64,000 nucleotides of DNA from Typha latifolia (taxonomy: Eukaryota > Streptophyta > Magnoliopsida > Poales > Typhaceae), in assembly GCA_019914945.1 (NCBI GenBank), contig CM034111.1, positions 6,696,001 through 6,760,000 on the forward strand, given 5' to 3'. The notes beneath the pieces were generated by a model. The model ran no database searches and was not told the origin of the DNA. It worked only from the letters and a program-made list of their open reading frames with translations. How positions within the stretch are numbered: the first letter of the stretch is position 1; every line of letters starts with the position of its first letter. Both the position numbers and the translations under genes were made by a program. Below are positions 1 to 64,000 of the stretch, in pieces.

Positions 1-2207
1 ATTTATTATATACTATCGTGTGCAGAATAAGATACTAGTCTTATTAATTAATTAATTATTTTCCATAATTAAGTAAATACTATATAACTTCTAATTAATC
101 AAAATAGACTAAGAAATATAAATTTATTATAAGCAGATCTAATCTATACTTTTATCCCATTTATAATTGTTTAACTTTTATTTTATAATTATATATTTAG
201 AATATTAAATAAAAAGAAACGAACCTTTCTCCGTATATTATAACTAGCATTTTATAATAATAGTATGTCATAATATTTGAAACGTACCTATAATGTGAAT
301 CTAGTTATGTACAAAGTAAAAGAAGTGATTTTAAACCAAATAAACCTTTATATTCTACTTGAACTAATTCTAATTGGATAAACGACTAATTAATATTACT
401 TGAATATTTTCAGATCCCAAACCCCCTTAGCTGAGACCCCGTAGACCTTGCTAGCGATGAGTGTCACTCGGTTAACTGACAGACGTGAGATATGAGGGGT
501 TTGTGTCTTCTAATCAGACGATGAGTAATCTTATCCCCTAGATAACTTTCTCAAATTAGGTTATATTATATATTATGTATATGCATGTTTTGGCCTCCAC
601 CATGATTATATGACCTTATCTAGAGATGATTACAGTCGAGCATATTTTATCATGCATCTGATTAGGTTGATCTGGGATATGAGCACATTGGTGATATATA
701 GAGATGATGAGAGATGATTATACTGTTATAATGTTATGTTCAGTTGATCAGTAGCATGAGTATGCATGTGTTGACTGCATGAGTATGCATTATTTTTCTC
801 TTGATTCCTGTTCCACTTAAATTCCTATTATGCATTGACTTGTTATCGTACTGGATATATGCATTTGATTTGTCATTTAGAAGGAAAGCATGAAATGTGA
901 TTGATAGCATAGTTGATAAAAAGCGTGAGGATACCCAAGTGGGCGCGAGGGTTAGGACGCGCTTGGTGGATGATTAATTGCTCGACATAGTCACGATCAT
1001 GTTGGCCTTATGTCCGAGGTCATTTGTTTGTGTGCGTAGTAGACATTCGGACACATGCTGTTCGCTAGGGCATATGTGGCGAGTTATCCTCATGAGGTTT
1101 CTATCAACTATATGGGTGCCCGGTCTGGATGGATATTAATGCCTTAGCGGGTGGCGGGGTATGGTTATATTTGAGATAGATACTCTTGAGGGTGGCGGAG
1201 TATGCTTTGAGCCTTCGGACATGATGTTTAGATCGGGTACCGGGTGTTGACTATGCATAGTCGTCTAGTATGATGATGACATATAGAGATGACATTAATG
1301 ACTGAGATGTTGAGAAATGCATATGATTTCGTTGTCATCTGATTACCTGATTATTGAGCGGTCAATATACATTATATATGGTTACATTTGATATCATAAC
1401 ATTGTCATGGTCGGCAAACATCATGTGTTATATTTGAGAGAAAGTTACAATGATAGTATGATATGGAGATTTGTGTACGCATTGTCGAAGATTATATACT
1501 TTTATTAGTCATGACATGTTATCTACTGTTCATTTATATAATTGATGATACATTCACATATTCATTCATGACATGATGCTCCTTCTGATTCATATTATTC
1601 AGTACATGATTTACTCTCTGTTTGGCATCACTGATTTGGGGTAAGATCTATTCACTGAGCCTTTTGCTCATGACTTTCTTTATTTCTTTTCTAACCCTCT
1701 CAGATATGTGGTACGTGATAGTGAGTTGAGATATCTTGAGAAGATATTTTAGAACAATAATGAGGTGAGCTATAGATGCGAGACAGTATAGATGATAGTT
1801 TAACCAGATATTGAGTTATAACAATATTTAATATTTGTACTCTTTTGTATTAGATGATGATTTGGATAATAACAGGTCGAATCATAATGTACTCTTGTAT
1901 TAGTTATATTAGTTATATCTTGATGGTTTGTTGTAGTCTGCGTTGGGTCCGGCCGAGTATGTAGTGGTCTAATGTATATTATTGTGGACTGGGATATTCA
2001 TATGTTAACAGGTTTATTTGGTTAATAGTATGATTTATTTGGTGATGGTTTATGTGTTCATGGATAGGTTAGCAGGTTTTATTTGATGATGTCATGATTA
2101 TATGTGCATAGGAGACTATCTGTGCGTGGCGGGCCTCGCCCAATCTGTCGCGTGTGCCGTGTGGGCGCATGTGCGTGCACGTACCCGTGCCAGACGGGGG
2201 CGTTACA
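1..2207 (+). repeat. A1 5' LTR (3' two thirds)
   Basis: It matches 6478-7637 in its first 1.2 kb and ends ...GTTACA directly before the spacer ATTCAGG and the PBS. It holds short degenerate repeats of a gggtggcgg motif (about 1150-1205). The 63-codon ORF at 2104-2295 crosses the LTR end and is not a gene. The start of the LTR lies outside the window. Confidence 0.85.
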
Positions 2208-2214
2208 ATTCAGG

Positions 2215-2232
2215 TGGTATCAGAGATTAGGT
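2215..2232 (+). promoter_or_regulatory. A1 primer-binding site (initiator tRNA-Met type)
   Basis: TGGTATCAGAG begins eight bases after the LTR end. It is the standard plant PBS complementary to the 3' end of initiator tRNA-Met and fixes the LTR boundary at 2207. Confidence 0.85.
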
Positions 2233-5200
2233 TTAAGAATGATTTGGCAAACCATCAAGTATAGTAGTTGTCGATTTGGTTTAGGGTTACGCTAGTAGTC
2301 GATCTCGATGAGTTTGATATTGAGATTATTAAGTTTTGATACTCTGACGATATTAATAGAAATAATTTGTAATATTAGTATATTAATAATTTATTTGAAC
2401 GACTAATGGATAAGAAAAGATATTACTAAATCATGCATTGATATTATTTATATTGAGGTGTTATAGTCTGTGCAGCCTAATATTGGATATATAGACTTGT
2501 TCATATGTTATGATAAAGTGCAGAAATTTATAAATATGTGGAGATATGTATTTTGTACAGAAGGATTATTATCAGTAGATTCGAGGGTTATTCTGAGTAG
2601 GCATAACATATTTTTGGATTTTTGATCTTTTATGGATATATGTGAAATTCGGAGATTGATATAAAAGGTATATGTGCATAGAGACTATTGTGATTTTTAT
2701 GAAAGTTATAATTATGGATGGTGGATGGATGAGTAAGACATATGATGAATTTGTATAGTGGAAAAGAAATTATGTGTTCTGATATAGGTGATTGTAGATT
2801 GTATACGGAAAAGAATTTTTGGGACGATTAGTATGATAAATTATGTTTGCAAGATACTTGTGTTAATAGGTATAAAATTTTGATTGTACCGACAAGATGG
2901 ATGATTTAGTAGGGATTGTTTGTCCAATAGTACCACTAGAGGATTAACGTCTTGTTTAAATCTTTGAGTTGATTTCTAAATAGGGTAATGGGTATAGAAA
3001 ATATGACATGGATACAGTTATTGGATTGTGAGTGATGTTAGTGGTTGAGACATAAGGTATATAATTTTGGACGACATGATAGTAAGTCTAGTTTAGAAGT
3101 TCCTAATTATGTGAATTTGATTAGATGAAAAGAATGATAATGAACTGAATAATATAGAGTGATAATAGTTGTTAAGTTGATAGCCCCATAACATATGTTG
3201 TATGACAGCGAAAATATATGTCGTCTATTAGTTTAGTTTTGGGCTTTGATTTAGAGGATAATAATATTATAGCATGACGATCGTGTGTTTTAGGTGATGA
3301 AGTCTGGCTGCAAATATACAGACTTTTCTTTATAATTATTAGGTGATATTAATATTGTTATAGAATGATTTTTGATGATACTATAAGATTAAATTGTTCA
3401 GTATAGGTGGTCGACTTTATAGAGGATATGATAGAATATAAAGTTGGGACTATTGAAGAAATATGAGGTTTAAGTCATTTAATTAGGAATGAGATATGTT
3501 GGTATAGATGTTAAATTGAGATATTATGTATTTTGACATGTTAGTTGTTTCGATGATAATAATTGGAGAGATAATTTGATAGAGTTATTCATAGAGCCTA
3601 TAGATATGATTATTTATTATGACTGATAGATGATTTGGATGTTGAACTAATTGCTTCATAGGACGGCAATGAAAGGAATATAGAGGACTATGATATTTCA
3701 TATAAAATGTATTGATGGATGTTTATTATACTGCTAGATGATGAATGTATAATGATGTATAGAGAAGTGATTATATTAGCATTTGTTTAACCATTGACTT
3801 ACATGCTCGATTATTACTGGAGGTTATTGAGTGAGCCTTTTAGAATGGTGAGGCTGATCTTAATGATTGTAAAGACTTACAGGTTTACATTTAAGTCTTA
3901 AGATAAAGATACTTGATTGGGATATAATAATTTCATGATTGGTTCTATTATAGTTTGTGGAAATTTTATCTTTTAATGAATTGCAAAGTTAAAATTGCGA
4001 GAAGGTTGTTATCTATATTTTTGGATGTCTTCTAATCTATAGGAATCAGTTAGTGTTAGTTAGTTTATTAGCAGATCATAATAGCATTATCAATTCGGGA
4101 GATTAATCTTAGTAGCTTTAGTTCATGTATAATGATTTTGTGGATTTGTTTAAGATGTGTTTATGTATTCTTAAAGATCAAGTATAATGGATTAGTAAAT
4201 ATTTGTGTGGCAATGGATTAATATTATGAACTGAATATTATATCTGTTGAGATATGGAAGAGATTATTGGATTACTTAATAGAACTTAGAGGATAGTCTT
4301 TGGATCTGAATATCGATATCATTAAGTGATATTTTGGTGGATATACTAGTAGTGATAGTAATTAAATAGATAATGATCAAACTGGAATTATGGGAATCAA
4401 GGAACGAATAGTTTGGATACGGAAATGATTGATAGAAGGATCATTATAAAGTTTATCATGTATGTTTCTTCAGATAGTTTCGATTTAACCTTTTAGATAT
4501 TGCAGATTAAGAAGGAAGATAATGTGGAGAATCAGGCGAGGATATAAATTTCGGTTGAGTTTGTATTAGGATTTACATTGATTGGTTGGATTTGATGCAC
4601 TATATATTATTCTGAAGAATGTATTATGAATACACATTGATGTTGTAGTCTGATATAGATAGGTATGATCTCTTATATTAATTTATCTAGTAATTTGTAT
4701 AATGGTTTAAACATATGAGCAGTGCACTTTAAAAAAGAGAGTTTGTGCTATCGCCTAAATTTTATGAGGATATCGGATGATACTGAGTATGTTTAGATTA
4801 GTGAGTTCATTTGTCTAGAAAGAGAAGCATGAGTTAAGTATTTCAGATGTCCTTGAAATAACTGGTATTTATCGTTCTACTTGGTATTAGTGATAGTATT
4901 ATGGGATAATCCATTGAGTATGTTTGGGATCAGAGTATATATTTAGTAGATTGAAGATAATTTACTTAAACAGGTTGTATCGTATTATCATAGGTGATTA
5001 TGGCAGTACGATGTGTATTGTTGTAGTTAGCAAGAAAAGTGATAAATTAGGATAGTTTTAGATATTTTGGAGTAGAATGAATGTACTATTTCTTGCAGAC
5101 CAGTGGTATTATTGATGTGTATAGACATGGTATGGTTACCTGACTGACCTAGATCTAGAAAATTTAATTTTTGTAACGGAGTTATTTGTGGTGGTATAAA

Positions 5201-5320
5201 TTATAGATTTGAAAAAGTAAGATTGTGCAATTGTCGATTTGATTAGAAGGTACTAGAACTAGATTTGTAGATTTTCTTACAATACCAGTGTGATTTATAT
5301 TTCGGGGTCGAAATTTTTAC

Positions 5321-5336
5321 AAGGGGAGAAGGAAAA
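5321..5336 (+). promoter_or_regulatory. A1 polypurine tract
   Basis: AAGGGGAGAAGGAAAA lies immediately before TGTAACAACC and is the expected plus-strand primer of the 3' LTR. Confidence 0.8.
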
Positions 5337-5526
5337 TGTAACAACCCAACCTTAAAAAAAAAATTCTTTGCATGGGCACGACGTAGCCAGCCACAACATG
5401 GGGGGGTACCGCGCACCCCCTCGTATCGTCGCAGCCAACCGACTACGGCCAGCTGGACGTGGCGGGCCCTAGTGCCACCGTAGCCACCACCAAAACCCCC
5501 TACCGCCTTCCCTCTGTCTCTTTAAA

Positions 5527-5680
5527 TCTCTCTCTCTCTCTATCTCTCTCTTGGACACTCTGTCACTCTACTCTCTCTCACACTCCTTCCTCTCCTCGTT
5601 GCCGACGTTGGCCCGCCACCACCTTCTCGAAGCCTCCGCCGCCGGTGAGAAGCTCTTCCTCTCTCTCTCTCTCTCACTCT

Positions 5681-5728
<48 letters not shown>
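5527..5728 (+). repeat. (CT)n microsatellite in A1 LTR
   Basis: Two CT-rich runs, the longer about 5657-5728. The equivalent position in A2 (about 15904-16110) and, as GA, in A3 (about 53140-53370) is also CT-rich, so the tract is an old part of the LTR. Several ORFs read through it on both strands are artefacts. Confidence 0.95.
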
Positions 5729-5730
<2 letters not shown>

Positions 5731-5842
5731 CCCGAGCTCGGGCTCGTCGGAGCCGAGCCGCCAGTGAGAGGCTAGCTGCTGGCTGGCCAGCAGCGGCCGG
5801 TGACCTCCTCGTCGACCCGGGTCCGCAACCCCTCCCTGACCT

Positions 5843-6077
5843 TCTCTCTTTCTTCTCTTCCTCTTCTCTTCTTCTTCTTCTTCTTCTTTCTTGTTTCTTC
5901 TTATTTCTTATTTCTTCTTCCTTTCTCCTTTCTTTTCCCTTACCTCCCCTCATGTCTTCTTCTTCTTCTCCTTCTCCTCCTCCTTCTTCTTCTTCTCCTT
6001 CTCCTCCTCCTTCTTCTTCTTCTTCTCCTCCTTCTTCTTTTGTTTTCTTTCTTTTTCTTCTTACTCCTCAGCTTCTA
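5843..6077 (+). repeat. (TTC/CCT)n pyrimidine tract in A1 LTR
   Basis: Almost pure pyrimidine on the plus strand, mainly TTC and CCT triplets. The solo LTR A3 has the complementary GAA/GGA tract at about 52980-53050. Homopurine/homopyrimidine DNA of this length can adopt unusual structure; no coding meaning. Confidence 0.9.
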
Positions 6078-6099
6078 CTCGTTCCTTTTTTTCTGCACA

Positions 6100-6120
6100 G
6101 TGCTGGGCTTGGCCCAGCAC
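6100..6120 (+). other. Conserved hairpin of A-family LTR
   Basis: A perfect 9-bp stem, GTGCTGGGC paired with GCCCAGCAC, with a 3-nt loop. A2 has the same hairpin with a co-varying pair (see 16298-16318) and A3 has several copies (52840-52960). Confidence 0.75.
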
Positions 6121-7637
6121 TGTAGTAGGCAGTAGGGTCGAGCCCAGCACTGGTGACATTGTTTTATTACCTACTTTATTTTATATTTATTTATTTATTT
6201 AATTAGGTATTACTTCCTTAACTAATGTAGATAAATTATTTAGACATTAATTATTTTAATAATAATGTATATTTTTCAACATGATGATTATTAGTTATAA
6301 TTAGTATAATTAATGATTAACTAGGTTATAAACTATTATGCATAAATATAGGTAATACTTATTTTGATGTCACTATGTATTTATGTTTCTATTGGATTAA
6401 TAGATAGTGTTGTAAATTATAATTATTAGATTTATGTACTAAAATTCATAATATATGCAATTTAAGCAATCTTAACAATTTATTATATACTATCGTGTGT
6501 AGAATAAGATACTAGTCTTATTAATTAATTAATTATTTTGCATAATTAAGTAAATACTATATAACTTCTAATTAATCAAAATAGACTAAGAAATATAAAT
6601 TTATTTTAAATAGATCTTATCTATACTTATATCCCATTTATAATTGTTTAGCTTTTACCTTATAATTATATATTTAGAATATTAAATAAAAAGAAACGAA
6701 CCTTTCTCCGAATATTATGACTAGCTTTTTATAATAATATTATGTCATAATATTTGAACTGTACCTATAATGTGAATGTAGTTATGTACAAAGTAAAAGA
6801 AGTGATTTTTAAACCAAATAAACCTTTATATTCCAGTTGAACTAATTCTAATTGGATAAACGACTAACTAATATTACTTGAATATTTTCAGATCTCAAAC
6901 CCCTTTATTTGAGACCCCATGGACCTTGCAGCAATGAGTGTCACTCAGTTAACTGACGGACTTGAGAGATGTGTGATTTGTGTTTTCTGATCAGACGATG
7001 AGTAGTCTTATCCCCTAGACGCCTTTCTCAAATTAGGTTATATTATATATTATGTAATGCATGTTTTGGCCTCCAGCATGATTATATGACCTTATCTAGA
7101 GATGATTATAGTCAAGCATATTTTATCATCCATCTGATTAGGTTGATCTGGGATATGAGCACATTGGTGATATATAGAGATGATCAGAGATGATTATACT
7201 GTTATAATGTTATGTATAATTGATTTGTAGCATGAGTATGTGTTGACTGCATGAGTATGCATTATTTTTCTCTTGATTCCAATTTCACTTAAATTCCTGT
7301 TATGTATTGACTTGTTATCATACTGGATATATGCATTTGATTTGTCATTTAGAAGGAAAGCATGAAATGTGATTGATAGGATAGTTGATAGAAAGCGTGA
7401 GGATACCCAAGTGGGTGCGAGGGTTAGGACGCGCTTGGTGGATGATTGATCACTAGTCTGTGTGTGCAGCAGACATTCAGACACATGTCGTTCACTAGGA
7501 CATATGTGGCGAGTTATCCTCACGAGGTTTCTATCAACTATGTGGGTGCCCGGTCTGGATGGATGTTGATGCCCTAGCGGGTGGCGGGGTATGGTTATAT
7601 TTGCAATACTCTTGCGGGTGGCGGAGTATGCTCTGAG

Positions 7638-8133
7638 TGCTTATGGGGAGTACCACAAGTGGAGTATTTAGGCTACATCATCACATCGGAAGAAGTGGCG
7701 GCGGATCCTCAAAAGGTGGCGTGCATGACTGCTTGGCCTAGCCCTACTTCCACCATATGATTGCGAGAATTCTTGAGGCTGACCGGGTATTATCGCCGCG
7801 TCATCATCGGCTATGGCAAGATCGCTGCTCCACTCACTTCTTTGGTAAAGGACTCTTTTAGATGGACGGATGAAGCCACTACAGCCTTTGAAACACCGAA
7901 AATAGCAATGACGACGGCCCTCATTCTAGCTCTATCGGACTTCACCAAAGAGTTCATTGTGGAATGTAATGCGTCGAGAGTTGGCATAGGAGTTGTATTA
8001 ATGCAAGGAGGATGCCCCATAGCCTTTCTTAGCAAGGCCTTATCACAAAAATCTTAGCAATTATTGACCTATGAGAGAGATGCACTATCGCACCAACCCG
8101 ATACCACCGAGCTCACAACCTTTTTTTCTCCTA
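7638..8133 (+). pseudogene. Gypsy B reverse transcriptase end and RNase H (broken)
   Basis: Translation gives the connection domain (VEYLGYIITSEEVAADPQKV), an in-frame stop near 7757, then the RNase H entry LREFLRLTGYYRRVI and the segment at 7761-8057 with FRWTDEAT, FIVECNASRVGIG and LSKALSQKS. The RNase H aspartate expected in VECDAS reads asparagine here. After a stop at 8056 a large part of RNase H is missing: the sequence jumps from LTYERDAL to HQPDTTELTTF. No complete enzyme remains. Confidence 0.85.
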
Positions 8134-8141
8134 CTTTTCCC

Positions 8142-11100
8142 CATGGTTACCAATTTCGGCCGATCCTGAGTGGAATCGGCTGAAATGGATCGGGATCGAG
8201 ATTTGCCATTTCAGCCGATCCCGACCGAAACGGGTGGGAATGGGTCGGATCCGACCCGAGGGACATCAATAATTGATGTCCCCACCCTCCACCTGCCTCT
8301 CTCCCTTTTATCTCTCTCTTTTCTTTCTTTCTCTATTTTCTTTCTTTCTCTCTTTCTCTCTTTCTCACTAGCGACTGAATAGATCTCCAGTGACCTCGAC
8401 CTTCGTCGATGTTCTCCGATGAAAATTCGACGACCTCGATCTCCGGTGAACTTGGCTAAGTTTTGTTTCAGTTTTTTTTTTTTTCATTGTGCAGCATCTG
8501 CACCTACAGCAGGTGCTGCTGCTGCTACAGCACGAGCAGTGGTAGCAGCACCTAGTGCTACTACAATTGATGCTGCTTATGCAGTTATGCCTCATAAATT
8601 TTAAAGTATTTTATATTTTATTTTGATTTTTTTTATATTTTTTAGTTGTAGAGTTAAAATATCAATGGCTCCAAAAGAGAAGTCATTTGATACCAACATT
8701 GGGTGTCAACATTGCAACACTATTGGGCAAGATAAAAGACGTGTTAAATGCAACTGGTGCGGAAAGAAAATGAGTGGTGGTGTCAGCCGTTTGAAAGAAC
8801 ATTTAGCTAGAAGACAAGGAAATGTAGCAGCTTGCACTCAAGTGTCCTTGGAAGTTAGAAAGCAGATGTTGGCTCATTTAATTGGCAAAAAGAAGGATAA
8901 ACAATCTGCACAACAAAGAGAATCAATAGTTCATGAAGAATTGATGCATAATCCTGTACACATTGATGATGATGATGATAGGAGTGAGCAAAGTGAGCAG
9001 GATGAAAAGGAGAGACAGATAAGGAGGGCAATGAAAGAGAGCAGAAATATGCATAGAAAAGAGGAAGAGATGAGAAGAAGCACTGGTGGTAACTTTCAGA
9101 GATTTAGATCAGTTAATATATAAGGAAAGAGAGAATATGGGGGCAGCAGTTCTACCCATAGGAGTCCTGGTGTTATAGTAGAGTTTGGAAATATTGGACC
9201 AATGGATACATATCTTCATAAAAAAGGGGTTGTACACAGACTTCCTTCAAGACAACTCTCAAAGAAATTAAAAATACAAAGAAACACATTGGTAGGGCTA
9301 TCTCTAAATTTTTCTTCTACAACCATATTCCTTTCAATGTAGCTGATAGTCCATACTATCACACTATGGTGGATGCTATACAATCAGTAAGGCCTAGTGT
9401 TCTGCCTCCTAGTTCAAATGATATTACTACTAAATATCTTGACTTAGAGGTAGATGAATTTTAAACTTACATTGAGACATTTAAACGGTATTGGGATGAA
9501 TTTGGTTGTACACTGATGTGTGATGGGTGGAGTACACAAAATAGAAGAAATATAATTATTTCTTAGTGTACTCTGGCATGGGGACAATATTTTTGAAGTT
9601 TGTGGATGCTACTACTCATTTCAAAAATGCAAATTATATTTGTCAATTGATGGATGAGGTGGTACAAGAAATCGGTGAAAAAAGAGTAGTCCAAGCGGTT
9701 ACTGATAATGGGGCAAATTATAAAGCTGATGGAAATTTACTAATGATAAAAAAAACTTATTTATATTGGACGCCATGTGCTGCACATTGTATTGATCTAG
9801 TGTTAGAGGATATTGCAAAAGAGCATGAAATTGACATGGTCATATGTTAAAGTCAGAGGTTAACAAATTTTATATATAACCATGGTTGGGTTCTTACTTT
9901 ATTCAGCCAGATAACTGGTGGTAGGGAGATCATCAAACCCGGGGTCACTAGATTTGCCACTCACTTTTTAGTCTGGGAGAGCATCATGCGCTACAAGGAT
10001 GATATTATGCGGATGTTTACATCATAAGAGTGGTCTATAAAAATTATGAATATGAAACCTAAAGATAAATCTTTAGGTGAAACTTTGAAAAATATGGCTC
10101 TTGGAAATGCATTTTGGGATAATATTACAATTGCCACCGCAGTATTTGAGCCTCTTGTCAAAGTATTAAGACTTGTAGACAGTGATGACAAGTCTGAGAT
10201 GGATTTCTTATATGAGGCAATGGACATAACAAAAGAATCAATAAAAAAATGTGGGCCAAAGTTATAGGAAGTGGTGGAAGATAATTTATTCTAGATAGAA
10301 TAAACAACTACTACATAGAGATATACATGCTGCTGGTAGGCATATTTTTAAGTTTTAATTTTTAATTTACTAATTTACTTTTATTTATGAATATTTAAAA
10401 ATTTGAATGTTTACAAATTTTAAATTTCTACAGGGTATTTTCTTAATTCAAGATTTCAATTCTCTAAAAATGTCAATAATGATAGTGAAGTCTTATTGGG
10501 GGTTAGGAAGGTAATCAGCAAGCTTGAGCCCAATATTCATAAACAAATCCTTTACGATAAAGAAGTGAGTTATGATTCAATTAAATAATTGTATTATTAT
10601 TTGTTTCAAGTTTTAACTTTCAATATAATCAGTATGCAATAAGCTAATAATATATTTCTGATTTCAGATGGAGAGATATAGATTGAGAGTTGGGCAATTC
10701 AGTACTGCTAAAGTTCCTGCGATTATATCTTATAACACTCTAGCTGAATGGTGGTCTATCTATGGATGGAAGGAGGCACCAAATTTGACACCAATAGCAA
10801 AAACATTTTTAAGTCAAACTGTGTCTTCATCACCGTGTGAAAGAAATTTGACTACTTTCTCCTTAATCCACATAAAAACACACAATCGATTGACAATGGA
10901 AAGATTGAAGAAATTAGTTTTTTGTCATTATAATATGAGATTGAGGGAGAGAAATTTAAGAAGGAAGAAAATGAACAACTGATTGATTTAAATTATGTTT
11001 TTGATGAAGAAGACCTCTTGACTCCATGGATCAGAGAAATAAAGGATATGTTATTAGATACAGAGATAACCCATGGTTAGATGAGATATTGGGAGAGACC

Positions 11101-11825
11101 ACGACGAGGGTAGAGGCTGGTACGAGTCATTCAGCAGCGAGAGATAATATACCTACTAGTACTAGTCATAGTCCTAATGATACATATGGTGGTGAGATCG
11201 TTCCATCTACATTTGTTGAGGAAAGTCAAGGAGACATAAGGATTGAAGACAGAGAAATAGAAGATATATATACATATCAGCAATGTCGTCATGAGATACA
11301 TTTTGGTTCCTATGATTATGGTACATCAAGTATTTATTATTTGGAGCCATCACAAGATCAATATGCTAGTTATTATCCTCAGTATCCTCAGTAATCTCAA
11401 GCACAATATCCAAATGCTGGTTATTATCCTCCTCAGACGCAAGTCACACAACAAGATTCATACAATATGACTAGTATAATGGAATCACTTTTTGGAGCAT
11501 CAGGTCCCAAACATCAATATTTACAAACTTATGGTGATTATGATGATGAAGACTAAAAATTTACGAGAACCAACTCGGTATTCATCAAAGTTTTAAATTG
11601 TGAGTAAGTTAATACATTTTTAAGCTTTTAGAATTAATATGTGAGTAATTTTTGTTTTCTTATTTTTTTTGTCATTTTTTCTAATTTTTTCTGCATTTTT
11701 TTATTTTTAAATAATATTTAGAATTTTATATAATTAAAAAATAGTCTGATCCGATGCGAATGGCCGATACGTATCATTTTTCTAGACGGTCGATACCGAT
11801 CCCGATCCCGATACTAGGAACCTTG
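8142..11825 (+). mobile_element. hAT DNA transposon (Ac/Tam3 superfamily), 3.7 kb
   Basis: Both ends are clear. The 8-bp target duplication CTTTTCCC occurs at 8134-8141 and 11826-11833, as expected for hAT. The imperfect terminal inverted repeat is CATGGTTACCAATTTCGG on the left and CAAGGTTCCTAGTATCGG as the reverse complement of the right end. Both subterminal regions are rich in (C)CGATCCCGA/TCGGGATCGG motifs (8150-8270 and 11745-11815). It carries a broken transposase and probable introns. It inserted into gypsy B after that element, because the gypsy sequence reads on across the site. Confidence 0.93.
8665..11556 (+). pseudogene. hAT transposase (BED finger, DUF659-like core, dimerisation domain), interrupted
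   Basis: From ATG at 8665: a BED zinc finger (cysteines and histidines in GCQHCNTIGQ, CNWCGKKM and LKEHLARR) and a basic and acidic linker, then stop at 9121. A shifted frame gives KFFFYNHIPFNVADSPYY and, after stops at about 9462 and 9565, DGWSTQNRR and the DUF659-like segment at 9566-9847 (VTDNGANYKADG, PCAAHCIDLVLEDI). Likely introns lie near 10337-10432 and 10563-10668. The C-terminal hAT dimerisation region is at 10668-10980 (YNTLAEWWSIYG, SSSPCERNLTTFSLIHIKTHNRL). A Y/P/Q-rich tail follows, with one in-frame stop at 11392, ending at 11556. It should bind element ends and cut and paste DNA in the nucleus, but at least four breaks make it inactive as it stands. Confidence 0.85.
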
Positions 11826-11833
11826 CTTTTCCC

Positions 11834-13235
11834 TTCCTTGACGAGCTGAGGTATGCATGTACATTTGACCCAGATATTTTGAGATTGTTACAGGAGGTCT
11901 TGGATGATCTAGAGCGCCATCTAGAGTTGGAGAACGAGGCGGTTTGCTGCTGGACTGTGGGTGCATTCGGGTGCCCTCAAATGATGGATTGCGACAGAAA
12001 TTGTTGGAGCACTTCCACCAAACTCCAGAGGCTGGTCATGAGAGTGTCTTGAGGATTTATAGAAGGATATCATAAAGCTGCACATGGCCATGACTGAGGC
12101 AGGATGTGAGGAGTTTTGTCTAGGCTTGCGAAGTCTATCAACGGGCTAAGGCAACCACATTGAAACCGCCCGAATATCGGACCGTGTTTGAGAAGATATT
12201 TATGTAGATTTCATAGAAGGTCTTCCGTTGTTATGTGGTTATTCCGTTATTTTTATGATGGTTGACAGATTGAGCAAGTATGCACTTTTTTCTGCATTGT
12301 CACATCCATTTTTAGCCAAGTTAGTGGCTGAAATTTTATTAGAGATGTTGCTCGGTTGCATGGCATGCCACACACGATTATCTCCGATCGTGATCGTTTA
12401 TTTATGAGTGACTTTTGGATGGAGTTTTTTAGATTACAAGGGACTCAATTGAACTTCAGTTCGGCTTACCATCCACAGACGGACGGCCAAAACTGAGGTG
12501 GTCAATTGAGGCATTGAGTAGTATTGTTGTGCTTTGTTGGAGAGATGCTGAGACGATGGTTAGAGTTCTTACTGTGGGCGGAGTGGTCTTACAACACCAC
12601 CCACCATAGCAGTATTGGCATGACTCTATTCGAGGTTGTGTATGGGCGCACAACTCCAACATTACGCGCTTATGACCTAGTGGCATCTATAGATCAGACG
12701 GATATGGACTTAGCTTTGATGGATAGAGACGCCACATTAAGGAGGTTGCATGCCCATCTTAAACTTGCTCAAAACTGCATGAAGCAAGTTTATGATCGCA
12801 GCCATCGGGAGCAGGAGTTCGACATTGGCAGTTGGGTGTTCGTGAGGGTGCAACCGAATCGTCAGGTGACCTTGCATCTGATGAGAAACAAGAAGTTAAC
12901 ACATTGCTACTTCGATCCATTTTGGGTTTAGAGCGTATTGGTCCAATTGCGTATCATTTGGAGCTACCTGAGGGGTCGAGAGTGCATCCTTTCTTCCATG
13001 TTTCATTGTTAAGGGAGCGGATTGGAGATCATCAGGTCATTGGATCAGTTCTACTAGAGCCATTGGAGGAGATAGAAATCCTAGAGCCAGTTCATGTACT
13101 TGCTAAGCACCGACGACATCATGGTACCGAATTAGAGATGGAAGTTCTAGTGGAGTGGCTTAGCAAGCCATCCGATGAGACAACATGGGAGTTAGAGACG
13201 AACATCTTGGAGCATTTCCTCGAATTTACACCTTG
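11834..13235 (+). pseudogene. Gypsy B integrase and chromodomain (broken)
   Basis: The N-terminal part (about 11834-12230) holds the linker and a damaged zinc-binding domain. The catalytic core (about 12200-12520) is heavily mutated, but ISDRDRLF-, FRLQGTQL- and HPQTDGQ-like strings can be traced through several frames. The better-kept part is 12524-12931 (EFLLWAEWSYNTTHHSSIGMTLFEVVYGR... SHREQEFDIGSWVFVRV). It continues after a frame change in 12932-13236 with LPEGSRVHPFFHVSLLR and a chromodomain-like end (VLVEWLSKPSDETTWELE). Role in the live ancestor: insertion of cDNA, with the chromodomain guiding site choice. Confidence 0.85.
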
Positions 13236-13263
13236 AGGGCAAGGTGTGGGAAGTGTGGTGGGC

Positions 13264-14204
13264 TGATACACCTAGTTAGAGTCTTTTCTTATTGCATTAG
13301 TTATTTATTTTCATAATAATAATTTTTTTGTAGGTCGTGTTCAAATGCGAAAGGCGTGTGATACACTTAGTTAGGATCTTTTTTTATTGCATTAGTTCTT
13401 TATTTTCATTAAAATAAAATTCCTATAGGTCATGTTCGAACGCAAGAGGGGTCGCGTTCGAACCCCCTTGCGAACGACTCTATCAGGTTCGCAAATATAA
13501 AGAACGCATATTGTGCGTTTGAACGCGGTCGGGCGAGTTCAAATGCCTGCATCGCATTCGCACATACAAAGAACGTCTTTTAGTGCGTTCAAACGCGATC
13601 GGGCGTATTCGAACGCGATCGACGGGAATCCTCTATAATTAGGGTTTCATATACTTTTAGGACTTGTTGGCTAGCTTCTATAAATATGTGGATAGCACCC
13701 AACTTCATTATGCTATTAGATTATTGATTTCTTGCCTCCTATCTTTTTTCTAGACTTCTCCCTCCTCCCTATTCACCATCCTTCCACCTCTATAGTTGGT
13801 AAGGTTTCTCCTAACTTCTAATCTCCCTTGACTGTTGATCAACCCCTCTTCTTTGGGATCTCGACCACTTCGTTCCCTTCGTCTACTTTCCTTAATCACA
13901 TCCACCATCCACCTTCACCTCCATACCCATCCATAACCCTAACATCCACTCCACTCATCACCACCACCATCACTCACGTTATTCTGTGTTTTTGTCCGTG
14001 ATACAGTTCGAATTTCTGAAGAACATAAATACAAAAGTTGTAGATCAGAAAGTTATGGATCTAACCCAATTCATTTCGTAATTTTCTGACTATGGGAGAA
14101 TATCTGATGAATAGTTTTCCACTATTGTGCGGACTAATTCCTATAATACATCCAGATCTTGAAGAAATCGTTGTGTAGCCTATCTTTAGTTCGAGAACCT
14201 ATCA
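13264..14204 (+). repeat. Gypsy B 3' LTR
   Basis: It starts TGATACACC 28 bp after the end of the polyprotein and ends ...CCTATCA, with inverted TGATA/TATCA ends. The first 95 bp are imperfectly duplicated (13264-13357 and 13358-13450). A GCGTTCGAACGC-type cluster lies at about 13436-13620. A PBS-like TGGTATTAGAG follows at 14208, so the LTR is joined to what was once a 5' end. Confidence 0.8.
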
Positions 14205-14219
14205 AAGTGGTATTAGAGT

Positions 14220-14886
14220 TTAATAGGGCGCGTTCGAACGCCTGCATCAGGTTCGCAAAAACAGAGAACGCGAAATGTTCGTTCGAACGCTATCGGGCGC
14301 GTTCAAACGTCTGCATCAGGTTCGCATCGACAGTGGACGTCTTTTGTGTGTTTGAATGCGGTCGGGCGCGTTTGAATGCGATCGGCGGGAGTCCACTAGA
14401 ATTAGGGTTAATAATTGTTATTTTAGCTCCATAAAGGTGTGGATGGCAGCCAAAATTATTATGCTTAATGAGTCTTGGTTTCTTGCCTCCTTTATCCTCT
14501 CTCTAGTCTCTCTACCCTAATCTCCCTCCTCCTTCTTCACCAACCAGCCACCTCTACCGTTGGCAAGGTCTCTTCTAACTTCTAATCTCCCTTGTCTATC
14601 TTGTCCTCCCTCCTCCTTGGGATCTCGACCACTTCTTCCCCTTCGTCTTTATCCCTTAAACTACATCAACCATCCACTCTCATCTCCATTATCATCCATA
14701 ACCCTAACATCCACTCCACCCGTCACCACCACCATCATCCGCACTCTATCGTGTTTTCTTCCCAATTATAGTTCGAATCTATGAAGGGCATAAATACAAA
14801 AATGTACATTAGGAAGTTACAGATCGATCCAACTTGGTTTCATAATTTTCTAACTACAGAAGAATATTTGGTTTCATAGCCTATCA
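14220..14886 (+). repeat. B-type LTR fragment
   Basis: It begins within the GCGTTCGAACGC cluster, shares its later parts with 13540-14204 (the 'aattagggtt', 'ggatggcagcc', 'catccactcc' and 'gttcgaatctatgaag' blocks) and ends CCTATCA at 14886, directly against A2 internal sequence. Its first about 250 bp are missing. The ORFs at 14159-14434 and 14560-14784 are only LTR sequence. Confidence 0.7.
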
Positions 14887-15628
14887 CTTTAAGTATATGA
14901 GTAGTGTATCTTTGGATAAGAGAATTTCCACTAATGTCTAGTATCAGAATAATTTTGAAGTATTTGATGATAGCAGTGTGGTTATGAGTGAAAATTTGGA
15001 ATCAACGGGAAATGCATTTAGGAAAAGAAATTAGAATTTAGTATCTTGAGCATTCCGTGGTATAATATATATTTACCGTTCTCCCCTATATTAGTGATAA
15101 TATTAATAGATGATCGTTGGAGCATTTTTAGGTATTAGAGTATACATTCAGTATTTTGGAGATATTGTATTCTATTATCATAGGTGATTATGGCATTATG
15201 TTGTTATATGGTTGTAATTAATAGAATAAGTTATAGATTTGGACAGGTTAAGGTATTTTAGAGTAGAACATGATACAATTAATAGATGACAACACTTTCT
15301 ATGTAGTAGAATCAGCGTACGTAATCATTGTGTTATGATATGTCTTTCTTGTAGACTAGTGGTATTATTGACGTCTATAGATATAATATGATTACCTGAC
15401 TCACCTAGATCTAGGAATTTATTTTATACGGGAGTTACTTGTGGTTGTGTAATGTTAGGAGTTAATAAGTAAATTAGTAAATGAAGTATAAGTTATAGAT
15501 TTGAAAAAGTGAGATTAGACGATTGTCAATTTGATTAGAAGGTTCAAGAACTAGATATGTTGATTTTCTTTCGATACCGGCGTGATTTAAATTTTGGGGT
15601 CGAAATTTTTTATAATCGAGGAATGAAA

Positions 15629-18600
15629 TGTAATAACACAGATCAAAAAATTATATAATAATAATAACAGTAATGAAATAACAATAATAATAATAGTAAT
15701 AATAATAATATAGAAATATAATTAAATTTAAAAAAAAAGAAAAACTATTTTGGGCACGACATGGCCAGCCTCGTGCCCATGCAATTGCATACTACATGAG
15801 GGTGCCACGCATGCCCATGTGCTGCTGCCGCAACCAAACGGCTACGACCAGTTGGTGGCGGTGGGCCTCGGCACCGCCGCAATCGCCGCTGATCCCCCCG
15901 ACACCGCCCTCTCTCTCTCTTTAAATCCCTCTCTCTCGGTCTCTCGGTTTCTCACTCTCCTCTCTTTCTCTCTCTCAAGTTCTCTTTCTCTCTCTCTCTC
16001 TCACTCTTACCGATGCAGGCTGCGCAGCTGCCATCATTGCTCTCTCACTCTTTCTCTCTCTCCCCTTCCCCTCTTTCTCGCTCTCTCTTTTTTCCTCTTT
16101 CTCTCACGGGTTCGCCAAAAATGAGCCTTCGGCGGGAGGCCGGCCGCTGCTGGCTAGGTAGCGGCCGAGCCCCTCCCCGTTGGCCCAGCTCCTTCTCCCT
16201 TCCTTTCCTTTCTTCTCCTCTTCTCTTCTTCTCTTCTTCTTCTTTCTTCTTTCTTCTTATTCTTCCTCAGCTTTCTTCTCCTCTTATTTCTACAATGGTG
16301 CTAGGCCGAGCCTAGCACTATTGGCAATGCTCTTTTTATTTTATTTATTTATTTATTTAGGTATTTCTTTCTTAATTAATGCAAATAGATTATTTAAATA
16401 TTAATAATTTTAATAGTAATATATATATTCTTAAATATGATTATTATTAATTATAATTAGTATAATTAATGATTAATTAGGTTATAACCTATTACACATA
16501 AATATAAGTAATACTTTTATTTATTTATTTATTTATATTTCTATTAGATTAATAGATAGATTCATAAATTATAATTATTAGATTTACATTCTAATATTCT
16601 TATGATATACATTTTAAGTAATTCTAATAATTTATTATATATTATTAATTTATAACAAATGAAATACTACACTTATTTATTTATATATTTATTATTTTAT
16701 TAAGTAAACACTACATAGTCCCTAATTAATCAAGATAGAGTGAGAACCACAACTTAATTATAATTAAATTTTAATCTATATTTCTATGTTTATTTATAAT
16801 TATTATTATATATATAATTATATATTTAGCCTTTTCTTAAATTTTATTTTATTTTATAATGTCATTCGTAGATTATTTTTATCTAAATAGGATCCTTTTA
16901 TTCGTATTTCATATCTCACCTTTTATAATAATAGTATATTATTAACATTAGACATTTATTTATAATATAAATCTAATTAGTTATAAAGATAAGTATAAAT
17001 TCTAAAACCTAATAAATCATCATATCTTACACGAATGGATTTTAATTAGATAAACAGCTAATTTCATGTTACCTAAATATTTTTAGATTCCAAACCCCTT
17101 ATGTGAGACCCCGTGGATTTTGTTAGCGATGGTTGACCCTCGGTTGGTGGACTTGAGATATACATATTTTATATCTTATGATTAGACAGTGAGTAATCTT
17201 ATTCCCTAAATTCCTTTCTTAAATAAGGATATATTATATAATTATGTATATGCATGTTTTGACCTTCAGCATAATTATATGATCTTATCTAGAAATGATT
17301 TCAGTTGAGCATATTTTATCATGCATTTGATTAGACTAATTTGGGATATGAGTATATTGGTGATATATAGAGATGATTAGAGATGACTATACTGTTATGA
17401 GTTTATGTCGAGATGATCTTTAGTATTAGTATGCATGTGATAGGCTCGTCTGGGGATACATGTGTTAGATACATGGTTAGAGTCTGCATTGGATTATTTT
17501 TCTCTTGGTCTCTTTACCACCTAAATTTCTGAGTTACATGATCTGTTATAGTGCTGGTGATGTTGATAATTATACTCTTAGCGTATGACAGGGTACAATT
17601 ATCATTGATATACCCTTAGCGTATGGTAGGGTATAATTGCTTACTAATATACCCTTAGCGTAGGCAAGGTATGATTATCTTCAAAGACACCCTCAGCGTA
17701 TGGCAAGGTATGCTTTGAGCTTGTGACATGATAGGTATCGAGTTTGGGGCTAGTATCGTGGTTCAGCATGGTGAATAATGTTAAGAGTTGAAACGGATGA
17801 CTGTGATAGTGAGAGATATGTAGATTATACTTGACTTTGACATACATGATATCGAGTGATTGGCATGAATCATGCATCATTATTTTGATGTGACTAGTAT
17901 TATTGGATCATGATTTTTATACACTATATGTTGTTATATTCGGTGATGTTATATTATAATTTTATCATGAGATATATTTTTGGTTGAGAATATAATATGC
18001 CCATTCATGAGATAATATTGAGTTCATTTATATATATGTTATTGAGGATACATATATACATACTGATACATGGCAGTATGCTTCTTTCTAATTCATATTA
18101 TCTAGTACATAATTTATTCTTTGTTTGGCATCACTGATTCAGGGTAAAGTTTATTCACTAAACATTTAGCTCATGACTCTTTTTATTTTTTTTCTAACCC
18201 CCTAGGTTGTGGTACGTGATAGCGACTTAAGATATTCTAAGAAAATATTTTAGAGTAAAGATGAGATGAGCTATAAACGCAAGACAGTATTAAAGATTGC
18301 TTATATAGTTATTGAGTTGTACCATTATTGGATATTTGTACTTTACTGTATTAAACGATGAATTATATAATACATGTCGGTTTATAGTGTACTCATGTAT
18401 TAGTAATCTTTAGTTGTATATTGTGATACGATATCCCCTTAGGCTAAGGTTCGATCTCTTCCAATTTTCTAATCTGGACTAGATCTGGTACGAAACTTTA
18501 AAATAATATCTCGAAAGATGCTGCTGTTGGATCGATAGGAAATTTTGATAGTTGTAGCCCCAAAAAAGAGCTTTCCAACAAATCAAGTTTCAGGTGAATC

Positions 18601-18747
18601 GGATGTGGGGATCTCGATATATCGTCCAATTAGCGGATGAATGTCAGAGTGGTCTATTTAGGATCCGTGGATGGAGGCACGAGATCCTAGGATGATGGTG
18701 CGTGCCATGTGGGCGTGTATATGCCATGCCAGGCGAAGGGCGTTACA
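15629..18747 (+). repeat. A2 3' LTR, complete, 3.1 kb
   Basis: It starts TGTAATAACA after a purine-rich GAGGAATGAAA and ends GGGCGTTACA. It contains a TAA-rich stretch, a GC-rich block (15750-15905), CT microsatellites (about 15904-16110), the hairpin (16298-16318), an AT-rich body, and tandem 'ccttagcgtatg' repeats (17577-17715). Its last about 270 bp (18440-18715) are unlike A1 and match gypsy C/F LTRs in antisense. Confidence 0.85.
16298..16318 (+). other. A2 LTR hairpin with covariation
   Basis: Stem GTGCTAGGC paired with GCCTAGCAC, loop CGA. Compared with A1 a G-C pair has become A-T on both arms. Confidence 0.75.
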
Positions 18748-18819
18748 AAAACAGTGCTTTTGATAGGAATAATTCATCCTCCCTTGCAAGATCCCACGGT
18801 AGAGAATCTCATGGTCGAA
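18748..18819. other. Short spacer
   Basis: 72 bp between the A2 LTR end and a B-type LTR. I recognise nothing in it. Confidence 0.5.
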
Positions 18820-19671
18820 TGATAAATGCTAGGATCTTTTTTCTTATTGCATTAGTTATTTATTTTCATTAAAATAAAATTCATGTAAGTCACGTTCGTA
18901 CGCAAGTGGGGTCGCATTCGAATGCCCTTGTGAATGCCTGCATCAGGTTCGCAAATACAGAGAACGCATATTATGCGTTCGAACGCAATTGGGCGAGTTT
19001 GAACGCCTGCGTTCGAACGCCTACATCGCGTTCACACATACAGAGAACGTCTTTTGTGTGTTCGAACGTGATTGGGTGCGTTTAAATGCAATCGATGGGA
19101 ATCTTCTAGAATTAGGGTTTCATATTGCTTTAGGACTTGTTGGCTAGCCTCAATAATTATGTGGATGGCAGCCAACTTCATTATGCAATTGGAATATTGA
19201 TTTCTTGTCTCCTATCTTCTCTCTAGACTTTCTCCCTCCTCCCTCTTCACCATCCTTCCACCTCTACCATTGGCAAGGTTTCTCCTAACTTCTAATCTCC
19301 CTCGACTATCGAGTCACCCCTCTTCTTTGGGATCTCGACCACTTTGTTCCCTTCGTCTATATCCATTAATCACATCCACCATCCATCTTCATCTCCATAC
19401 CCATCCATAACCCTAACATCCACTCCACCCGTCACCACCACCATCACCCATGTTATTCCATGTTTTCGTCCCTACTATAGTTCTAATATGCGAAGGGCAT
19501 AAATATGTAGATCAAGAAGTTACGGATCTAATCCAATTGGTTTAGTAATTTTCTGACTATAGGAGAATATCTGACGAATATTTTTCCACAGTTGCACCGA
19601 CTGATTCTTGTAATATATTTAGATCTTGAACGAATAGTTGCGTAGCTTATCTTTGGTTCCAGATCTTATCA
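18820..19671 (+). repeat. B-type 5' LTR (B2)
   Basis: It starts TGATAAATGCTAGGATC, similar to the repeat start at 13358, and ends CTTATCA, followed by AA and the PBS. The GCGTTCGAACGC cluster lies at 18895-19085. It is colinear with 13358-14204, so the family LTR is about 0.85 kb. Confidence 0.8.
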
Positions 19672-19673
19672 AA

Positions 19674-19767
19674 TGGTATCAGAGCTTAACAAATTGGTAT
19701 CAAAGCTTATCAAGTGGTATCAGAGTTTAACAATTTGGTATCAGAGCCTAACAAATTGGTATCAGCA
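19674..19767 (+). repeat. Tandem array of five primer-binding sites
   Basis: TGGTATCA starts at 19674, 19695, 19715, 19736 and 19757, a period of 20-21 bp. Unit 1 (TGGTATCAGAGCTTAAC) is the expected PBS. Unit 2 ends in CTTATCAAG, like the LTR end plus spacer, so the array looks like repeated LTR-end/PBS junctions. Confidence 0.85.
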
Positions 19768-22700
19768 CTTCTTTCTCACGTCGATCTTCGTCCCTAGCCG
19801 TGGCCACCACCACTACTACTCTTCCCTTATGTCTGACCTTCCCCTCTCATACGTAAGAGTTGGTCCACTTCTTCCCCCTCGTCTTGCTTTAAACACTAGC
19901 TATCTCCACTAGTCGTTTACCACCTTACGTAACCCTAACCCTAATTGATTCACCATTTCCCACCTTCCACGTCCATCGCACCACCACTGATCTTTGGTAA
20001 TTGTATCAGCCTAACTTTTGATCTTGCCATTCAAATGATGAGCTTATAGTTGCATTGGATCTCTGACTTTTAGAGGAATAACATATTTGTATCTTAGGAC
20101 TTTTTGACAATTAGATCGATCAGTATTGCCATCCAAAATTCTGATCTAGATTTGTCTAAAACTACTGTTACGATTGAATTCGTCTTTACTGAGGGTCAAA
20201 GTAACACTTCCACCTTGCTCGGCAGCGCTCGAAGTTCTCTAGCTCTTGGACAATATAGTCCTTAGTCTCTTCTTCTATCTTCTCAATAACCTCTTTCAAA
20301 ATGATCATGTTATGAATAGGCTTGATCCGATTTGTAACTGTTTTGGATAAATTTGAAAAGGTAACTTGAGTGTGATATTTCACCTGATCTAATTGTCGGA
20401 TCCCTATGAAATTCTAATATGATGTTGCTCCGGAATAGAGCTTTCCAACAAATCTAGGATTGTGAAGTTTGGCTAAGTAGATCTTGAGATATCATCTAAA
20501 TAGTTACCAACGATTAAAGAAGAATGAATCTATTAAGTGAATTGTAGGGATTCCATGGGTGGTGGCATGAATTCCTAGGTATAGAATGGAGGTGATAATG
20601 GAGAGGAGGCCAAGTAGTTGATGGAGATGGCATAACATTATATGATGGTGGTGGTGGCTTGTGGATGTGGATGCAATAGATGGTTGAAGGCTATGATTGG
20701 CTTACGACTATGGTATCAAGTAAAGATAAAGACCATACAGGAGGTAGAGATGGTTAAGATAGAAAAGCAAATGGGGAGAAGCAGGCCTACCCTATAGGAC
20801 TAGGGCGATCGACAAAAAAAGGAGACTAGAAGCTAGATGAGACTTTGCCAACAAAAGAGGTGGCACTAGTTAGTAAAAAGGGAGGATGGAGATGTTTAGG
20901 CCCACGACCAAGTTGAGAGAGATGCAAGGCAAAAGTCAATTAAGCGTTCATTCCAAGCATGCCTAAGATACAAGCCATAAAGCCATATTTATAGAGATTA
21001 AATCAAAATAGTCTTCCTTATCTTTCTCAAATTAGCACTTCATTTCGCTATAGATAGAATTCGAATTTGGAGAAACCTTAAATTCAAAAGTTGTAGATCA
21101 TGAGGTTGCAAATCTTATCTACGTGGTTTTATAATATTCTAATATAGAATGAATATCTTCTAAATATTTTCCTAAAATTATGAAGAGCTAAATTTAAGTA
21201 GTTAAATAAAATTCTAACCTACTAAGACTTTGACTAAACCACATAAGTATAATAAATAAGATAACTAGACTCAATTCATTAAGCCCAATGTCTTTTAAGG
21301 TGATCCAATTTGGTCCAAATCACATCAAATCCACATTCCTCTTTTCAATTTATTATAAGTAGCCACACCGACAACCGCGGCCCAGTTCTTCACTTTTGGT
21401 TGCATATCGAGCACTTGGTTGAGATCAAATAAGTCCCCTAGCCCTCTAGGTTTACCCTACTTTACACAACGGAATTATTACAAAAAACATCAGCCACGCG
21501 CTCCTTCCCAGGGGTGTGATCCCCAACGCCTGAGCCCTAAAACGCTCCAGCAATAGTGGTCGTTTTTATGTGGGATTCGTCCCATAGTTCTCAATAGAAT
21601 TTTGAGATGCCATCTCCTAATAGGACTATAATCTACAAATATTTACTATAAAGAAATATTTTTTTAAAGTGGAGAGATAACTAACCAATTCCCTTCCCCA
21701 TGACCAAAGAGGTCATAAAATCGACTCCAATCCCAAATAATTATTGATGACTTGACAGTGCGGTTAACTTGGAGGAGCAAATCGGGCAATGGGTTGGAGC
21801 AATATCTCAACGACGTTTAATTCGGAGCAATAGTTCAGCGACGTACGCGGCTTAAAGTCTAAACTAGACGGCTTAATATATTGACTAATGTATAATGAAA
21901 ATTTATGCCTTTGTATCTAGGGAGAACTAGCTCTTTGTCCAGACCTTTATCTAGACTTGAATCTTGAATGATAAAAAAAAAGTTAAAAGAATTGGAATGA
22001 TATATACCTTGAAGGGCAAATAACTTGTTCAAACAAAAGAGTGAAAATTAAAAGCAACTTGTCCCGACGCTAATAGACGTTTTAGTGCGTACTTGAAAAT
22101 AACGTGGAAGTACTAGAAATTTTATATTGATAGAGAAGCACTGCCCTACTGCAAGTTGTTGTTTTCTAGACTTCTCTAGTCCTTTAAAGGGGCACTAGAC
22201 AGCCACATTAAATTGCATTACCACTTTCCTCTTGTCCTATAATTTGTCCCCAGTCCCAGTGGACAGTCCTCTGGTACTACGATTGTTAATTTTGTAAGAC
22301 CTAGTAAATTATGAAAAAATTTAGAATAGGCTTTTTAGATTTTTAATTTTAAATTATACATCTCTGTCTCCGTTCACTTCAGAAATAATAAAAATTATTA
22401 TTTCAGAATACAATCTCTTATTCCAGAATAACAACTAAACATAATAATAGTAATATTCTAGAATGTAAACACTTTATCAAAATTACATCTTATATTATAC
22501 ACTAACCCAAATAACAATCTATCCTCAATTTGATTACAACATCTCTTAAATATATTATAAAAAATTATCATTTATTTCTTCTCTTTTAAATATCTTATTA
22601 TAATGCATTACTTATCTCACCTGTCTTTCAAACATCTTATCAACATCTTATCATAATTTATTATGTCACTCTCTCGCCTCGAAAGGTTTAATCGTCTCGC

Positions 22701-23634
22701 AACTGGTTCTGGACAGAATTTGCACAGAACTTTCGAAAGATATTCTGGAGGATCTAGCTCTTAGATCTTACTAAAATTTGGGTATCTTATTGCTCTTGTA
22801 GAGTGTTTTCCAATGTATCCAAGATCTCAGGGTTTCGAAGGCTAATATCAAGATATCGGCCAAACAGTGAACCGAAGGTCACCGAATCCTAGCTTGTTAG
22901 CCCTTCAATGGCTAGATAGGTGCTAGGAGAATTCCTCTTTTAAAGTAACGGGGGAAAAGTTACTGCAGAAGAGGGGGATTAGGAGTTAGAGGAGGTTGTC
23001 TAAGGACTTGGGCGATGAAAGGAAGGAGGTGGGAGAGAGCACCGACAGCTAGAGCAAGGAGGAGGGAGATAGGGGCTGCAATACCAATGCAATTATCAGA
23101 TTAGGATCAAAATAGGGTTTCCTCCACATATTTATAGAGGCTCACTTTAGACTGACTTTGATCAGGACTTGATCAACTAACTCAACTCGACTAGCCCGAG
23201 TCGAGCTCGGGTTCACCATACATCTCATGACTCGACTAAAACAATTAATTGACTAGTCTAGACTCAATTAACCAATTAACAAGTTGAGTTCATATTTAGC
23301 GAGTACTTGAGTTTATGGCTCAACTAATAGGGCAGCTGCCATAAATAAATGCGAGAAATCAAACTAGATAAATAGGCTCATCCCAATGAATCCAATGCAG
23401 CGAGTAGATCCAATCCGACCGAATTGTATCATCTCTCTCCTCTTTTATCATATTTTTTATTCTATACTAAATAAATAACATTTAATTTAAACACCACAAA
23501 TATCAACAATTTAATATTTCATATAAGTAAGCACATTTTAAAAGTTTTATTATTTTTATTATATATTATTTTAATTTTATATACTTAAATATAAATATAA
23601 ATATTATAGCATTCTTAATAATATAATATTTAAT
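19768..23634. other. Decayed non-coding DNA with LTR debris
   Basis: No gene can be supported. Recognisable pieces: a degenerate copy of the antisense U5-like module (20395-20600) also seen in A2; an antisense B-LTR-like patch ('ttgccaacaaaagaggtggc', about 20855); a sense B-LTR-like patch ('agaattcgaatttggag', about 21055-21190); and a further weak module copy (22690-22930). ORFs at 19673-19912 and 20186-20383 have no family resemblance and sit in this debris. 21200-22680 and 23110-23634 show nothing I recognise. Confidence 0.5.
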
Positions 23635-24070
23635 TGATATGACTAGGATTGGACCTAGTTATCACAGGCTGAGTTTCTTTTATTTCTTTCTAAAATAAAT
23701 TTTTTCTAAAGGTCGTATTCGAACGCAAGGAATCGCGTTCGAACGCCCTCGTTCGAATGCTTGCATATGTTTGCAAATACAGCGAACGTGTTTAGCGCAT
23801 TCGAATGCCCCTAATCGAATGCCTGTATACGTTTGCAAAGATAGTGAATGCATTTAGCGCGTTCGAATGCACTTGACAGCATTCGAACGCGATCGGTAAA
23901 TCTGCACTCTTTCTAAAGTTTCTTTTGATTGTTTTGCTTATTAGGTTAGCCTCTAAATATGTGGAAGGCAACCTTTTGATCATTATTAAATGAATTGAGT
24001 TTTTTCCCCCCAAATCTTCTCCTCCCCTTCTCTCTTGTTCTCTCCCACTACGGCTATGCCATCTCTAATC
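23635..24070 (+). repeat. E 5' LTR, left part
   Basis: It matches 42172-42600 of the 3' LTR (TGACTAGGATTGGACCTAG... to ...GCCATCTCTAATC), including a GCGTTCGAACGC-like cluster at 23712-23890. It is interrupted after TAATC by C1 and continues at 27434. Confidence 0.8.
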
Positions 24071-24735
24071 TGATACGATTCGAGCTTCACTAATGTCGTC
24101 TCGAACATGAAAACACTCTAGGAGTGTTTTTGTTTCTTGTTTTAGTATTTAATTCTTAAAAAATAAGTTTTCTTTATGTCGCGTTCGAATGCGGGTGGAG
24201 TGCGTTCGAACGTGCTTGTGAACACCTGCATAAGGTTCGCACATCTAGAGAGTGCGAAAATGTGCTTTTGAACGCCGTGTTTGAACGCACCTGCGAACGC
24301 CTGCATCGCATTCACACATACAGAGAACGCAAAATGTGTGTTCGAATGCGATCGGGCGAGCTCGAACGCAGTCAGCAAAAATCGACTATTTTAGGGTTAT
24401 TAATTGTCATTTTTTAATTATTTGGTTAGCCTCTAAAAGTGTACATGGCAACCATGGAACCATTATTGATAAATTGAGGTTTTGTCCTGCCTCCTTCGTC
24501 TCACTCACGGGTGCCACCCCATTAACGCCGGTCCACCACTATCCACCATCATCTAGGATCTCATGCCTCCATCCACGGATCAAAAGACGGACTACCAAAT
24601 GTACATCCACTAATCGGACGATATCTTGAGATCCCGACATCCGATTCACCTGAAACTTGATTTGTTGGAAAGATCTTTTTTGGGGCTACAACATATCAAA
24701 ACTCACTTCGATCTGACAGCAGCATATTTTGGTAA
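24071..24735 (+). repeat. C1 5' LTR, 3' end deleted
   Basis: Colinear with 26550-27350 of the 3' LTR, with an internal gap after 'cgtctcactcacgggtgcc', and with cluster repeats at 24180-24370. It breaks off near 24735 where protease-encoding DNA starts. Confidence 0.85.
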
Positions 24736-25260
24736 CCCGTGGAGGACATGAGAGCCGAAATCTCCCTCCACTCATATTCAGGGACAGTTGCGGTGAATCT
24801 TGATCGACACCAGGTCCACTCACAACTTCATTGACAAGAGGCTTCTTAGGAAGATTGGGCTTGAGTCGAAACCCACAAAAGGGTTCGATGTGATAATTGG
24901 AGATGGCACCATATTGCGGGCAGATCTTATTTGTGGAGGTGTAGAATTGAAAGTGCAAGGCCAAACTTTCACATTGGATCTTTATCTATTGGCCTTGCGA
25001 GGTGCCAACATTGTCTTGGAGACCCAATGGCATCAAAGCTTGGGGCCGGTAACATTTGATTTTTCAAACCTCACACTTACATTTCGGAGGAATGGTCGAA
25101 GAGTGCTGCTGGATGGAAACCAACCACGGCAAGGGCCAACGTTGCAACCACTTTTGGAACTTTCTTGTGCAGGGGACTGAGCTCTACTATTGCAAATGGA
25201 TGTTGCTGAACTAGAACATCCACCACCAAGGGAAATAGTCGCTGACATGCAAGAGCTGCT
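24736..25260 (+). pseudogene. C1 retropepsin, active-site mutated
   Basis: The ORF at 24800-25180 begins IDTRSTHNFIDKRLLRKIG, where the family has DSGST or DTGST. The catalytic D-T/S-G triad reads DTR, so the glycine is lost. The later LDLYLLALRGANIVLETQWH and GPVTFDFSNLTLTF strings are typical of plant gypsy proteases. In a live element it would cut the Gag-Pol polyprotein. It stops at 25180 before reverse transcriptase. Confidence 0.85.
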
Positions 25261-25815
25261 ATAGGAATTCAGGGATCTCTTCCAGGAACCCCGAGGACTG
25301 CCGCTGACCCGTCAGCACGACCATCACATCCAGATCATTCCATGGGCTGAACCAGCAAATGTTTGGCCCTATCAGTACCCGCCTGTCCAGAAGGAAGAGA
25401 TCAGCAAATTGGTGGAAGAGATCAGTAGAAGTGCCTACTCATCGCCGGTGCTGCTAGTTCGTAAGAAAGACGAGAGTTAGCGATTTTGCGTCGACTATCG
25501 AGCCTTGAATGCGATCACTGTCAAAGATCGGTGATCGAGGAGTTACTGGATAAACTTACAGGGTCGACCTACTTCAGTAAACTTGACTTAAAAGCGGGGT
25601 ACCATCAAATCTGCGTTGACCCGGAAGATGTGCACAAAATGACATTTTGAACTCACGATGGCCACTATGATTTTCGAGTCATGCCGTTTGGGCTCACCAA
25701 TGCACCGGCTAAAATTCAAGATGGGCAAATGCCTTTGGGGAGAGCCACGAGTGGAGTACTTAGGACATATAATCTCAGCAAGAGGAGTGGAGGCCGATCC
25801 AAACAAGATCAAGAA
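25261..25815 (+). pseudogene. C1 reverse transcriptase, deleted through the catalytic box
   Basis: Traceable strings: YQYPPVQKEEISKLVEEI, SPVLLVRKKDES followed by a stop, FCVDYRALNAITVKDR, then a small gap, LLDKLTGSTYFSKLDLKAGY (first catalytic aspartate region), a stop at about 25648, and HDGHYDFRVMPFGLTNAPA. Immediately after that the sequence jumps to [16 protein letters not shown], so the FxDD catalytic box and surrounding segment are missing. Confidence 0.85.
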
Positions 25816-26522
25816 TATGGCCCACTAATCAGCGGGAATTAAGGGGATTCCTTGGGTTGACGGGGTACTACCAGCGATTCGTTGCCAACTACGGCAAGAT
25901 TGCTGCCCCGCTGACCTCCTTACTCAGAAAAGGATGGTTTCAATGGACGGGCAAGGCGACGGAGGCCTTCGAAGCATTGAAGACAGGCATGTCTACCGCA
26001 CCGGTTCTAGCACTACCGAATTTCAGCAAGCCCTTTGTGGTGGAATGCGATGCTTCGAGTGAGGGAATTGGAGCTGCTTTAATGTAAGAGGGCAGGCCCA
26101 TGACATATATGACCAAGGCATTGTCAAACCGGTTGCAACAGTTATCAACCTATGAGCGCGAAATGCTAGCAATTCTACACGTTATCACCAAATGGCGACC
26201 CTACTTGATTGGCCAATGGTTTACTATACGCACGGACCAGCGTAGCTTACCCTACTTCATGGAACAACGTGTGCACACCCCAGCACAGCAATGGTGGGTC
26301 ATGAAACTCCTTGGGTATGACTACGAACTAGTCTACAAAAAGGGGATCGAGAACCGAGTGGTCGATGCTCTTTCGCGCCAACCGGACACAAGTGAACTCG
26401 CCTCCTTTTCAGCACCAACCCTTCCTCTATTTTTAGATATGTGGGCAACCAATGCAGAGGATCAAATCATGGAGGAGCTTGAGTCAGAGTTCAAAGATCG
26501 CTTCCCTAATTTCAAACCTTGA
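25816..26522 (+). pseudogene. C1 RNase H joined to a chromodomain tail (no integrase)
   Basis: 25857-26087 holds the start of RNase H ([39 protein letters not shown]). A TAA at 26085 splits it from 26100-26522, which keeps LSTYEREMLAILHVI, FTIRTDQRSLPYF and KGIENRVVDALSRQPDTSELASF. Within 20 residues it then reaches MEELESEFKDRFPNFKP and stop, which is the normal end of the whole polyprotein. The complete integrase has been removed. Element F shares this join. Confidence 0.88.
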
Positions 26523-26549
26523 GGACAAGGTTGCAGAAGCGTGGTGGAT

Positions 26550-27433
26550 TGATACGATTCAGACTTCACCGATGTTGTCTCAAGCATGGATACACTCTAG
26601 GGGTGTCTTTGTTTCTTGTTTTAGTGTTTAATTCTTAAAAAAAATAGTTTTCTGTATGTCACGTTCGAACGCGGGTGGAGTGCGTTCGAACACGCTTGTG
26701 AACGCCTACAACAGGTTCGCACATCTAGAGAGTGCGAAATGTGCGTTCGAACGCCGCATTCTAACGCGCCTGCAAATGTCTGCATCGCGTTCGCACATAC
26801 AGAGAACGCAAAATATGCGTTTGAACGCGATCAGGCGCATTTGAACGTGGTCGACAAAAATCTACTATTTTAGGATTAATAATTGTCATTTTTGAATTGT
26901 TTGGTTAGCCTCTAAAAGTGTGGATGGCAACTATGGAACTATTATTGATAAATTGAGTTTTTTCCCTACCTCCTTTGTCTTCTTCTCTCTCGTTCTCTCA
27001 TTCCCCAATGACGTCGCTTCTAACCTCCCTCGACTGGCCAATCACCCTAGTCCCTTAGGGGCAGCCCTCTCATCCCTCCTTCTTCCAATCTATCAATCAC
27101 TTGCCCTAATCCTTCCATCACCCATAACCCTTCCACCACCACTTACTCACCGGTGCCACCTCATTAATGCCGGTCCACCACCATCCACCATCATCTAGGA
27201 TCTCGTGCCTCCATCCACGGATCCTAAGACAGATACCCCATGTTCGTCCACTAATCTGACGATATCTCGAGATCCCGACATTCGATTCGCATGAAACTTG
27301 ATTTATTGAAAATCTCTCATTGATCCGACGGCGGTATCTTTCAGAATCTATTTCTAAAGTTTTGTATCAGATCCTGTCCACATCTGAAAATCGGAATATA
27401 TCAAGCCTGGGTCAAAAAGGGGAGTTCGTATCA
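26550..27433 (+). repeat. C1 3' LTR
   Basis: 884 bp, TGATACGATTC to GTTCGTATCA, followed by the TAATC target duplication. The cluster of GCGTTCGAACGC-type repeats is at 26660-26850. The last 250 bp contain the module found antisense in A2. Confidence 0.9.
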
Positions 27434-27550
27434 TAATCTCCTCGTCGCATCTGGCCTATCCCCCTAGACCCATAGGAAAGGTCCCCTTATTCCTTTTCTT
27501 CTCCTCTCTTTTATACCCAAATATTTTCCATTGACATCAAGATCACATTA
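27434..27550 (+). repeat. E 5' LTR, right part
   Basis: It starts with the TAATC duplicate and continues TCCTCGTCGCATCTGGCC ... GACATCAAGATCACA, matching 42595-42704. It ends just before the PBS. Confidence 0.85.
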
Positions 27551-27551
27551 G

Positions 27552-27564
27552 TGGTATTAGAGCC
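27552..27564 (+). promoter_or_regulatory. E primer-binding site
   Basis: TGGTATTAGAGCC, a one-base variant of the usual initiator tRNA-Met site, directly downstream of the LTR and 17 bp before the gag ATG. Confidence 0.8.
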
Positions 27565-27580
27565 ATCGGTTCTTGGACTC

Positions 27581-28937
27581 ATGACAACCACAAGAGCAAT
27601 GGCCAATCGACGCACTGCAATGGAGGTACCCATGGAGACCGAACCTAATACGTCCTCGACGCTAGTGGGTAGAGAGGATGCTAGCATGAGCGCGACCTCG
27701 ACTTGTTCAGTGCTTAATATGGATCTAACCTTAGTCTCCCTCTTCCAACAAATGATGGATCTACAACGAATGTAGTAGGAGGAGATGAGAGGCATCAGAG
27801 AAGAGTTGCGGAACCTCGCAACCACCATATGCATGCCAGAAATTCCAGCGCCAACAAATCCAACTACGATGGTGTTGCCTCAACCAGGAGCTAGGGAAAC
27901 CCTTGCTCAAAATAGACCATTGGTGCCACCACCCAACGACCCTAGAGGACTTTACCAAGGCCCCTATGATCTACCAAGGGGTGCGGAGCAGGCACGTCCA
28001 AATCTAAATCCCAACCGAGCCGAGATGGATGCGGGTTGGCCGAATCGAGATGATCCTGGTTGGCACCATAAAAGAGATGATATGAGGCACCGAGAAAATG
28101 ATGTACCGATTCTACATCCTCCTATCATTGGGCCTGAATTAGTGTATGATGCGGGGTGCGAATCCTATATACGGAAGAACGACAAGGCTCGAGTTCCCTA
28201 AGTTCCAAGGAGGTAATCCTTTGGATTGGATTTTTCATGCTGAACGATTTTTTATATATCAAGGAACAACGGAAGATGCCAAGGTGTTTTTGGCAAGCTT
28301 CCATTTGGAAGGCGCAGCATTACATTGGTATCAATCCGTGAGCACACACCAAGTGTTCAATGGATGGTTGATATTCGTAAATGCCCTATCTAGGCACTTT
28401 GGAACTGCAGGCTTTGAGGACTACAATGCCACTCTATCAAAGCTTGTCCAAAAGACGTCGGTTGATGCCTACTAGGAGGAGTTTTAACGAATCAGTAGTT
28501 AGTGCCAACCAACCACAATGGCCACAAGAAATCCTAATCAGCACTTCTATTTTTGGGTTACGCGAGGGGGTCTGGTCTAATGTACTTTCTCTACAACCCA
28601 GGACCTTAAGCGAGGCCTTTGAAGATGCAACTAGGATGGACCAGAAGCATCAAGCCTTGAGGAATGCTAACAAGCTCGGCTGGAACAACAGGTTTATGCC
28701 ACGGGCAATCGAGGCGATTGGCGCAGCGAGTACGACTGCTAGAGCACCAGCGGCCATAGCAGGGCCACAGGCCATTCCAAGGCTTGTTCCAGGAGTACAA
28801 GGAGGTGGAGCACCCTTTGGGGTCCGTACTCTTACACCTGCACACGTGGAAGAGCGACGAGCCAATGGGCTATGTTTCAAATGTAACGAGAGGTTCACTC
28901 CGGGCCATCGTTGCACCAAGGCGACGGGCAACGTTAT
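27581..28937 (+). pseudogene. E gag, 5' part, interrupted by D1
   Basis: ATG at 27581 gives MTTTRAMANRRTAMEVPM, the usual start of this gypsy group. Two in-frame stops at 27773-27778 are followed by the same frame to 28201. The conserved gag core is in a second frame, 28146-28475 (FPKFQGGNPLDWIFHAERFF, ASFHLEGAALHWYQ, LSRHFGTAGFEDY). After further shifts, the frame at 28381-28937 carries an Ala/Pro-rich linker and the zinc knuckle CFKCNERFTPGHRC. Gag packages RNA into cytoplasmic particles. D1 inserted 13 codons after the start of the knuckle; gag resumes at 41536. Confidence 0.85.
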
Positions 28938-29821
28938 TGTTAGGTTTTTAATTGTTGGCAATTGTGTACAAAATATTCTAAGTTTATTTTTACATGTATA
29001 AGAGCTTTATACAAGTCTAGAATATCTCTGGTTTGAAGAATTGCAAGATTATTAGAGAAAAGCTGTTGAGTTCACACCGCGTTCACAAACGTGTTCGAAC
29101 GCATACCGTTCACAAACCCGTTCGAACGCAGGTACTACGTTCACACAGGACCAGAGCTGCATTCACAAACGCAACCTGAAGAATTCAAGTTGTCGCATTC
29201 GAACGCACTCGGGCCCATTCGAACGCACCTAAGATCAAGTTGTGCCGTTCGAAAGACTTGGGCCGCGTTCGAACGCACCAACGAAGTTTGAAAATCTTGG
29301 ACTTTCATGAGTACAAATAAGACTTGGATTGGGCTCTATCTTGGAGATGATATATAAGGATTGTGATGCCCTATCTCTAGGGTGGTTGAAGAAGTACTAT
29401 TGAAGGAGACTTCTTGTGGCTACATCGGTTCTTCAACTAACAAGATTCCACTCATCTACAAAAGTTAATCTTTCATCTTAAGGGCTATCTAGACGAAAGA
29501 TCAATCTCGAGGGTTACTGAGGTTGGACTTCACTCACGAGAAGTAGTGAATCGTGGGTTCTAGCGAGCAAGATTGAGAGGAACAAAGTTGTTTGGATCGA
29601 CGAATTGTTTTGTGAGTCAGTCTTGTAACTATTACTATTCTTGTGATTGGTTTTGATCCGAGTTTGGATCTGTGGTTTTTTCCTGTTTGGGTTTTTCCAC
29701 GTTAAAATCTTGGCATTCATCTCTTCTTTCGTCCTTAATATTTCTATGAACTTTTACTTAAGCGAACGAGTGATATCATTGCCTAATATTTAGATACATA
29801 CTTGTGTCTACGGGTTTTTCA
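28938..29821 (+). repeat. D1 5' LTR
   Basis: 884 bp, TGTTAGGTTTTTAATTG to GGGTTTTTCA. It contains the cluster of GCGTTCGAACGC-related repeats at 29071-29280. AT and the PBS TGGTATCAGAGCGGG (29824) follow. Confidence 0.92.
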
Positions 29822-29823
29822 AT

Positions 29824-29838
29824 TGGTATCAGAGCGGG
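29824..29838 (+). promoter_or_regulatory. D1 primer-binding site
   Basis: TGGTATCAGAGCGGG, two bases after the LTR end; initiator tRNA-Met type as in most plant copia elements. Confidence 0.88.
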
Positions 29839-29870
29839 TTCTCTCACCTTTTGAGAGAGATCAGATAGGC

Positions 29871-31571
29871 ATGGCTTTTCAAAGAGATGGACCATCATCT
29901 ATTAGACCTCCTATCCTAGATGGATCAAATTATGGATATTGGAAAGCTAGGATGAGAGCTTACTTGAAGTCTATAGATGAACAAGTGTGGTTTGCCGTTG
30001 TGAACGGTTGGAGTCCACCAATGTACATGGTGGATGATAAACTTGTTGATAAACCGATAGAGTCATGGGATAGGTCAGATTATGAAAAAGTTGGATGGAA
30101 TAGCAAGGCAATAAATGCAATTTTTAGTTGGGTTTCCTCAGAAGAATTTAGAAGAATTTGTACTTGTGAGATAGCAAAAAAAGCTTGGATGATCTTAGAA
30201 ACTACTCACGAAGGAACTATGGCTATAAAACTTTTTAAACATCAGAGGTTGACTATTAGTTTTGAAACTCTACGTATGGAGGAGAATGAGACATTTGATG
30301 AGTGATATAGCCAACTCCAATTTCAACCTAGGAGAGAAAATTCCTGAAAACAGAATTGCCCGTAAGATCCTTAGGTCTCTTCCAGAAAAGTTTCAAGCGA
30401 AAGTCACAGCTATTGAGAAAAGTAAGGACATCGATTCTATGAAATTTGAACAATTGGTAGGAAATCTATAAACATTTGAGTCTAGTCTTTCAAAATCGAG
30501 GAAGTCCAAAGGGATTGCCCTATCCATAGTTGAACAAAATATAGAGGAGTCTGATGATGAAGGTGATTTAGATGTTGAGATGTTGGCCATGTTCGTCAAA
30601 AAGTTTAATAAACTCTTTTGGAAGCCAAACAAATTGAATGCTGAAAAACTTGAGAAAAGCAAAGCCTTTGTGAAAAAGAAGAATACTGCGAGTTCGAATA
30701 CATGTGTGAGCAACAATAGTGTCAAATAGAAAAATAAGAATTCTAAGAATAAAGTTCGATGTTTTGAATGTTCTAGTTTTGGACACATAGCACAAGAATG
30801 CCCTAATCGCTTTAAGAAGAAGGGTAAAGCTATGAAAGTTATTTGGGATGTCTCAGATGAATTTGATAATGATTTTGGAAAAGGCGAAGAAAACTTTGTA
30901 GCTTTTGCCTCTTCTCTACTTAATATTAATTTTGTTGTTGATACTGATAGTACAAATGATCAGGATATGTTACCAGCTGAGGAAGATGAATCTGAAATTC
31001 AAAAGGCATATAATGACCTATACCTGGAGTCGTTTAAACTCAAAAAAGCAATCTTAGACTACTTCAACGACTCAAGGTAATCGAACTAGAAAGAATTCAA
31101 TTTGAGGAGACGTACAAATTGGAACTTGAACAAGTCAAAGACCTTTCTGAACAACTTGACAATACAAAAAATAAAATGAAGGCTGATGAAATTGAACTAA
31201 AGTGACTAAATAAGGAAGTGACATTTCTAAAAGGGAAGAACAAACTTGACAAGATTCTAAAGGCTCAGATCTCTGGAAAAGACAAGTATGGTGTTGGATA
31301 CACTAGTAATTCAAATAATAATAAAACTGTCTTCGTTTCTGCAGGTATACAAAAGGTAGAATATCTGAAGTCATCAACCGCATTTACAAAGCAATCCTGG
31401 ATGAATGCTTCTAAACTGAAGTTGAATCTACAAACTGGTGAATCTTCAACAGCACCAAAGGTAAACTTTAGTCACACTCCTCGACAAAAGGTGAGTAGAA
31501 AAGGGTTTGTTCCGACATGCTATCATTGCGGCATTCTAGGGCATATTCGACCTCATTGCAAATTTTTGTAA
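29871..31571 (+). pseudogene. D1 gag with two zinc knuckles (broken)
   Basis: The UBN2-type copia gag begins MAFQRDGPSSIRPPILDGSN, with YGYWKARMRAYLKS and AWMILETTHEGTMAIKLF. A deletion after ENETFDE (about 30303; D2 keeps EFYAKLSD here) shifts the frame into 30262-30471, and a stop at 30469 follows. Then come an acidic/basic linker, another stop at about 30727, and the first CCHC knuckle CFECSSFGHIAQEC (about 30760). 30832-31080 is acidic. After a short frame change, 31218-31570 has a second knuckle, CYHCGILGHIRPHC. The protein would coat RNA in particles. D2 carries a second, less broken copy. Confidence 0.87.
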
Positions 31572-31598
31572 AAACCTAGAAGTGCTTTCATTTATGGG

Positions 31599-32912
31599 AT
31601 GAAAAGAAAGGCCATATGGGTCAAGAAAAGTGATTTGAAATGTTATGTTGTGCATACAGCCTTAAAAGCTTTAAATTCTGATTTGTGGTATTTAGACAGT
31701 GGCTGTTCAAGACATATGTCGGGTGACAAGTCGTTATTTTCTAATCTTGAAAAACATGAAGGAGGAGTTGTGACATTCGGAGATGGTTCACAAGTGATCG
31801 GAGATGTGAATGAACCAATTAAGACAAGACGACAAATCCAAAATGAGGTATCATTTACTTGTTATACATCTTCTTTTGGACCTAAAAATGTGAAGGAAGC
31901 ATTGTTAGACAATTCTTGGGTTAATGCTATGCATGAGGAATTAGAGCAATTTTCTAGGAATGATATTTGGTATTTAATTCATAAACCTAAGAATGTGAAC
32001 GTCATTGGAACAAAACGGATTTACAAGAATAAAAGTGATAAACATGGCAATATAGTTTGAAATAAAGCTAGACTCGTAGCACAGTGATATACTCAGGTTG
32101 AGGGTATAGATTTTGATGAGACATTTGCTTCTATTGCTAGATTAGAGTCTATTCGTATACTGCTTGCTATTGCTTGTCACTTAAAATTTAAATTATTTCA
32201 AATGGATGTTAAAAGTGTTTTCTTGAATGGTACTCTGAATGAAGATGTTTATGTGGAACAACCGAAAGGGTTCGAAGATCAAAAATTTCCTTCTCATGTG
32301 TTTAAACTGAAAAAGGCTCTCTACGGGCTAAAACAAGCTCCAAGAGCTTGGTATGAGAAGTTGACCACTTTTTTAGTGGATGCGGGGTTCACTCGAGGGG
32401 GAGTGGACAAGACATTATTCATTAGACGGTCGAACAAGAGTTTAGTTGTGGCATACATATATGTGGATGACATTGTCTTCGGGGCAAGAAGTCAATTGTT
32501 AGCTAAGGAGTTTGCTGATCTCATGCATAGTCATTTTGAGATGAGCATGATGTGTGAGTTGAAGTTCTTTTTAGGACTTCAAATTACTCAATTGGAAAGA
32601 GAGATATTTATCGCTCAAACCAAGTATGCTAAGGATCTTGTGACTAAATTCGGTTTAGAAAATGCAAAACATGCTAGAACTCCTATGAGTACAACTACCA
32701 AACTAGGTAAGGATATTTCAGGAAAAAGTGTTGATCAGAGACTGTATAGGAGCATGATTAGTAGTATGTTGTACTTAACTGTTAGTAGACCAGACATTGC
32801 ATTTAGTGTCGGTGTGTGTGCTAGGTTTCAGTCTGAACCTAAGGAGACACAATTATTTGCTGTGAAACGTATCATAAAATATGTCGGTGGCATAGTTGAC
32901 TTAGGTATCTAG
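31599..32912 (+). pseudogene. D1 protease fused to reverse transcriptase (integrase deleted)
   Basis: 31599-32060: WYLDSGCSRHMSGDKSLF is the copia protease active site (D-S-G). Within 40 residues (FGDGSQVIG) it jumps to DVNEPIKTRRQ and KEALLDNSWVNAMHEELEQF, which is the start of reverse transcriptase, so the integrase and its HHCC domain are gone. TGA codons at 32058 and 32086 interrupt an otherwise readable polymerase (FDETFASIARLESIRILLA, 32202-32912: VKSVFLNGTLNEDVYVEQPKG, ALYGLKQAPRAWYEKL, catalytic YVDD). The polymerase motif is intact but not expressible as one protein. Confidence 0.88.
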
Positions 32913-33375
32913 TTTACTTATGACTCGGGAACTATCATATATGGATACACGGATTCTGATTGGGCAGGTTCATGTGATGATAGAAAAAGTACCTCAGGTG
33001 GATGTTTTTATATTGGAAACAATCTGGTTCCTTGGCACAGTAAGAAACAAAACTCGATATCTTTATCTACTACGGAGGCCGAGTACATTGCAGCGGGAAG
33101 TTGTTGTTCTCAGTTACTATGGATGAAACAGATGGTCAAAGATTACGGCATTAAACAAGATACTATGGTGCTTTATTGTGACAACATGAGTGCTATTAAT
33201 ATATCAAAAAATGTTGTTCAACACTAGCGTACAAAACATATTGATATCCGACAAAACAATAGCACTAGAACATGTTGAGACGGAGAAACAATTGGGTGAT
33301 CTATTTACAAAATCTTTGGATTTACAGAGATTTGAGTATCTTCGTACTTCTTTAGGGATTTGTACTTTGGATTGA
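32913..33375 (+). pseudogene. D1 RNase H and polyprotein C-terminus
   Basis: After a stop at 32910 the same frame continues with YGYTDSDWAGSCDDRKSTSG, STTEAEYIAAGS and YCDNMSAINISKN, the conserved acidic residues of copia RNase H. A stop and a frame change at about 33226 replace the usual HIDIRYHFIR stretch. The ending at 33190-33375 reads HVETEKQLGDLFTKSLDLQRFEYLRTSLGIC and stop at 33373. Confidence 0.87.
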
Positions 33376-34232
33376 TTTTTTTTGTTTTGGTTTGTGTGTT
33401 TTGGTTTGCGTGTTTCTTTTTTATTATTTCTTTTCGTTTCTTTTTAGGTTTTCTTTACTCTAAACTTTTCTTTGGTTTTAGTTTCAGATTTGTCGAGAGT
33501 TTTTTTTTATCATAAAAAAAAATTTAATGCACCCCTAGATTCAATAATATACTCTTGACATATAAATATGATTTGTCTCTTGATTATGAGTTATTATAGT
33601 CAATTTTGTCATCTTGTAGTATATTGTATCATTTCTGATTTATTCACTCTCTCGACTTCTATGATAATTAAACTAAATTTAATGCACTCATAACGTGTCT
33701 ATATTCTTGAGTGAGCATGACATCATGAAATTTTTTTAAATATCTCACTATTGATTTTGATTTGCACAGTTTGACCTCATGCTTAGTCATCACAAATGTG
33801 TTCATAAAAGATCAATGAAAAGGGCTACAATGAGTTAGTGTGAAAGTCATCTTGTTTAGAGTCCAGTTTGACTTAGTACATTGCTTGCAAATTAAATAAT
33901 TTTTTTTTGATATTTGTGAATATCTTCTTGCACATTGTTTGATATGTATTACAAGAAAAGGGCTACCTACTCATGTGTGAAAGCCATCATTGCACCTATA
34001 TGGTTTATGTATAAAAAAATACAAGAAAAATTCCTATTCGGTTATGGAGAATAAGTGGAAAAGTGCAAATTTAAATACTAAGTCGGATTGACTACTGTAT
34101 TGTATCATTGTTTAAATAGGAAAGTTAATTTAAGAAGAATGTTTCATGTTATCTATGCTCAACTTGCATATGCATATTGTTATGATCAATCAAAATTAAT
34201 TTAATTTTGAGTGATGCATTAGAATTGATTAT
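33376..34232 (+). other. D1 3' non-coding region (truncated)
   Basis: It matches the beginning of the D2 3' region (38059-about 38905) but stops at 34232 against an inverted LTR. The last 800 bp seen in D2, including the polypurine tracts, are lacking. Confidence 0.8.
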
Positions 34233-35179
34233 TGAAAAACCCCTAGATACAAATATGTATCTAAATACTAGGTAATGATATCATTCATTCGCTTAAGTAA
34301 AAGTCCATAGAAATATTAAGAACAAAAGCAGAGATGAACGCCAAGATTTTAATGTGGAAAAACTCAAACGGAAAAAAACCACAGATACAAACTCGGATCA
34401 AAACCAATCACTATAATAGTACCAGTTACAAGACTCACTCACAAAACAACTCGTCGATCCAAACGACTTTGTTCCTCTTAGTCTTGCTCGCTAGAACCCA
34501 CGATTCATTGCTTCTTGTGATTGAAGTCCAACCTCAGTAACCCTCGAGATTGATCTTTCATCTAGATAGCCCTTAAGACGAAAGATTAACTTTTAATGAT
34601 AAGTGGAACCTTTGTTCCTCTTAGTCTTGCTCGCTAGAACCCATGATTCATTGCTTCTTGTGATTGAAGTCCAACCTCAGTAACCCTCGAGATTGATCTT
34701 TCGTCTAGATAGCCCTTAAGACGAAAGATTAACTTTTAATGATGAGTGGAACCTTGTTAGTTGAAGAATCGATGTAGCCTCGAGAAGTCTCCTTCAATAA
34801 TGCTTCTTCAACCACCCTAGAGATAGGGCATCACAATCCTTATATATGATCTCCAAGATAGAGTCAAATCCAAGTCTTATCCGTACTCACGAAAGTCCAA
34901 ATTTTATCAAACTTCGTTGGTGCGTTAGAACGCAGCCCAGATGCGTTCGAACGGCATGACCTGATCTCAAGTGCGTTCGAACGGGCTCGAGTGGGTTCGA
35001 ACGCGACAATTTGAATTCTTCAGGTTGCGTTCGAACGCGTTTGTGAACGCAGCTCTCGGTCTGTGTGAACGTAGTACCCACGTTCGAACGCATTTGTGAA
35101 CGTAGCTCTCGGTATGTGTGAATGCAAGTACCCGCATTCGAACACATTTGTGAACGCAGCTCTCGGTCTGTGTGAACGC
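34233..35179 (-). repeat. Inverted copia LTR in D1, left part
   Basis: It starts TGAAAAACCCCTAGATAC, the reverse complement of the D-family LTR end, and runs to 35179, where D2 is inserted. It contains an internal duplication of about 120 bp ('cctttgttcctcttagtcttgctcg', 34490-34600 against 34610-34730). ORFs at 34887-35203 on the minus strand are LTR repeats, not genes. Confidence 0.88.
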
Positions 35180-36156
35180 TGTTAGGTTTTTATATGTTGG
35201 CAATTGTGTACAAAATATTTTAAGTGTATTTTTTCATGTATATGAGCTTTACACAAGTCTAGAGTATCACTGGTGTGAAGAATTTCAAGATCATTGGAGA
35301 AAAGCCGTCGCGTTCTCAGCCGCGTTCACAAGCGCGTTCGAACGCGGGCACTGCGTTCACACAGACAGAGAGCCGCATTCACAAGCGCGTTCGAACGCGG
35401 GCACTGCGTTCACACAGACAGAGAGCCGCGTTCACAAACGCGTTCGAACGCGGGTACTGCGTTCACACAGACCGAGAGCAGCGTTCACAAACGCGTTCGA
35501 ACGCAACCTGAAGAATTCAAGCTGTCGCGTTCGAACGCACTTGGGCCCGTTCGAACGCAAGTGAGATTAAGTTAGGCCGTTCGAACGCACTCGGGCCGCG
35601 TTCGAACGCACCTATGAAGTTTGCAATTTATTGGATTTTCGTGAGTACGAATATTACTTAGATTTGGCAATATCTTGGAGATCATATATAAGGATAGTGT
35701 TGCCCTAACTCAAAGGTAGTTGAAGAAGATTATTCAAGGAGACTTTTTGGAGGCTACATCGGTTCTTCAACAAAACAAGGCCCTTCGCATCTACAAATCT
35801 TAATCTTTCGTCTTAAGGGCTATCTAGACGAAAGATCAATCTCGAGGGTTACTGAGATTGGACTTCAATCACAAGAAGCAGTGAATCGTGGGTTCTAGCG
35901 ATCAAGACTGAGAGGAACAAAGTCGTTTAGATCGACGGGTTGTTTTGTGAGTCAGTCTTGTAACTGCTACTATCATAGTGATTGGTTTTGATCCGAGTTT
36001 GGATCCGTGGTTTTTTATCGTTTGGGTTTTCCACGTTAAAATCTTGGCGTTCATCTCTACTTTCGTTCTTAATATTTCTACGGACTTTTACTTAAGCGAA
36101 CGAGTGATATCATTGCCTAGTATTTAGATACATACTTGTGTCTAGGGGTTTTTTCA
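35180..36156 (+). repeat. D2 5' LTR
   Basis: 977 bp, TGTTAGG to TTTTTTCA. Three direct 53-bp units start at 35351, 35404 and 35457, each with GCGTTCGAACGC and a GCGTTCACACAGAC block. The apparent ORFs at 35172-35575 translate these repeats in three frames and are not genes. Confidence 0.93.
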
Positions 36157-36158
36157 AT

Positions 36159-36173
36159 TGGTATCAGAGCAGG
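36159..36173 (+). promoter_or_regulatory. D2 primer-binding site
   Basis: TGGTATCAGAGCAGG, two bases after the LTR end. Confidence 0.88.
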
Positions 36174-36204
36174 TTCTCTCACCTTTGAGAGAGATCAGAT
36201 AGGC

Positions 36205-38058
36205 ATGGATTTTCATAGAGATGGACCATCATCTATTAGACCTCCTATTCTAGATGGATCAAATTATGGATATTGGAAAGCTAGGATGAGAGCTTATTTG
36301 AAGTCTATAGATGAGAGAGTATGGATGGCCATTGTGAACGGTTGGAGTCCACCAATGTACATGGTGAATGATGAGTTAGTTGAGAAACCGATTGAGTCAT
36401 GGGATAAAACAGTTATGAAAAAGTTGGCTGGAATAGCAAAGCAATAAATGCAATTTTTAGTTGTGTTTCCTCGGAAGAATTTAGAAGAATATCTACTTGT
36501 GAAATAGCAAAACAAGCTTGGATGATCTTAGAAACAACTCATGAAGGTACTATGGCTGTAAAACTTTCGAAACTTCAGAGGTTGACTACTAATTTTGAAA
36601 CCCTACGTATGGAGGAGAATGAAACATTTGATGAGTTCTATGCAAAGTTAAGTGATATAGTCAATTCCAGTTTCAACCTAAGAGAGAAAATTCCTGAAAA
36701 TAGAATTGTCCGTAAGATCCTTAGGTCTCTTCCAGAAAGGTTTCAGGCAAAAGTTACAGCCATTGAGGAAAGTAAGGATATCGATTCTATGAAAGTTGAA
36801 CAATTAGTAGGAAATCTACAAACATTTGAGTCCAGTCTTTCAAAACCAAGGAAGTCCAAAGGGATGGCACTATCCACAATTGAACATAATTTAGAGGAGT
36901 CTGATGATGAAGGTGATTTAGATGTTGAGATGTTGACCAAGTTTGTCAAAAAGTTCAATAAATTCTTTCGGAAGCCAAACAAGTTGAATGCTGAAAAACT
37001 TGATAAAAGCAAAGCCTTTGTGAAAAAGAAGAATACCGTGAGTTCAAATACGGGTGGTACCAACAACAATGTCAAACGAGAAAAATAAGAATTCTGAGAA
37101 TAAAGTTCAATGTTTTGAATGTTCTGGTTTTGGACACATCGCACAAGAATGCCCTAATCGCCTTAAGAAGAAGGGTAAAGCTATGAAAGTTACTTGGGAT
37201 GACTCGGATGAATCGATGATGATTCTGGAAAAGACGAAGAAAACTTTGTAGCTTTTGCCTCTTCTCTACTTAATATTGATTCCGTTATTGATACGGATAG
37301 TATAGATGATCGGGATATGTTACCGAGTGAAGAAGATGAATCTGAAATTCAAAAGGCATATAATGACCTATACCGGAGTCGTTTAAACTCAAGAAAAGCA
37401 ATCTTAGACTACATCAACGACTCAAGGTAATTGAACCGAGAAAGAATTAAATTTGAGGAGAAGTACAAATTGGAGCTTGAACGTGTCAAAGACCTTTACG
37501 AACAACTTGACAATGCGAAAAATAAAATGAAGGCTGATGAAATTGAACTAGAGCGATTGAATAAGGAAGTGACATTTCGAAAGGGAAGAACAAACTTGAT
37601 GAGATTCTAAAAGCTCGAGATCTCTGGAAAAGACAGGTATGGTATTGGATACAATGGTAATTCAAATAATAACAAAACGTATTTGTTTACGCGGTATACA
37701 AAAGGAGGAATACACTGAAGCCAACAACCGCATTTACAAAGCAATCTGGATGAACCCTTCTAAACAGAACATGAATATACAAACTGGTGAATCTTCGACG
37801 GTAGCAAAGGCAAACTCTAGTCACACTACTCGACAAAAGGTGAGTAGAAAAAGGTTTGTTCCGACATGCTATCATTGCGGCATTCTAGGGCATATTCGAC
37901 CTCATTGCAAACTTTTGCAAAAACCTAGAAGTGCTTTCATTTATGGGATGAAAACAAAGGCCATATGGGTCAAGAAAGGTGATTTGTTTACAAAACCTTT
38001 GGATTTACAGAGATTTGAGTATCTTTGTACTTCTTTAGGAATTTGTGCTTTGGATTGA
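36205..38058 (+). pseudogene. D2 gag fused to RNase H tail
   Basis: ATG at 36205 (MDFHRDGPSSIRPPILDG). A one-base deletion near 36407 shifts the frame; the gag core resumes at 36522-37088 (FETLRMEENETFDEFYAKLSD, KILRSLPERFQAKVTAIEE). The first knuckle CFECSGFGHIAQEC is in the overlapping frame 37054-37251, the acidic linker is broken, and the second knuckle CYHCGILGHIRPHC is in 37639-38058. Directly after MKTKAIWVKK the protein runs into GDLFTKPLDLQRFEYLCTSLG and stop. In D1 these two strings are 1.7 kb apart, so protease to RNase H has been removed, perhaps through the short match 'gtgattt'. Four or so frame breaks make the gag dead now. Confidence 0.87.
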
Positions 38059-39742
38059 TTTTCTTTTTGTTTTGGTTTGCATGTTTCATTTTTATGAGTT
38101 TTTTTTTCGTTTCTATTTAGGTTTTATTTTACTCTGAAATTTTCTTTGCTTTTAGTTTCAGATTTGTCGAGAGTTTTTTGCTATAAAAAAAAAATTGATG
38201 CACTCCTAGATTCAATAATATACTCTTGACATAAAAATATGATTTTTCTCTTGATTATGAGTTATTATAGTCAATTTTGTCATCTTGTAGTATATTGTTT
38301 CAATTTTAATTTTGTCACTCCCTCGACTTCAATAATTATAAATGTTTAATGCACTCATAACGTATGTGTATTATTGTGTGAGCATGATATCATGAATATT
38401 TTTTTAAATAGCTCACTATTAACTTTGATTTGCACAGTTTGACCTCATGCTTAGTCATAAAAAATATGTTCATAAAAGATCAATGAAAAGGGCTACAATG
38501 AGTTAGTGTGAAAGCCGTCTTGTTTCGAGTCCAATTTGACTCAAGACATTATATGCAAATTCAAAAAAAAATATGTGAATTTCTTCTTGCACTTTGTTTG
38601 ATTTGTATTACAAGAAAAGGGCTACCTACTCATGTGTGAAAGTCATCATTGCACCTATATTGGTTTATGTATAAAATATAATACAGAAATTTCCTGTTAT
38701 GTTATGGAGAATAAGTCGAAAAGTGCAAAATTTCAATACTAAGTCGGTTTGACTACTGTGTTGCATCATTGTTTATATAGAAAAGTTTGTTTAAAAAGAT
38801 TGGTTCATGTTATCTATGCTCATCTTGCATATGCATATCGTTATGATCAATCAAGATTAATTTAATTTTGTGTGATGGATTAGAATTGATTATAATATGC
38901 TCTTGATGATTTGATTGATCTGTGTATGACTTATTTCATTTGATTGTCATATTCTATGTCTTGAATCTATTTTGAATTTTCTAGTAGTGCATCTCCAAAA
39001 AGATTTTTAATTTGTTTTAGTTTAAATTTAAAAAAAATATCCAAATCCTCAAGATCTTCATCTTTTTCATCAAAATTTTCACTTCAAACCCTTTTAAAGT
39101 CTTTTGGCCGAAACTTCAAGATTTTCTTCACTTTTTGCGAGGTATGATCATTCATCAATTTTCTTATTTTTTATTCAATTAAGTCTCTTGATCTTGATTG
39201 ATTTCTGCGGTTTCGAGTTTTGATCATGTTAAAGTTAATATCTTGATGTTTCTTGTGCGATTGAATGTGATATCTTAGCATTTTCAAGTGAAAGATGGGT
39301 TTCAATTAGGGCCTTCATGGTTTTTTCATCGTCAGTTCCCTCCGAGTTCCTAGTCTTTGGCATTTGTGTCAAAAAGGGGGAGAGTGTCTAGTGTGTCGTG
39401 TGTGGTGCGAGTTTAAAGTTTTAGAGTTTACGTGTGTAGGGGGAGCATGGCAATAGGGGGAGTTTATTAGAGTCTTTCTGTCTTTCTAATCTTGCTTATA
39501 ACTTTGCCCGGAGAAATTGTGAACTTTGTCTGTTTAAGTACTTTTGAACTTATGCTCCATTGATAACTTGTGGTTGGATTATTTATTCATTTCAAGTTAT
39601 TTTCACTTGATCTTGGTTTGGTATATGTTTCCTTGCAGGGATTGATGTGCAAAATATTCTAGACTTGTTGATTGCTCAGTTTGAAATCTTTGTAATATCT
39701 TGTAACCTAGGTGTTTTGTCACAAATTGCCAAAGGGGGAGAT
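38059..39742 (+). other. D2 3' non-coding region with multiple polypurine tracts
   Basis: 1.7 kb of T-rich DNA. Purine tracts occur at 39371-39384 (aaaaagggggagag), 39438-39445, 39454-39462 and immediately before the LTR at 39731-39740 (aaagggggag). Repeated polypurine tracts upstream of the 3' LTR are a reported feature of Sireviruses. Confidence 0.8.
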
Positions 39743-40666
39743 TGTTAGGTTTTTATATGTTGGCAATTGTGTACAAAATATTTTAAGTGTATTTTTTCAT
39801 GTATATGAGCTTTACACAAGTCTAGAATATCACTGGTGTGAAGAATTTCAAGATCATTGGAGAAAAGCCGTCGCGTTCTCAGCCGCGTTCACAAGCGCGT
39901 TCGAACGCGGGCACTGCGTTCACACAGACAGAGAGCCGCGTTCACAAACGCGTTCGAACGCGGGTACTGCGTTCACATAGACCGAGAGCAGCGTTCACAA
40001 ACACGTTCGAACGCAACCTGAAGAATTCAAGCTGTCGCGTTCGAACGCACTTGGGCCCGTTCGAACGCAAGTGAGATTAAGTTAGGCCGTTCGAACGCAC
40101 TCGGGCCGCGTTCGAACGCACCTATGAAGTTTGCAATTTATTGGATTTTCGTGAGTACGAATATTACTTGGATTTGGCAATATCTTGGAGATCATATATA
40201 AGGATAGTGTTGCCCTAACTCAAAGGTAGTTGAAGAAGATTATTCAAGGAGACTTTTTGGAGGCTACATCGGTTCTTCAACAAAACAAGGCCATTCGCAT
40301 CTACAAATCTTAATCTTTCGTCTTAAGGGCTATCTAGACGAAAGATCAATCTCGAGGGTTACTGAGATTGGACTTCAATCACAAGAAGCAGTGAATCGTG
40401 GGTTCTAGCGATCAAGACTAAGAGGAACAAAGTCGTTTGGATCGACGGGTTGTTTTGTGAGTCAGTCTTGTAACTGCTACTATCATAGTGATTGGTTTTG
40501 ATCTGAGTTTGGATCCGTGGTTTTTTACCGTTTGGGTTTTCCACGTTAAAATCTTGGCGTTCATCTCTACTTTCGTTCTTAATATTTCTACGGACTTTTA
40601 CTTAAGCGAACGAGTGATATCATTGCCTAGTATTTAGATACATACTTGTGTCTAGGGGTTTTTTCA
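39743..40666 (+). repeat. D2 3' LTR
   Basis: 924 bp, TGTTAGG to TTTTTTCA, with two 53-bp units (39914, 39967) against three in the 5' LTR. Confidence 0.93.
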
Positions 40667-40800
40667 AACGCAGCTCTCGGTCTGTGTGAACGCAAGTACC
40701 CGCGTTTGAACGCGTTTGTGAACGCACCGCATTCGAACGCGTCTGTGAACGCGGTGTGAACTCAATAGCTTTTCTCCAATAATTTTGCAATTCTTCACAC
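40667..40800 (-). repeat. Inverted copia LTR in D1, right part
   Basis: It continues the inverted LTR after the AACGC duplicate and ends ...GCAATTCTTCACAC at 40800, at a point corresponding to about 110 bp inside the LTR start. The junction with the forward LTR shares TTCACAC. Confidence 0.85.
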
Positions 40801-41530
40801 AGACCGAGAGCTGCGTTCACAAACTCGTTCGAATGCAGGTACTGCGTTCACACAGACCGAGAGCTGTGTTCACAAACGCGTTCGAACGCAACTTGAAGAA
40901 TTCAAATCATGTCGTTCACTCGGGCCCATTCGAATGCACCTGAGATCAAGTCATGTCGTTCCAACGCACCCGGGTCGCGTTCGAACGCACCAACGAAGTT
41001 TGAAAATCTTGGACTTTCGTGAGTACGGATAAGACTTGGATTTGGCTCTATCTTGGAGATCATATATAAGGATTGTGATGCCCTATCTCTAGGGTAGTTA
41101 AAGAAGCATTATTGGAGACTTCTTGTGGCTACATCGGTTCTTCAACTAACAAAATTCCACTCATCTACAAAAGTTAATCTTTCGTCTTAAGGGCTATCTA
41201 GACGAAAGATCAATCTCGAGGGTTATTGAGGTTGGACTTCAATCACGAGAAGCAGTGAATCATAGGTTCTAGTGAGCAAGACTGAGAGAAACAAAGTCAT
41301 TTGGATCGACGGGTTGTTTTGTAAGTCAGTCTTGTAACTGCTACTATTCTAGTGATTAGTTTTGATTCTAGTTTGGATCCGTGGTTTTTTCCCGTTTGGG
41401 TTTTTCCACGTTAAAATCTTATCGTTCATCTCTGCTTTCGTTCTTAATATTTCTACGGACTTTTACTTAAGCGAACGAGTGATATCATTGTCTAATATTT
41501 AGATACATACTTGTGTCTAGGTATTTTTCA
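40801..41530 (+). repeat. D1 3' LTR, left end missing
   Basis: Forward orientation from AGACCGAGAGCTGCG, through cluster repeats (40809-40990), to GGTATTTTTCA at 41530, then the GTTAT target duplicate. The first about 170 bp of the LTR are absent. Confidence 0.88.
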
Positions 41531-41535
41531 GTTAT

Positions 41536-42120
41536 GTTGATCTATGGGCATGAGGATGACACAGAGGAACTTGATGATGATTTCTTGGTGAGTAAGGAGA
41601 TCAGGGAGGAGCCATATGGGGAGCTAGAGGAAGAGGTACTGGCCGAGATATCCATGCATGCTTATTCTGGCATGAGCGCCCCGAAGACCCTATGCGAGGA
41701 GAAAACTAGTCAAGAAATAGTGTGTGCGCCTCCTCATTGACACAGGAAGCACGCACAATTTCTTGGATGAGCGACTCGTACGGAGACTTGGACTTGAGAT
41801 GGAACCCACCATCAGCTTCGAGGTGACCATCGGCGACGAAACAAAACTCGAGCCGACAAGCATATGTAAGAGCGTCTCCATCCGGGTGCAAGGCCACAAC
41901 TTAATTGTGGATTTGTATCTATTGGCTCTTCGAGGAGCGGATGCGGTCTTAGGTCCCCATTGGCTGTAGAGCCTTGGTCCAGTGACCTTTGACTTCTCAC
42001 AAATTCGGCTCACTTTTCGGCGAGACGGACGTGTCGTATAGCTTGATGGGTTTCAGATGCAGCCAAGCCCCACTCTCTAGCCATTGATTGGAGCTCCTCG
42101 AGTTGGCGAGCCATCATACT
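41536..42120 (+). pseudogene. E gag end and retropepsin
   Basis: After the D1 target site the gypsy frame resumes with MLIYGHEDDTEELDDDFLVSKE, the usual gag-protease linker, and an EEEVLAEISMHAYSGM string. A frame change near 41715 leads to protease: VRLLIDTGSTHNFLDERLVRRLGL keeps the catalytic DTG, followed by VDLYLLALRGADAVLGPHWL. A TAG at 41967, then SLGPVTFDFSQIRLTF and more stops follow. Sequence similarity to reverse transcriptase never appears; the 3' LTR begins about 50 bp later. Confidence 0.85.
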
Positions 42121-42171
42121 TCCTCTAGATTGCACCGACAGAACCTGAGACCCTTCCTAGCTAAGACCCTA

Positions 42172-42707
42172 AGACTAGGATTGGACTTAGTTATCTCAGG
42201 TTGAGTTTCTTTTGTTTCTTTCTGAAATAAAATTTTTTGAAGGTCGCATTCGAACGCAAGGAATCGCATTCGAACACCCTTGTTTGAACTCCTGCATACG
42301 TTTGCAAATACAATGGACGTGTTTAGGACGTTTGAACGCCCCCGATTGAATGCCTGCATACGTTCGCAAAAATAGTGAATGCATTTAGCACGTTTGAACG
42401 CACTCGACCGCATTCAAACGCGATCGGTGAATTTGCACTCTTCCTAGGGCTTTCTTTTGATCGTTTTGCTTGTTAGGTTAGCCTCTAAATATGTGGAAGG
42501 CAACTTTATGATCATTATTGAACGAATTGAGTTCTTTTCCCAAAATCTTCTCCTCCCATTCTATCTCGTTATCTCCACCATGGCTATGCCATCTCTAATC
42601 TCCTCATCTGGCCTATCCCCCTAGACCCATAGGAAAGGCCCCCTTCTTCCTCTTCTTCTCCTCTCCTTTATACCCCAATATTTTCCATTGACATCAAGAT
42701 CACATCA
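42172..42707 (+). repeat. E 3' LTR (first few bases missing)
   Basis: GACTAGGATTGGACTTAG... matches 23641 onward, holds a weak GCGTTCGAACGC cluster (42245-42420), continues through the joint CTAATCTCCTC that C1 breaks in the 5' copy, and ends GATCACATCA. This uninterrupted copy proves the reconstruction of the split 5' LTR. Confidence 0.82.
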
Positions 42708-43966
42708 ATAATTGATATAATAATTATTTTATAAATTATCTTACATTAAAATAATTTTTATATGTACTAATAGCATCAAAAATATAAACTAATAAACAAA
42801 TATTATCGAATAAAATATTAACTCATAGATAAAATAATATGTTTACTATTTAAACATTGTACTAACCTAATTAAATCTTTTTAAAATAATAAAATTAGAA
42901 ATTTAGGAAAAAATAATATGATATTATTTATAATCTCATGTTTTAAGCTAAAATAAAGCATACAAAAGTGTAAATATTCTAATATTTTTCAATAATCTCA
43001 TTTACAAAGATTATTAAAAAAATTCCATGTAATTTTTTATTATTGTCTACTATTAAATATATTAATATTTAAAATATTATTTTTGACTTTAAAATATATA
43101 GGATTAAATCTAAAAGAAGATAAATATTAATAAACTAATATTTTAATGCATTACATATGTAATAGCACACAATGTATAGGTACGCTCCCACCATAGTAAT
43201 GGGCTCTAGTAGATAGGTTTAATGATTGATATTATTTATCAAAAGGTAATGCATTACATACTATCATCACACAATGCATATGTATGGTCCTACCATAGTA
43301 ATGGGCGTTGGTAGATAGGTAAAGCATGATAATGAGTGATATTATTTGTCAAAAAGTAATGCATTACATACATACTAATACATAATGCATAGGTATACTC
43401 TCACTATAGTAATGAGTCATAATAGATAGATAAAATATGGTAATAATTGATATTGCTTGCCAATAGGTAATGCATTACATACATACCAACACACAATGCA
43501 TAGGTATGCTCCCACCATAGTAATGGGCGTTTGTGGATAGCTAAAATATGTTAATAATTGATATGACTTGCCAAAAAGTAATGCATTACATATTTACCAG
43601 CACACCGTGTATATGTACGCTCTTACGATAATAATACACACTGATAAGTGCATAAAGCATGATAATGCAATATTTTATGTATGCATTGTATACCTATAAT
43701 ATTATAAGCTTCTCTCCATCTATCCCATCAATCTAATTTAAATCAAATTGAAGGGTATTATAGTAATTTTTTATCATTTCATTCACTTTATATTACATCA
43801 AAATTAATTATTACACCCTTATTTCAGAATATATGTAAACATATGAATATCTATTCCTAAAATATAATCATTATTTTAGTAATAACAAGTTTGTTTTTGC
43901 CATTCCTCACTATTCTTTCCTATCCCTTGCATATTCTCGATGTGAATAAGGTTTTAGGTATATAAT
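42708..43966. other. AT-rich intergenic DNA
   Basis: No ORF. It contains the 110-bp tandem repeat described separately. 43690-43950 has pyrimidine-rich AT DNA with 'attattttagtaataac'-like strings that also occur, weakly, near 22400-22450. Confidence 0.6.
43144..43680 (+). repeat. Tandem repeat, five units of about 110 bp
   Basis: Units start near 43144, 43247, 43357, 43468 and 43579, each with TAATGCATTACATA, CACACAATGCATAGGTA and CACCATAGTAATGGGC blocks. GTAATGCATTAC is a 12-bp perfect palindrome at each unit start from the second on. Units differ by roughly 10-25 percent by eye, and the last is the most diverged. Confidence 0.9.
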
Positions 43967-44516
43967 CAGACATGATCATCGGGCGGGCCATGCCGGATTC
44001 AAGCCGGGCTTTTCAGGCCATCCGGGCTTAAGTATTTGTTCATGTCCCGACCCACCAATCACTCGGGCTGGGCTGGGTTTGGGCTGGGCTAGAATAGTCT
44101 TGCCCGTTACAGCCCGTCGGCCCGTCAGAGATCGAGCTAGCCGATCGGGCCGGGCTGGCCCGACCCACCAATCATTCGACCCAACCCATATTTTAGCTAT
44201 TTTTAGAATTGTTTTTACTATTAGCTTATTTTGTAAAAATTTATTTATGTTCCTCCATTTAAAAATAATAATAATAAATTAAAATAATTTAAATGTGTGC
44301 TTTAAAAAAATATAAAACTGTATAGTATTAAAATTTTAGTTAGTTTTTACTGTAGCAGAATGGGCGGGCCTAGTTGCGGGCCAAACGGGCGGGCTTCCGG
44401 GCCGGCTCTGGCGGGCAAAGGGCTGGCCCGTGCTGCCCATGGGTAGTTCGGGCTCGAGCCGGGTTGGGCCTAAACCGGGCCGGGCACGAGCGGGCTGGGC
44501 CATTTGATCAAGTCTA
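43967..44516. mobile_element. Non-autonomous hAT-like element, 550 bp
   Basis: Flanks TATATAAT (43959-43966) and TATACAAT (44517-44524) form a 7/8 target duplication. Ends are CAGACATGATCA and, reverse-complemented, TAGACTTGATCA. Subterminal GGGCGGGCC/GGGCTGGGC repeats at both ends are typical of plant hAT derivatives. The centre is AT-rich and non-coding. ORFs at 44079 and 44374 are products of the G/C repeats. Confidence 0.85.
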
Positions 44517-45436
44517 TATACAATGCATATTTATAGATATGTATTATATATTTGTAAGTACTTGATATGATAGGCTGATGGTAAGAGAGAGAGAGAATTT
44601 AAAAAAAAATAGAGATGAATGAGAATAGAGGATTTTTAAAATAATATAATATGCGGATTTAGAGAAACTTTGATACGTGCCTATGCTTTGGTAGGTGTTA
44701 GAAAGGAAAGGTAGTAGGAATAGAATATGGTATGCCAGGCTAAATTTGTCGACTTTTCCACTGCAAAATCCAACGGGGCTCCAATATGCAACAAGTGCCC
44801 CATATATAAGGACAGTACTTCTACAACCAGAAGCCAACACTATCAACTATATTCATGTGCGCAAAACGGGTAGATTACTATTTTTCGATACATCTTAATG
44901 TTCGAATTTGTTTTTATATCTGTATAGTCTTTGTGGTTATATAGATTGAAGAATAATATTTTAATATTTGCATATCATTCAGTTCGAAATATTGTAAAAG
45001 TAATGATATAAGGTTTTTCTGGGAAAGTACATTTTATCTCGTATGGTTAGTCATAAATTCACTTCATCCATTATAATTTTATTTGTTACTTTAGTTCCTT
45101 TAGGGCTATATTCAAACTAAAAATATTATTCTTTTTTATCAATTGACCAATCTACAGGTCAAATTTAAAAATACTTAATAGAGATAAAAAAAAGTAAATA
45201 ATTGGATAAATTTTCCTAACATGTTAAAAATAATACCGGTCAGATTTCAAATAAAAATATTTATTAAATATTTATGATGCGATCCGAGTCAGGTCAGATC
45301 ACATCATAGGGACATTGAGCTTAATGGGTCGAGTCTAGTTTTCTTATCTTTTTATTTGGTTTAGTTAGAGTCTAAATAGGTTAGAGTTTAGTAAATTAGC
45401 TAACTTCAGTTTAGTTAATTTCCACTCAGTTTTGGA
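44517..45436. other. Unannotated DNA
   Basis: A short GA run at 44583-44594 and AT-rich sequence. The two overlapping ORFs at 44544-44898 have no recognisable domain. Nothing else seen. Confidence 0.5.
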
Positions 45437-46451
45437 AAAATATTTAGAAGATACTCGTTAGATATCTGAATAAGCTAGCCACTTCTTGGGTTGCTCCCCG
45501 GCAAAATATCTCAAATATTGCTTAATGTGGCGATTGACGACCTCAGATTGCCTGTCAGTTTGAGGATGATATGTGGAGCTCATCTTGAATTCAGTTCCTT
45601 GTGCTTGAAGTATTCTTGCCAAAAGTGACTTTTGAAGACCGGGTGGGTCATGATCTGAAACAATTGATCTTAGCATTATGCAATCGGGCCACATCCTTCA
45701 CAAAAAATTTCAGCAGCTTTCTTGGGAGTGTAGAAGTATGATAGGGCTGAAAAGTGTGCATTCTTCAACAATCAGTCGACGACAACCATGATCATGGAGT
45801 GTCCTATAACATGAGGTAGTCCTTCAATGAAATCCATCGCCACACCCTCCTAGATATAATCCTGAATGAGCGATGGTTGCAACAGCCTCGCCTATTTAGT
45901 CAGTTCGCTTTGGTGCGTTGACACACTTCACAAGCTCAGACGTAAGTTTGCACCTTCCTTTTGACCCCAAATCAAATGCAATTTTAGGTTAGCCTCTTGT
46001 AGGTCCTGAATGTCCATTTCATTTCCCACCATAGGTGTGTCATGGAAGTGACGGATCAAGGAGACCCACAACTCAAGCTTGGCCGATATGCGCACCCGGC
46101 CCCGATCTAGGACTAGCCCGTCCTTCAAATCTAGTCTAGGAAAACTTGCTAGTTCCTTCTCCATCTTGCTCATGAGCTCTGCCATCTCTAGGTCCTCTAG
46201 ATAGGATGTCGAAATCTAAGCTAATTCGATCTAATCGAGTTGTCGAAATAATGCATCGACGACTTGATTTTCAGTTCCTTTCTTACACACCAACTCATAG
46301 TTATACCTAGCAATTTTGTCACTCATCTTTGTTGTGTCGGTGTGTGTATCCATTGACTAAGGAAGTACGGTAGGCTCCTCTGGTCTGTGCAGACAATGAA
46401 TTGTCGCCCGATCAAATACGACCACCAATTTCATGACGGCGTGGAAGATAG
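45437..46451 (-). pseudogene. Gypsy G RNase H end and integrase (broken)
   Basis: Minus-strand order: AVMKLVV... with damaged frames, TTKMSDKIARYNYELV and ENQVVDAL (RNase H end). The integrase N-terminal part is at 46185-45928 (MAELMSKMEKELASF, LIRHFHDTPMVGNEMD). The core starts MDFIEGLPHV and ends in 45694-45458 (SIVSDHDPP, QAQGTEFKMSSTYHPQTD, QSEVVNRHIKQYLRYF). Stops and shifts occur throughout. Confidence 0.85.
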
Positions 46452-46970
46452 TGTAACACCCACAAACCCTAAACACGTGCATGGCACGATCCCATATGGC
46501 ACGTGCATGGCACCTGACTATTTGGTGAGTTACTAACAATCAAATAAATCTGTATCAAGATCATAATTTTATCCACAACATCTAAAATAAGAATAACGCA
46601 AGTCTAACTATCAACGGCACATAGATAACCCTACTTGGGCCCCATAGAGGCCACAACACATCATCAAAAGCTTTTCACCACAACATATACACAACGGTGG
46701 TATATACATAATTATACAAGTACTAAGTCACCAGCTAGAATATAAGACAAGGATAAAGACACACTTTGGAGGATGTCTACTAATACATCAAATAAGATAA
46801 CTCATCTAGCGCATAACACTAACCACACTCTACTCTTCACCCACTGGCAAGACCTCTAAGATAGTATCCTGCTCCACTCGTTCACCTAGATTTTTGGAAA
46901 AGAGAAAACAAAGAGGCTCATGAGCTAAAAGCTCAGTGAATAGACCTTACCCCGAATTAGTGAAGCCAAA

Positions 46971-48023
46971 TGATACGATTCGGACTTCACCGACATCGTC
47001 TCGAGCATGGATTCACTTTAGGAGTATTTTTATTTCATGTTTTAGTGTTTACTTTCCATTAAAATAAGTTTTATGTAAGTCACGTTCGAACGCAGGTGGA
47101 GTGAGTTCGAACGCGGTTTGTGAACAGGGTAGTGAACGTGGTGAAGAGAATGTACTATGCGTTCGAACGCGGTGCGTTCGAACGCACTATGAACGCCTGC
47201 ATCGCGTTCGCACATACCGACAGGCGCGTTCGATCACGCGTTCGAACGCCTGCATCGCGTTCGCAAATCCAGAAGAGCTAATTCGGTGCGTTCGAACGCG
47301 GCTGGGCGAGTTCGAACGCGGTCGACGAAAATTGTGTTTTAGGGTTAATGTGAGTTGTTGGTTAGCCTATAAAAGGATGTGTAGGGCAACCAAAATTATT
47401 ATTGATTATTGAGATTGAGTTTTGCCTTGCCTCCTTCGTCTTCTTCGCTCCCGTTCTCTCAATCCCCGGCGATGCCGCTTCTAACCTCCCTCGTCCGGCT
47501 AATCACCCTAGTCTGGCTAATCACCCTAGTCCCTTAGGGGTGGCCCTCTTTCCCCCTTCGTCCAATCTATCCCACACTTGCCCTAATCCTTCCATCAACC
47601 ATAACCCTCCCACCATCACTTTTCACCGGTGCCAGCACATTAACGCTGGTCCTCCACCAACCATCATTACATAGGATCTCGTGCCTCCATCCACGAATCC
47701 AAAACAGAGCATCCTGATGTTTGTCCACTAATCGGACGGTATCTCGAGATCCACAACTCTGATTCGCCTGAAACTTGATTTGTTGGAAAGCTCTTTTCTA
47801 GGGCTACAACATATCAATATTTCACATCGATCCAACGGCGGCATAGTTCGGGATCTTATTTCAAAGTTCCGTGCCAGATCTAGTACAGATCAAGAATTGG
47901 AAGAGATCGATCATTTACCAAAAAGGCGTGATCGTATCAAGCTGGTATCAGAGCTCCATAGCCAAAGGTGTGATCGTATCAAGCTAGTATCAGAGCTCCA
48001 TAGCCAGAGGTGTGATCGTATCA
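46971..48023 (+). repeat. F 5' LTR
   Basis: TGATACGATTCGG to the third TCGTATCA at 48023. Cluster repeats at 47087-47325 and the antisense-shared module at 47672-47920. It is longer than the 3' LTR because the 3' copy lacks about 107 bp after 'cttcttcgctcccg' (47455-47560 here). Confidence 0.88.
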
Positions 48024-48038
48024 AGCTGGTATCAGAGC
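47928..48038 (+). repeat. 42-bp LTR-end/PBS tandem units (5' copy)
   Basis: PBS-like sites start at 47943, 47985 (TAGTATCAGAG, one change) and 48027, exactly 42 bp apart, each preceded by GATCGTATCA plus AGC. The third is the functional-position PBS in front of gag. The peptide repeat LVSELHSQRCDRIK that appears in translation is a by-product. Confidence 0.9.
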
Positions 48039-48063
48039 CACCGTTCCTCCAACAAGCGCTTCC

Positions 48064-48765
48064 AATGACGACAACCAGATCCATGGCTGCACGGCGAGAT
48101 GATGAAGAAGAGATTATCCCAATAGATGAGGGAGAAATGGTTGCGGGGACTTCCACCCGTGGAACCGCCCAATCTAATCGGAATACAGAAGAACCTAGTG
48201 TTCAAGCCGTGTTGGGGTCTCTTTCCGGATGATGGCCATCAATAATCAAATGATGATGGAGATGTTTGTGGGAATTACGGGCGTGGCCGAAACCTTCTTC
48301 AACAAGCGGGGGCAATCACAAGGCAGCATGGGGAACCCTCGCAACATACCCAACATCCTCCACGGCCTCCCGTTCATCACAAAAGTTGGGGAGAGTTCGG
48401 CTATCGTGCAAGATCAAGCTTCTACACCTCGACCCATGGTTAGCTGCAACAAACGGCTGTCGGCTACAATGGGATCCTCAACCATTGTAGCAGCCCTCGG
48501 AACCTCCACATCTTCCCATGCATCGGAGACCTCGTCGACAAACTGTGAAGGGCTGGCTGCACCATTCCCGATCCCTGCAGAAACGGCGAAGAGTCTAGCT
48601 TCAAGGCAGCAGTTTCCTTCGGCAAGCTCAACGGTTGGGAATGTTCTTTTGACGTCAGAACGGAGTTCTTCGACGAGTCGACAACCGTGCGAACCACTGT
48701 TGAATGGAGGAAGACCACACGTGGCCGCTGGATATTCCTCATCAGTGGTGAGGGAGATGATCTAG
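48064..48765 (+). pseudogene. F gag, N-terminal part (degenerate)
   Basis: ATG at 48064 opens MTTTRSMAARRDDEEE, the group-typical gag start, then a low-complexity acidic stretch to the stop at 48230. An overlapping frame (48229-48765) has a Ser/Thr/Pro-rich sequence starting MMAINNQMMMEMFVGITG, which fits the gag leader. The capsid core, zinc knuckle, protease and reverse transcriptase are not found. Confidence 0.65.
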
Positions 48766-49860
48766 AACCGCAAGTTCCAAAGACTTGGGCCGCCTAACAC
48801 CACCTTCATTTGCAACCACAAAGCGGAGTCGGCAACTATGAAGAAATCATGTATGGCCTCTAGTGACCTTCCACCATTCTCCTCGGTCAATCGACAGTCG
48901 ATCGCGATAGTGCCATCACCGGCGATGACGTTGCGGCTCCCCCGCCGAGCTACAACTCGAAGGAGAAGGCCGCAATCTTCCAACCACGGCAGCACGAGCC
49001 TCTAACAGACTCGTAAAGACCTTGTGGGCTAATGATTTTCTCACCCAAATGATCGAAAGCTCCCTGCCATGGCTACGACAAAATGAAAAAGGAGATGAAG
49101 ATTTTGTTTTTGTCAACCTCGGCCTTCCACAAAGAGTCAAACCATCGCCACCCCAAGAGGGGCCTCACCAGCAACTATTGTAGTATTCCGGATGACCAAA
49201 GGCTCCTTGCCATGGCTGCAACGGGGACAGAGAAGGACCTGAAGATTTTATTTTTGGGCCAACTTCGGCCTTCCATCGCCGCCGACTACTCGCCACACCG
49301 TCGGGAACCCTACTTAAGCAACTACTAGAGGTGGTCACTACTCGGCCAAGGCTGCCACGTGCTAAGGCAACTCCTATGGCAATGGCTAATGGAGATGGAA
49401 CTAAGAGAGAAAGATTAGGGATTTCAAATTTTTTGAAGACTCTAAGTGGTTAGAATTTCAAGAAGGCTACATTGTTGGGCTTGACCGGGTGGAATTGCTA
49501 GACATTAGTTGGGTTGGACCTAAGAGCCAAAGGGGTCAAGTCAAGTGGGAGTCATCTCTGGACTTCGGGACTCGGTTAAGTCAAATAAGGGACATGATCG
49601 AAACCCTCTACTTGACTTAAGACGAGTTTGCTTATACTAGGATACATTTGACTCGGATCCTAATCCATGGAGTGGGCAGAATGATTATGAGCACAACCAA
49701 CAATCAGTTTGGCTAGCTAAACCTAACTTGAGTCACTGGGAGAACCTAATCTGGATCCACCAACTGCATCTAACTCGACCTCCCGAGCGCAATCGGATGC
49801 ACTAGATTTCTATTGCTCAACTGACATTGAGTCAATTGGTTCGACCACCCGAGACCAAGT
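48766..49860. other. F internal DNA of unknown origin
   Basis: No gypsy domain is visible. It is more GC-rich in its first half. Two imperfect direct copies of about 145 bp share the strings 'gctcc(c/t)tgccatggct', 'gaagattttgtttttg/attttatttttggg' and 'cggccttcc' (49045-49180 and 49190-49330). The second half carries repeated 'gactcggttaagtc'-like words. Possible captured host DNA, unproven. Confidence 0.45.
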
Positions 49861-50210
49861 GGACTCAATGTAGATGGACCCGAATTTCACCTTGGACTAG
49901 TTGGAGTACGAGTATCCAAGCTCGACTAAGGATGAACCCCTTTGAGGCGGTTATGGTCGCACTACCTCTATCTTGTGTGCCTACGAAAGACTCGCGGCGA
50001 CGGATCGGACCGAGCTTGACTTGGAACTTGCTGATCGAGAATCGAGCGGGCGATGCCCTTCGCGCCAACCCGACACAAGTGAGCTTGCCTCTTTCTCAGC
50101 ACCAACATTTCCTATATCTTCGAGATATGTGGGGAACCAATGCGAAAGATCATACCATGGAGGAGCTTGACTCAGAGTTCAAAGATCGCTTCCCAAATTT
50201 CAAACCTTGA
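49861..50210 (+). pseudogene. F scrambled integrase and RNase H/chromodomain tail
   Basis: About 49900-50040 gives integrase C-terminal strings in shifting frames (LRMNPFEAV; CAYERLAATDRTELDLELADRE). From 50041 the sequence matches C1 (NR-GDAL-RxP, SELASFSAPTFP, TMEELDSEFKDRFPNFKP, stop at 50208). In the normal order RNase H precedes integrase; here an integrase piece precedes the RNase H end, so at least two rearrangements occurred. Confidence 0.75.
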
Positions 50211-50237
50211 GGACAAGGTTGCGGAAGCGTGGTGGAT

Positions 50238-51183
50238 TGATACGATTCGGACTTCATCGACATCGTCTCGAGCATGGATTCACTTTAGGAGTATTTTTAT
50301 TTCATGTTTTAGTGTTTACTTTCCATTAAAATAAGTTTTCTGTAAGTCGCGTTCGAACGCGGGTGGAGTGAGTTCGAACACGGTTTGTGAACAGGGTTGT
50401 GAACGTGGTGAAGAGAATGTACTGTGCGTTCGAACGCGGTGCGTTCGAACGCACTATGAACGCCTGCATCGCGTTCGCACATACCGATAGGCGCGTTCGA
50501 TCACGCGTTCGAACGCCTGCATCACGTTCGCAAATCCAGAAGAGCTAATTTGGTGCGTTTGAACGCGGTCGGGCGAGTTCGAACGCGGTCGGCGAAAATT
50601 GTGTTTTAGGGTTAATGTGAGTTGTTGGTTAGCCTATAAAAGGATGTGTAGGGCAACCAAAATTATTATTGATTATTGAGATTGAGTTTTGCCTTGCCTC
50701 CTTCGTCTTCTTCGCTCCCGTCCAATCTATCCCACACTTGCCCTAATCCTTCCATCAACCATAACCCTCCCACCATCACTTTTCACTGGTGCCACCACAT
50801 TAACGCTGGTCCTCCACCAACCATCATTACCTAGGATCTCGTGCCTCCATCCACGAATCCAAAACAGAGCATCCTGATGTTCGTCCACTAATCGGACGGT
50901 ATCTCGAGATCCGCAACTCCAATTCGCTTGAAACTTGATTTGTTAGAAAGCTCTTTTCTAGGGCTACAACATATTAATATTTCACATCGATCCAACGGCG
51001 GCATAGTTCGGGATCTTATTTCAAAGTTCCGTGCCAGATCTAGTCCAGATCAAGAATTGGAAGAGATCGATCATTTACCAAAAAGGCGTGATCATATCAA
51101 GCTGGTATCAGAGCTCCATAGCCAGAGGTGTGATCGTATCAAGCTGGTATCAGAGCTCCATAGCCAGAGGTGTGATCGTATCA
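50238..51183 (+). repeat. F 3' LTR
   Basis: TGATACGATTCGG to ATCGTATCA, then CCAAA. Cluster repeats at 50345-50585. It ends with the same 42-bp units (PBS-like sites at 51103 and 51145), which here have no priming role and are directly flanked by the target duplicate. Confidence 0.9.
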
Positions 51184-52839
51184 CCAAACAAAGAGTAAAT
51201 CATGTACTGGATAATATGAATTAGAAAGAGATGTCATAACTGATAAAAGCATATAATCCTCGACAATAAGTAAACAAATCTCCATGCGATAGTATCATCA
51301 TAACTCTCTCTTAAAAATGACACATGATGCATGCCGACTATGACCACACTATGATATCAAATGCAACCATATATGATGTAAATTGACCATTTGATAATTA
51401 GGTATTCAGATGAGAATAAAATCATATGCAGTTCTCAACATTTCCGTCATCAATATCATTTGTATATGTCATCATCATACTTGACCACTGTGCATAATCA
51501 ACACCCGATACCTAGTCTCAACATCATGCCCAGAGGCTCAGAGCATACTCTGTCATCCGCAAGGAGTATATCAAATATAATCATACCCTGCCATCCGCTA
51601 AGGGTATCAACAACCATCCAAACCAGGCACCCTTCTAGCTGATAGAAATCTCGTGAGGATAACACGCCACATATAACCTAGTGAACGGTATGTGTCTGAA
51701 TGTCTATTGCGCACACAGACTAACGACCTCGGACGTAAAGCCAATGGGATCGCGACTATGTCGAACGATCAATCATCCACCAAGTGTGTCTTAACTCTCG
51801 CGCCCACTCGAGTATCCTCACACTTTCTATCAACTATCCTATTAATTACATTTCATGCTTTTCTTTTTAATGAGAGATCATATGCATATATCCAATACGA
51901 TAATAAGTCAATACATAATAGGAATTTAGGTGGAACATGAATCAAGAGAAAAATGATGCAATGTAGTCTCTAACCATATAACTAACACATGTATATATCC
52001 CTACTGGTCTATCACATTTATACTTATGCTAGAGATCATCTCGACACAAAGTCATAACAGTATAATCATCTCTAATCATCTCTATATATCACCAATATAC
52101 TCATATCTCGAATCAGTCTAATCAAATGCATGATAGAATATGCTTGACTAAAATTATCTCTAGATAAAGTCATATAATTATGCTGGAGGCCAAAACATGC
52201 ATGTACATAATATATAATATATCCTAATTTGAGAAAGGCGTCTAGGGGATAAGACTACTCACCACTACTATAATTACCAAACAATCACTCGTTCACGCTG
52301 CTATGACAACAATTAAGCCTCGATAGCTAAGTCCACGAGGTCTTGAACAGAGGGGGTCGCGATATAAAATTATTTATAACAAATAATGTCAGTCTTTCTA
52401 TTAGTTAAAATTAACCTGGCTAGAAAATAATTTCTTGTTGTAATCATGTACTCTTCATTTCTATATTTGTTTTTTTATTTATTAACCATAATTATATTAT
52501 TTAATAGTGTATTAAAAACATAATTATCTGCCTATTATTCTCTTTGATAATTAAGAAAAATAAGAATTAAGTTACTACAATTAATTACGCAGGAATATAC
52601 GTACATAACCCTAATAATTATTATTACCTACCTAAGCTTAATATAGTAATTTATGTTGGAGGTATTTTATTAAACATGATATAATTTGATTTATTTACTA
52701 ACTATAGCATAATTAGATTTAATTTATATAAATTAAATACATTAGATTAATTAAATTAATTAAATAATTAATGACATAATCAAATATAATTTAAATAGTA
52801 TCAATAATATGCATATATATATATATATTATATACAGTG

Positions 52840-52965
52840 CTGGGCTCAGCCTAGCACCTTAACCTAGCAGGTGCTGGGTCGAGCCCAGCGCCATGCGCAG
52901 CAGGGTGCTAGGCCAAGCCCAGCACCTTGCGCTGCAAAGGTGCTGGGCCAAGCCTAGCACCTCAT
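52840..52965 (-). other. Hairpin cluster in solo LTR A3
   Basis: Four GTGCTRGGC/GCCYAGCAC-type hairpins, with some G-T pairs and an A-C mismatch, at the position where A1 and A2 have one or two. Confidence 0.75.
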
Positions 52966-53592
52966 TGTAGTGTTACCTGAGAGGAGAAAGAAGGGAAGGA
53001 GGAGGAGGAGGAGGAGAAGAAGAAGAAGAAGAAGAAGAAGAAGGAAGAGGGTTGGGTCGCGGGGGAGGGGTACGGCCGCTAGTGGCCACTCAGTGGCTGG
53101 CCTCTCGCCGGCGGCTCAAACCTCTGGCGATCCCAAGAGGAAACTAAGAGAGAGAGAGATAGAGATAGAGATAGGGAGAGAGAGAAAGAGAGAGAAAGAG
53201 AGAGGGAGAGAGAGACTCATCGGTGGATAGAAGGGCCGACGACGGCTCTTCTCGGCAGTCGGTGACTACTTGTGAACTAGGGGGAGAGAGAGAGGGAGAG
53301 AGGTAGAGAGAGAGATCGAGAGAATGCGGGGAAGAGAGAGAGAGAGAAAAAAAGAATATTAGAGAGAGAAAGAAAAGGTCACGCGGCAGCGGCGGAGTGG
53401 CCGATGGGCCGGGTCCGATCTCCATGCATCGCCACGGCATGGAGAAGAGTGGCTCGGTGGAGGTACCTAGCATTCCCACCGCTGCCACGGCACGCATGGC
53501 ATGCTGGGCACGAGGCTGGCCATAGCATGGCCGGTCGCGTCGTGCCCAGCAAGCTTTAGTTTTTTTTAACCTTCTTGCGTTATTACAGATAG

Positions 53593-53962
53593 CGAGCATC
53601 TCTCGCTCATCATAGGTGGACATCAGCTGGATTTTCTCCGATAAGGCCTTACTTATGTAAGCAATAGGCCTCCCTTCTTGCATGAGGACAGTATCAATTC
53701 CAACACCCAATGCATCGCATTCCACCACAAAAGGTTTGGTGAAGTCGGATAGTGCTAAAATTGACATCATTGTCATCGCTGACTTGAGTTCCTCAAATGC
53801 CTTTGTCCCTGGTTCAGACAATTCGAACTCTACCTTCTTAAGTAGTGAAGTCAAAGGAGATGCAATCTTGCCATAATTTGTCACAAAGCGATGGTAGTAG
53901 CCTGTCAAGTCGAGAAATCCCCGCAATTTCCTTAGCGTATTCATTATTGGCCATTGCACTTT
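53593..53962 (-). pseudogene. Gypsy G RNase H, N-terminal part
   Basis: Minus strand: MNTLRKLRGFLDLTGYYHRFVTNYGKIASPLTSLLKK, FVVECDALGVGIDTVLMQEGRPIAYISKAL and STYDEREMLAI, then the A3 target site. The catalytic aspartate in VECDA is kept. The long ORF that continues to 53144 reads into the LTR and its GA tract and is not protein. Confidence 0.88.
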
Positions 53963-54429
53963 ATATTATCTAATAGAAATATGTTATCTACAAGTGGATT
54001 CCAAGACCTTATTTCTCATACTTAATTAAAAAAAATTTGCAAGAAGGTTTTCTTTCTCCATAAATCTCGTAAACCCATTTTCCAACTAGGTTAAAATTAT
54101 TTTTAAGATTTTTAAACACTTCAAGTTTTCAAACAAGTCCTCATGGGATCGATACCTTACTTGCCTTTCTACTCCATAGATTCGTACACTTGCGAGTGTT
54201 ACTTAATTTGTCACAACAATCAACCTTAGTTTCGTAATTTTTTGATTACGGGAGAATATTTGGTGAATATTTTCCCTCGGTTGCGCGGACTACTTAGTGC
54301 AATCAATCCAGATCTTGAAGGGATCGTTCCATAACCTATCGAAAGAGAAGAAGAAAAAGAGTGAGGGAGGGAGAAGGAAATGGGGCACGTGTTGGGCACT
54401 TACACTCATACTTTAGAAAATTAGATTTG
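53963..54429. other. Non-coding debris
   Basis: 53963-54225 contains no recognised family; 54226-54330 matches the last 100 bp of B-type LTRs ('tcgtaattttttgattacgggagaatatttgg'). 54331-54429 is a short GA-rich stretch. Confidence 0.55.
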
Positions 54430-54725
54430 TGAGTCAGCTGCCACCGAGTATGAGTTAGACCTGAGGATGTGCACAAGACTGTCTTCCGCACACATGATGA
54501 GCATTATGAACTAAAATTCATGCCATTTAGACTCACCAATGCCTCCTCCGCCTTTCAAAGCTTGATGAATGACGTCTTTAGGACGTTATTGAGGTGGTAT
54601 GCGCTAGGTTTCTTCGATGATATCCTTGTGTGAAGCCGATCATGGTCAAAGCATCTTGTACACCTTCGTGAAATGCTGCAGATTTTGAAGGACAATGGGC
54701 TGAAAGTCAAGGAATCTAAATGCTT
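54430..54725 (+). pseudogene. Gypsy reverse transcriptase fragment
   Basis: Translation gives RPEDVHKTVFRTHDEHYELKF, MPFRLTNASSAFQSLMNDVF, GFFDDILV (the catalytic FxDD box), a stop, and HLVHLREMLQILKDNGLKVKESKCFWG. It is the region that C1 lacks. It breaks off into a B-type LTR. Confidence 0.85.
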
Positions 54726-55017
54726 TTGGGGCCAACTTCGTCTTTATCACTTAAACAATATCAACCATCCCTAACTCCACTCCACCCGTCACCACCACCA
54801 TCATCCGCACTAAATTGTAATTTATTTCCTATTACAGTTCGAATCTGCGAAGGGAATGAATACAAAAAATCTAGATCAGGAAGTTACGGATCGATTCCAC
54901 TTGGTTTCATAATTCTATGACTACGAGAGAATATTTGGTGAATATTTTTTCTTGGTTATACGGACTGCTTCCAATAATAAATTCAGATCTTGAAGGAATC
55001 ATTCTGTAGCCTTATCA
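54726..55017 (+). repeat. B-type LTR 3' fragment with downstream PBS
   Basis: It matches 13900-14204 and ends CCTTATCA. TGGTATCAGAGCC follows at 55019, with a second degenerate TGGTACC 20 bp later. The first two thirds of the LTR are missing. Confidence 0.8.
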
Positions 55018-55179
55018 TTGGTATCAGAGCCTATCTTTTGGTACCGTAGAACCTATTAGAGGGTTCGACGGATGAAGAAGGCTAGGGATAACAGGTGTTG
55101 ATGATGCACAGCTAGGGCTTGAAGGAAGAGGGGGAAGTTTTCAGTCTAGAGGGGAAAAGAAAAGATAATTTGATAATTT

Positions 55180-55499
55180 CATTCCTAAACCCTAATGAGG
55201 CTACCATCCATATTATGTTTTGGTGGCTAACCTAGAAAAAACAACCTAAAAATCTTGTCCTAATACAAGCATCTTCATCGAGTGTGTTCGAACGCGCCCA
55301 AGAGGCATTTGAACATGCTTTGACTGATCTTTGTCTTTACAAATGCACTCAAGCATTTGAACGTAGTTGTCAAGCATGATTTGTGCATTCTCTGTCTTTG
55401 CGAACGCACTCAGGCGTTCGAACAGCTTGCCAAAAACTTTATTTTATAATGAAAACTATAAATTACATAAGAAATGGAACCACAAGGCGAATCCTAGCA
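55180..55499 (-). repeat. Gypsy LTR fragment, minus strand (probable 3' LTR of H)
   Basis: Reverse complement carries the 'ggttagcc...ggatggtagcc...cctcattaggg' block and GCGTTCGAACGC-type repeats (55285-55425). It ends TG at 55499/55498 on the minus strand, next to the end of the H polyprotein. Confidence 0.7.
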
Positions 55500-57677
55500 G
55501 TCCACCACACTTCCCCCACCTTGTCCTCAAGGTATCTCTATTTCAAGCTCCCAAATAGCCTCGTCAGTCGATCACCCCAACCACTCGATCAACACCTCCA
55601 TCTTGAGTCTAGCTCCATGTTGATGCCTCCTTTTGGCCAAGACTACATCCTATATCTCCTCCAAGGGCTTGGGTAGCTCGGTTCCCACAACTAGATCTAG
55701 TCTGATTCTAGCTTTGAGAATCGACACATGGAAAACCAGATGTACTCGAGTCTCGGCTGGCAAAATTGAGTAAATAAGCCACCGGTCTGACTCGCTCCTC
55801 GAAAGGCTTGGGTAGCTTGGTTCCCACAACTAGATCTGGTTCAATTAGCTTTGAGAACCGACACATGGAAAACCAAATGTACTCGAGTCTCGACTAGCAA
55901 ACTGAGTCGATAAGCCACTGATTTGACTTGCTCCTCGATGTGAAATTGTCTAAAAAAATTTGTTTGCCAACCTATAATTTTGTAGTGGTCGCAATGTCGC
56001 TTGCCAGTACAGTTGCGCCTTCACATAGACCACATCTCCTATTGCAAACTCTCTTTCTTTGTAGCCCTTTTGTACACTGTCTTCATGTGACTTTGAGCTG
56101 CTACCAAGTGGTCCCTAAGTCACCTCAGTAGGTCATCTTGGTTTATCAAACTAAGATCCAACTTCGTGCGGTCTGCTAGTGTAAATCGATCATAAGTCTA
56201 CAAGGGTTGTGGTGCTCTCCCATACATCGCCTCAAATTGGGTCATCCTTGTGCTAGTGTGGTATGCAGAATTATAAGACCATTCCACCCATGGTAAGTAA
56301 CTCAGCCAAGTTTTTAGTCGATCCCCAATAAAACAACGAAGGTATTGCTCGATACCTCGGTTGACAACTTTGGTTTGGCAATCCATTGAAGGTGGTAGGC
56401 CGAATTGTGGTTCAACTAAGTACCTTGCAATCTAAAATAATGTGTCCAAAAGTCACTGGTAAATACATGATCATGATCTAAAATGATGGACCATGGCATA
56501 CCGTAGAGTTTGACGACGTCATGAAGAAAGATTCTAGCAATAGTTTTTGCTGAAAATGGATGCTTCAAGGCTAAAAAGTATGCTCCTTTTGTCAGCCGGT
56601 CCACCACCACTAAGATCACCAAATACCCTTTTATCTTAGGCAAGCCCTCTATGAAATCAATGAAAACATCCTTCTAAACCTGCTTGAGAATCGGTAATTG
56701 CTGCAGCAAGCCCGATGGTTTCAATGTTTCAACATTCACTCATTGGTAGATTTTGCATTCCTTTACAAAGTTCTTCACTTCTGCCTTCATCCCTGCCTAG
56801 GTACAGCTGCAAGACATCCTCTTATATGTCCTCAAAATGCCCTCAAGACTTGCTGTTGGACTACCATGGAAGTGCTTTGGCAAGCGAGCCCGAAGTGTTG
56901 AGTCCGCTAGTACTCGTATCCGCCCGCACTCAACCAACAAAACGTTGCGTGCATCAAACTCCCAATGCTATGACGGATCTACTGCCACCCCTTGCAGCAG
57001 CCTACATATCTCTGGATTAGTAGCACTAGCCCTCCTCAGATCCTCCAAGAAGGAAAAAATAGAAGTAGAAAAAGCCGCAAACTCCTCGGCAGCTGGGTGG
57101 CACGATAGTGAGCCCAGTCTTGGTGCAGGTGGTTCATGCCAAGGTCTACCTTGCTCTACTTTAGGCCAACCCTAGCTGTAGGTGGCCTAGGTGTCATTGA
57201 ATCAGACGAAGCCCTTGTTGATTGTGGTGGATTTTTAGTGTGTCGAATTCCATCTCGTGCGCCTAACCCTGGTGGGCTAGGCTAGCTCTTGGTGTGCATG
57301 CCCAAGGTGTGGGTATACCCCAAACCCTAGGGCGTTCTCCTCCTCAACTGGTTTAGCATGCATAGGTTTGAGAGCCACGGTCCACACTGATGGCCATGGT
57401 TCTGGCTCATGCCACTTCATCTGTTCATCCTAGAGTTCGCGTATAGCGAGCATCATCTCTATCGTGGATGCATGTATTGCTTTAGTAAGGCTTGCAATAC
57501 CTTCAACTAAGTTATTGTTAGTGGTGGGGTCTACAATTCCGACAATGGAGTTGTGTTCCCGAGTGGTGGGCTAGTCGTTGCTGCCGATGGACCCCTAATC
57601 ATGGATGTGTCCCGGCGACTCTTACCATCCTTTATGTGGTTGTCATCTGGTCTAAGGATAATCTGGCTCTAATACCA
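55500..57677 (-). mobile_element. Ty3/gypsy fragment H, minus strand (gag joined to integrase)
   Basis: From the minus-strand PBS (TGGTATTAGAGCC, 57677-57665) it runs through a short degenerate gag start (about 57650-57230, with MTTT near 57633) directly to the integrase N-terminal domain, then the integrase core, to 55500, where 'cttgaggacaaggtgggggaag' marks the polyprotein end. Protease, reverse transcriptase and RNase H are lacking. Confidence 0.78.
55512..57075 (-). pseudogene. Gypsy H integrase (broken)
   Basis: Minus-strand pieces: EDLRRASATNPEICRLLQ-like linker (about 57060-57000), CEL/CKIYQ-type zinc-domain end (about 56750), core at 56643-56416 (GYLVILVVVDRLTKGAYFLALKHPF, PWSIILDHDHVFTSDFW) and 56386-56198 (VVNRGIEQYLRCF, WVEWSYNSAYHTSTRMTQFEAMYGRAP). 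The expected SDRD reads LDHD. 56190-55512 is degenerate, with duplicated 'gcttgggtagct(t/c)ggttcccac' blocks (55667 and 55807). Confidence 0.82.
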
Positions 57678-57680
57678 AAT

Positions 57681-57896
57681 TGTTGTGAACCGGTATAGGT
57701 TGATTCCTAACAACTGTCTAAGGCATTGAATAGGGGTGATCGACTACTAGTGGAGATGATAGAAGATGGTGTATGAAAAGAGGGATGAACGCGATGATAA
57801 TAGTGGAGATTAAGTTATTTTGCTCCTAGATTATCTTACTTTTACTCCTAAAATATCTTAAGGCTAAATTGATCCCAATGCTCGAATAGATTAAAC
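57681..57896 (-). repeat. Possible 5' LTR end of H
   Basis: On the minus strand a sequence ending GGTTCACAACA directly precedes the PBS of H, so LTR sequence should extend rightwards from 57681. The far end was not found and the MITE at 57897 interrupts. It lacks the GCGTTCGAACGC cluster, so it may not pair with 55180-55499. Confidence 0.45.
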
Positions 57897-58320
57897 GGAA
57901 ATTTGTATATAACACCCTACTTTATAACGTAATTGTGATTTATACCCTATATTTTTACTATTTACAAATCAAACCCTATGATTTAGCGAATATGTGCAAA
58001 AAATACCCTATATTAGATTTGAACTAACACCGTGAGAATTTTATATTAAGTAGAGATATTTTATTTCTAAAATAACTAAAATACCCTTATTTCTAAAATG
58101 TCTAAAATGCCCTTAGTATGACTTGGTTGAGGGTATTTTTAAAAAAAATTTAGTATAGTTAACTTAATTAGATATTTAGTTAAGTTTAATTAACTAATTT
58201 AATAGTAGGATATTTTCTATATATATTCACTAAATCATAGGACTCGATTTGCAAATAGCGACAATGTTGGATGTAAACCATATATTCATTAAAAGTTAGG
58301 GTGTTATATGCAAATTTTCT
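57897..58320. mobile_element. Mutator-like MITE, 424 bp
   Basis: Terminal inverted repeats of about 95 bp: GGAAATTTGTATATAACACC on the left against GAAAATTTGCATATAACACC as reverse complement of the right, extending to TATGATTTAG. Target duplication TAGATTAAAC (57887-57896) and TAGATTAAAA (58321-58330), 9/10, a Mutator-like size. No coding capacity. Confidence 0.85.
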
Positions 58321-58330
58321 AGATTAAAAA

Positions 58331-59869
58331 ATGATGGAGCACCCTATTCCTACCCGACTTAGATCAGCTGTAAATGCTTACATAAGATAAACATGACTCA
58401 AGCTAAATATGACTAAAAGATAAATATGACTTAAAGATAAGCATAAACTAAATAAAGATAACTAACTAAACTTCACATAGGGCCCACTTCTCTTTACGCA
58501 ATCCCGTAAAGCGTTGTCACCGGGATTAACTTGATTCAGATCTGACCGCATCTGAAAAAAAAGAAGAAAGACAGAGAGATGAAAGAAGTGAGAGATGGAA
58601 AAAGAAAAGAAGAAGAGTACGAGTCATTTATGTCTCTTTCTGAGACTTAAATAAAACTTTGCAAGGTTTAATTTTGTTAAAACCTTGGTCAACATCTTAT
58701 ATTGCCAATTTCTACTTCTCCCGAATTGTCCCTTCCGTTAATTATCTGTTAAATTTTTCTATTAAAAACAACAGATGCATGTCAAAGAATTAATTTTAGA
58801 ACCCCTATAAGTTATTTGTATTTTTTATAGAAAAGAAAGAGAAGAGAGTTGAGGCTAAAATTATCATTTGATATTTTTCTTAAACACCTAAAAGATTTTT
58901 CATAGTTTAAGCGGGTCAATGTGTAAAAAAAAAATTAAAATATATGCAAAAATAGACAATAATCCAGGAGGTTAATTATCTCTTACTTGTATACGAAATC
59001 AAACGTGTCCTTGGATCCAAGAAGGATAACTTGTACGCAGTTTATTCCGTAGCAATCCAAAGGTTAACATTATTTCCTCTGTAATAAATCTGCTTGGACA
59101 TACTTAAATGGATAACTATAATCTCTTTGTACCTGATTTGAACTAAATTACTCTTATTTGCTTGTTCAACAAGTTGTGCTGAATTGCAGACCAATAGGAA
59201 AAAGACAAGAAAAGGTGTTTATCTTGCCTTCTCTAATTAATTCGTGCAAGTACGATACGAAGAGAGCAATTTGAAGACGAACAAGGAGTTCCAAATTAAA
59301 ACTAATGTTGGGGTTTAGGGTTAGAATTAGGTAGTGGAGAGGTTAGCAAGTACCCTTATTATTGATGCATTCATCCACTAAGAGCGAGGAGATACATACG
59401 TGGATGATGCTTTAGACTTGAATAACGAATTTTCTACTTCCTCGTAGTCTTAACATAAGGCCTTTTTGGTCGTCCAGAATTTGGCAAAATTTGAGACAAA
59501 TTTAATGACTAGAATCCTGTTAGGGAACCCCAAATCTATATAATCCAATTGATTTAGAATTTTAGCGTTTTTTTCCAAGTCTAGGTTTTTTTGAATTACT
59601 TAGTTATAAAATTTTAAGTTTAATGGATTTGATGGATTTTAATGAGTGTAATGAAATATGGTGATTTATGATAGTATTTGGATAGATGCGTTTCTCACTT
59701 ATATTATTTTATATACGCTTATTATGATTTACCCTATTGTTAATTTTTTACTATTTTTTTATTTTATTTTTTTGACTCCTTTTTTTTTACTAAATTATGG
59801 AAATCATGCTATATTTTTAACTATTTACATTCGATCCTTGATATTCTTAGAATAAAATATAGAAAAACA
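58331..59869. other. Intergenic DNA upstream of the AP2 gene
   Basis: AT-rich with no ORF showing a domain. A GA-rich stretch lies at 58556-58620. The 65-codon ORF at 59658 is a hydrophobic translation of AT-rich DNA. Confidence 0.55.
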
Positions 59870-59877
59870 TCTTGAAC

Positions 59878-60520
59878 TAGGGTTGTCAAAAATAAATGGG
59901 CAGCTCGAGCTCGATTTGATTGAAGCTCAAGCTTGGCACAACTTGGCTAGATCTGAGACAAGCCCGAGCCGTTCTAGAAGACTCGAAAATAATTTTAAGC
60001 TGAGCCTAAGCTTAAGCCAGCTTGCTCAGGCTCCGCTCGTTAGGCTCTATATAAAAGGGATAAGTCAAACCCTAATAAACCCCAAATTCTCAAATCCTAA
60101 TCTTCCCCTCCACCGTGGCTCACCTTCTCCTCTAAGTCGCCTCCTTTTTCTCCTTCTCTAACCCGCCTCCTCCTCCTCTTTCTCCACCACGAGATCTGCG
60201 ACCCACCTCTTCCTACTTTAGCGAGCTGGCTCCTCCTCAAGCTATCGCCCCGTGTTTGTCTTCCTTCTCAAGTCATCACCTCATCCTCCTTCATTGGCTT
60301 GGGGTCGATCTAGTTCGATTCAGCTCGATTCAGCTTTGCTTGAATGAGGCTTGATAATAGGCTTATTTTAGGCTCGAGCTCGATTCGAGTTCGGTCAGGC
60401 CCAGCTCAAGCTCGGTTCAGACTCGGTATGGCCTAGCTCGAGGTTGGCTCTAGTTGAGCTGAGCTGAACCTGAGCAGAATTATAAGGCTCGAAGCGAGGC
60501 TAAGGTCATTTACACCCCTA
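59878..60520. mobile_element. Non-autonomous hAT-like element, 643 bp
   Basis: Ends TAGGGTTGTCAAAAATAA and, as reverse complement of the right end, TAGGGGTGTAAATGACC. Flanks TCTTGAAC (59870-59877) and CCTTGAAC (60521-60528) match in 7 of 8 bases. Subterminal GAGCTCGAGCTCG/AGCTCGAG repeats fill both sides. The centre (60050-60290) is CT-rich. It lies about 370 bp upstream of the probable TATA box of the AP2 gene. Confidence 0.88.
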
Positions 60521-60528
60521 CCTTGAAC

Positions 60529-61034
60529 CATGCCTATTTTCGTCGTTGAGTTTTAAGAAAAACATCCCAAGGATGTTTTCTATAATTTAATAAAATTGTA
60601 GGGTCGAATTAAAAATAGAAAATGTAGATGGTGAAAACTGAGTTAAACACATAAGACAAGGTTTAAAATGAGAAAAAAAATTTACACTGTAAATCAATAC
60701 TTGCCAAGAAGGAAACTCCACGTTTGATGAGAGAGAGAATGAGAGGAGAGAGAATGAAAAATTGCTATTAGGAAACATTAGAATAGTTTGTGGGGTTGAT
60801 TGCATTATTGCATAGAAATAGTCCGAAAGGAGATCATTAAGGTAGCTTCCTCCGTTGTATCATTGAGTCCCTTCCAACCTTTCCTCCTTTTATATATGCT
60901 TTCCTTCGCTCCTCCATCCCTTAGCCATCACCAAGTTTGGCAAAAGATTTGCCCTTCTACTCATTTCTTTCTGTTTTCTCTCCTCAACCTCTTCTTCAAG
61001 GTTTTGTTTTCCAGAAGGAGAAACCAATCCTTCC

Positions 61035-61067
<33 letters not shown>

Positions 61068-61106
61068 GTAACAGTTGCTTAATGTTCTTTGAGGTTTGAA
61101 GAGGAG
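60529..61106 (+). promoter_or_regulatory. Promoter and 5' leader of the AP2-like gene
   Basis: A TATA-like TATATATG at 60890-60897 is followed by CT-rich leader sequence, an (AT)n run at 61035-61057, and a five-codon upstream ORF (ATG at 61082, TGA at 61097-61099) seven bases before the main ATG at 61107. Start of transcription is inferred, near 60925. Confidence 0.55.
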
Positions 61107-63180
61107 ATGTGGGATCTCAACGACTTAGAAGCATGCGAGGGGAAAGAGTTGGAGCGAGAACTCGGCTTTCCGTTAGTGACCCACCAGTTCTTTCCGGTAG
61201 TAGGCGCGGAATTCCGCGATACGTCGGAGCCAACGACTACTTTGAAACCTGCGCTGACTTCGCAGCCGATTATGAAGAGTCGGCGGGGACCGCGGTCGAG
61301 GAGCTCCCAGTACCGGGGAGTCACTTTCTACCGGCGGACCGGCCGGTGGGAGTCCCACATATGGTAGGGATGTGGATAATCTGGAAGTTTTATTCTTGTT
61401 CTTAGAAAAATTTATTCTTATTCTCCATTCTTGTGTAGGGATTGCGGCAAGCAGGTATATTTGGGTACGTATCATCTCTTTATATATGGATACAAACTTT
61501 ATTGCCAAATGGATTCATGCGAATATAATTTGATGCAGGTGGATTTGACACAGCCCATGCTGCTGCTCGGTAACGTCTCCTTTCTTCACCAAAATTAAAC
61601 TTTGTTTCTTTCTTTATCAAGTCCCAAAATAAATCTAATTCCGTGATTGTTTCAACCACAGTGCTTATGATCGAGCAGCGATCAAATTTCGCGGCGTTGA
61701 TGCTGATATAAATTTCATCTTAGAGGATTATGAGGAAGATAGGAAGCAGGTGCTGAGATTTTTTTTTTTTTCTTTCCCTTAGGTTTCCAATTTTGTGCTC
61801 TACTACTTCTACAAGTTGGAACCTTGAATTAGATATGAAAGTGAGAAATTAATGGTTGGTGGCAGATGGGGAATTTAACCAAGGAGGAATTTGTTCATGC
61901 ACTCCGTCGGCAGAGTGCCGGATTCCCTAGAGGAAGCTCCAAATATAGAGGTGTAACCTTGCACAAATGCGGGAGGTGGGAGGCGAGATTGGGTCAATTT
62001 TTGGGCAAGAAGTATATCTTCTTCCATGATTATACTCTGTTTGGTAGTAAATCTTGATAGAATTCAGCTGATTTTAAACTTGGAATGGTTTTGTTTTCTA
62101 TTTGGATATCAACTGCATAGAATTTATAGATCACAATTCATTTCAATGTACTCAGACTAAAGATGATGATGACTAGATCTACTACCACTTTCTTAATCTG
62201 CTTAATTTTGCTGATGATGAAACAGATATGTTTACCTGGGTCTCTTTGACACTGAAATAGAAGCTGCAAGGTATGTTTTCTTCTCTTTGCAAGCTCTTGA
62301 TGATTAATATCAAACTCTACTTGCAGTTTTGTGGGTTTCCAGGGCATATGACAGAGCTGCAATAAAGTTTAATGGCAAGGATGCAGTGACCAATTTTGAT
62401 GCCAGCATGTATGCCGACGAGCTTAACTCCACCGGTAGGCTATCAGCTAAATTTATTCATTATATTCAGCTATCTACTTGCAACTTCATGGTTCTTAAGT
62501 CATCTTTTTGTGTATTTTTGGATGTGTTACAGTTGAGAACAGTGATTATAATCTAGACCTTTGTCTTGGAAGCTCAGGCTCCAAAAGAAGTAGCATTGAG
62601 TCTCTGGGTGATGATAGCCCTTATGGAATGGATGAGCTTGTTCCTATGGCAGTTGAGCCGGATTGGAACATGAGCACTAGAAGCACCAAACAAAAGGTAT
62701 GTGTGATCTTAACTCAAATTTGTTATAATCTTATTTATCAGAATCATTCAATTGCAATGAATTTGTTCTCATCATCTTTATATCATTAGTTCAATAATGA
62801 ATTTGACCAGCTAGAACATGAAAGCAGAAGGAATTTAGCACAAAAGCACAGCTACATCCAATCCTCAACTCCACCACAACTTCCATACCTGCACTTCAGT
62901 TCTTATCATCAAGTGAGTTGCTCCCAATTGCATCAAGATTGTTGTCATATACCTTGTTAGTCAAAAGCATGATCTGGTATTCTCATCCACTGATTGATGA
63001 TTGTTGCAGACTCCGAACCGCAACCTTTCCTTGACGATCGGTAGTGAGCATCAACAACAACAACAGAGACAATTGAATTGGGGCAATGGCTACGCCAATC
63101 GGCCATCGGTGAGAGCAATAGTCCCGCCTCAATTGCTTGCCGCACAGCTGCAGCATCATCAGGATTCCCACCACAGTTAG
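61107..63180 (+). CDS. AP2/TOE-class transcription factor with two AP2 domains
   Basis: Inferred exons: 61107-61363, 61439-61464, 61539-61569, 61662-61749, 61866-62011, 62226-62270, 62343-62434, 62533-62696, 62790-62912, 63010-63180; all introns GT-AG, giving 380 residues. The start MWDLND is the usual euAP2 N-terminus; the track's earlier start is TTG. Order: VTHQFFPV (24-31), basic KSRRGPRSR (57-65), AP2 domain 1 about 68-124 ([21 protein letters not shown], split by tiny exons), linker [16 protein letters not shown]2 domain 2 about 160-217 ([20 protein letters not shown]), an LDLCLG repression-like motif (236-241), a Q run and a miR172 site in the last exon. Known: such nuclear repressors control flowering time and floral organ identity. 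The acidic Ser-rich stretch usual after MWDLND is missing. The C-terminus is unusual (see findings). A CAG acceptor at 62811 is an alternative for exon 9. Confidence 0.9.
63148..63168 (+). promoter_or_regulatory. miR172 target site
   Basis: The 21-mer starts CTGCAGCATCATCAGG and ends ATTCC; it differs from the well-known plant consensus only at the last base. It is the post-transcriptional control site of AP2/TOE genes. In the predicted frame it encodes LQHHQDS rather than the usual AAASSGF. Confidence 0.93.
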
Positions 63181-63237
63181 TAGAACCAGCCCAGCTTGGC
63201 TGCAAAAGAATGGGTTCCACTCTTACAAGACCCACAT

Positions 63238-63243
63238 AATAAA
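63238..63243 (+). terminator. Candidate polyadenylation signal
   Basis: AATAAA 58 bp after the predicted stop. Plant signals are loose, so this is only a candidate; T-rich DNA follows from about 63300. Confidence 0.35.
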
Positions 63244-64000
63244 AAGTCTTGCATTCTTACCACAACCAGGTAGATGCTCCTCTGTGCAGCACAAAGGGCT
63301 ACCGCCACTCCTTTTAGTGAGAATGTGCTTTTAGTTAATTAGAAAGTGAGAATGTTAAGAGAGGGAATCTTCTTGGATATTTGGATAACCTTGGAGATTT
63401 ATTTTGTTTGGTCATGTGCATTCATCTATGACTCAAGTCTCTTGATTGAATCGAAGAGGTAGAAATTTGAGAAAGTGAGTGGATTTTGTTTCCAGTTGTG
63501 GCATAATGATAGTGTAAGTAGATGCTGAGTCAGTTTCTTTCCAGTTTGTGTATAATAACAATAATTTGATAGGGTTAAGAAGTAAGAAAGGGAAAGGGAT
63601 TCTTCTATCTTTTTAGGTCACGAGAAGGGGTTAAATGGTCCGAATGGCTTGTCGCTGTCGTTGGTCCTTCGAATCAGATCATGCCAGCTGCAGTCAGAGT
63701 AGGCCGTAGGGTTATAATGACGAGATAGCAGCCCATAACAAGACCTGCGACTGGTTAATTAGAAGATCTACCCAAGTTGAGTTTTTTTTATCAAAATATT
63801 GATATAGTAAAATTTATTTCCCAAACTAGAATACTGTGCAAAGTATTTTTCAAAATAGTATAATAGGAAAATTATTTTTTCAGACAGCTATCATTCGTGT
63901 AACCAAATAAGTTTATCTCTAAATAATTAGTGAAAGCGATTAATGAATCGTTGTAGGAAAAGCAGTTAAAGAATCCCTGTACTAGAAAGCGATTTATTAT
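63244..64000. other. 3' flank of the AP2-like gene
   Basis: T- and A-rich DNA, partly 3' UTR. No repeat or second gene recognised. Confidence 0.5.

What the first reader, a model, noticed from the sequence alone, without database searches (positions are those of the whole stretch)
23712..50585. A palindromic U3 module shared by copia and gypsy LTRs
Copies and near-copies of GCGTTCGAACGC crowd the U3 half of nearly every LTR here apart from the A family: gypsy B (13436-13620, 18895-19085), C (24180-24370, 26660-26850), E (23712-23890), F (47087-47325, 50345-50585), and copia D (29071-29280, 35309-35610, 39872-40120). The spacers are also alike: gypsy GCGTTCGCACATACAGAGAA against copia GCGTTCACACAGACAGAGAG, 17 of 20 identical. 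Copia and gypsy LTRs are not homologous, so the module was probably exchanged or captured, and may be an enhancer or silencing target. Palindromic repeats have been reported for Sirevirus LTRs; their presence in gypsy LTRs is what surprises. I do not know of a described case.
Basis: partly seen in the sequence, partly recalled or inferred. Interest (0 to 1): 0.87.

Follow-up and report, generated by a model that had tools for sequence, protein, structure and literature searches.

The report
Palindrome array shared by transposon superfamilies
In this plant genome one short mirror-image DNA word, repeated in clusters next to promoters, recurs about 15,000 times and is shared by unrelated kinds of jumping gene, which suggests that the cluster itself was passed between them or that they all came to use the same host factor.

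Summary
Confirmed, and wider than reported. The window has 60 copies of GCGTTCGAACGC with ≤1 mismatch, 27 of them exact, against 0.03 expected. The 214-Mb genome has 14,944 exact copies; a same-composition palindrome has 2, the reversed word 0. The copies form arrays upstream of TATA-like boxes in Sirevirus (copia) and chromovirus-type (gypsy) LTRs; the A-type LTRs lack them. With half-sites fixed and spacers shuffled, copia and gypsy arrays still share a spacer box (CACAKACAGAGA) and, in the best pairs, gapped alignments of about 120-190 columns. The average effect is modest, the reverse-complement control also exceeds shuffles in some pairs, and one gypsy array (L033) shows no likeness to copia. 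Outside the window a third carrier exists: a hAT-like DNA-transposon family whose array lies 0.84-0.98 kb from a transposase domain and scores highest against copia arrays. Best reading: a Sirevirus-type palindromic enhancer array that spread between superfamilies, probably bound by a host protein. Transfer, direction and function are inferred; convergence is not excluded. Precedents: Sirevirus repeated motifs, and a maize palindrome shared by copia elements and Helitrons.

The parts
12796..13233 (+). gypsy integrase SH3 + chromodomain fragment just upstream of the B LTR
   Evidence: PF24626, PF00385
13432..13616 (+). gypsy B1 palindrome array (5 sites with at most 2 mismatches)
14230..14379 (+). 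second, partial B-type array
18892..19069 (+). gypsy B2 array
23715..23890 (+). E1 array (gypsy by LTR likeness)
24181..24369 (+). gypsy C1 array (highest z with a copia array, L038)
24797..26519 (+). gypsy protease and RNase-H fragments between the C LTRs
   Evidence: PF08284, PF17919, PF17917
26661..26828 (+). gypsy C2 array
29091..29276 (+). copia D1 array
29787..30302 (+). copia gag fragment
   Evidence: PF14223
32088..32909 (+). copia reverse transcriptase fragment
   Evidence: PF07727; relatives in plants
34922..35145 (-). copia D5 array in a minus-strand LTR
35334..35609 (+). copia D2 array (53-bp units)
39376..39745 (+). [quoted passage not shown]
39897..40119 (+). copia D3 array
40702..40988 (.). 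rearranged D-type arrays (minus part, then plus part D4)
42246..42421 (+). E2 array (gypsy by LTR likeness)
47082..47319 (+). F1 array (gypsy by LTR likeness)
50349..50586 (+). F2 array (gypsy by LTR likeness)

Best explanation
The feature is a palindromic enhancer array of the Sirevirus repeated-motif kind: GCGTTCGAACGC units with a spacer box, placed just upstream of the LTR TATA box. The array, not only the 12-mer, is shared by Sirevirus copia elements, chromovirus-type gypsy elements and a hAT-like DNA-transposon family. Most likely it arose once, perhaps in the Sirevirus line, was carried into the others by recombination or capture between nested elements, and was kept because a host DNA-binding protein that recognises the dyad raises transcription from the neighbouring promoter. 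Shown: counts, position, shared grammar, presence beside hAT transposase domains. Inferred: common origin, direction, binding, function.
For: Counts far above controls. In the 10 of 12 window LTRs where one of the TATA-like strings that I chose by eye was matched, the last site ends 48-84 nt upstream of it; CpG observed/expected is 1.57-2.01 in the arrays of these 12 LTRs and 0.38-1.08 in the rest of them. The spacer box scores at least 9 of 12 with 0 of 500 spacer shuffles in 23 of 28 arrays; of the 9 arrays from loci not chosen by the box, 7 do. TTCGAACGC, 7 bases, GCGTTC and a looser form of the box: 1,429 genome places, reversed control 0. Best cross-superfamily pairs: F1 x D2 43 against 29 for the reverse complement; C1 x L038 z 10.7 (reverse 5.8), F2 x L005 z 8.1 (reverse 1.5). 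hAT-like family: 13 of 29 places compared have a PF14372 match 843-982 bp away, always on the same side; the L039 array aligns to copia L043 at 60 against a null maximum of 41 and 13 reversed, and 13 of 26 arrays gave 0 of 300 shuffles. Palindrome columns stay more alike than spacers in 15 of 15 within-superfamily comparisons despite CpG decay.
Against: The average copia-gypsy signal is modest: 169 pairs, mean z 2.52 forward and 1.16 reversed; forward beats every shuffle in 24 pairs, but the reverse control does so in 10. Without the loci picked by the spacer, 117 pairs give 2.19 against 1.19, forward better in 72, with 0 of 200 shuffles in 10. L033 shows no likeness to copia arrays. E2, D1, L029, L033 and L042 miss the box criterion. 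The L039 array shows no signal against D1, D4 and L001 (82-96 of 300 shuffles as good). The 100 listed composite units fall into two spacer types with few intermediates, so exchange is not ongoing. L043 was picked by its match to the hAT stretch. No binding, expression or methylation data were at hand.
Confidence: 0.5

Rival explanations
1. Convergence: copia and gypsy elements each built up sites for the same host DNA-binding protein; the spacer box is part of its composite site, so the likeness reflects binding, not descent.
For: Two spacer types stay mostly separate among the 100 places listed; average spacer likeness is modest and absent for L033; palindromes are kept better than spacers.
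Against: Gapped alignments of about 120-190 columns that include linkers; a second spacer variant (CACATCTAGAG.AGTG) in gypsy C and copia L038, read from the alignment and rare in exact form (15 copies); the hAT-like array and copia L043 share linkers as well.
Confidence: 0.27
2. RNA hairpin or silencing target: the arrays matter as folded RNA that feeds small RNAs, as proposed for maize Sirevirus palindromes.
For: Both arrays tested fold far better than shuffles: D2 z -5.91, F1 z -4.17, 0 of 200 shuffles as stable in each. 89 of 166 substitutions in near-copies are CpG transitions, where one sixth is expected if all single changes were equal; this is the mark of methylation.
Against: Any dense palindrome array folds well. 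Position close to the TATA box and 20-21-bp pairing suit DNA binding. It does not explain why the hAT-like family carries the same spacers.
Confidence: 0.12
3. Neutral tandem-repeat growth: CpG-rich units spread by slippage and unequal exchange, with no function.
For: 53-55-bp tandem runs, up to 16 sites in one array.
Against: The same 12-mer in three superfamilies; palindromes conserved despite CpG decay; the reversed and rearranged control words are nearly absent.
Confidence: 0.1

Closest known systems
Sirevirus repeated motifs (RM boxes), Bousios et al. 2010, PMC2829016 (passages and sections 6, 8 and 9 seen)
   Same: Palindromic units, many copies, clustered in the upper half of the LTR upstream of the TATA box, CpG-rich; the copia D element has the Sirevirus AGGGGGAG-AT/TG junction with further GGGGGAG tracts upstream.
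   Different: Core here is TTCGAA, not CGG-CCG. The paper calls the motif Sirevirus-specific and absent from classic (copia) retrotransposons; here it is also in gypsy and hAT-like elements.
Maize palindrome CACCGGACNNNGTCCGGTG in copia elements and Helitrons, PMC10760457 (passages seen)
   Same: One palindrome found in two superfamilies of one genome.
   Different: Other sequence; no gypsy or hAT, no spacer grammar and no test of common origin in the passages seen.
[quoted passage not shown] 2016 (not seen; only as cited in passages of PMC5311732 and PMC10760457)
   Same: Palindrome-rich regulatory part of the LTR.
   Different: Concerns Sireviruses alone, as far as the citing passages say.

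Membership tests
Sirevirus (copia D) | copia-type gag and reverse transcriptase | tested here: met
   PF14223 (29787 and 36408 fragments), PF07727 (32088 fragment)
Sirevirus (copia D) | AGGGGGAG tract with AT/TG attachment site and extra tracts upstream of the 3' LTR | tested here: met
   AGGGGGAG-AT-TG at the D3 LTR; GGGGGAG also at 39376, 39439 and 39456 (the base before these three was not checked)
Sirevirus (copia D) | inverted repeat around the tract/LTR junction | tested here: met
   CACAAATTGCCAA ... TTGGCAATTGTG, read by eye
Sirevirus RM boxes | palindromic, at least 8 copies, upstream of TATA | tested here: met
   D2 has 8 sites with at most 2 mismatches and L005 16; D1 has 5, so not every LTR reaches 8
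Sirevirus RM boxes | CGG-CCG core | tested here: not met
   core is TTCGAA; Tnd-1 in the paper is also an exception
Ty3/gypsy chromovirus (B, C) | gypsy protease and RNase H; chromodomain | tested here: met
   C has protease and RNase H, B has the chromodomain; not shown in one and the same element
Ty3/gypsy (E, F) | gypsy pol inside the element | tested here: inconclusive
   three F fragments no Pfam match; E interior not tested; LTR likeness to B and C
hAT transposon (L039 family) | hAT transposase domain | tested here: met
   PF14372 at 20.7 bits in L039, below the cut-off of 27; 13 of 29 family places compared have a genome match to it within 1 kb, all marked over the cut-off (one, 26.9 bits, only together with its neighbours)
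hAT transposon (L039 family) | terminal inverted repeats and 8-bp target duplication | not tested
   ends not located

The most novel reading that the evidence does not exclude
A regulatory array behaves as a unit of inheritance of its own: an enhancer cassette that has crossed from one transposon superfamily to another, retrotransposon to DNA transposon included, within one genome, and has spread to some 15,000 exact sites.
Probability: 0.5. Interest if true: 0.85.

Novelty: new variant of a known kind. Interest (0 to 1): 0.72.

Why it matters
LTR regulatory regions are usually thought to evolve within a family (recalled). An array shared by copia, gypsy and hAT-like elements would make it testable whether transposons trade promoter parts, whether one host protein drives many of a genome's transposons at once, and whether the host could silence them through one sequence.

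Tried and rejected
Pol III B-box: GTTCGA fits the start of the recalled B-box (GTTCGANNC) but the last C is one base out of register; rejected from recall, no call made. Chance from CpG-rich LTRs: rejected. Misassignment to one superfamily: rejected for D and C, since both have their own domains. The loci L001-L015, L017, L029 and L033 were sorted into copia or gypsy LTRs by BLAST to the window or by eye; L015 and L033 rest mainly on eye and a TATAAATATGTGG-like box. Ongoing gene conversion between copia and gypsy: not favoured, because spacer types stay mostly apart. Binding-protein identity: the search for TTCGAA with DAP-seq gave 4 papers, none opened; the search for GTTCGAAC gave 302 papers, 20 listed, none opened. 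Viral contigs: 0 exact matches to GCGTTC plus the spacer box (records near this genome may be left out). Host species: not identified; named relatives of the copia RT come from many plants. Cross-superfamily global alignments failed for 4 of 6 pairs and are not used. The pattern GTTCRCACATCTAGAGNAGTG has only 15 copies.

Limits: the spacer-box consensus was made from window arrays, so the window tests are partly circular; L036-L039 were picked by the box and L043 by likeness to L039. Arrays are related to each other, so pair counts are not independent. Sites were picked by likeness to the 12-mer, which favours high identity in palindrome columns. Near-copies also hold inherited variants (24 of 166 substitutions are G1 to C). 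The hAT count took 29 places from the 52 rows and 15 of the 146 rows, chosen by eye. Of the hAT-like copies only L039 and L042 were read; 9 of the 13 with a domain align across the array region, three have most of it missing and one matches the flanks only.

Full report
The window has 27 exact copies of GCGTTCGAACGC, 60 with at most one mismatch and 88 with at most two; 0.03 are expected with at most one mismatch. The genome (214 Mb, 62 contigs, of which 18 lengths were shown: 15 of 9 Mb or more and 3 of about 0.1 Mb) has 14,944 exact copies and 37,692 with at most one mismatch, against 0 and 109 for the reversed word. A palindrome of the same letters and CpG number, GCGAACGTTCGC, occurs twice. 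No copy with at most two mismatches lies in window 1-13431, which holds the A-type repeats and, beyond them, a gypsy RNase-H fragment.

The carriers in the window are of two superfamilies. D is copia by gag and reverse transcriptase fragments and a Sirevirus by its AGGGGGAG-AT/TG junction, further GGGGGAG tracts and inverted repeat (features from PMC2829016). C is gypsy by protease and RNase-H fragments between its LTRs, and B has a chromodomain fragment just upstream of its LTR. E and F are gypsy by LTR likeness. No copia-gypsy LTR pair of 150 nt or more appeared in the self-comparison at E 1e-10. In the 10 of 12 LTRs where a TATA-like string was matched, the arrays end 48-84 nt before it.

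Likeness beyond the palindrome was tested with half-sites kept and spacers shuffled. In the window, 8 gypsy by 5 copia arrays gave mean z 2.79 forward and 1.32 for the reverse complement, forward better in 31 of 40. With all arrays, 169 pairs gave 2.52 against 1.16, forward better in 113 with 10 ties; forward beat all 200 shuffles in 24 pairs and the reverse control in 10. Without the loci picked by the spacer, 117 pairs gave 2.19 against 1.19, forward better in 72, and 10 beat all shuffles. The best pairs are strong: C1 x L038 z 10.7 (reverse 5.8), F2 x L005 z 8.1 (reverse 1.5). L033 shows nothing. The printed alignments run over about 120-190 gapped columns: F1 x D2, C1 x L038, L015 x L043 and C2 x L038.

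A box CACAKACAGAGA follows GCGTTC in most arrays examined: 23 of 28 reach at least 9 of 12 with 0 of 500 shuffles; E2, D1, L029, L033 and L042 do not. Of the 9 arrays from loci not chosen by the box, 7 do. TTCGAACGC, 7 bases, GCGTTC and a looser box occur at 1,429 places, control 0; the 100 listed fall into a copia type and a gypsy type with few intermediates. The exact 19-mer GCGTTCRCACAKACAGAGA occurs at 1,370 places, control 0. Palindromes 20-21 bp apart are frequent in both superfamilies: 17 of 59 adjacent spacings in gypsy, 18 of 83 in copia.

A third carrier lies outside the window. L039 (C1:8072500) has the box, two palindromes with one mismatch and no match to window LTRs at that place at E 1e-5. 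A hAT-like RNase-H domain lies beside it, below the curated cut-off in this copy. In the genome, 22 of the 52 rows found with L039:200-540 span at least 263 of its 341 bases, L039 itself included. Of 29 places compared, 13 have a PF14372 match 843-982 bp away, on the same side in each. Three copies with most of the array missing (C4, C6, C12) each keep one exact palindrome (L042 read). The L039 array scores highest with the copia array L043: 60 against 13 reversed and a null maximum of 41. L043 was found through L039, which biases that pair. Of 26 arrays, 13 gave 0 of 300 shuffles, among them L005, D2, B1 and L015 (z 5.3-5.8), which were not picked by likeness to L039; D1, D4 and L001 gave no signal.

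Decay and constraint. Of 166 substitutions in 117 near-copies, 89 are CpG transitions (one sixth expected if all changes were equal), as under methylation. Yet palindrome columns stay more alike than spacers in 15 of 15 within-superfamily comparisons, which argues for constraint, with the caution that sites were picked by likeness to the 12-mer. As RNA, the D2 and F1 arrays fold far better than shuffles, so the silencing rival stays open.

In print. [quoted passage not shown] PMC10760457 reports one maize palindrome in copia elements and Helitrons. Searches that could have shown a copia-gypsy or hAT case (13 of 13 papers listed, 15 of 397, 5 of 5, 12 of 19, 2 of 2) showed none in the titles and abstract starts listed. 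Three papers were opened (PMC2829016, PMC10760457, PMC5311732), in passages or sections. The library lacks most subscription papers.

Verdict: a real, strong and unusual pattern; common origin of the array across superfamilies is the best reading at about even odds, convergence the main rival, function untested.

Noticed in passing
35145-35180 and 40650-40685: The copia element with LTRs D2 and D3 appears to sit inside a half-site of an older D-type array, with a 5-bp target duplication AACGC, read by eye.
   Followed up: partly
47922-48038 and 51084-51183: The LTR end plus primer-binding site of F is tandemly repeated in 42-bp units; a similar 21/41-bp repeat of the primer-binding site lies at 19653-19765.
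   Followed up: no
8605-10979: hAT transposase fragments (BED finger, DUF659, dimerisation domain) with no palindrome copy of at most 2 mismatches in 1-13431, unlike the L039 family.
   Followed up: no
61083-62786: Fragments that look like an AP2-type transcription factor gene (recalled likeness; the three fragments tested gave no Pfam match), a possible host gene.
   Followed up: no
G000 C6:6453519, C12:4412790, C4:8411512 (L042): Copies of the hAT-like family in which the array has shrunk; each keeps one exact palindrome.
   Followed up: partly
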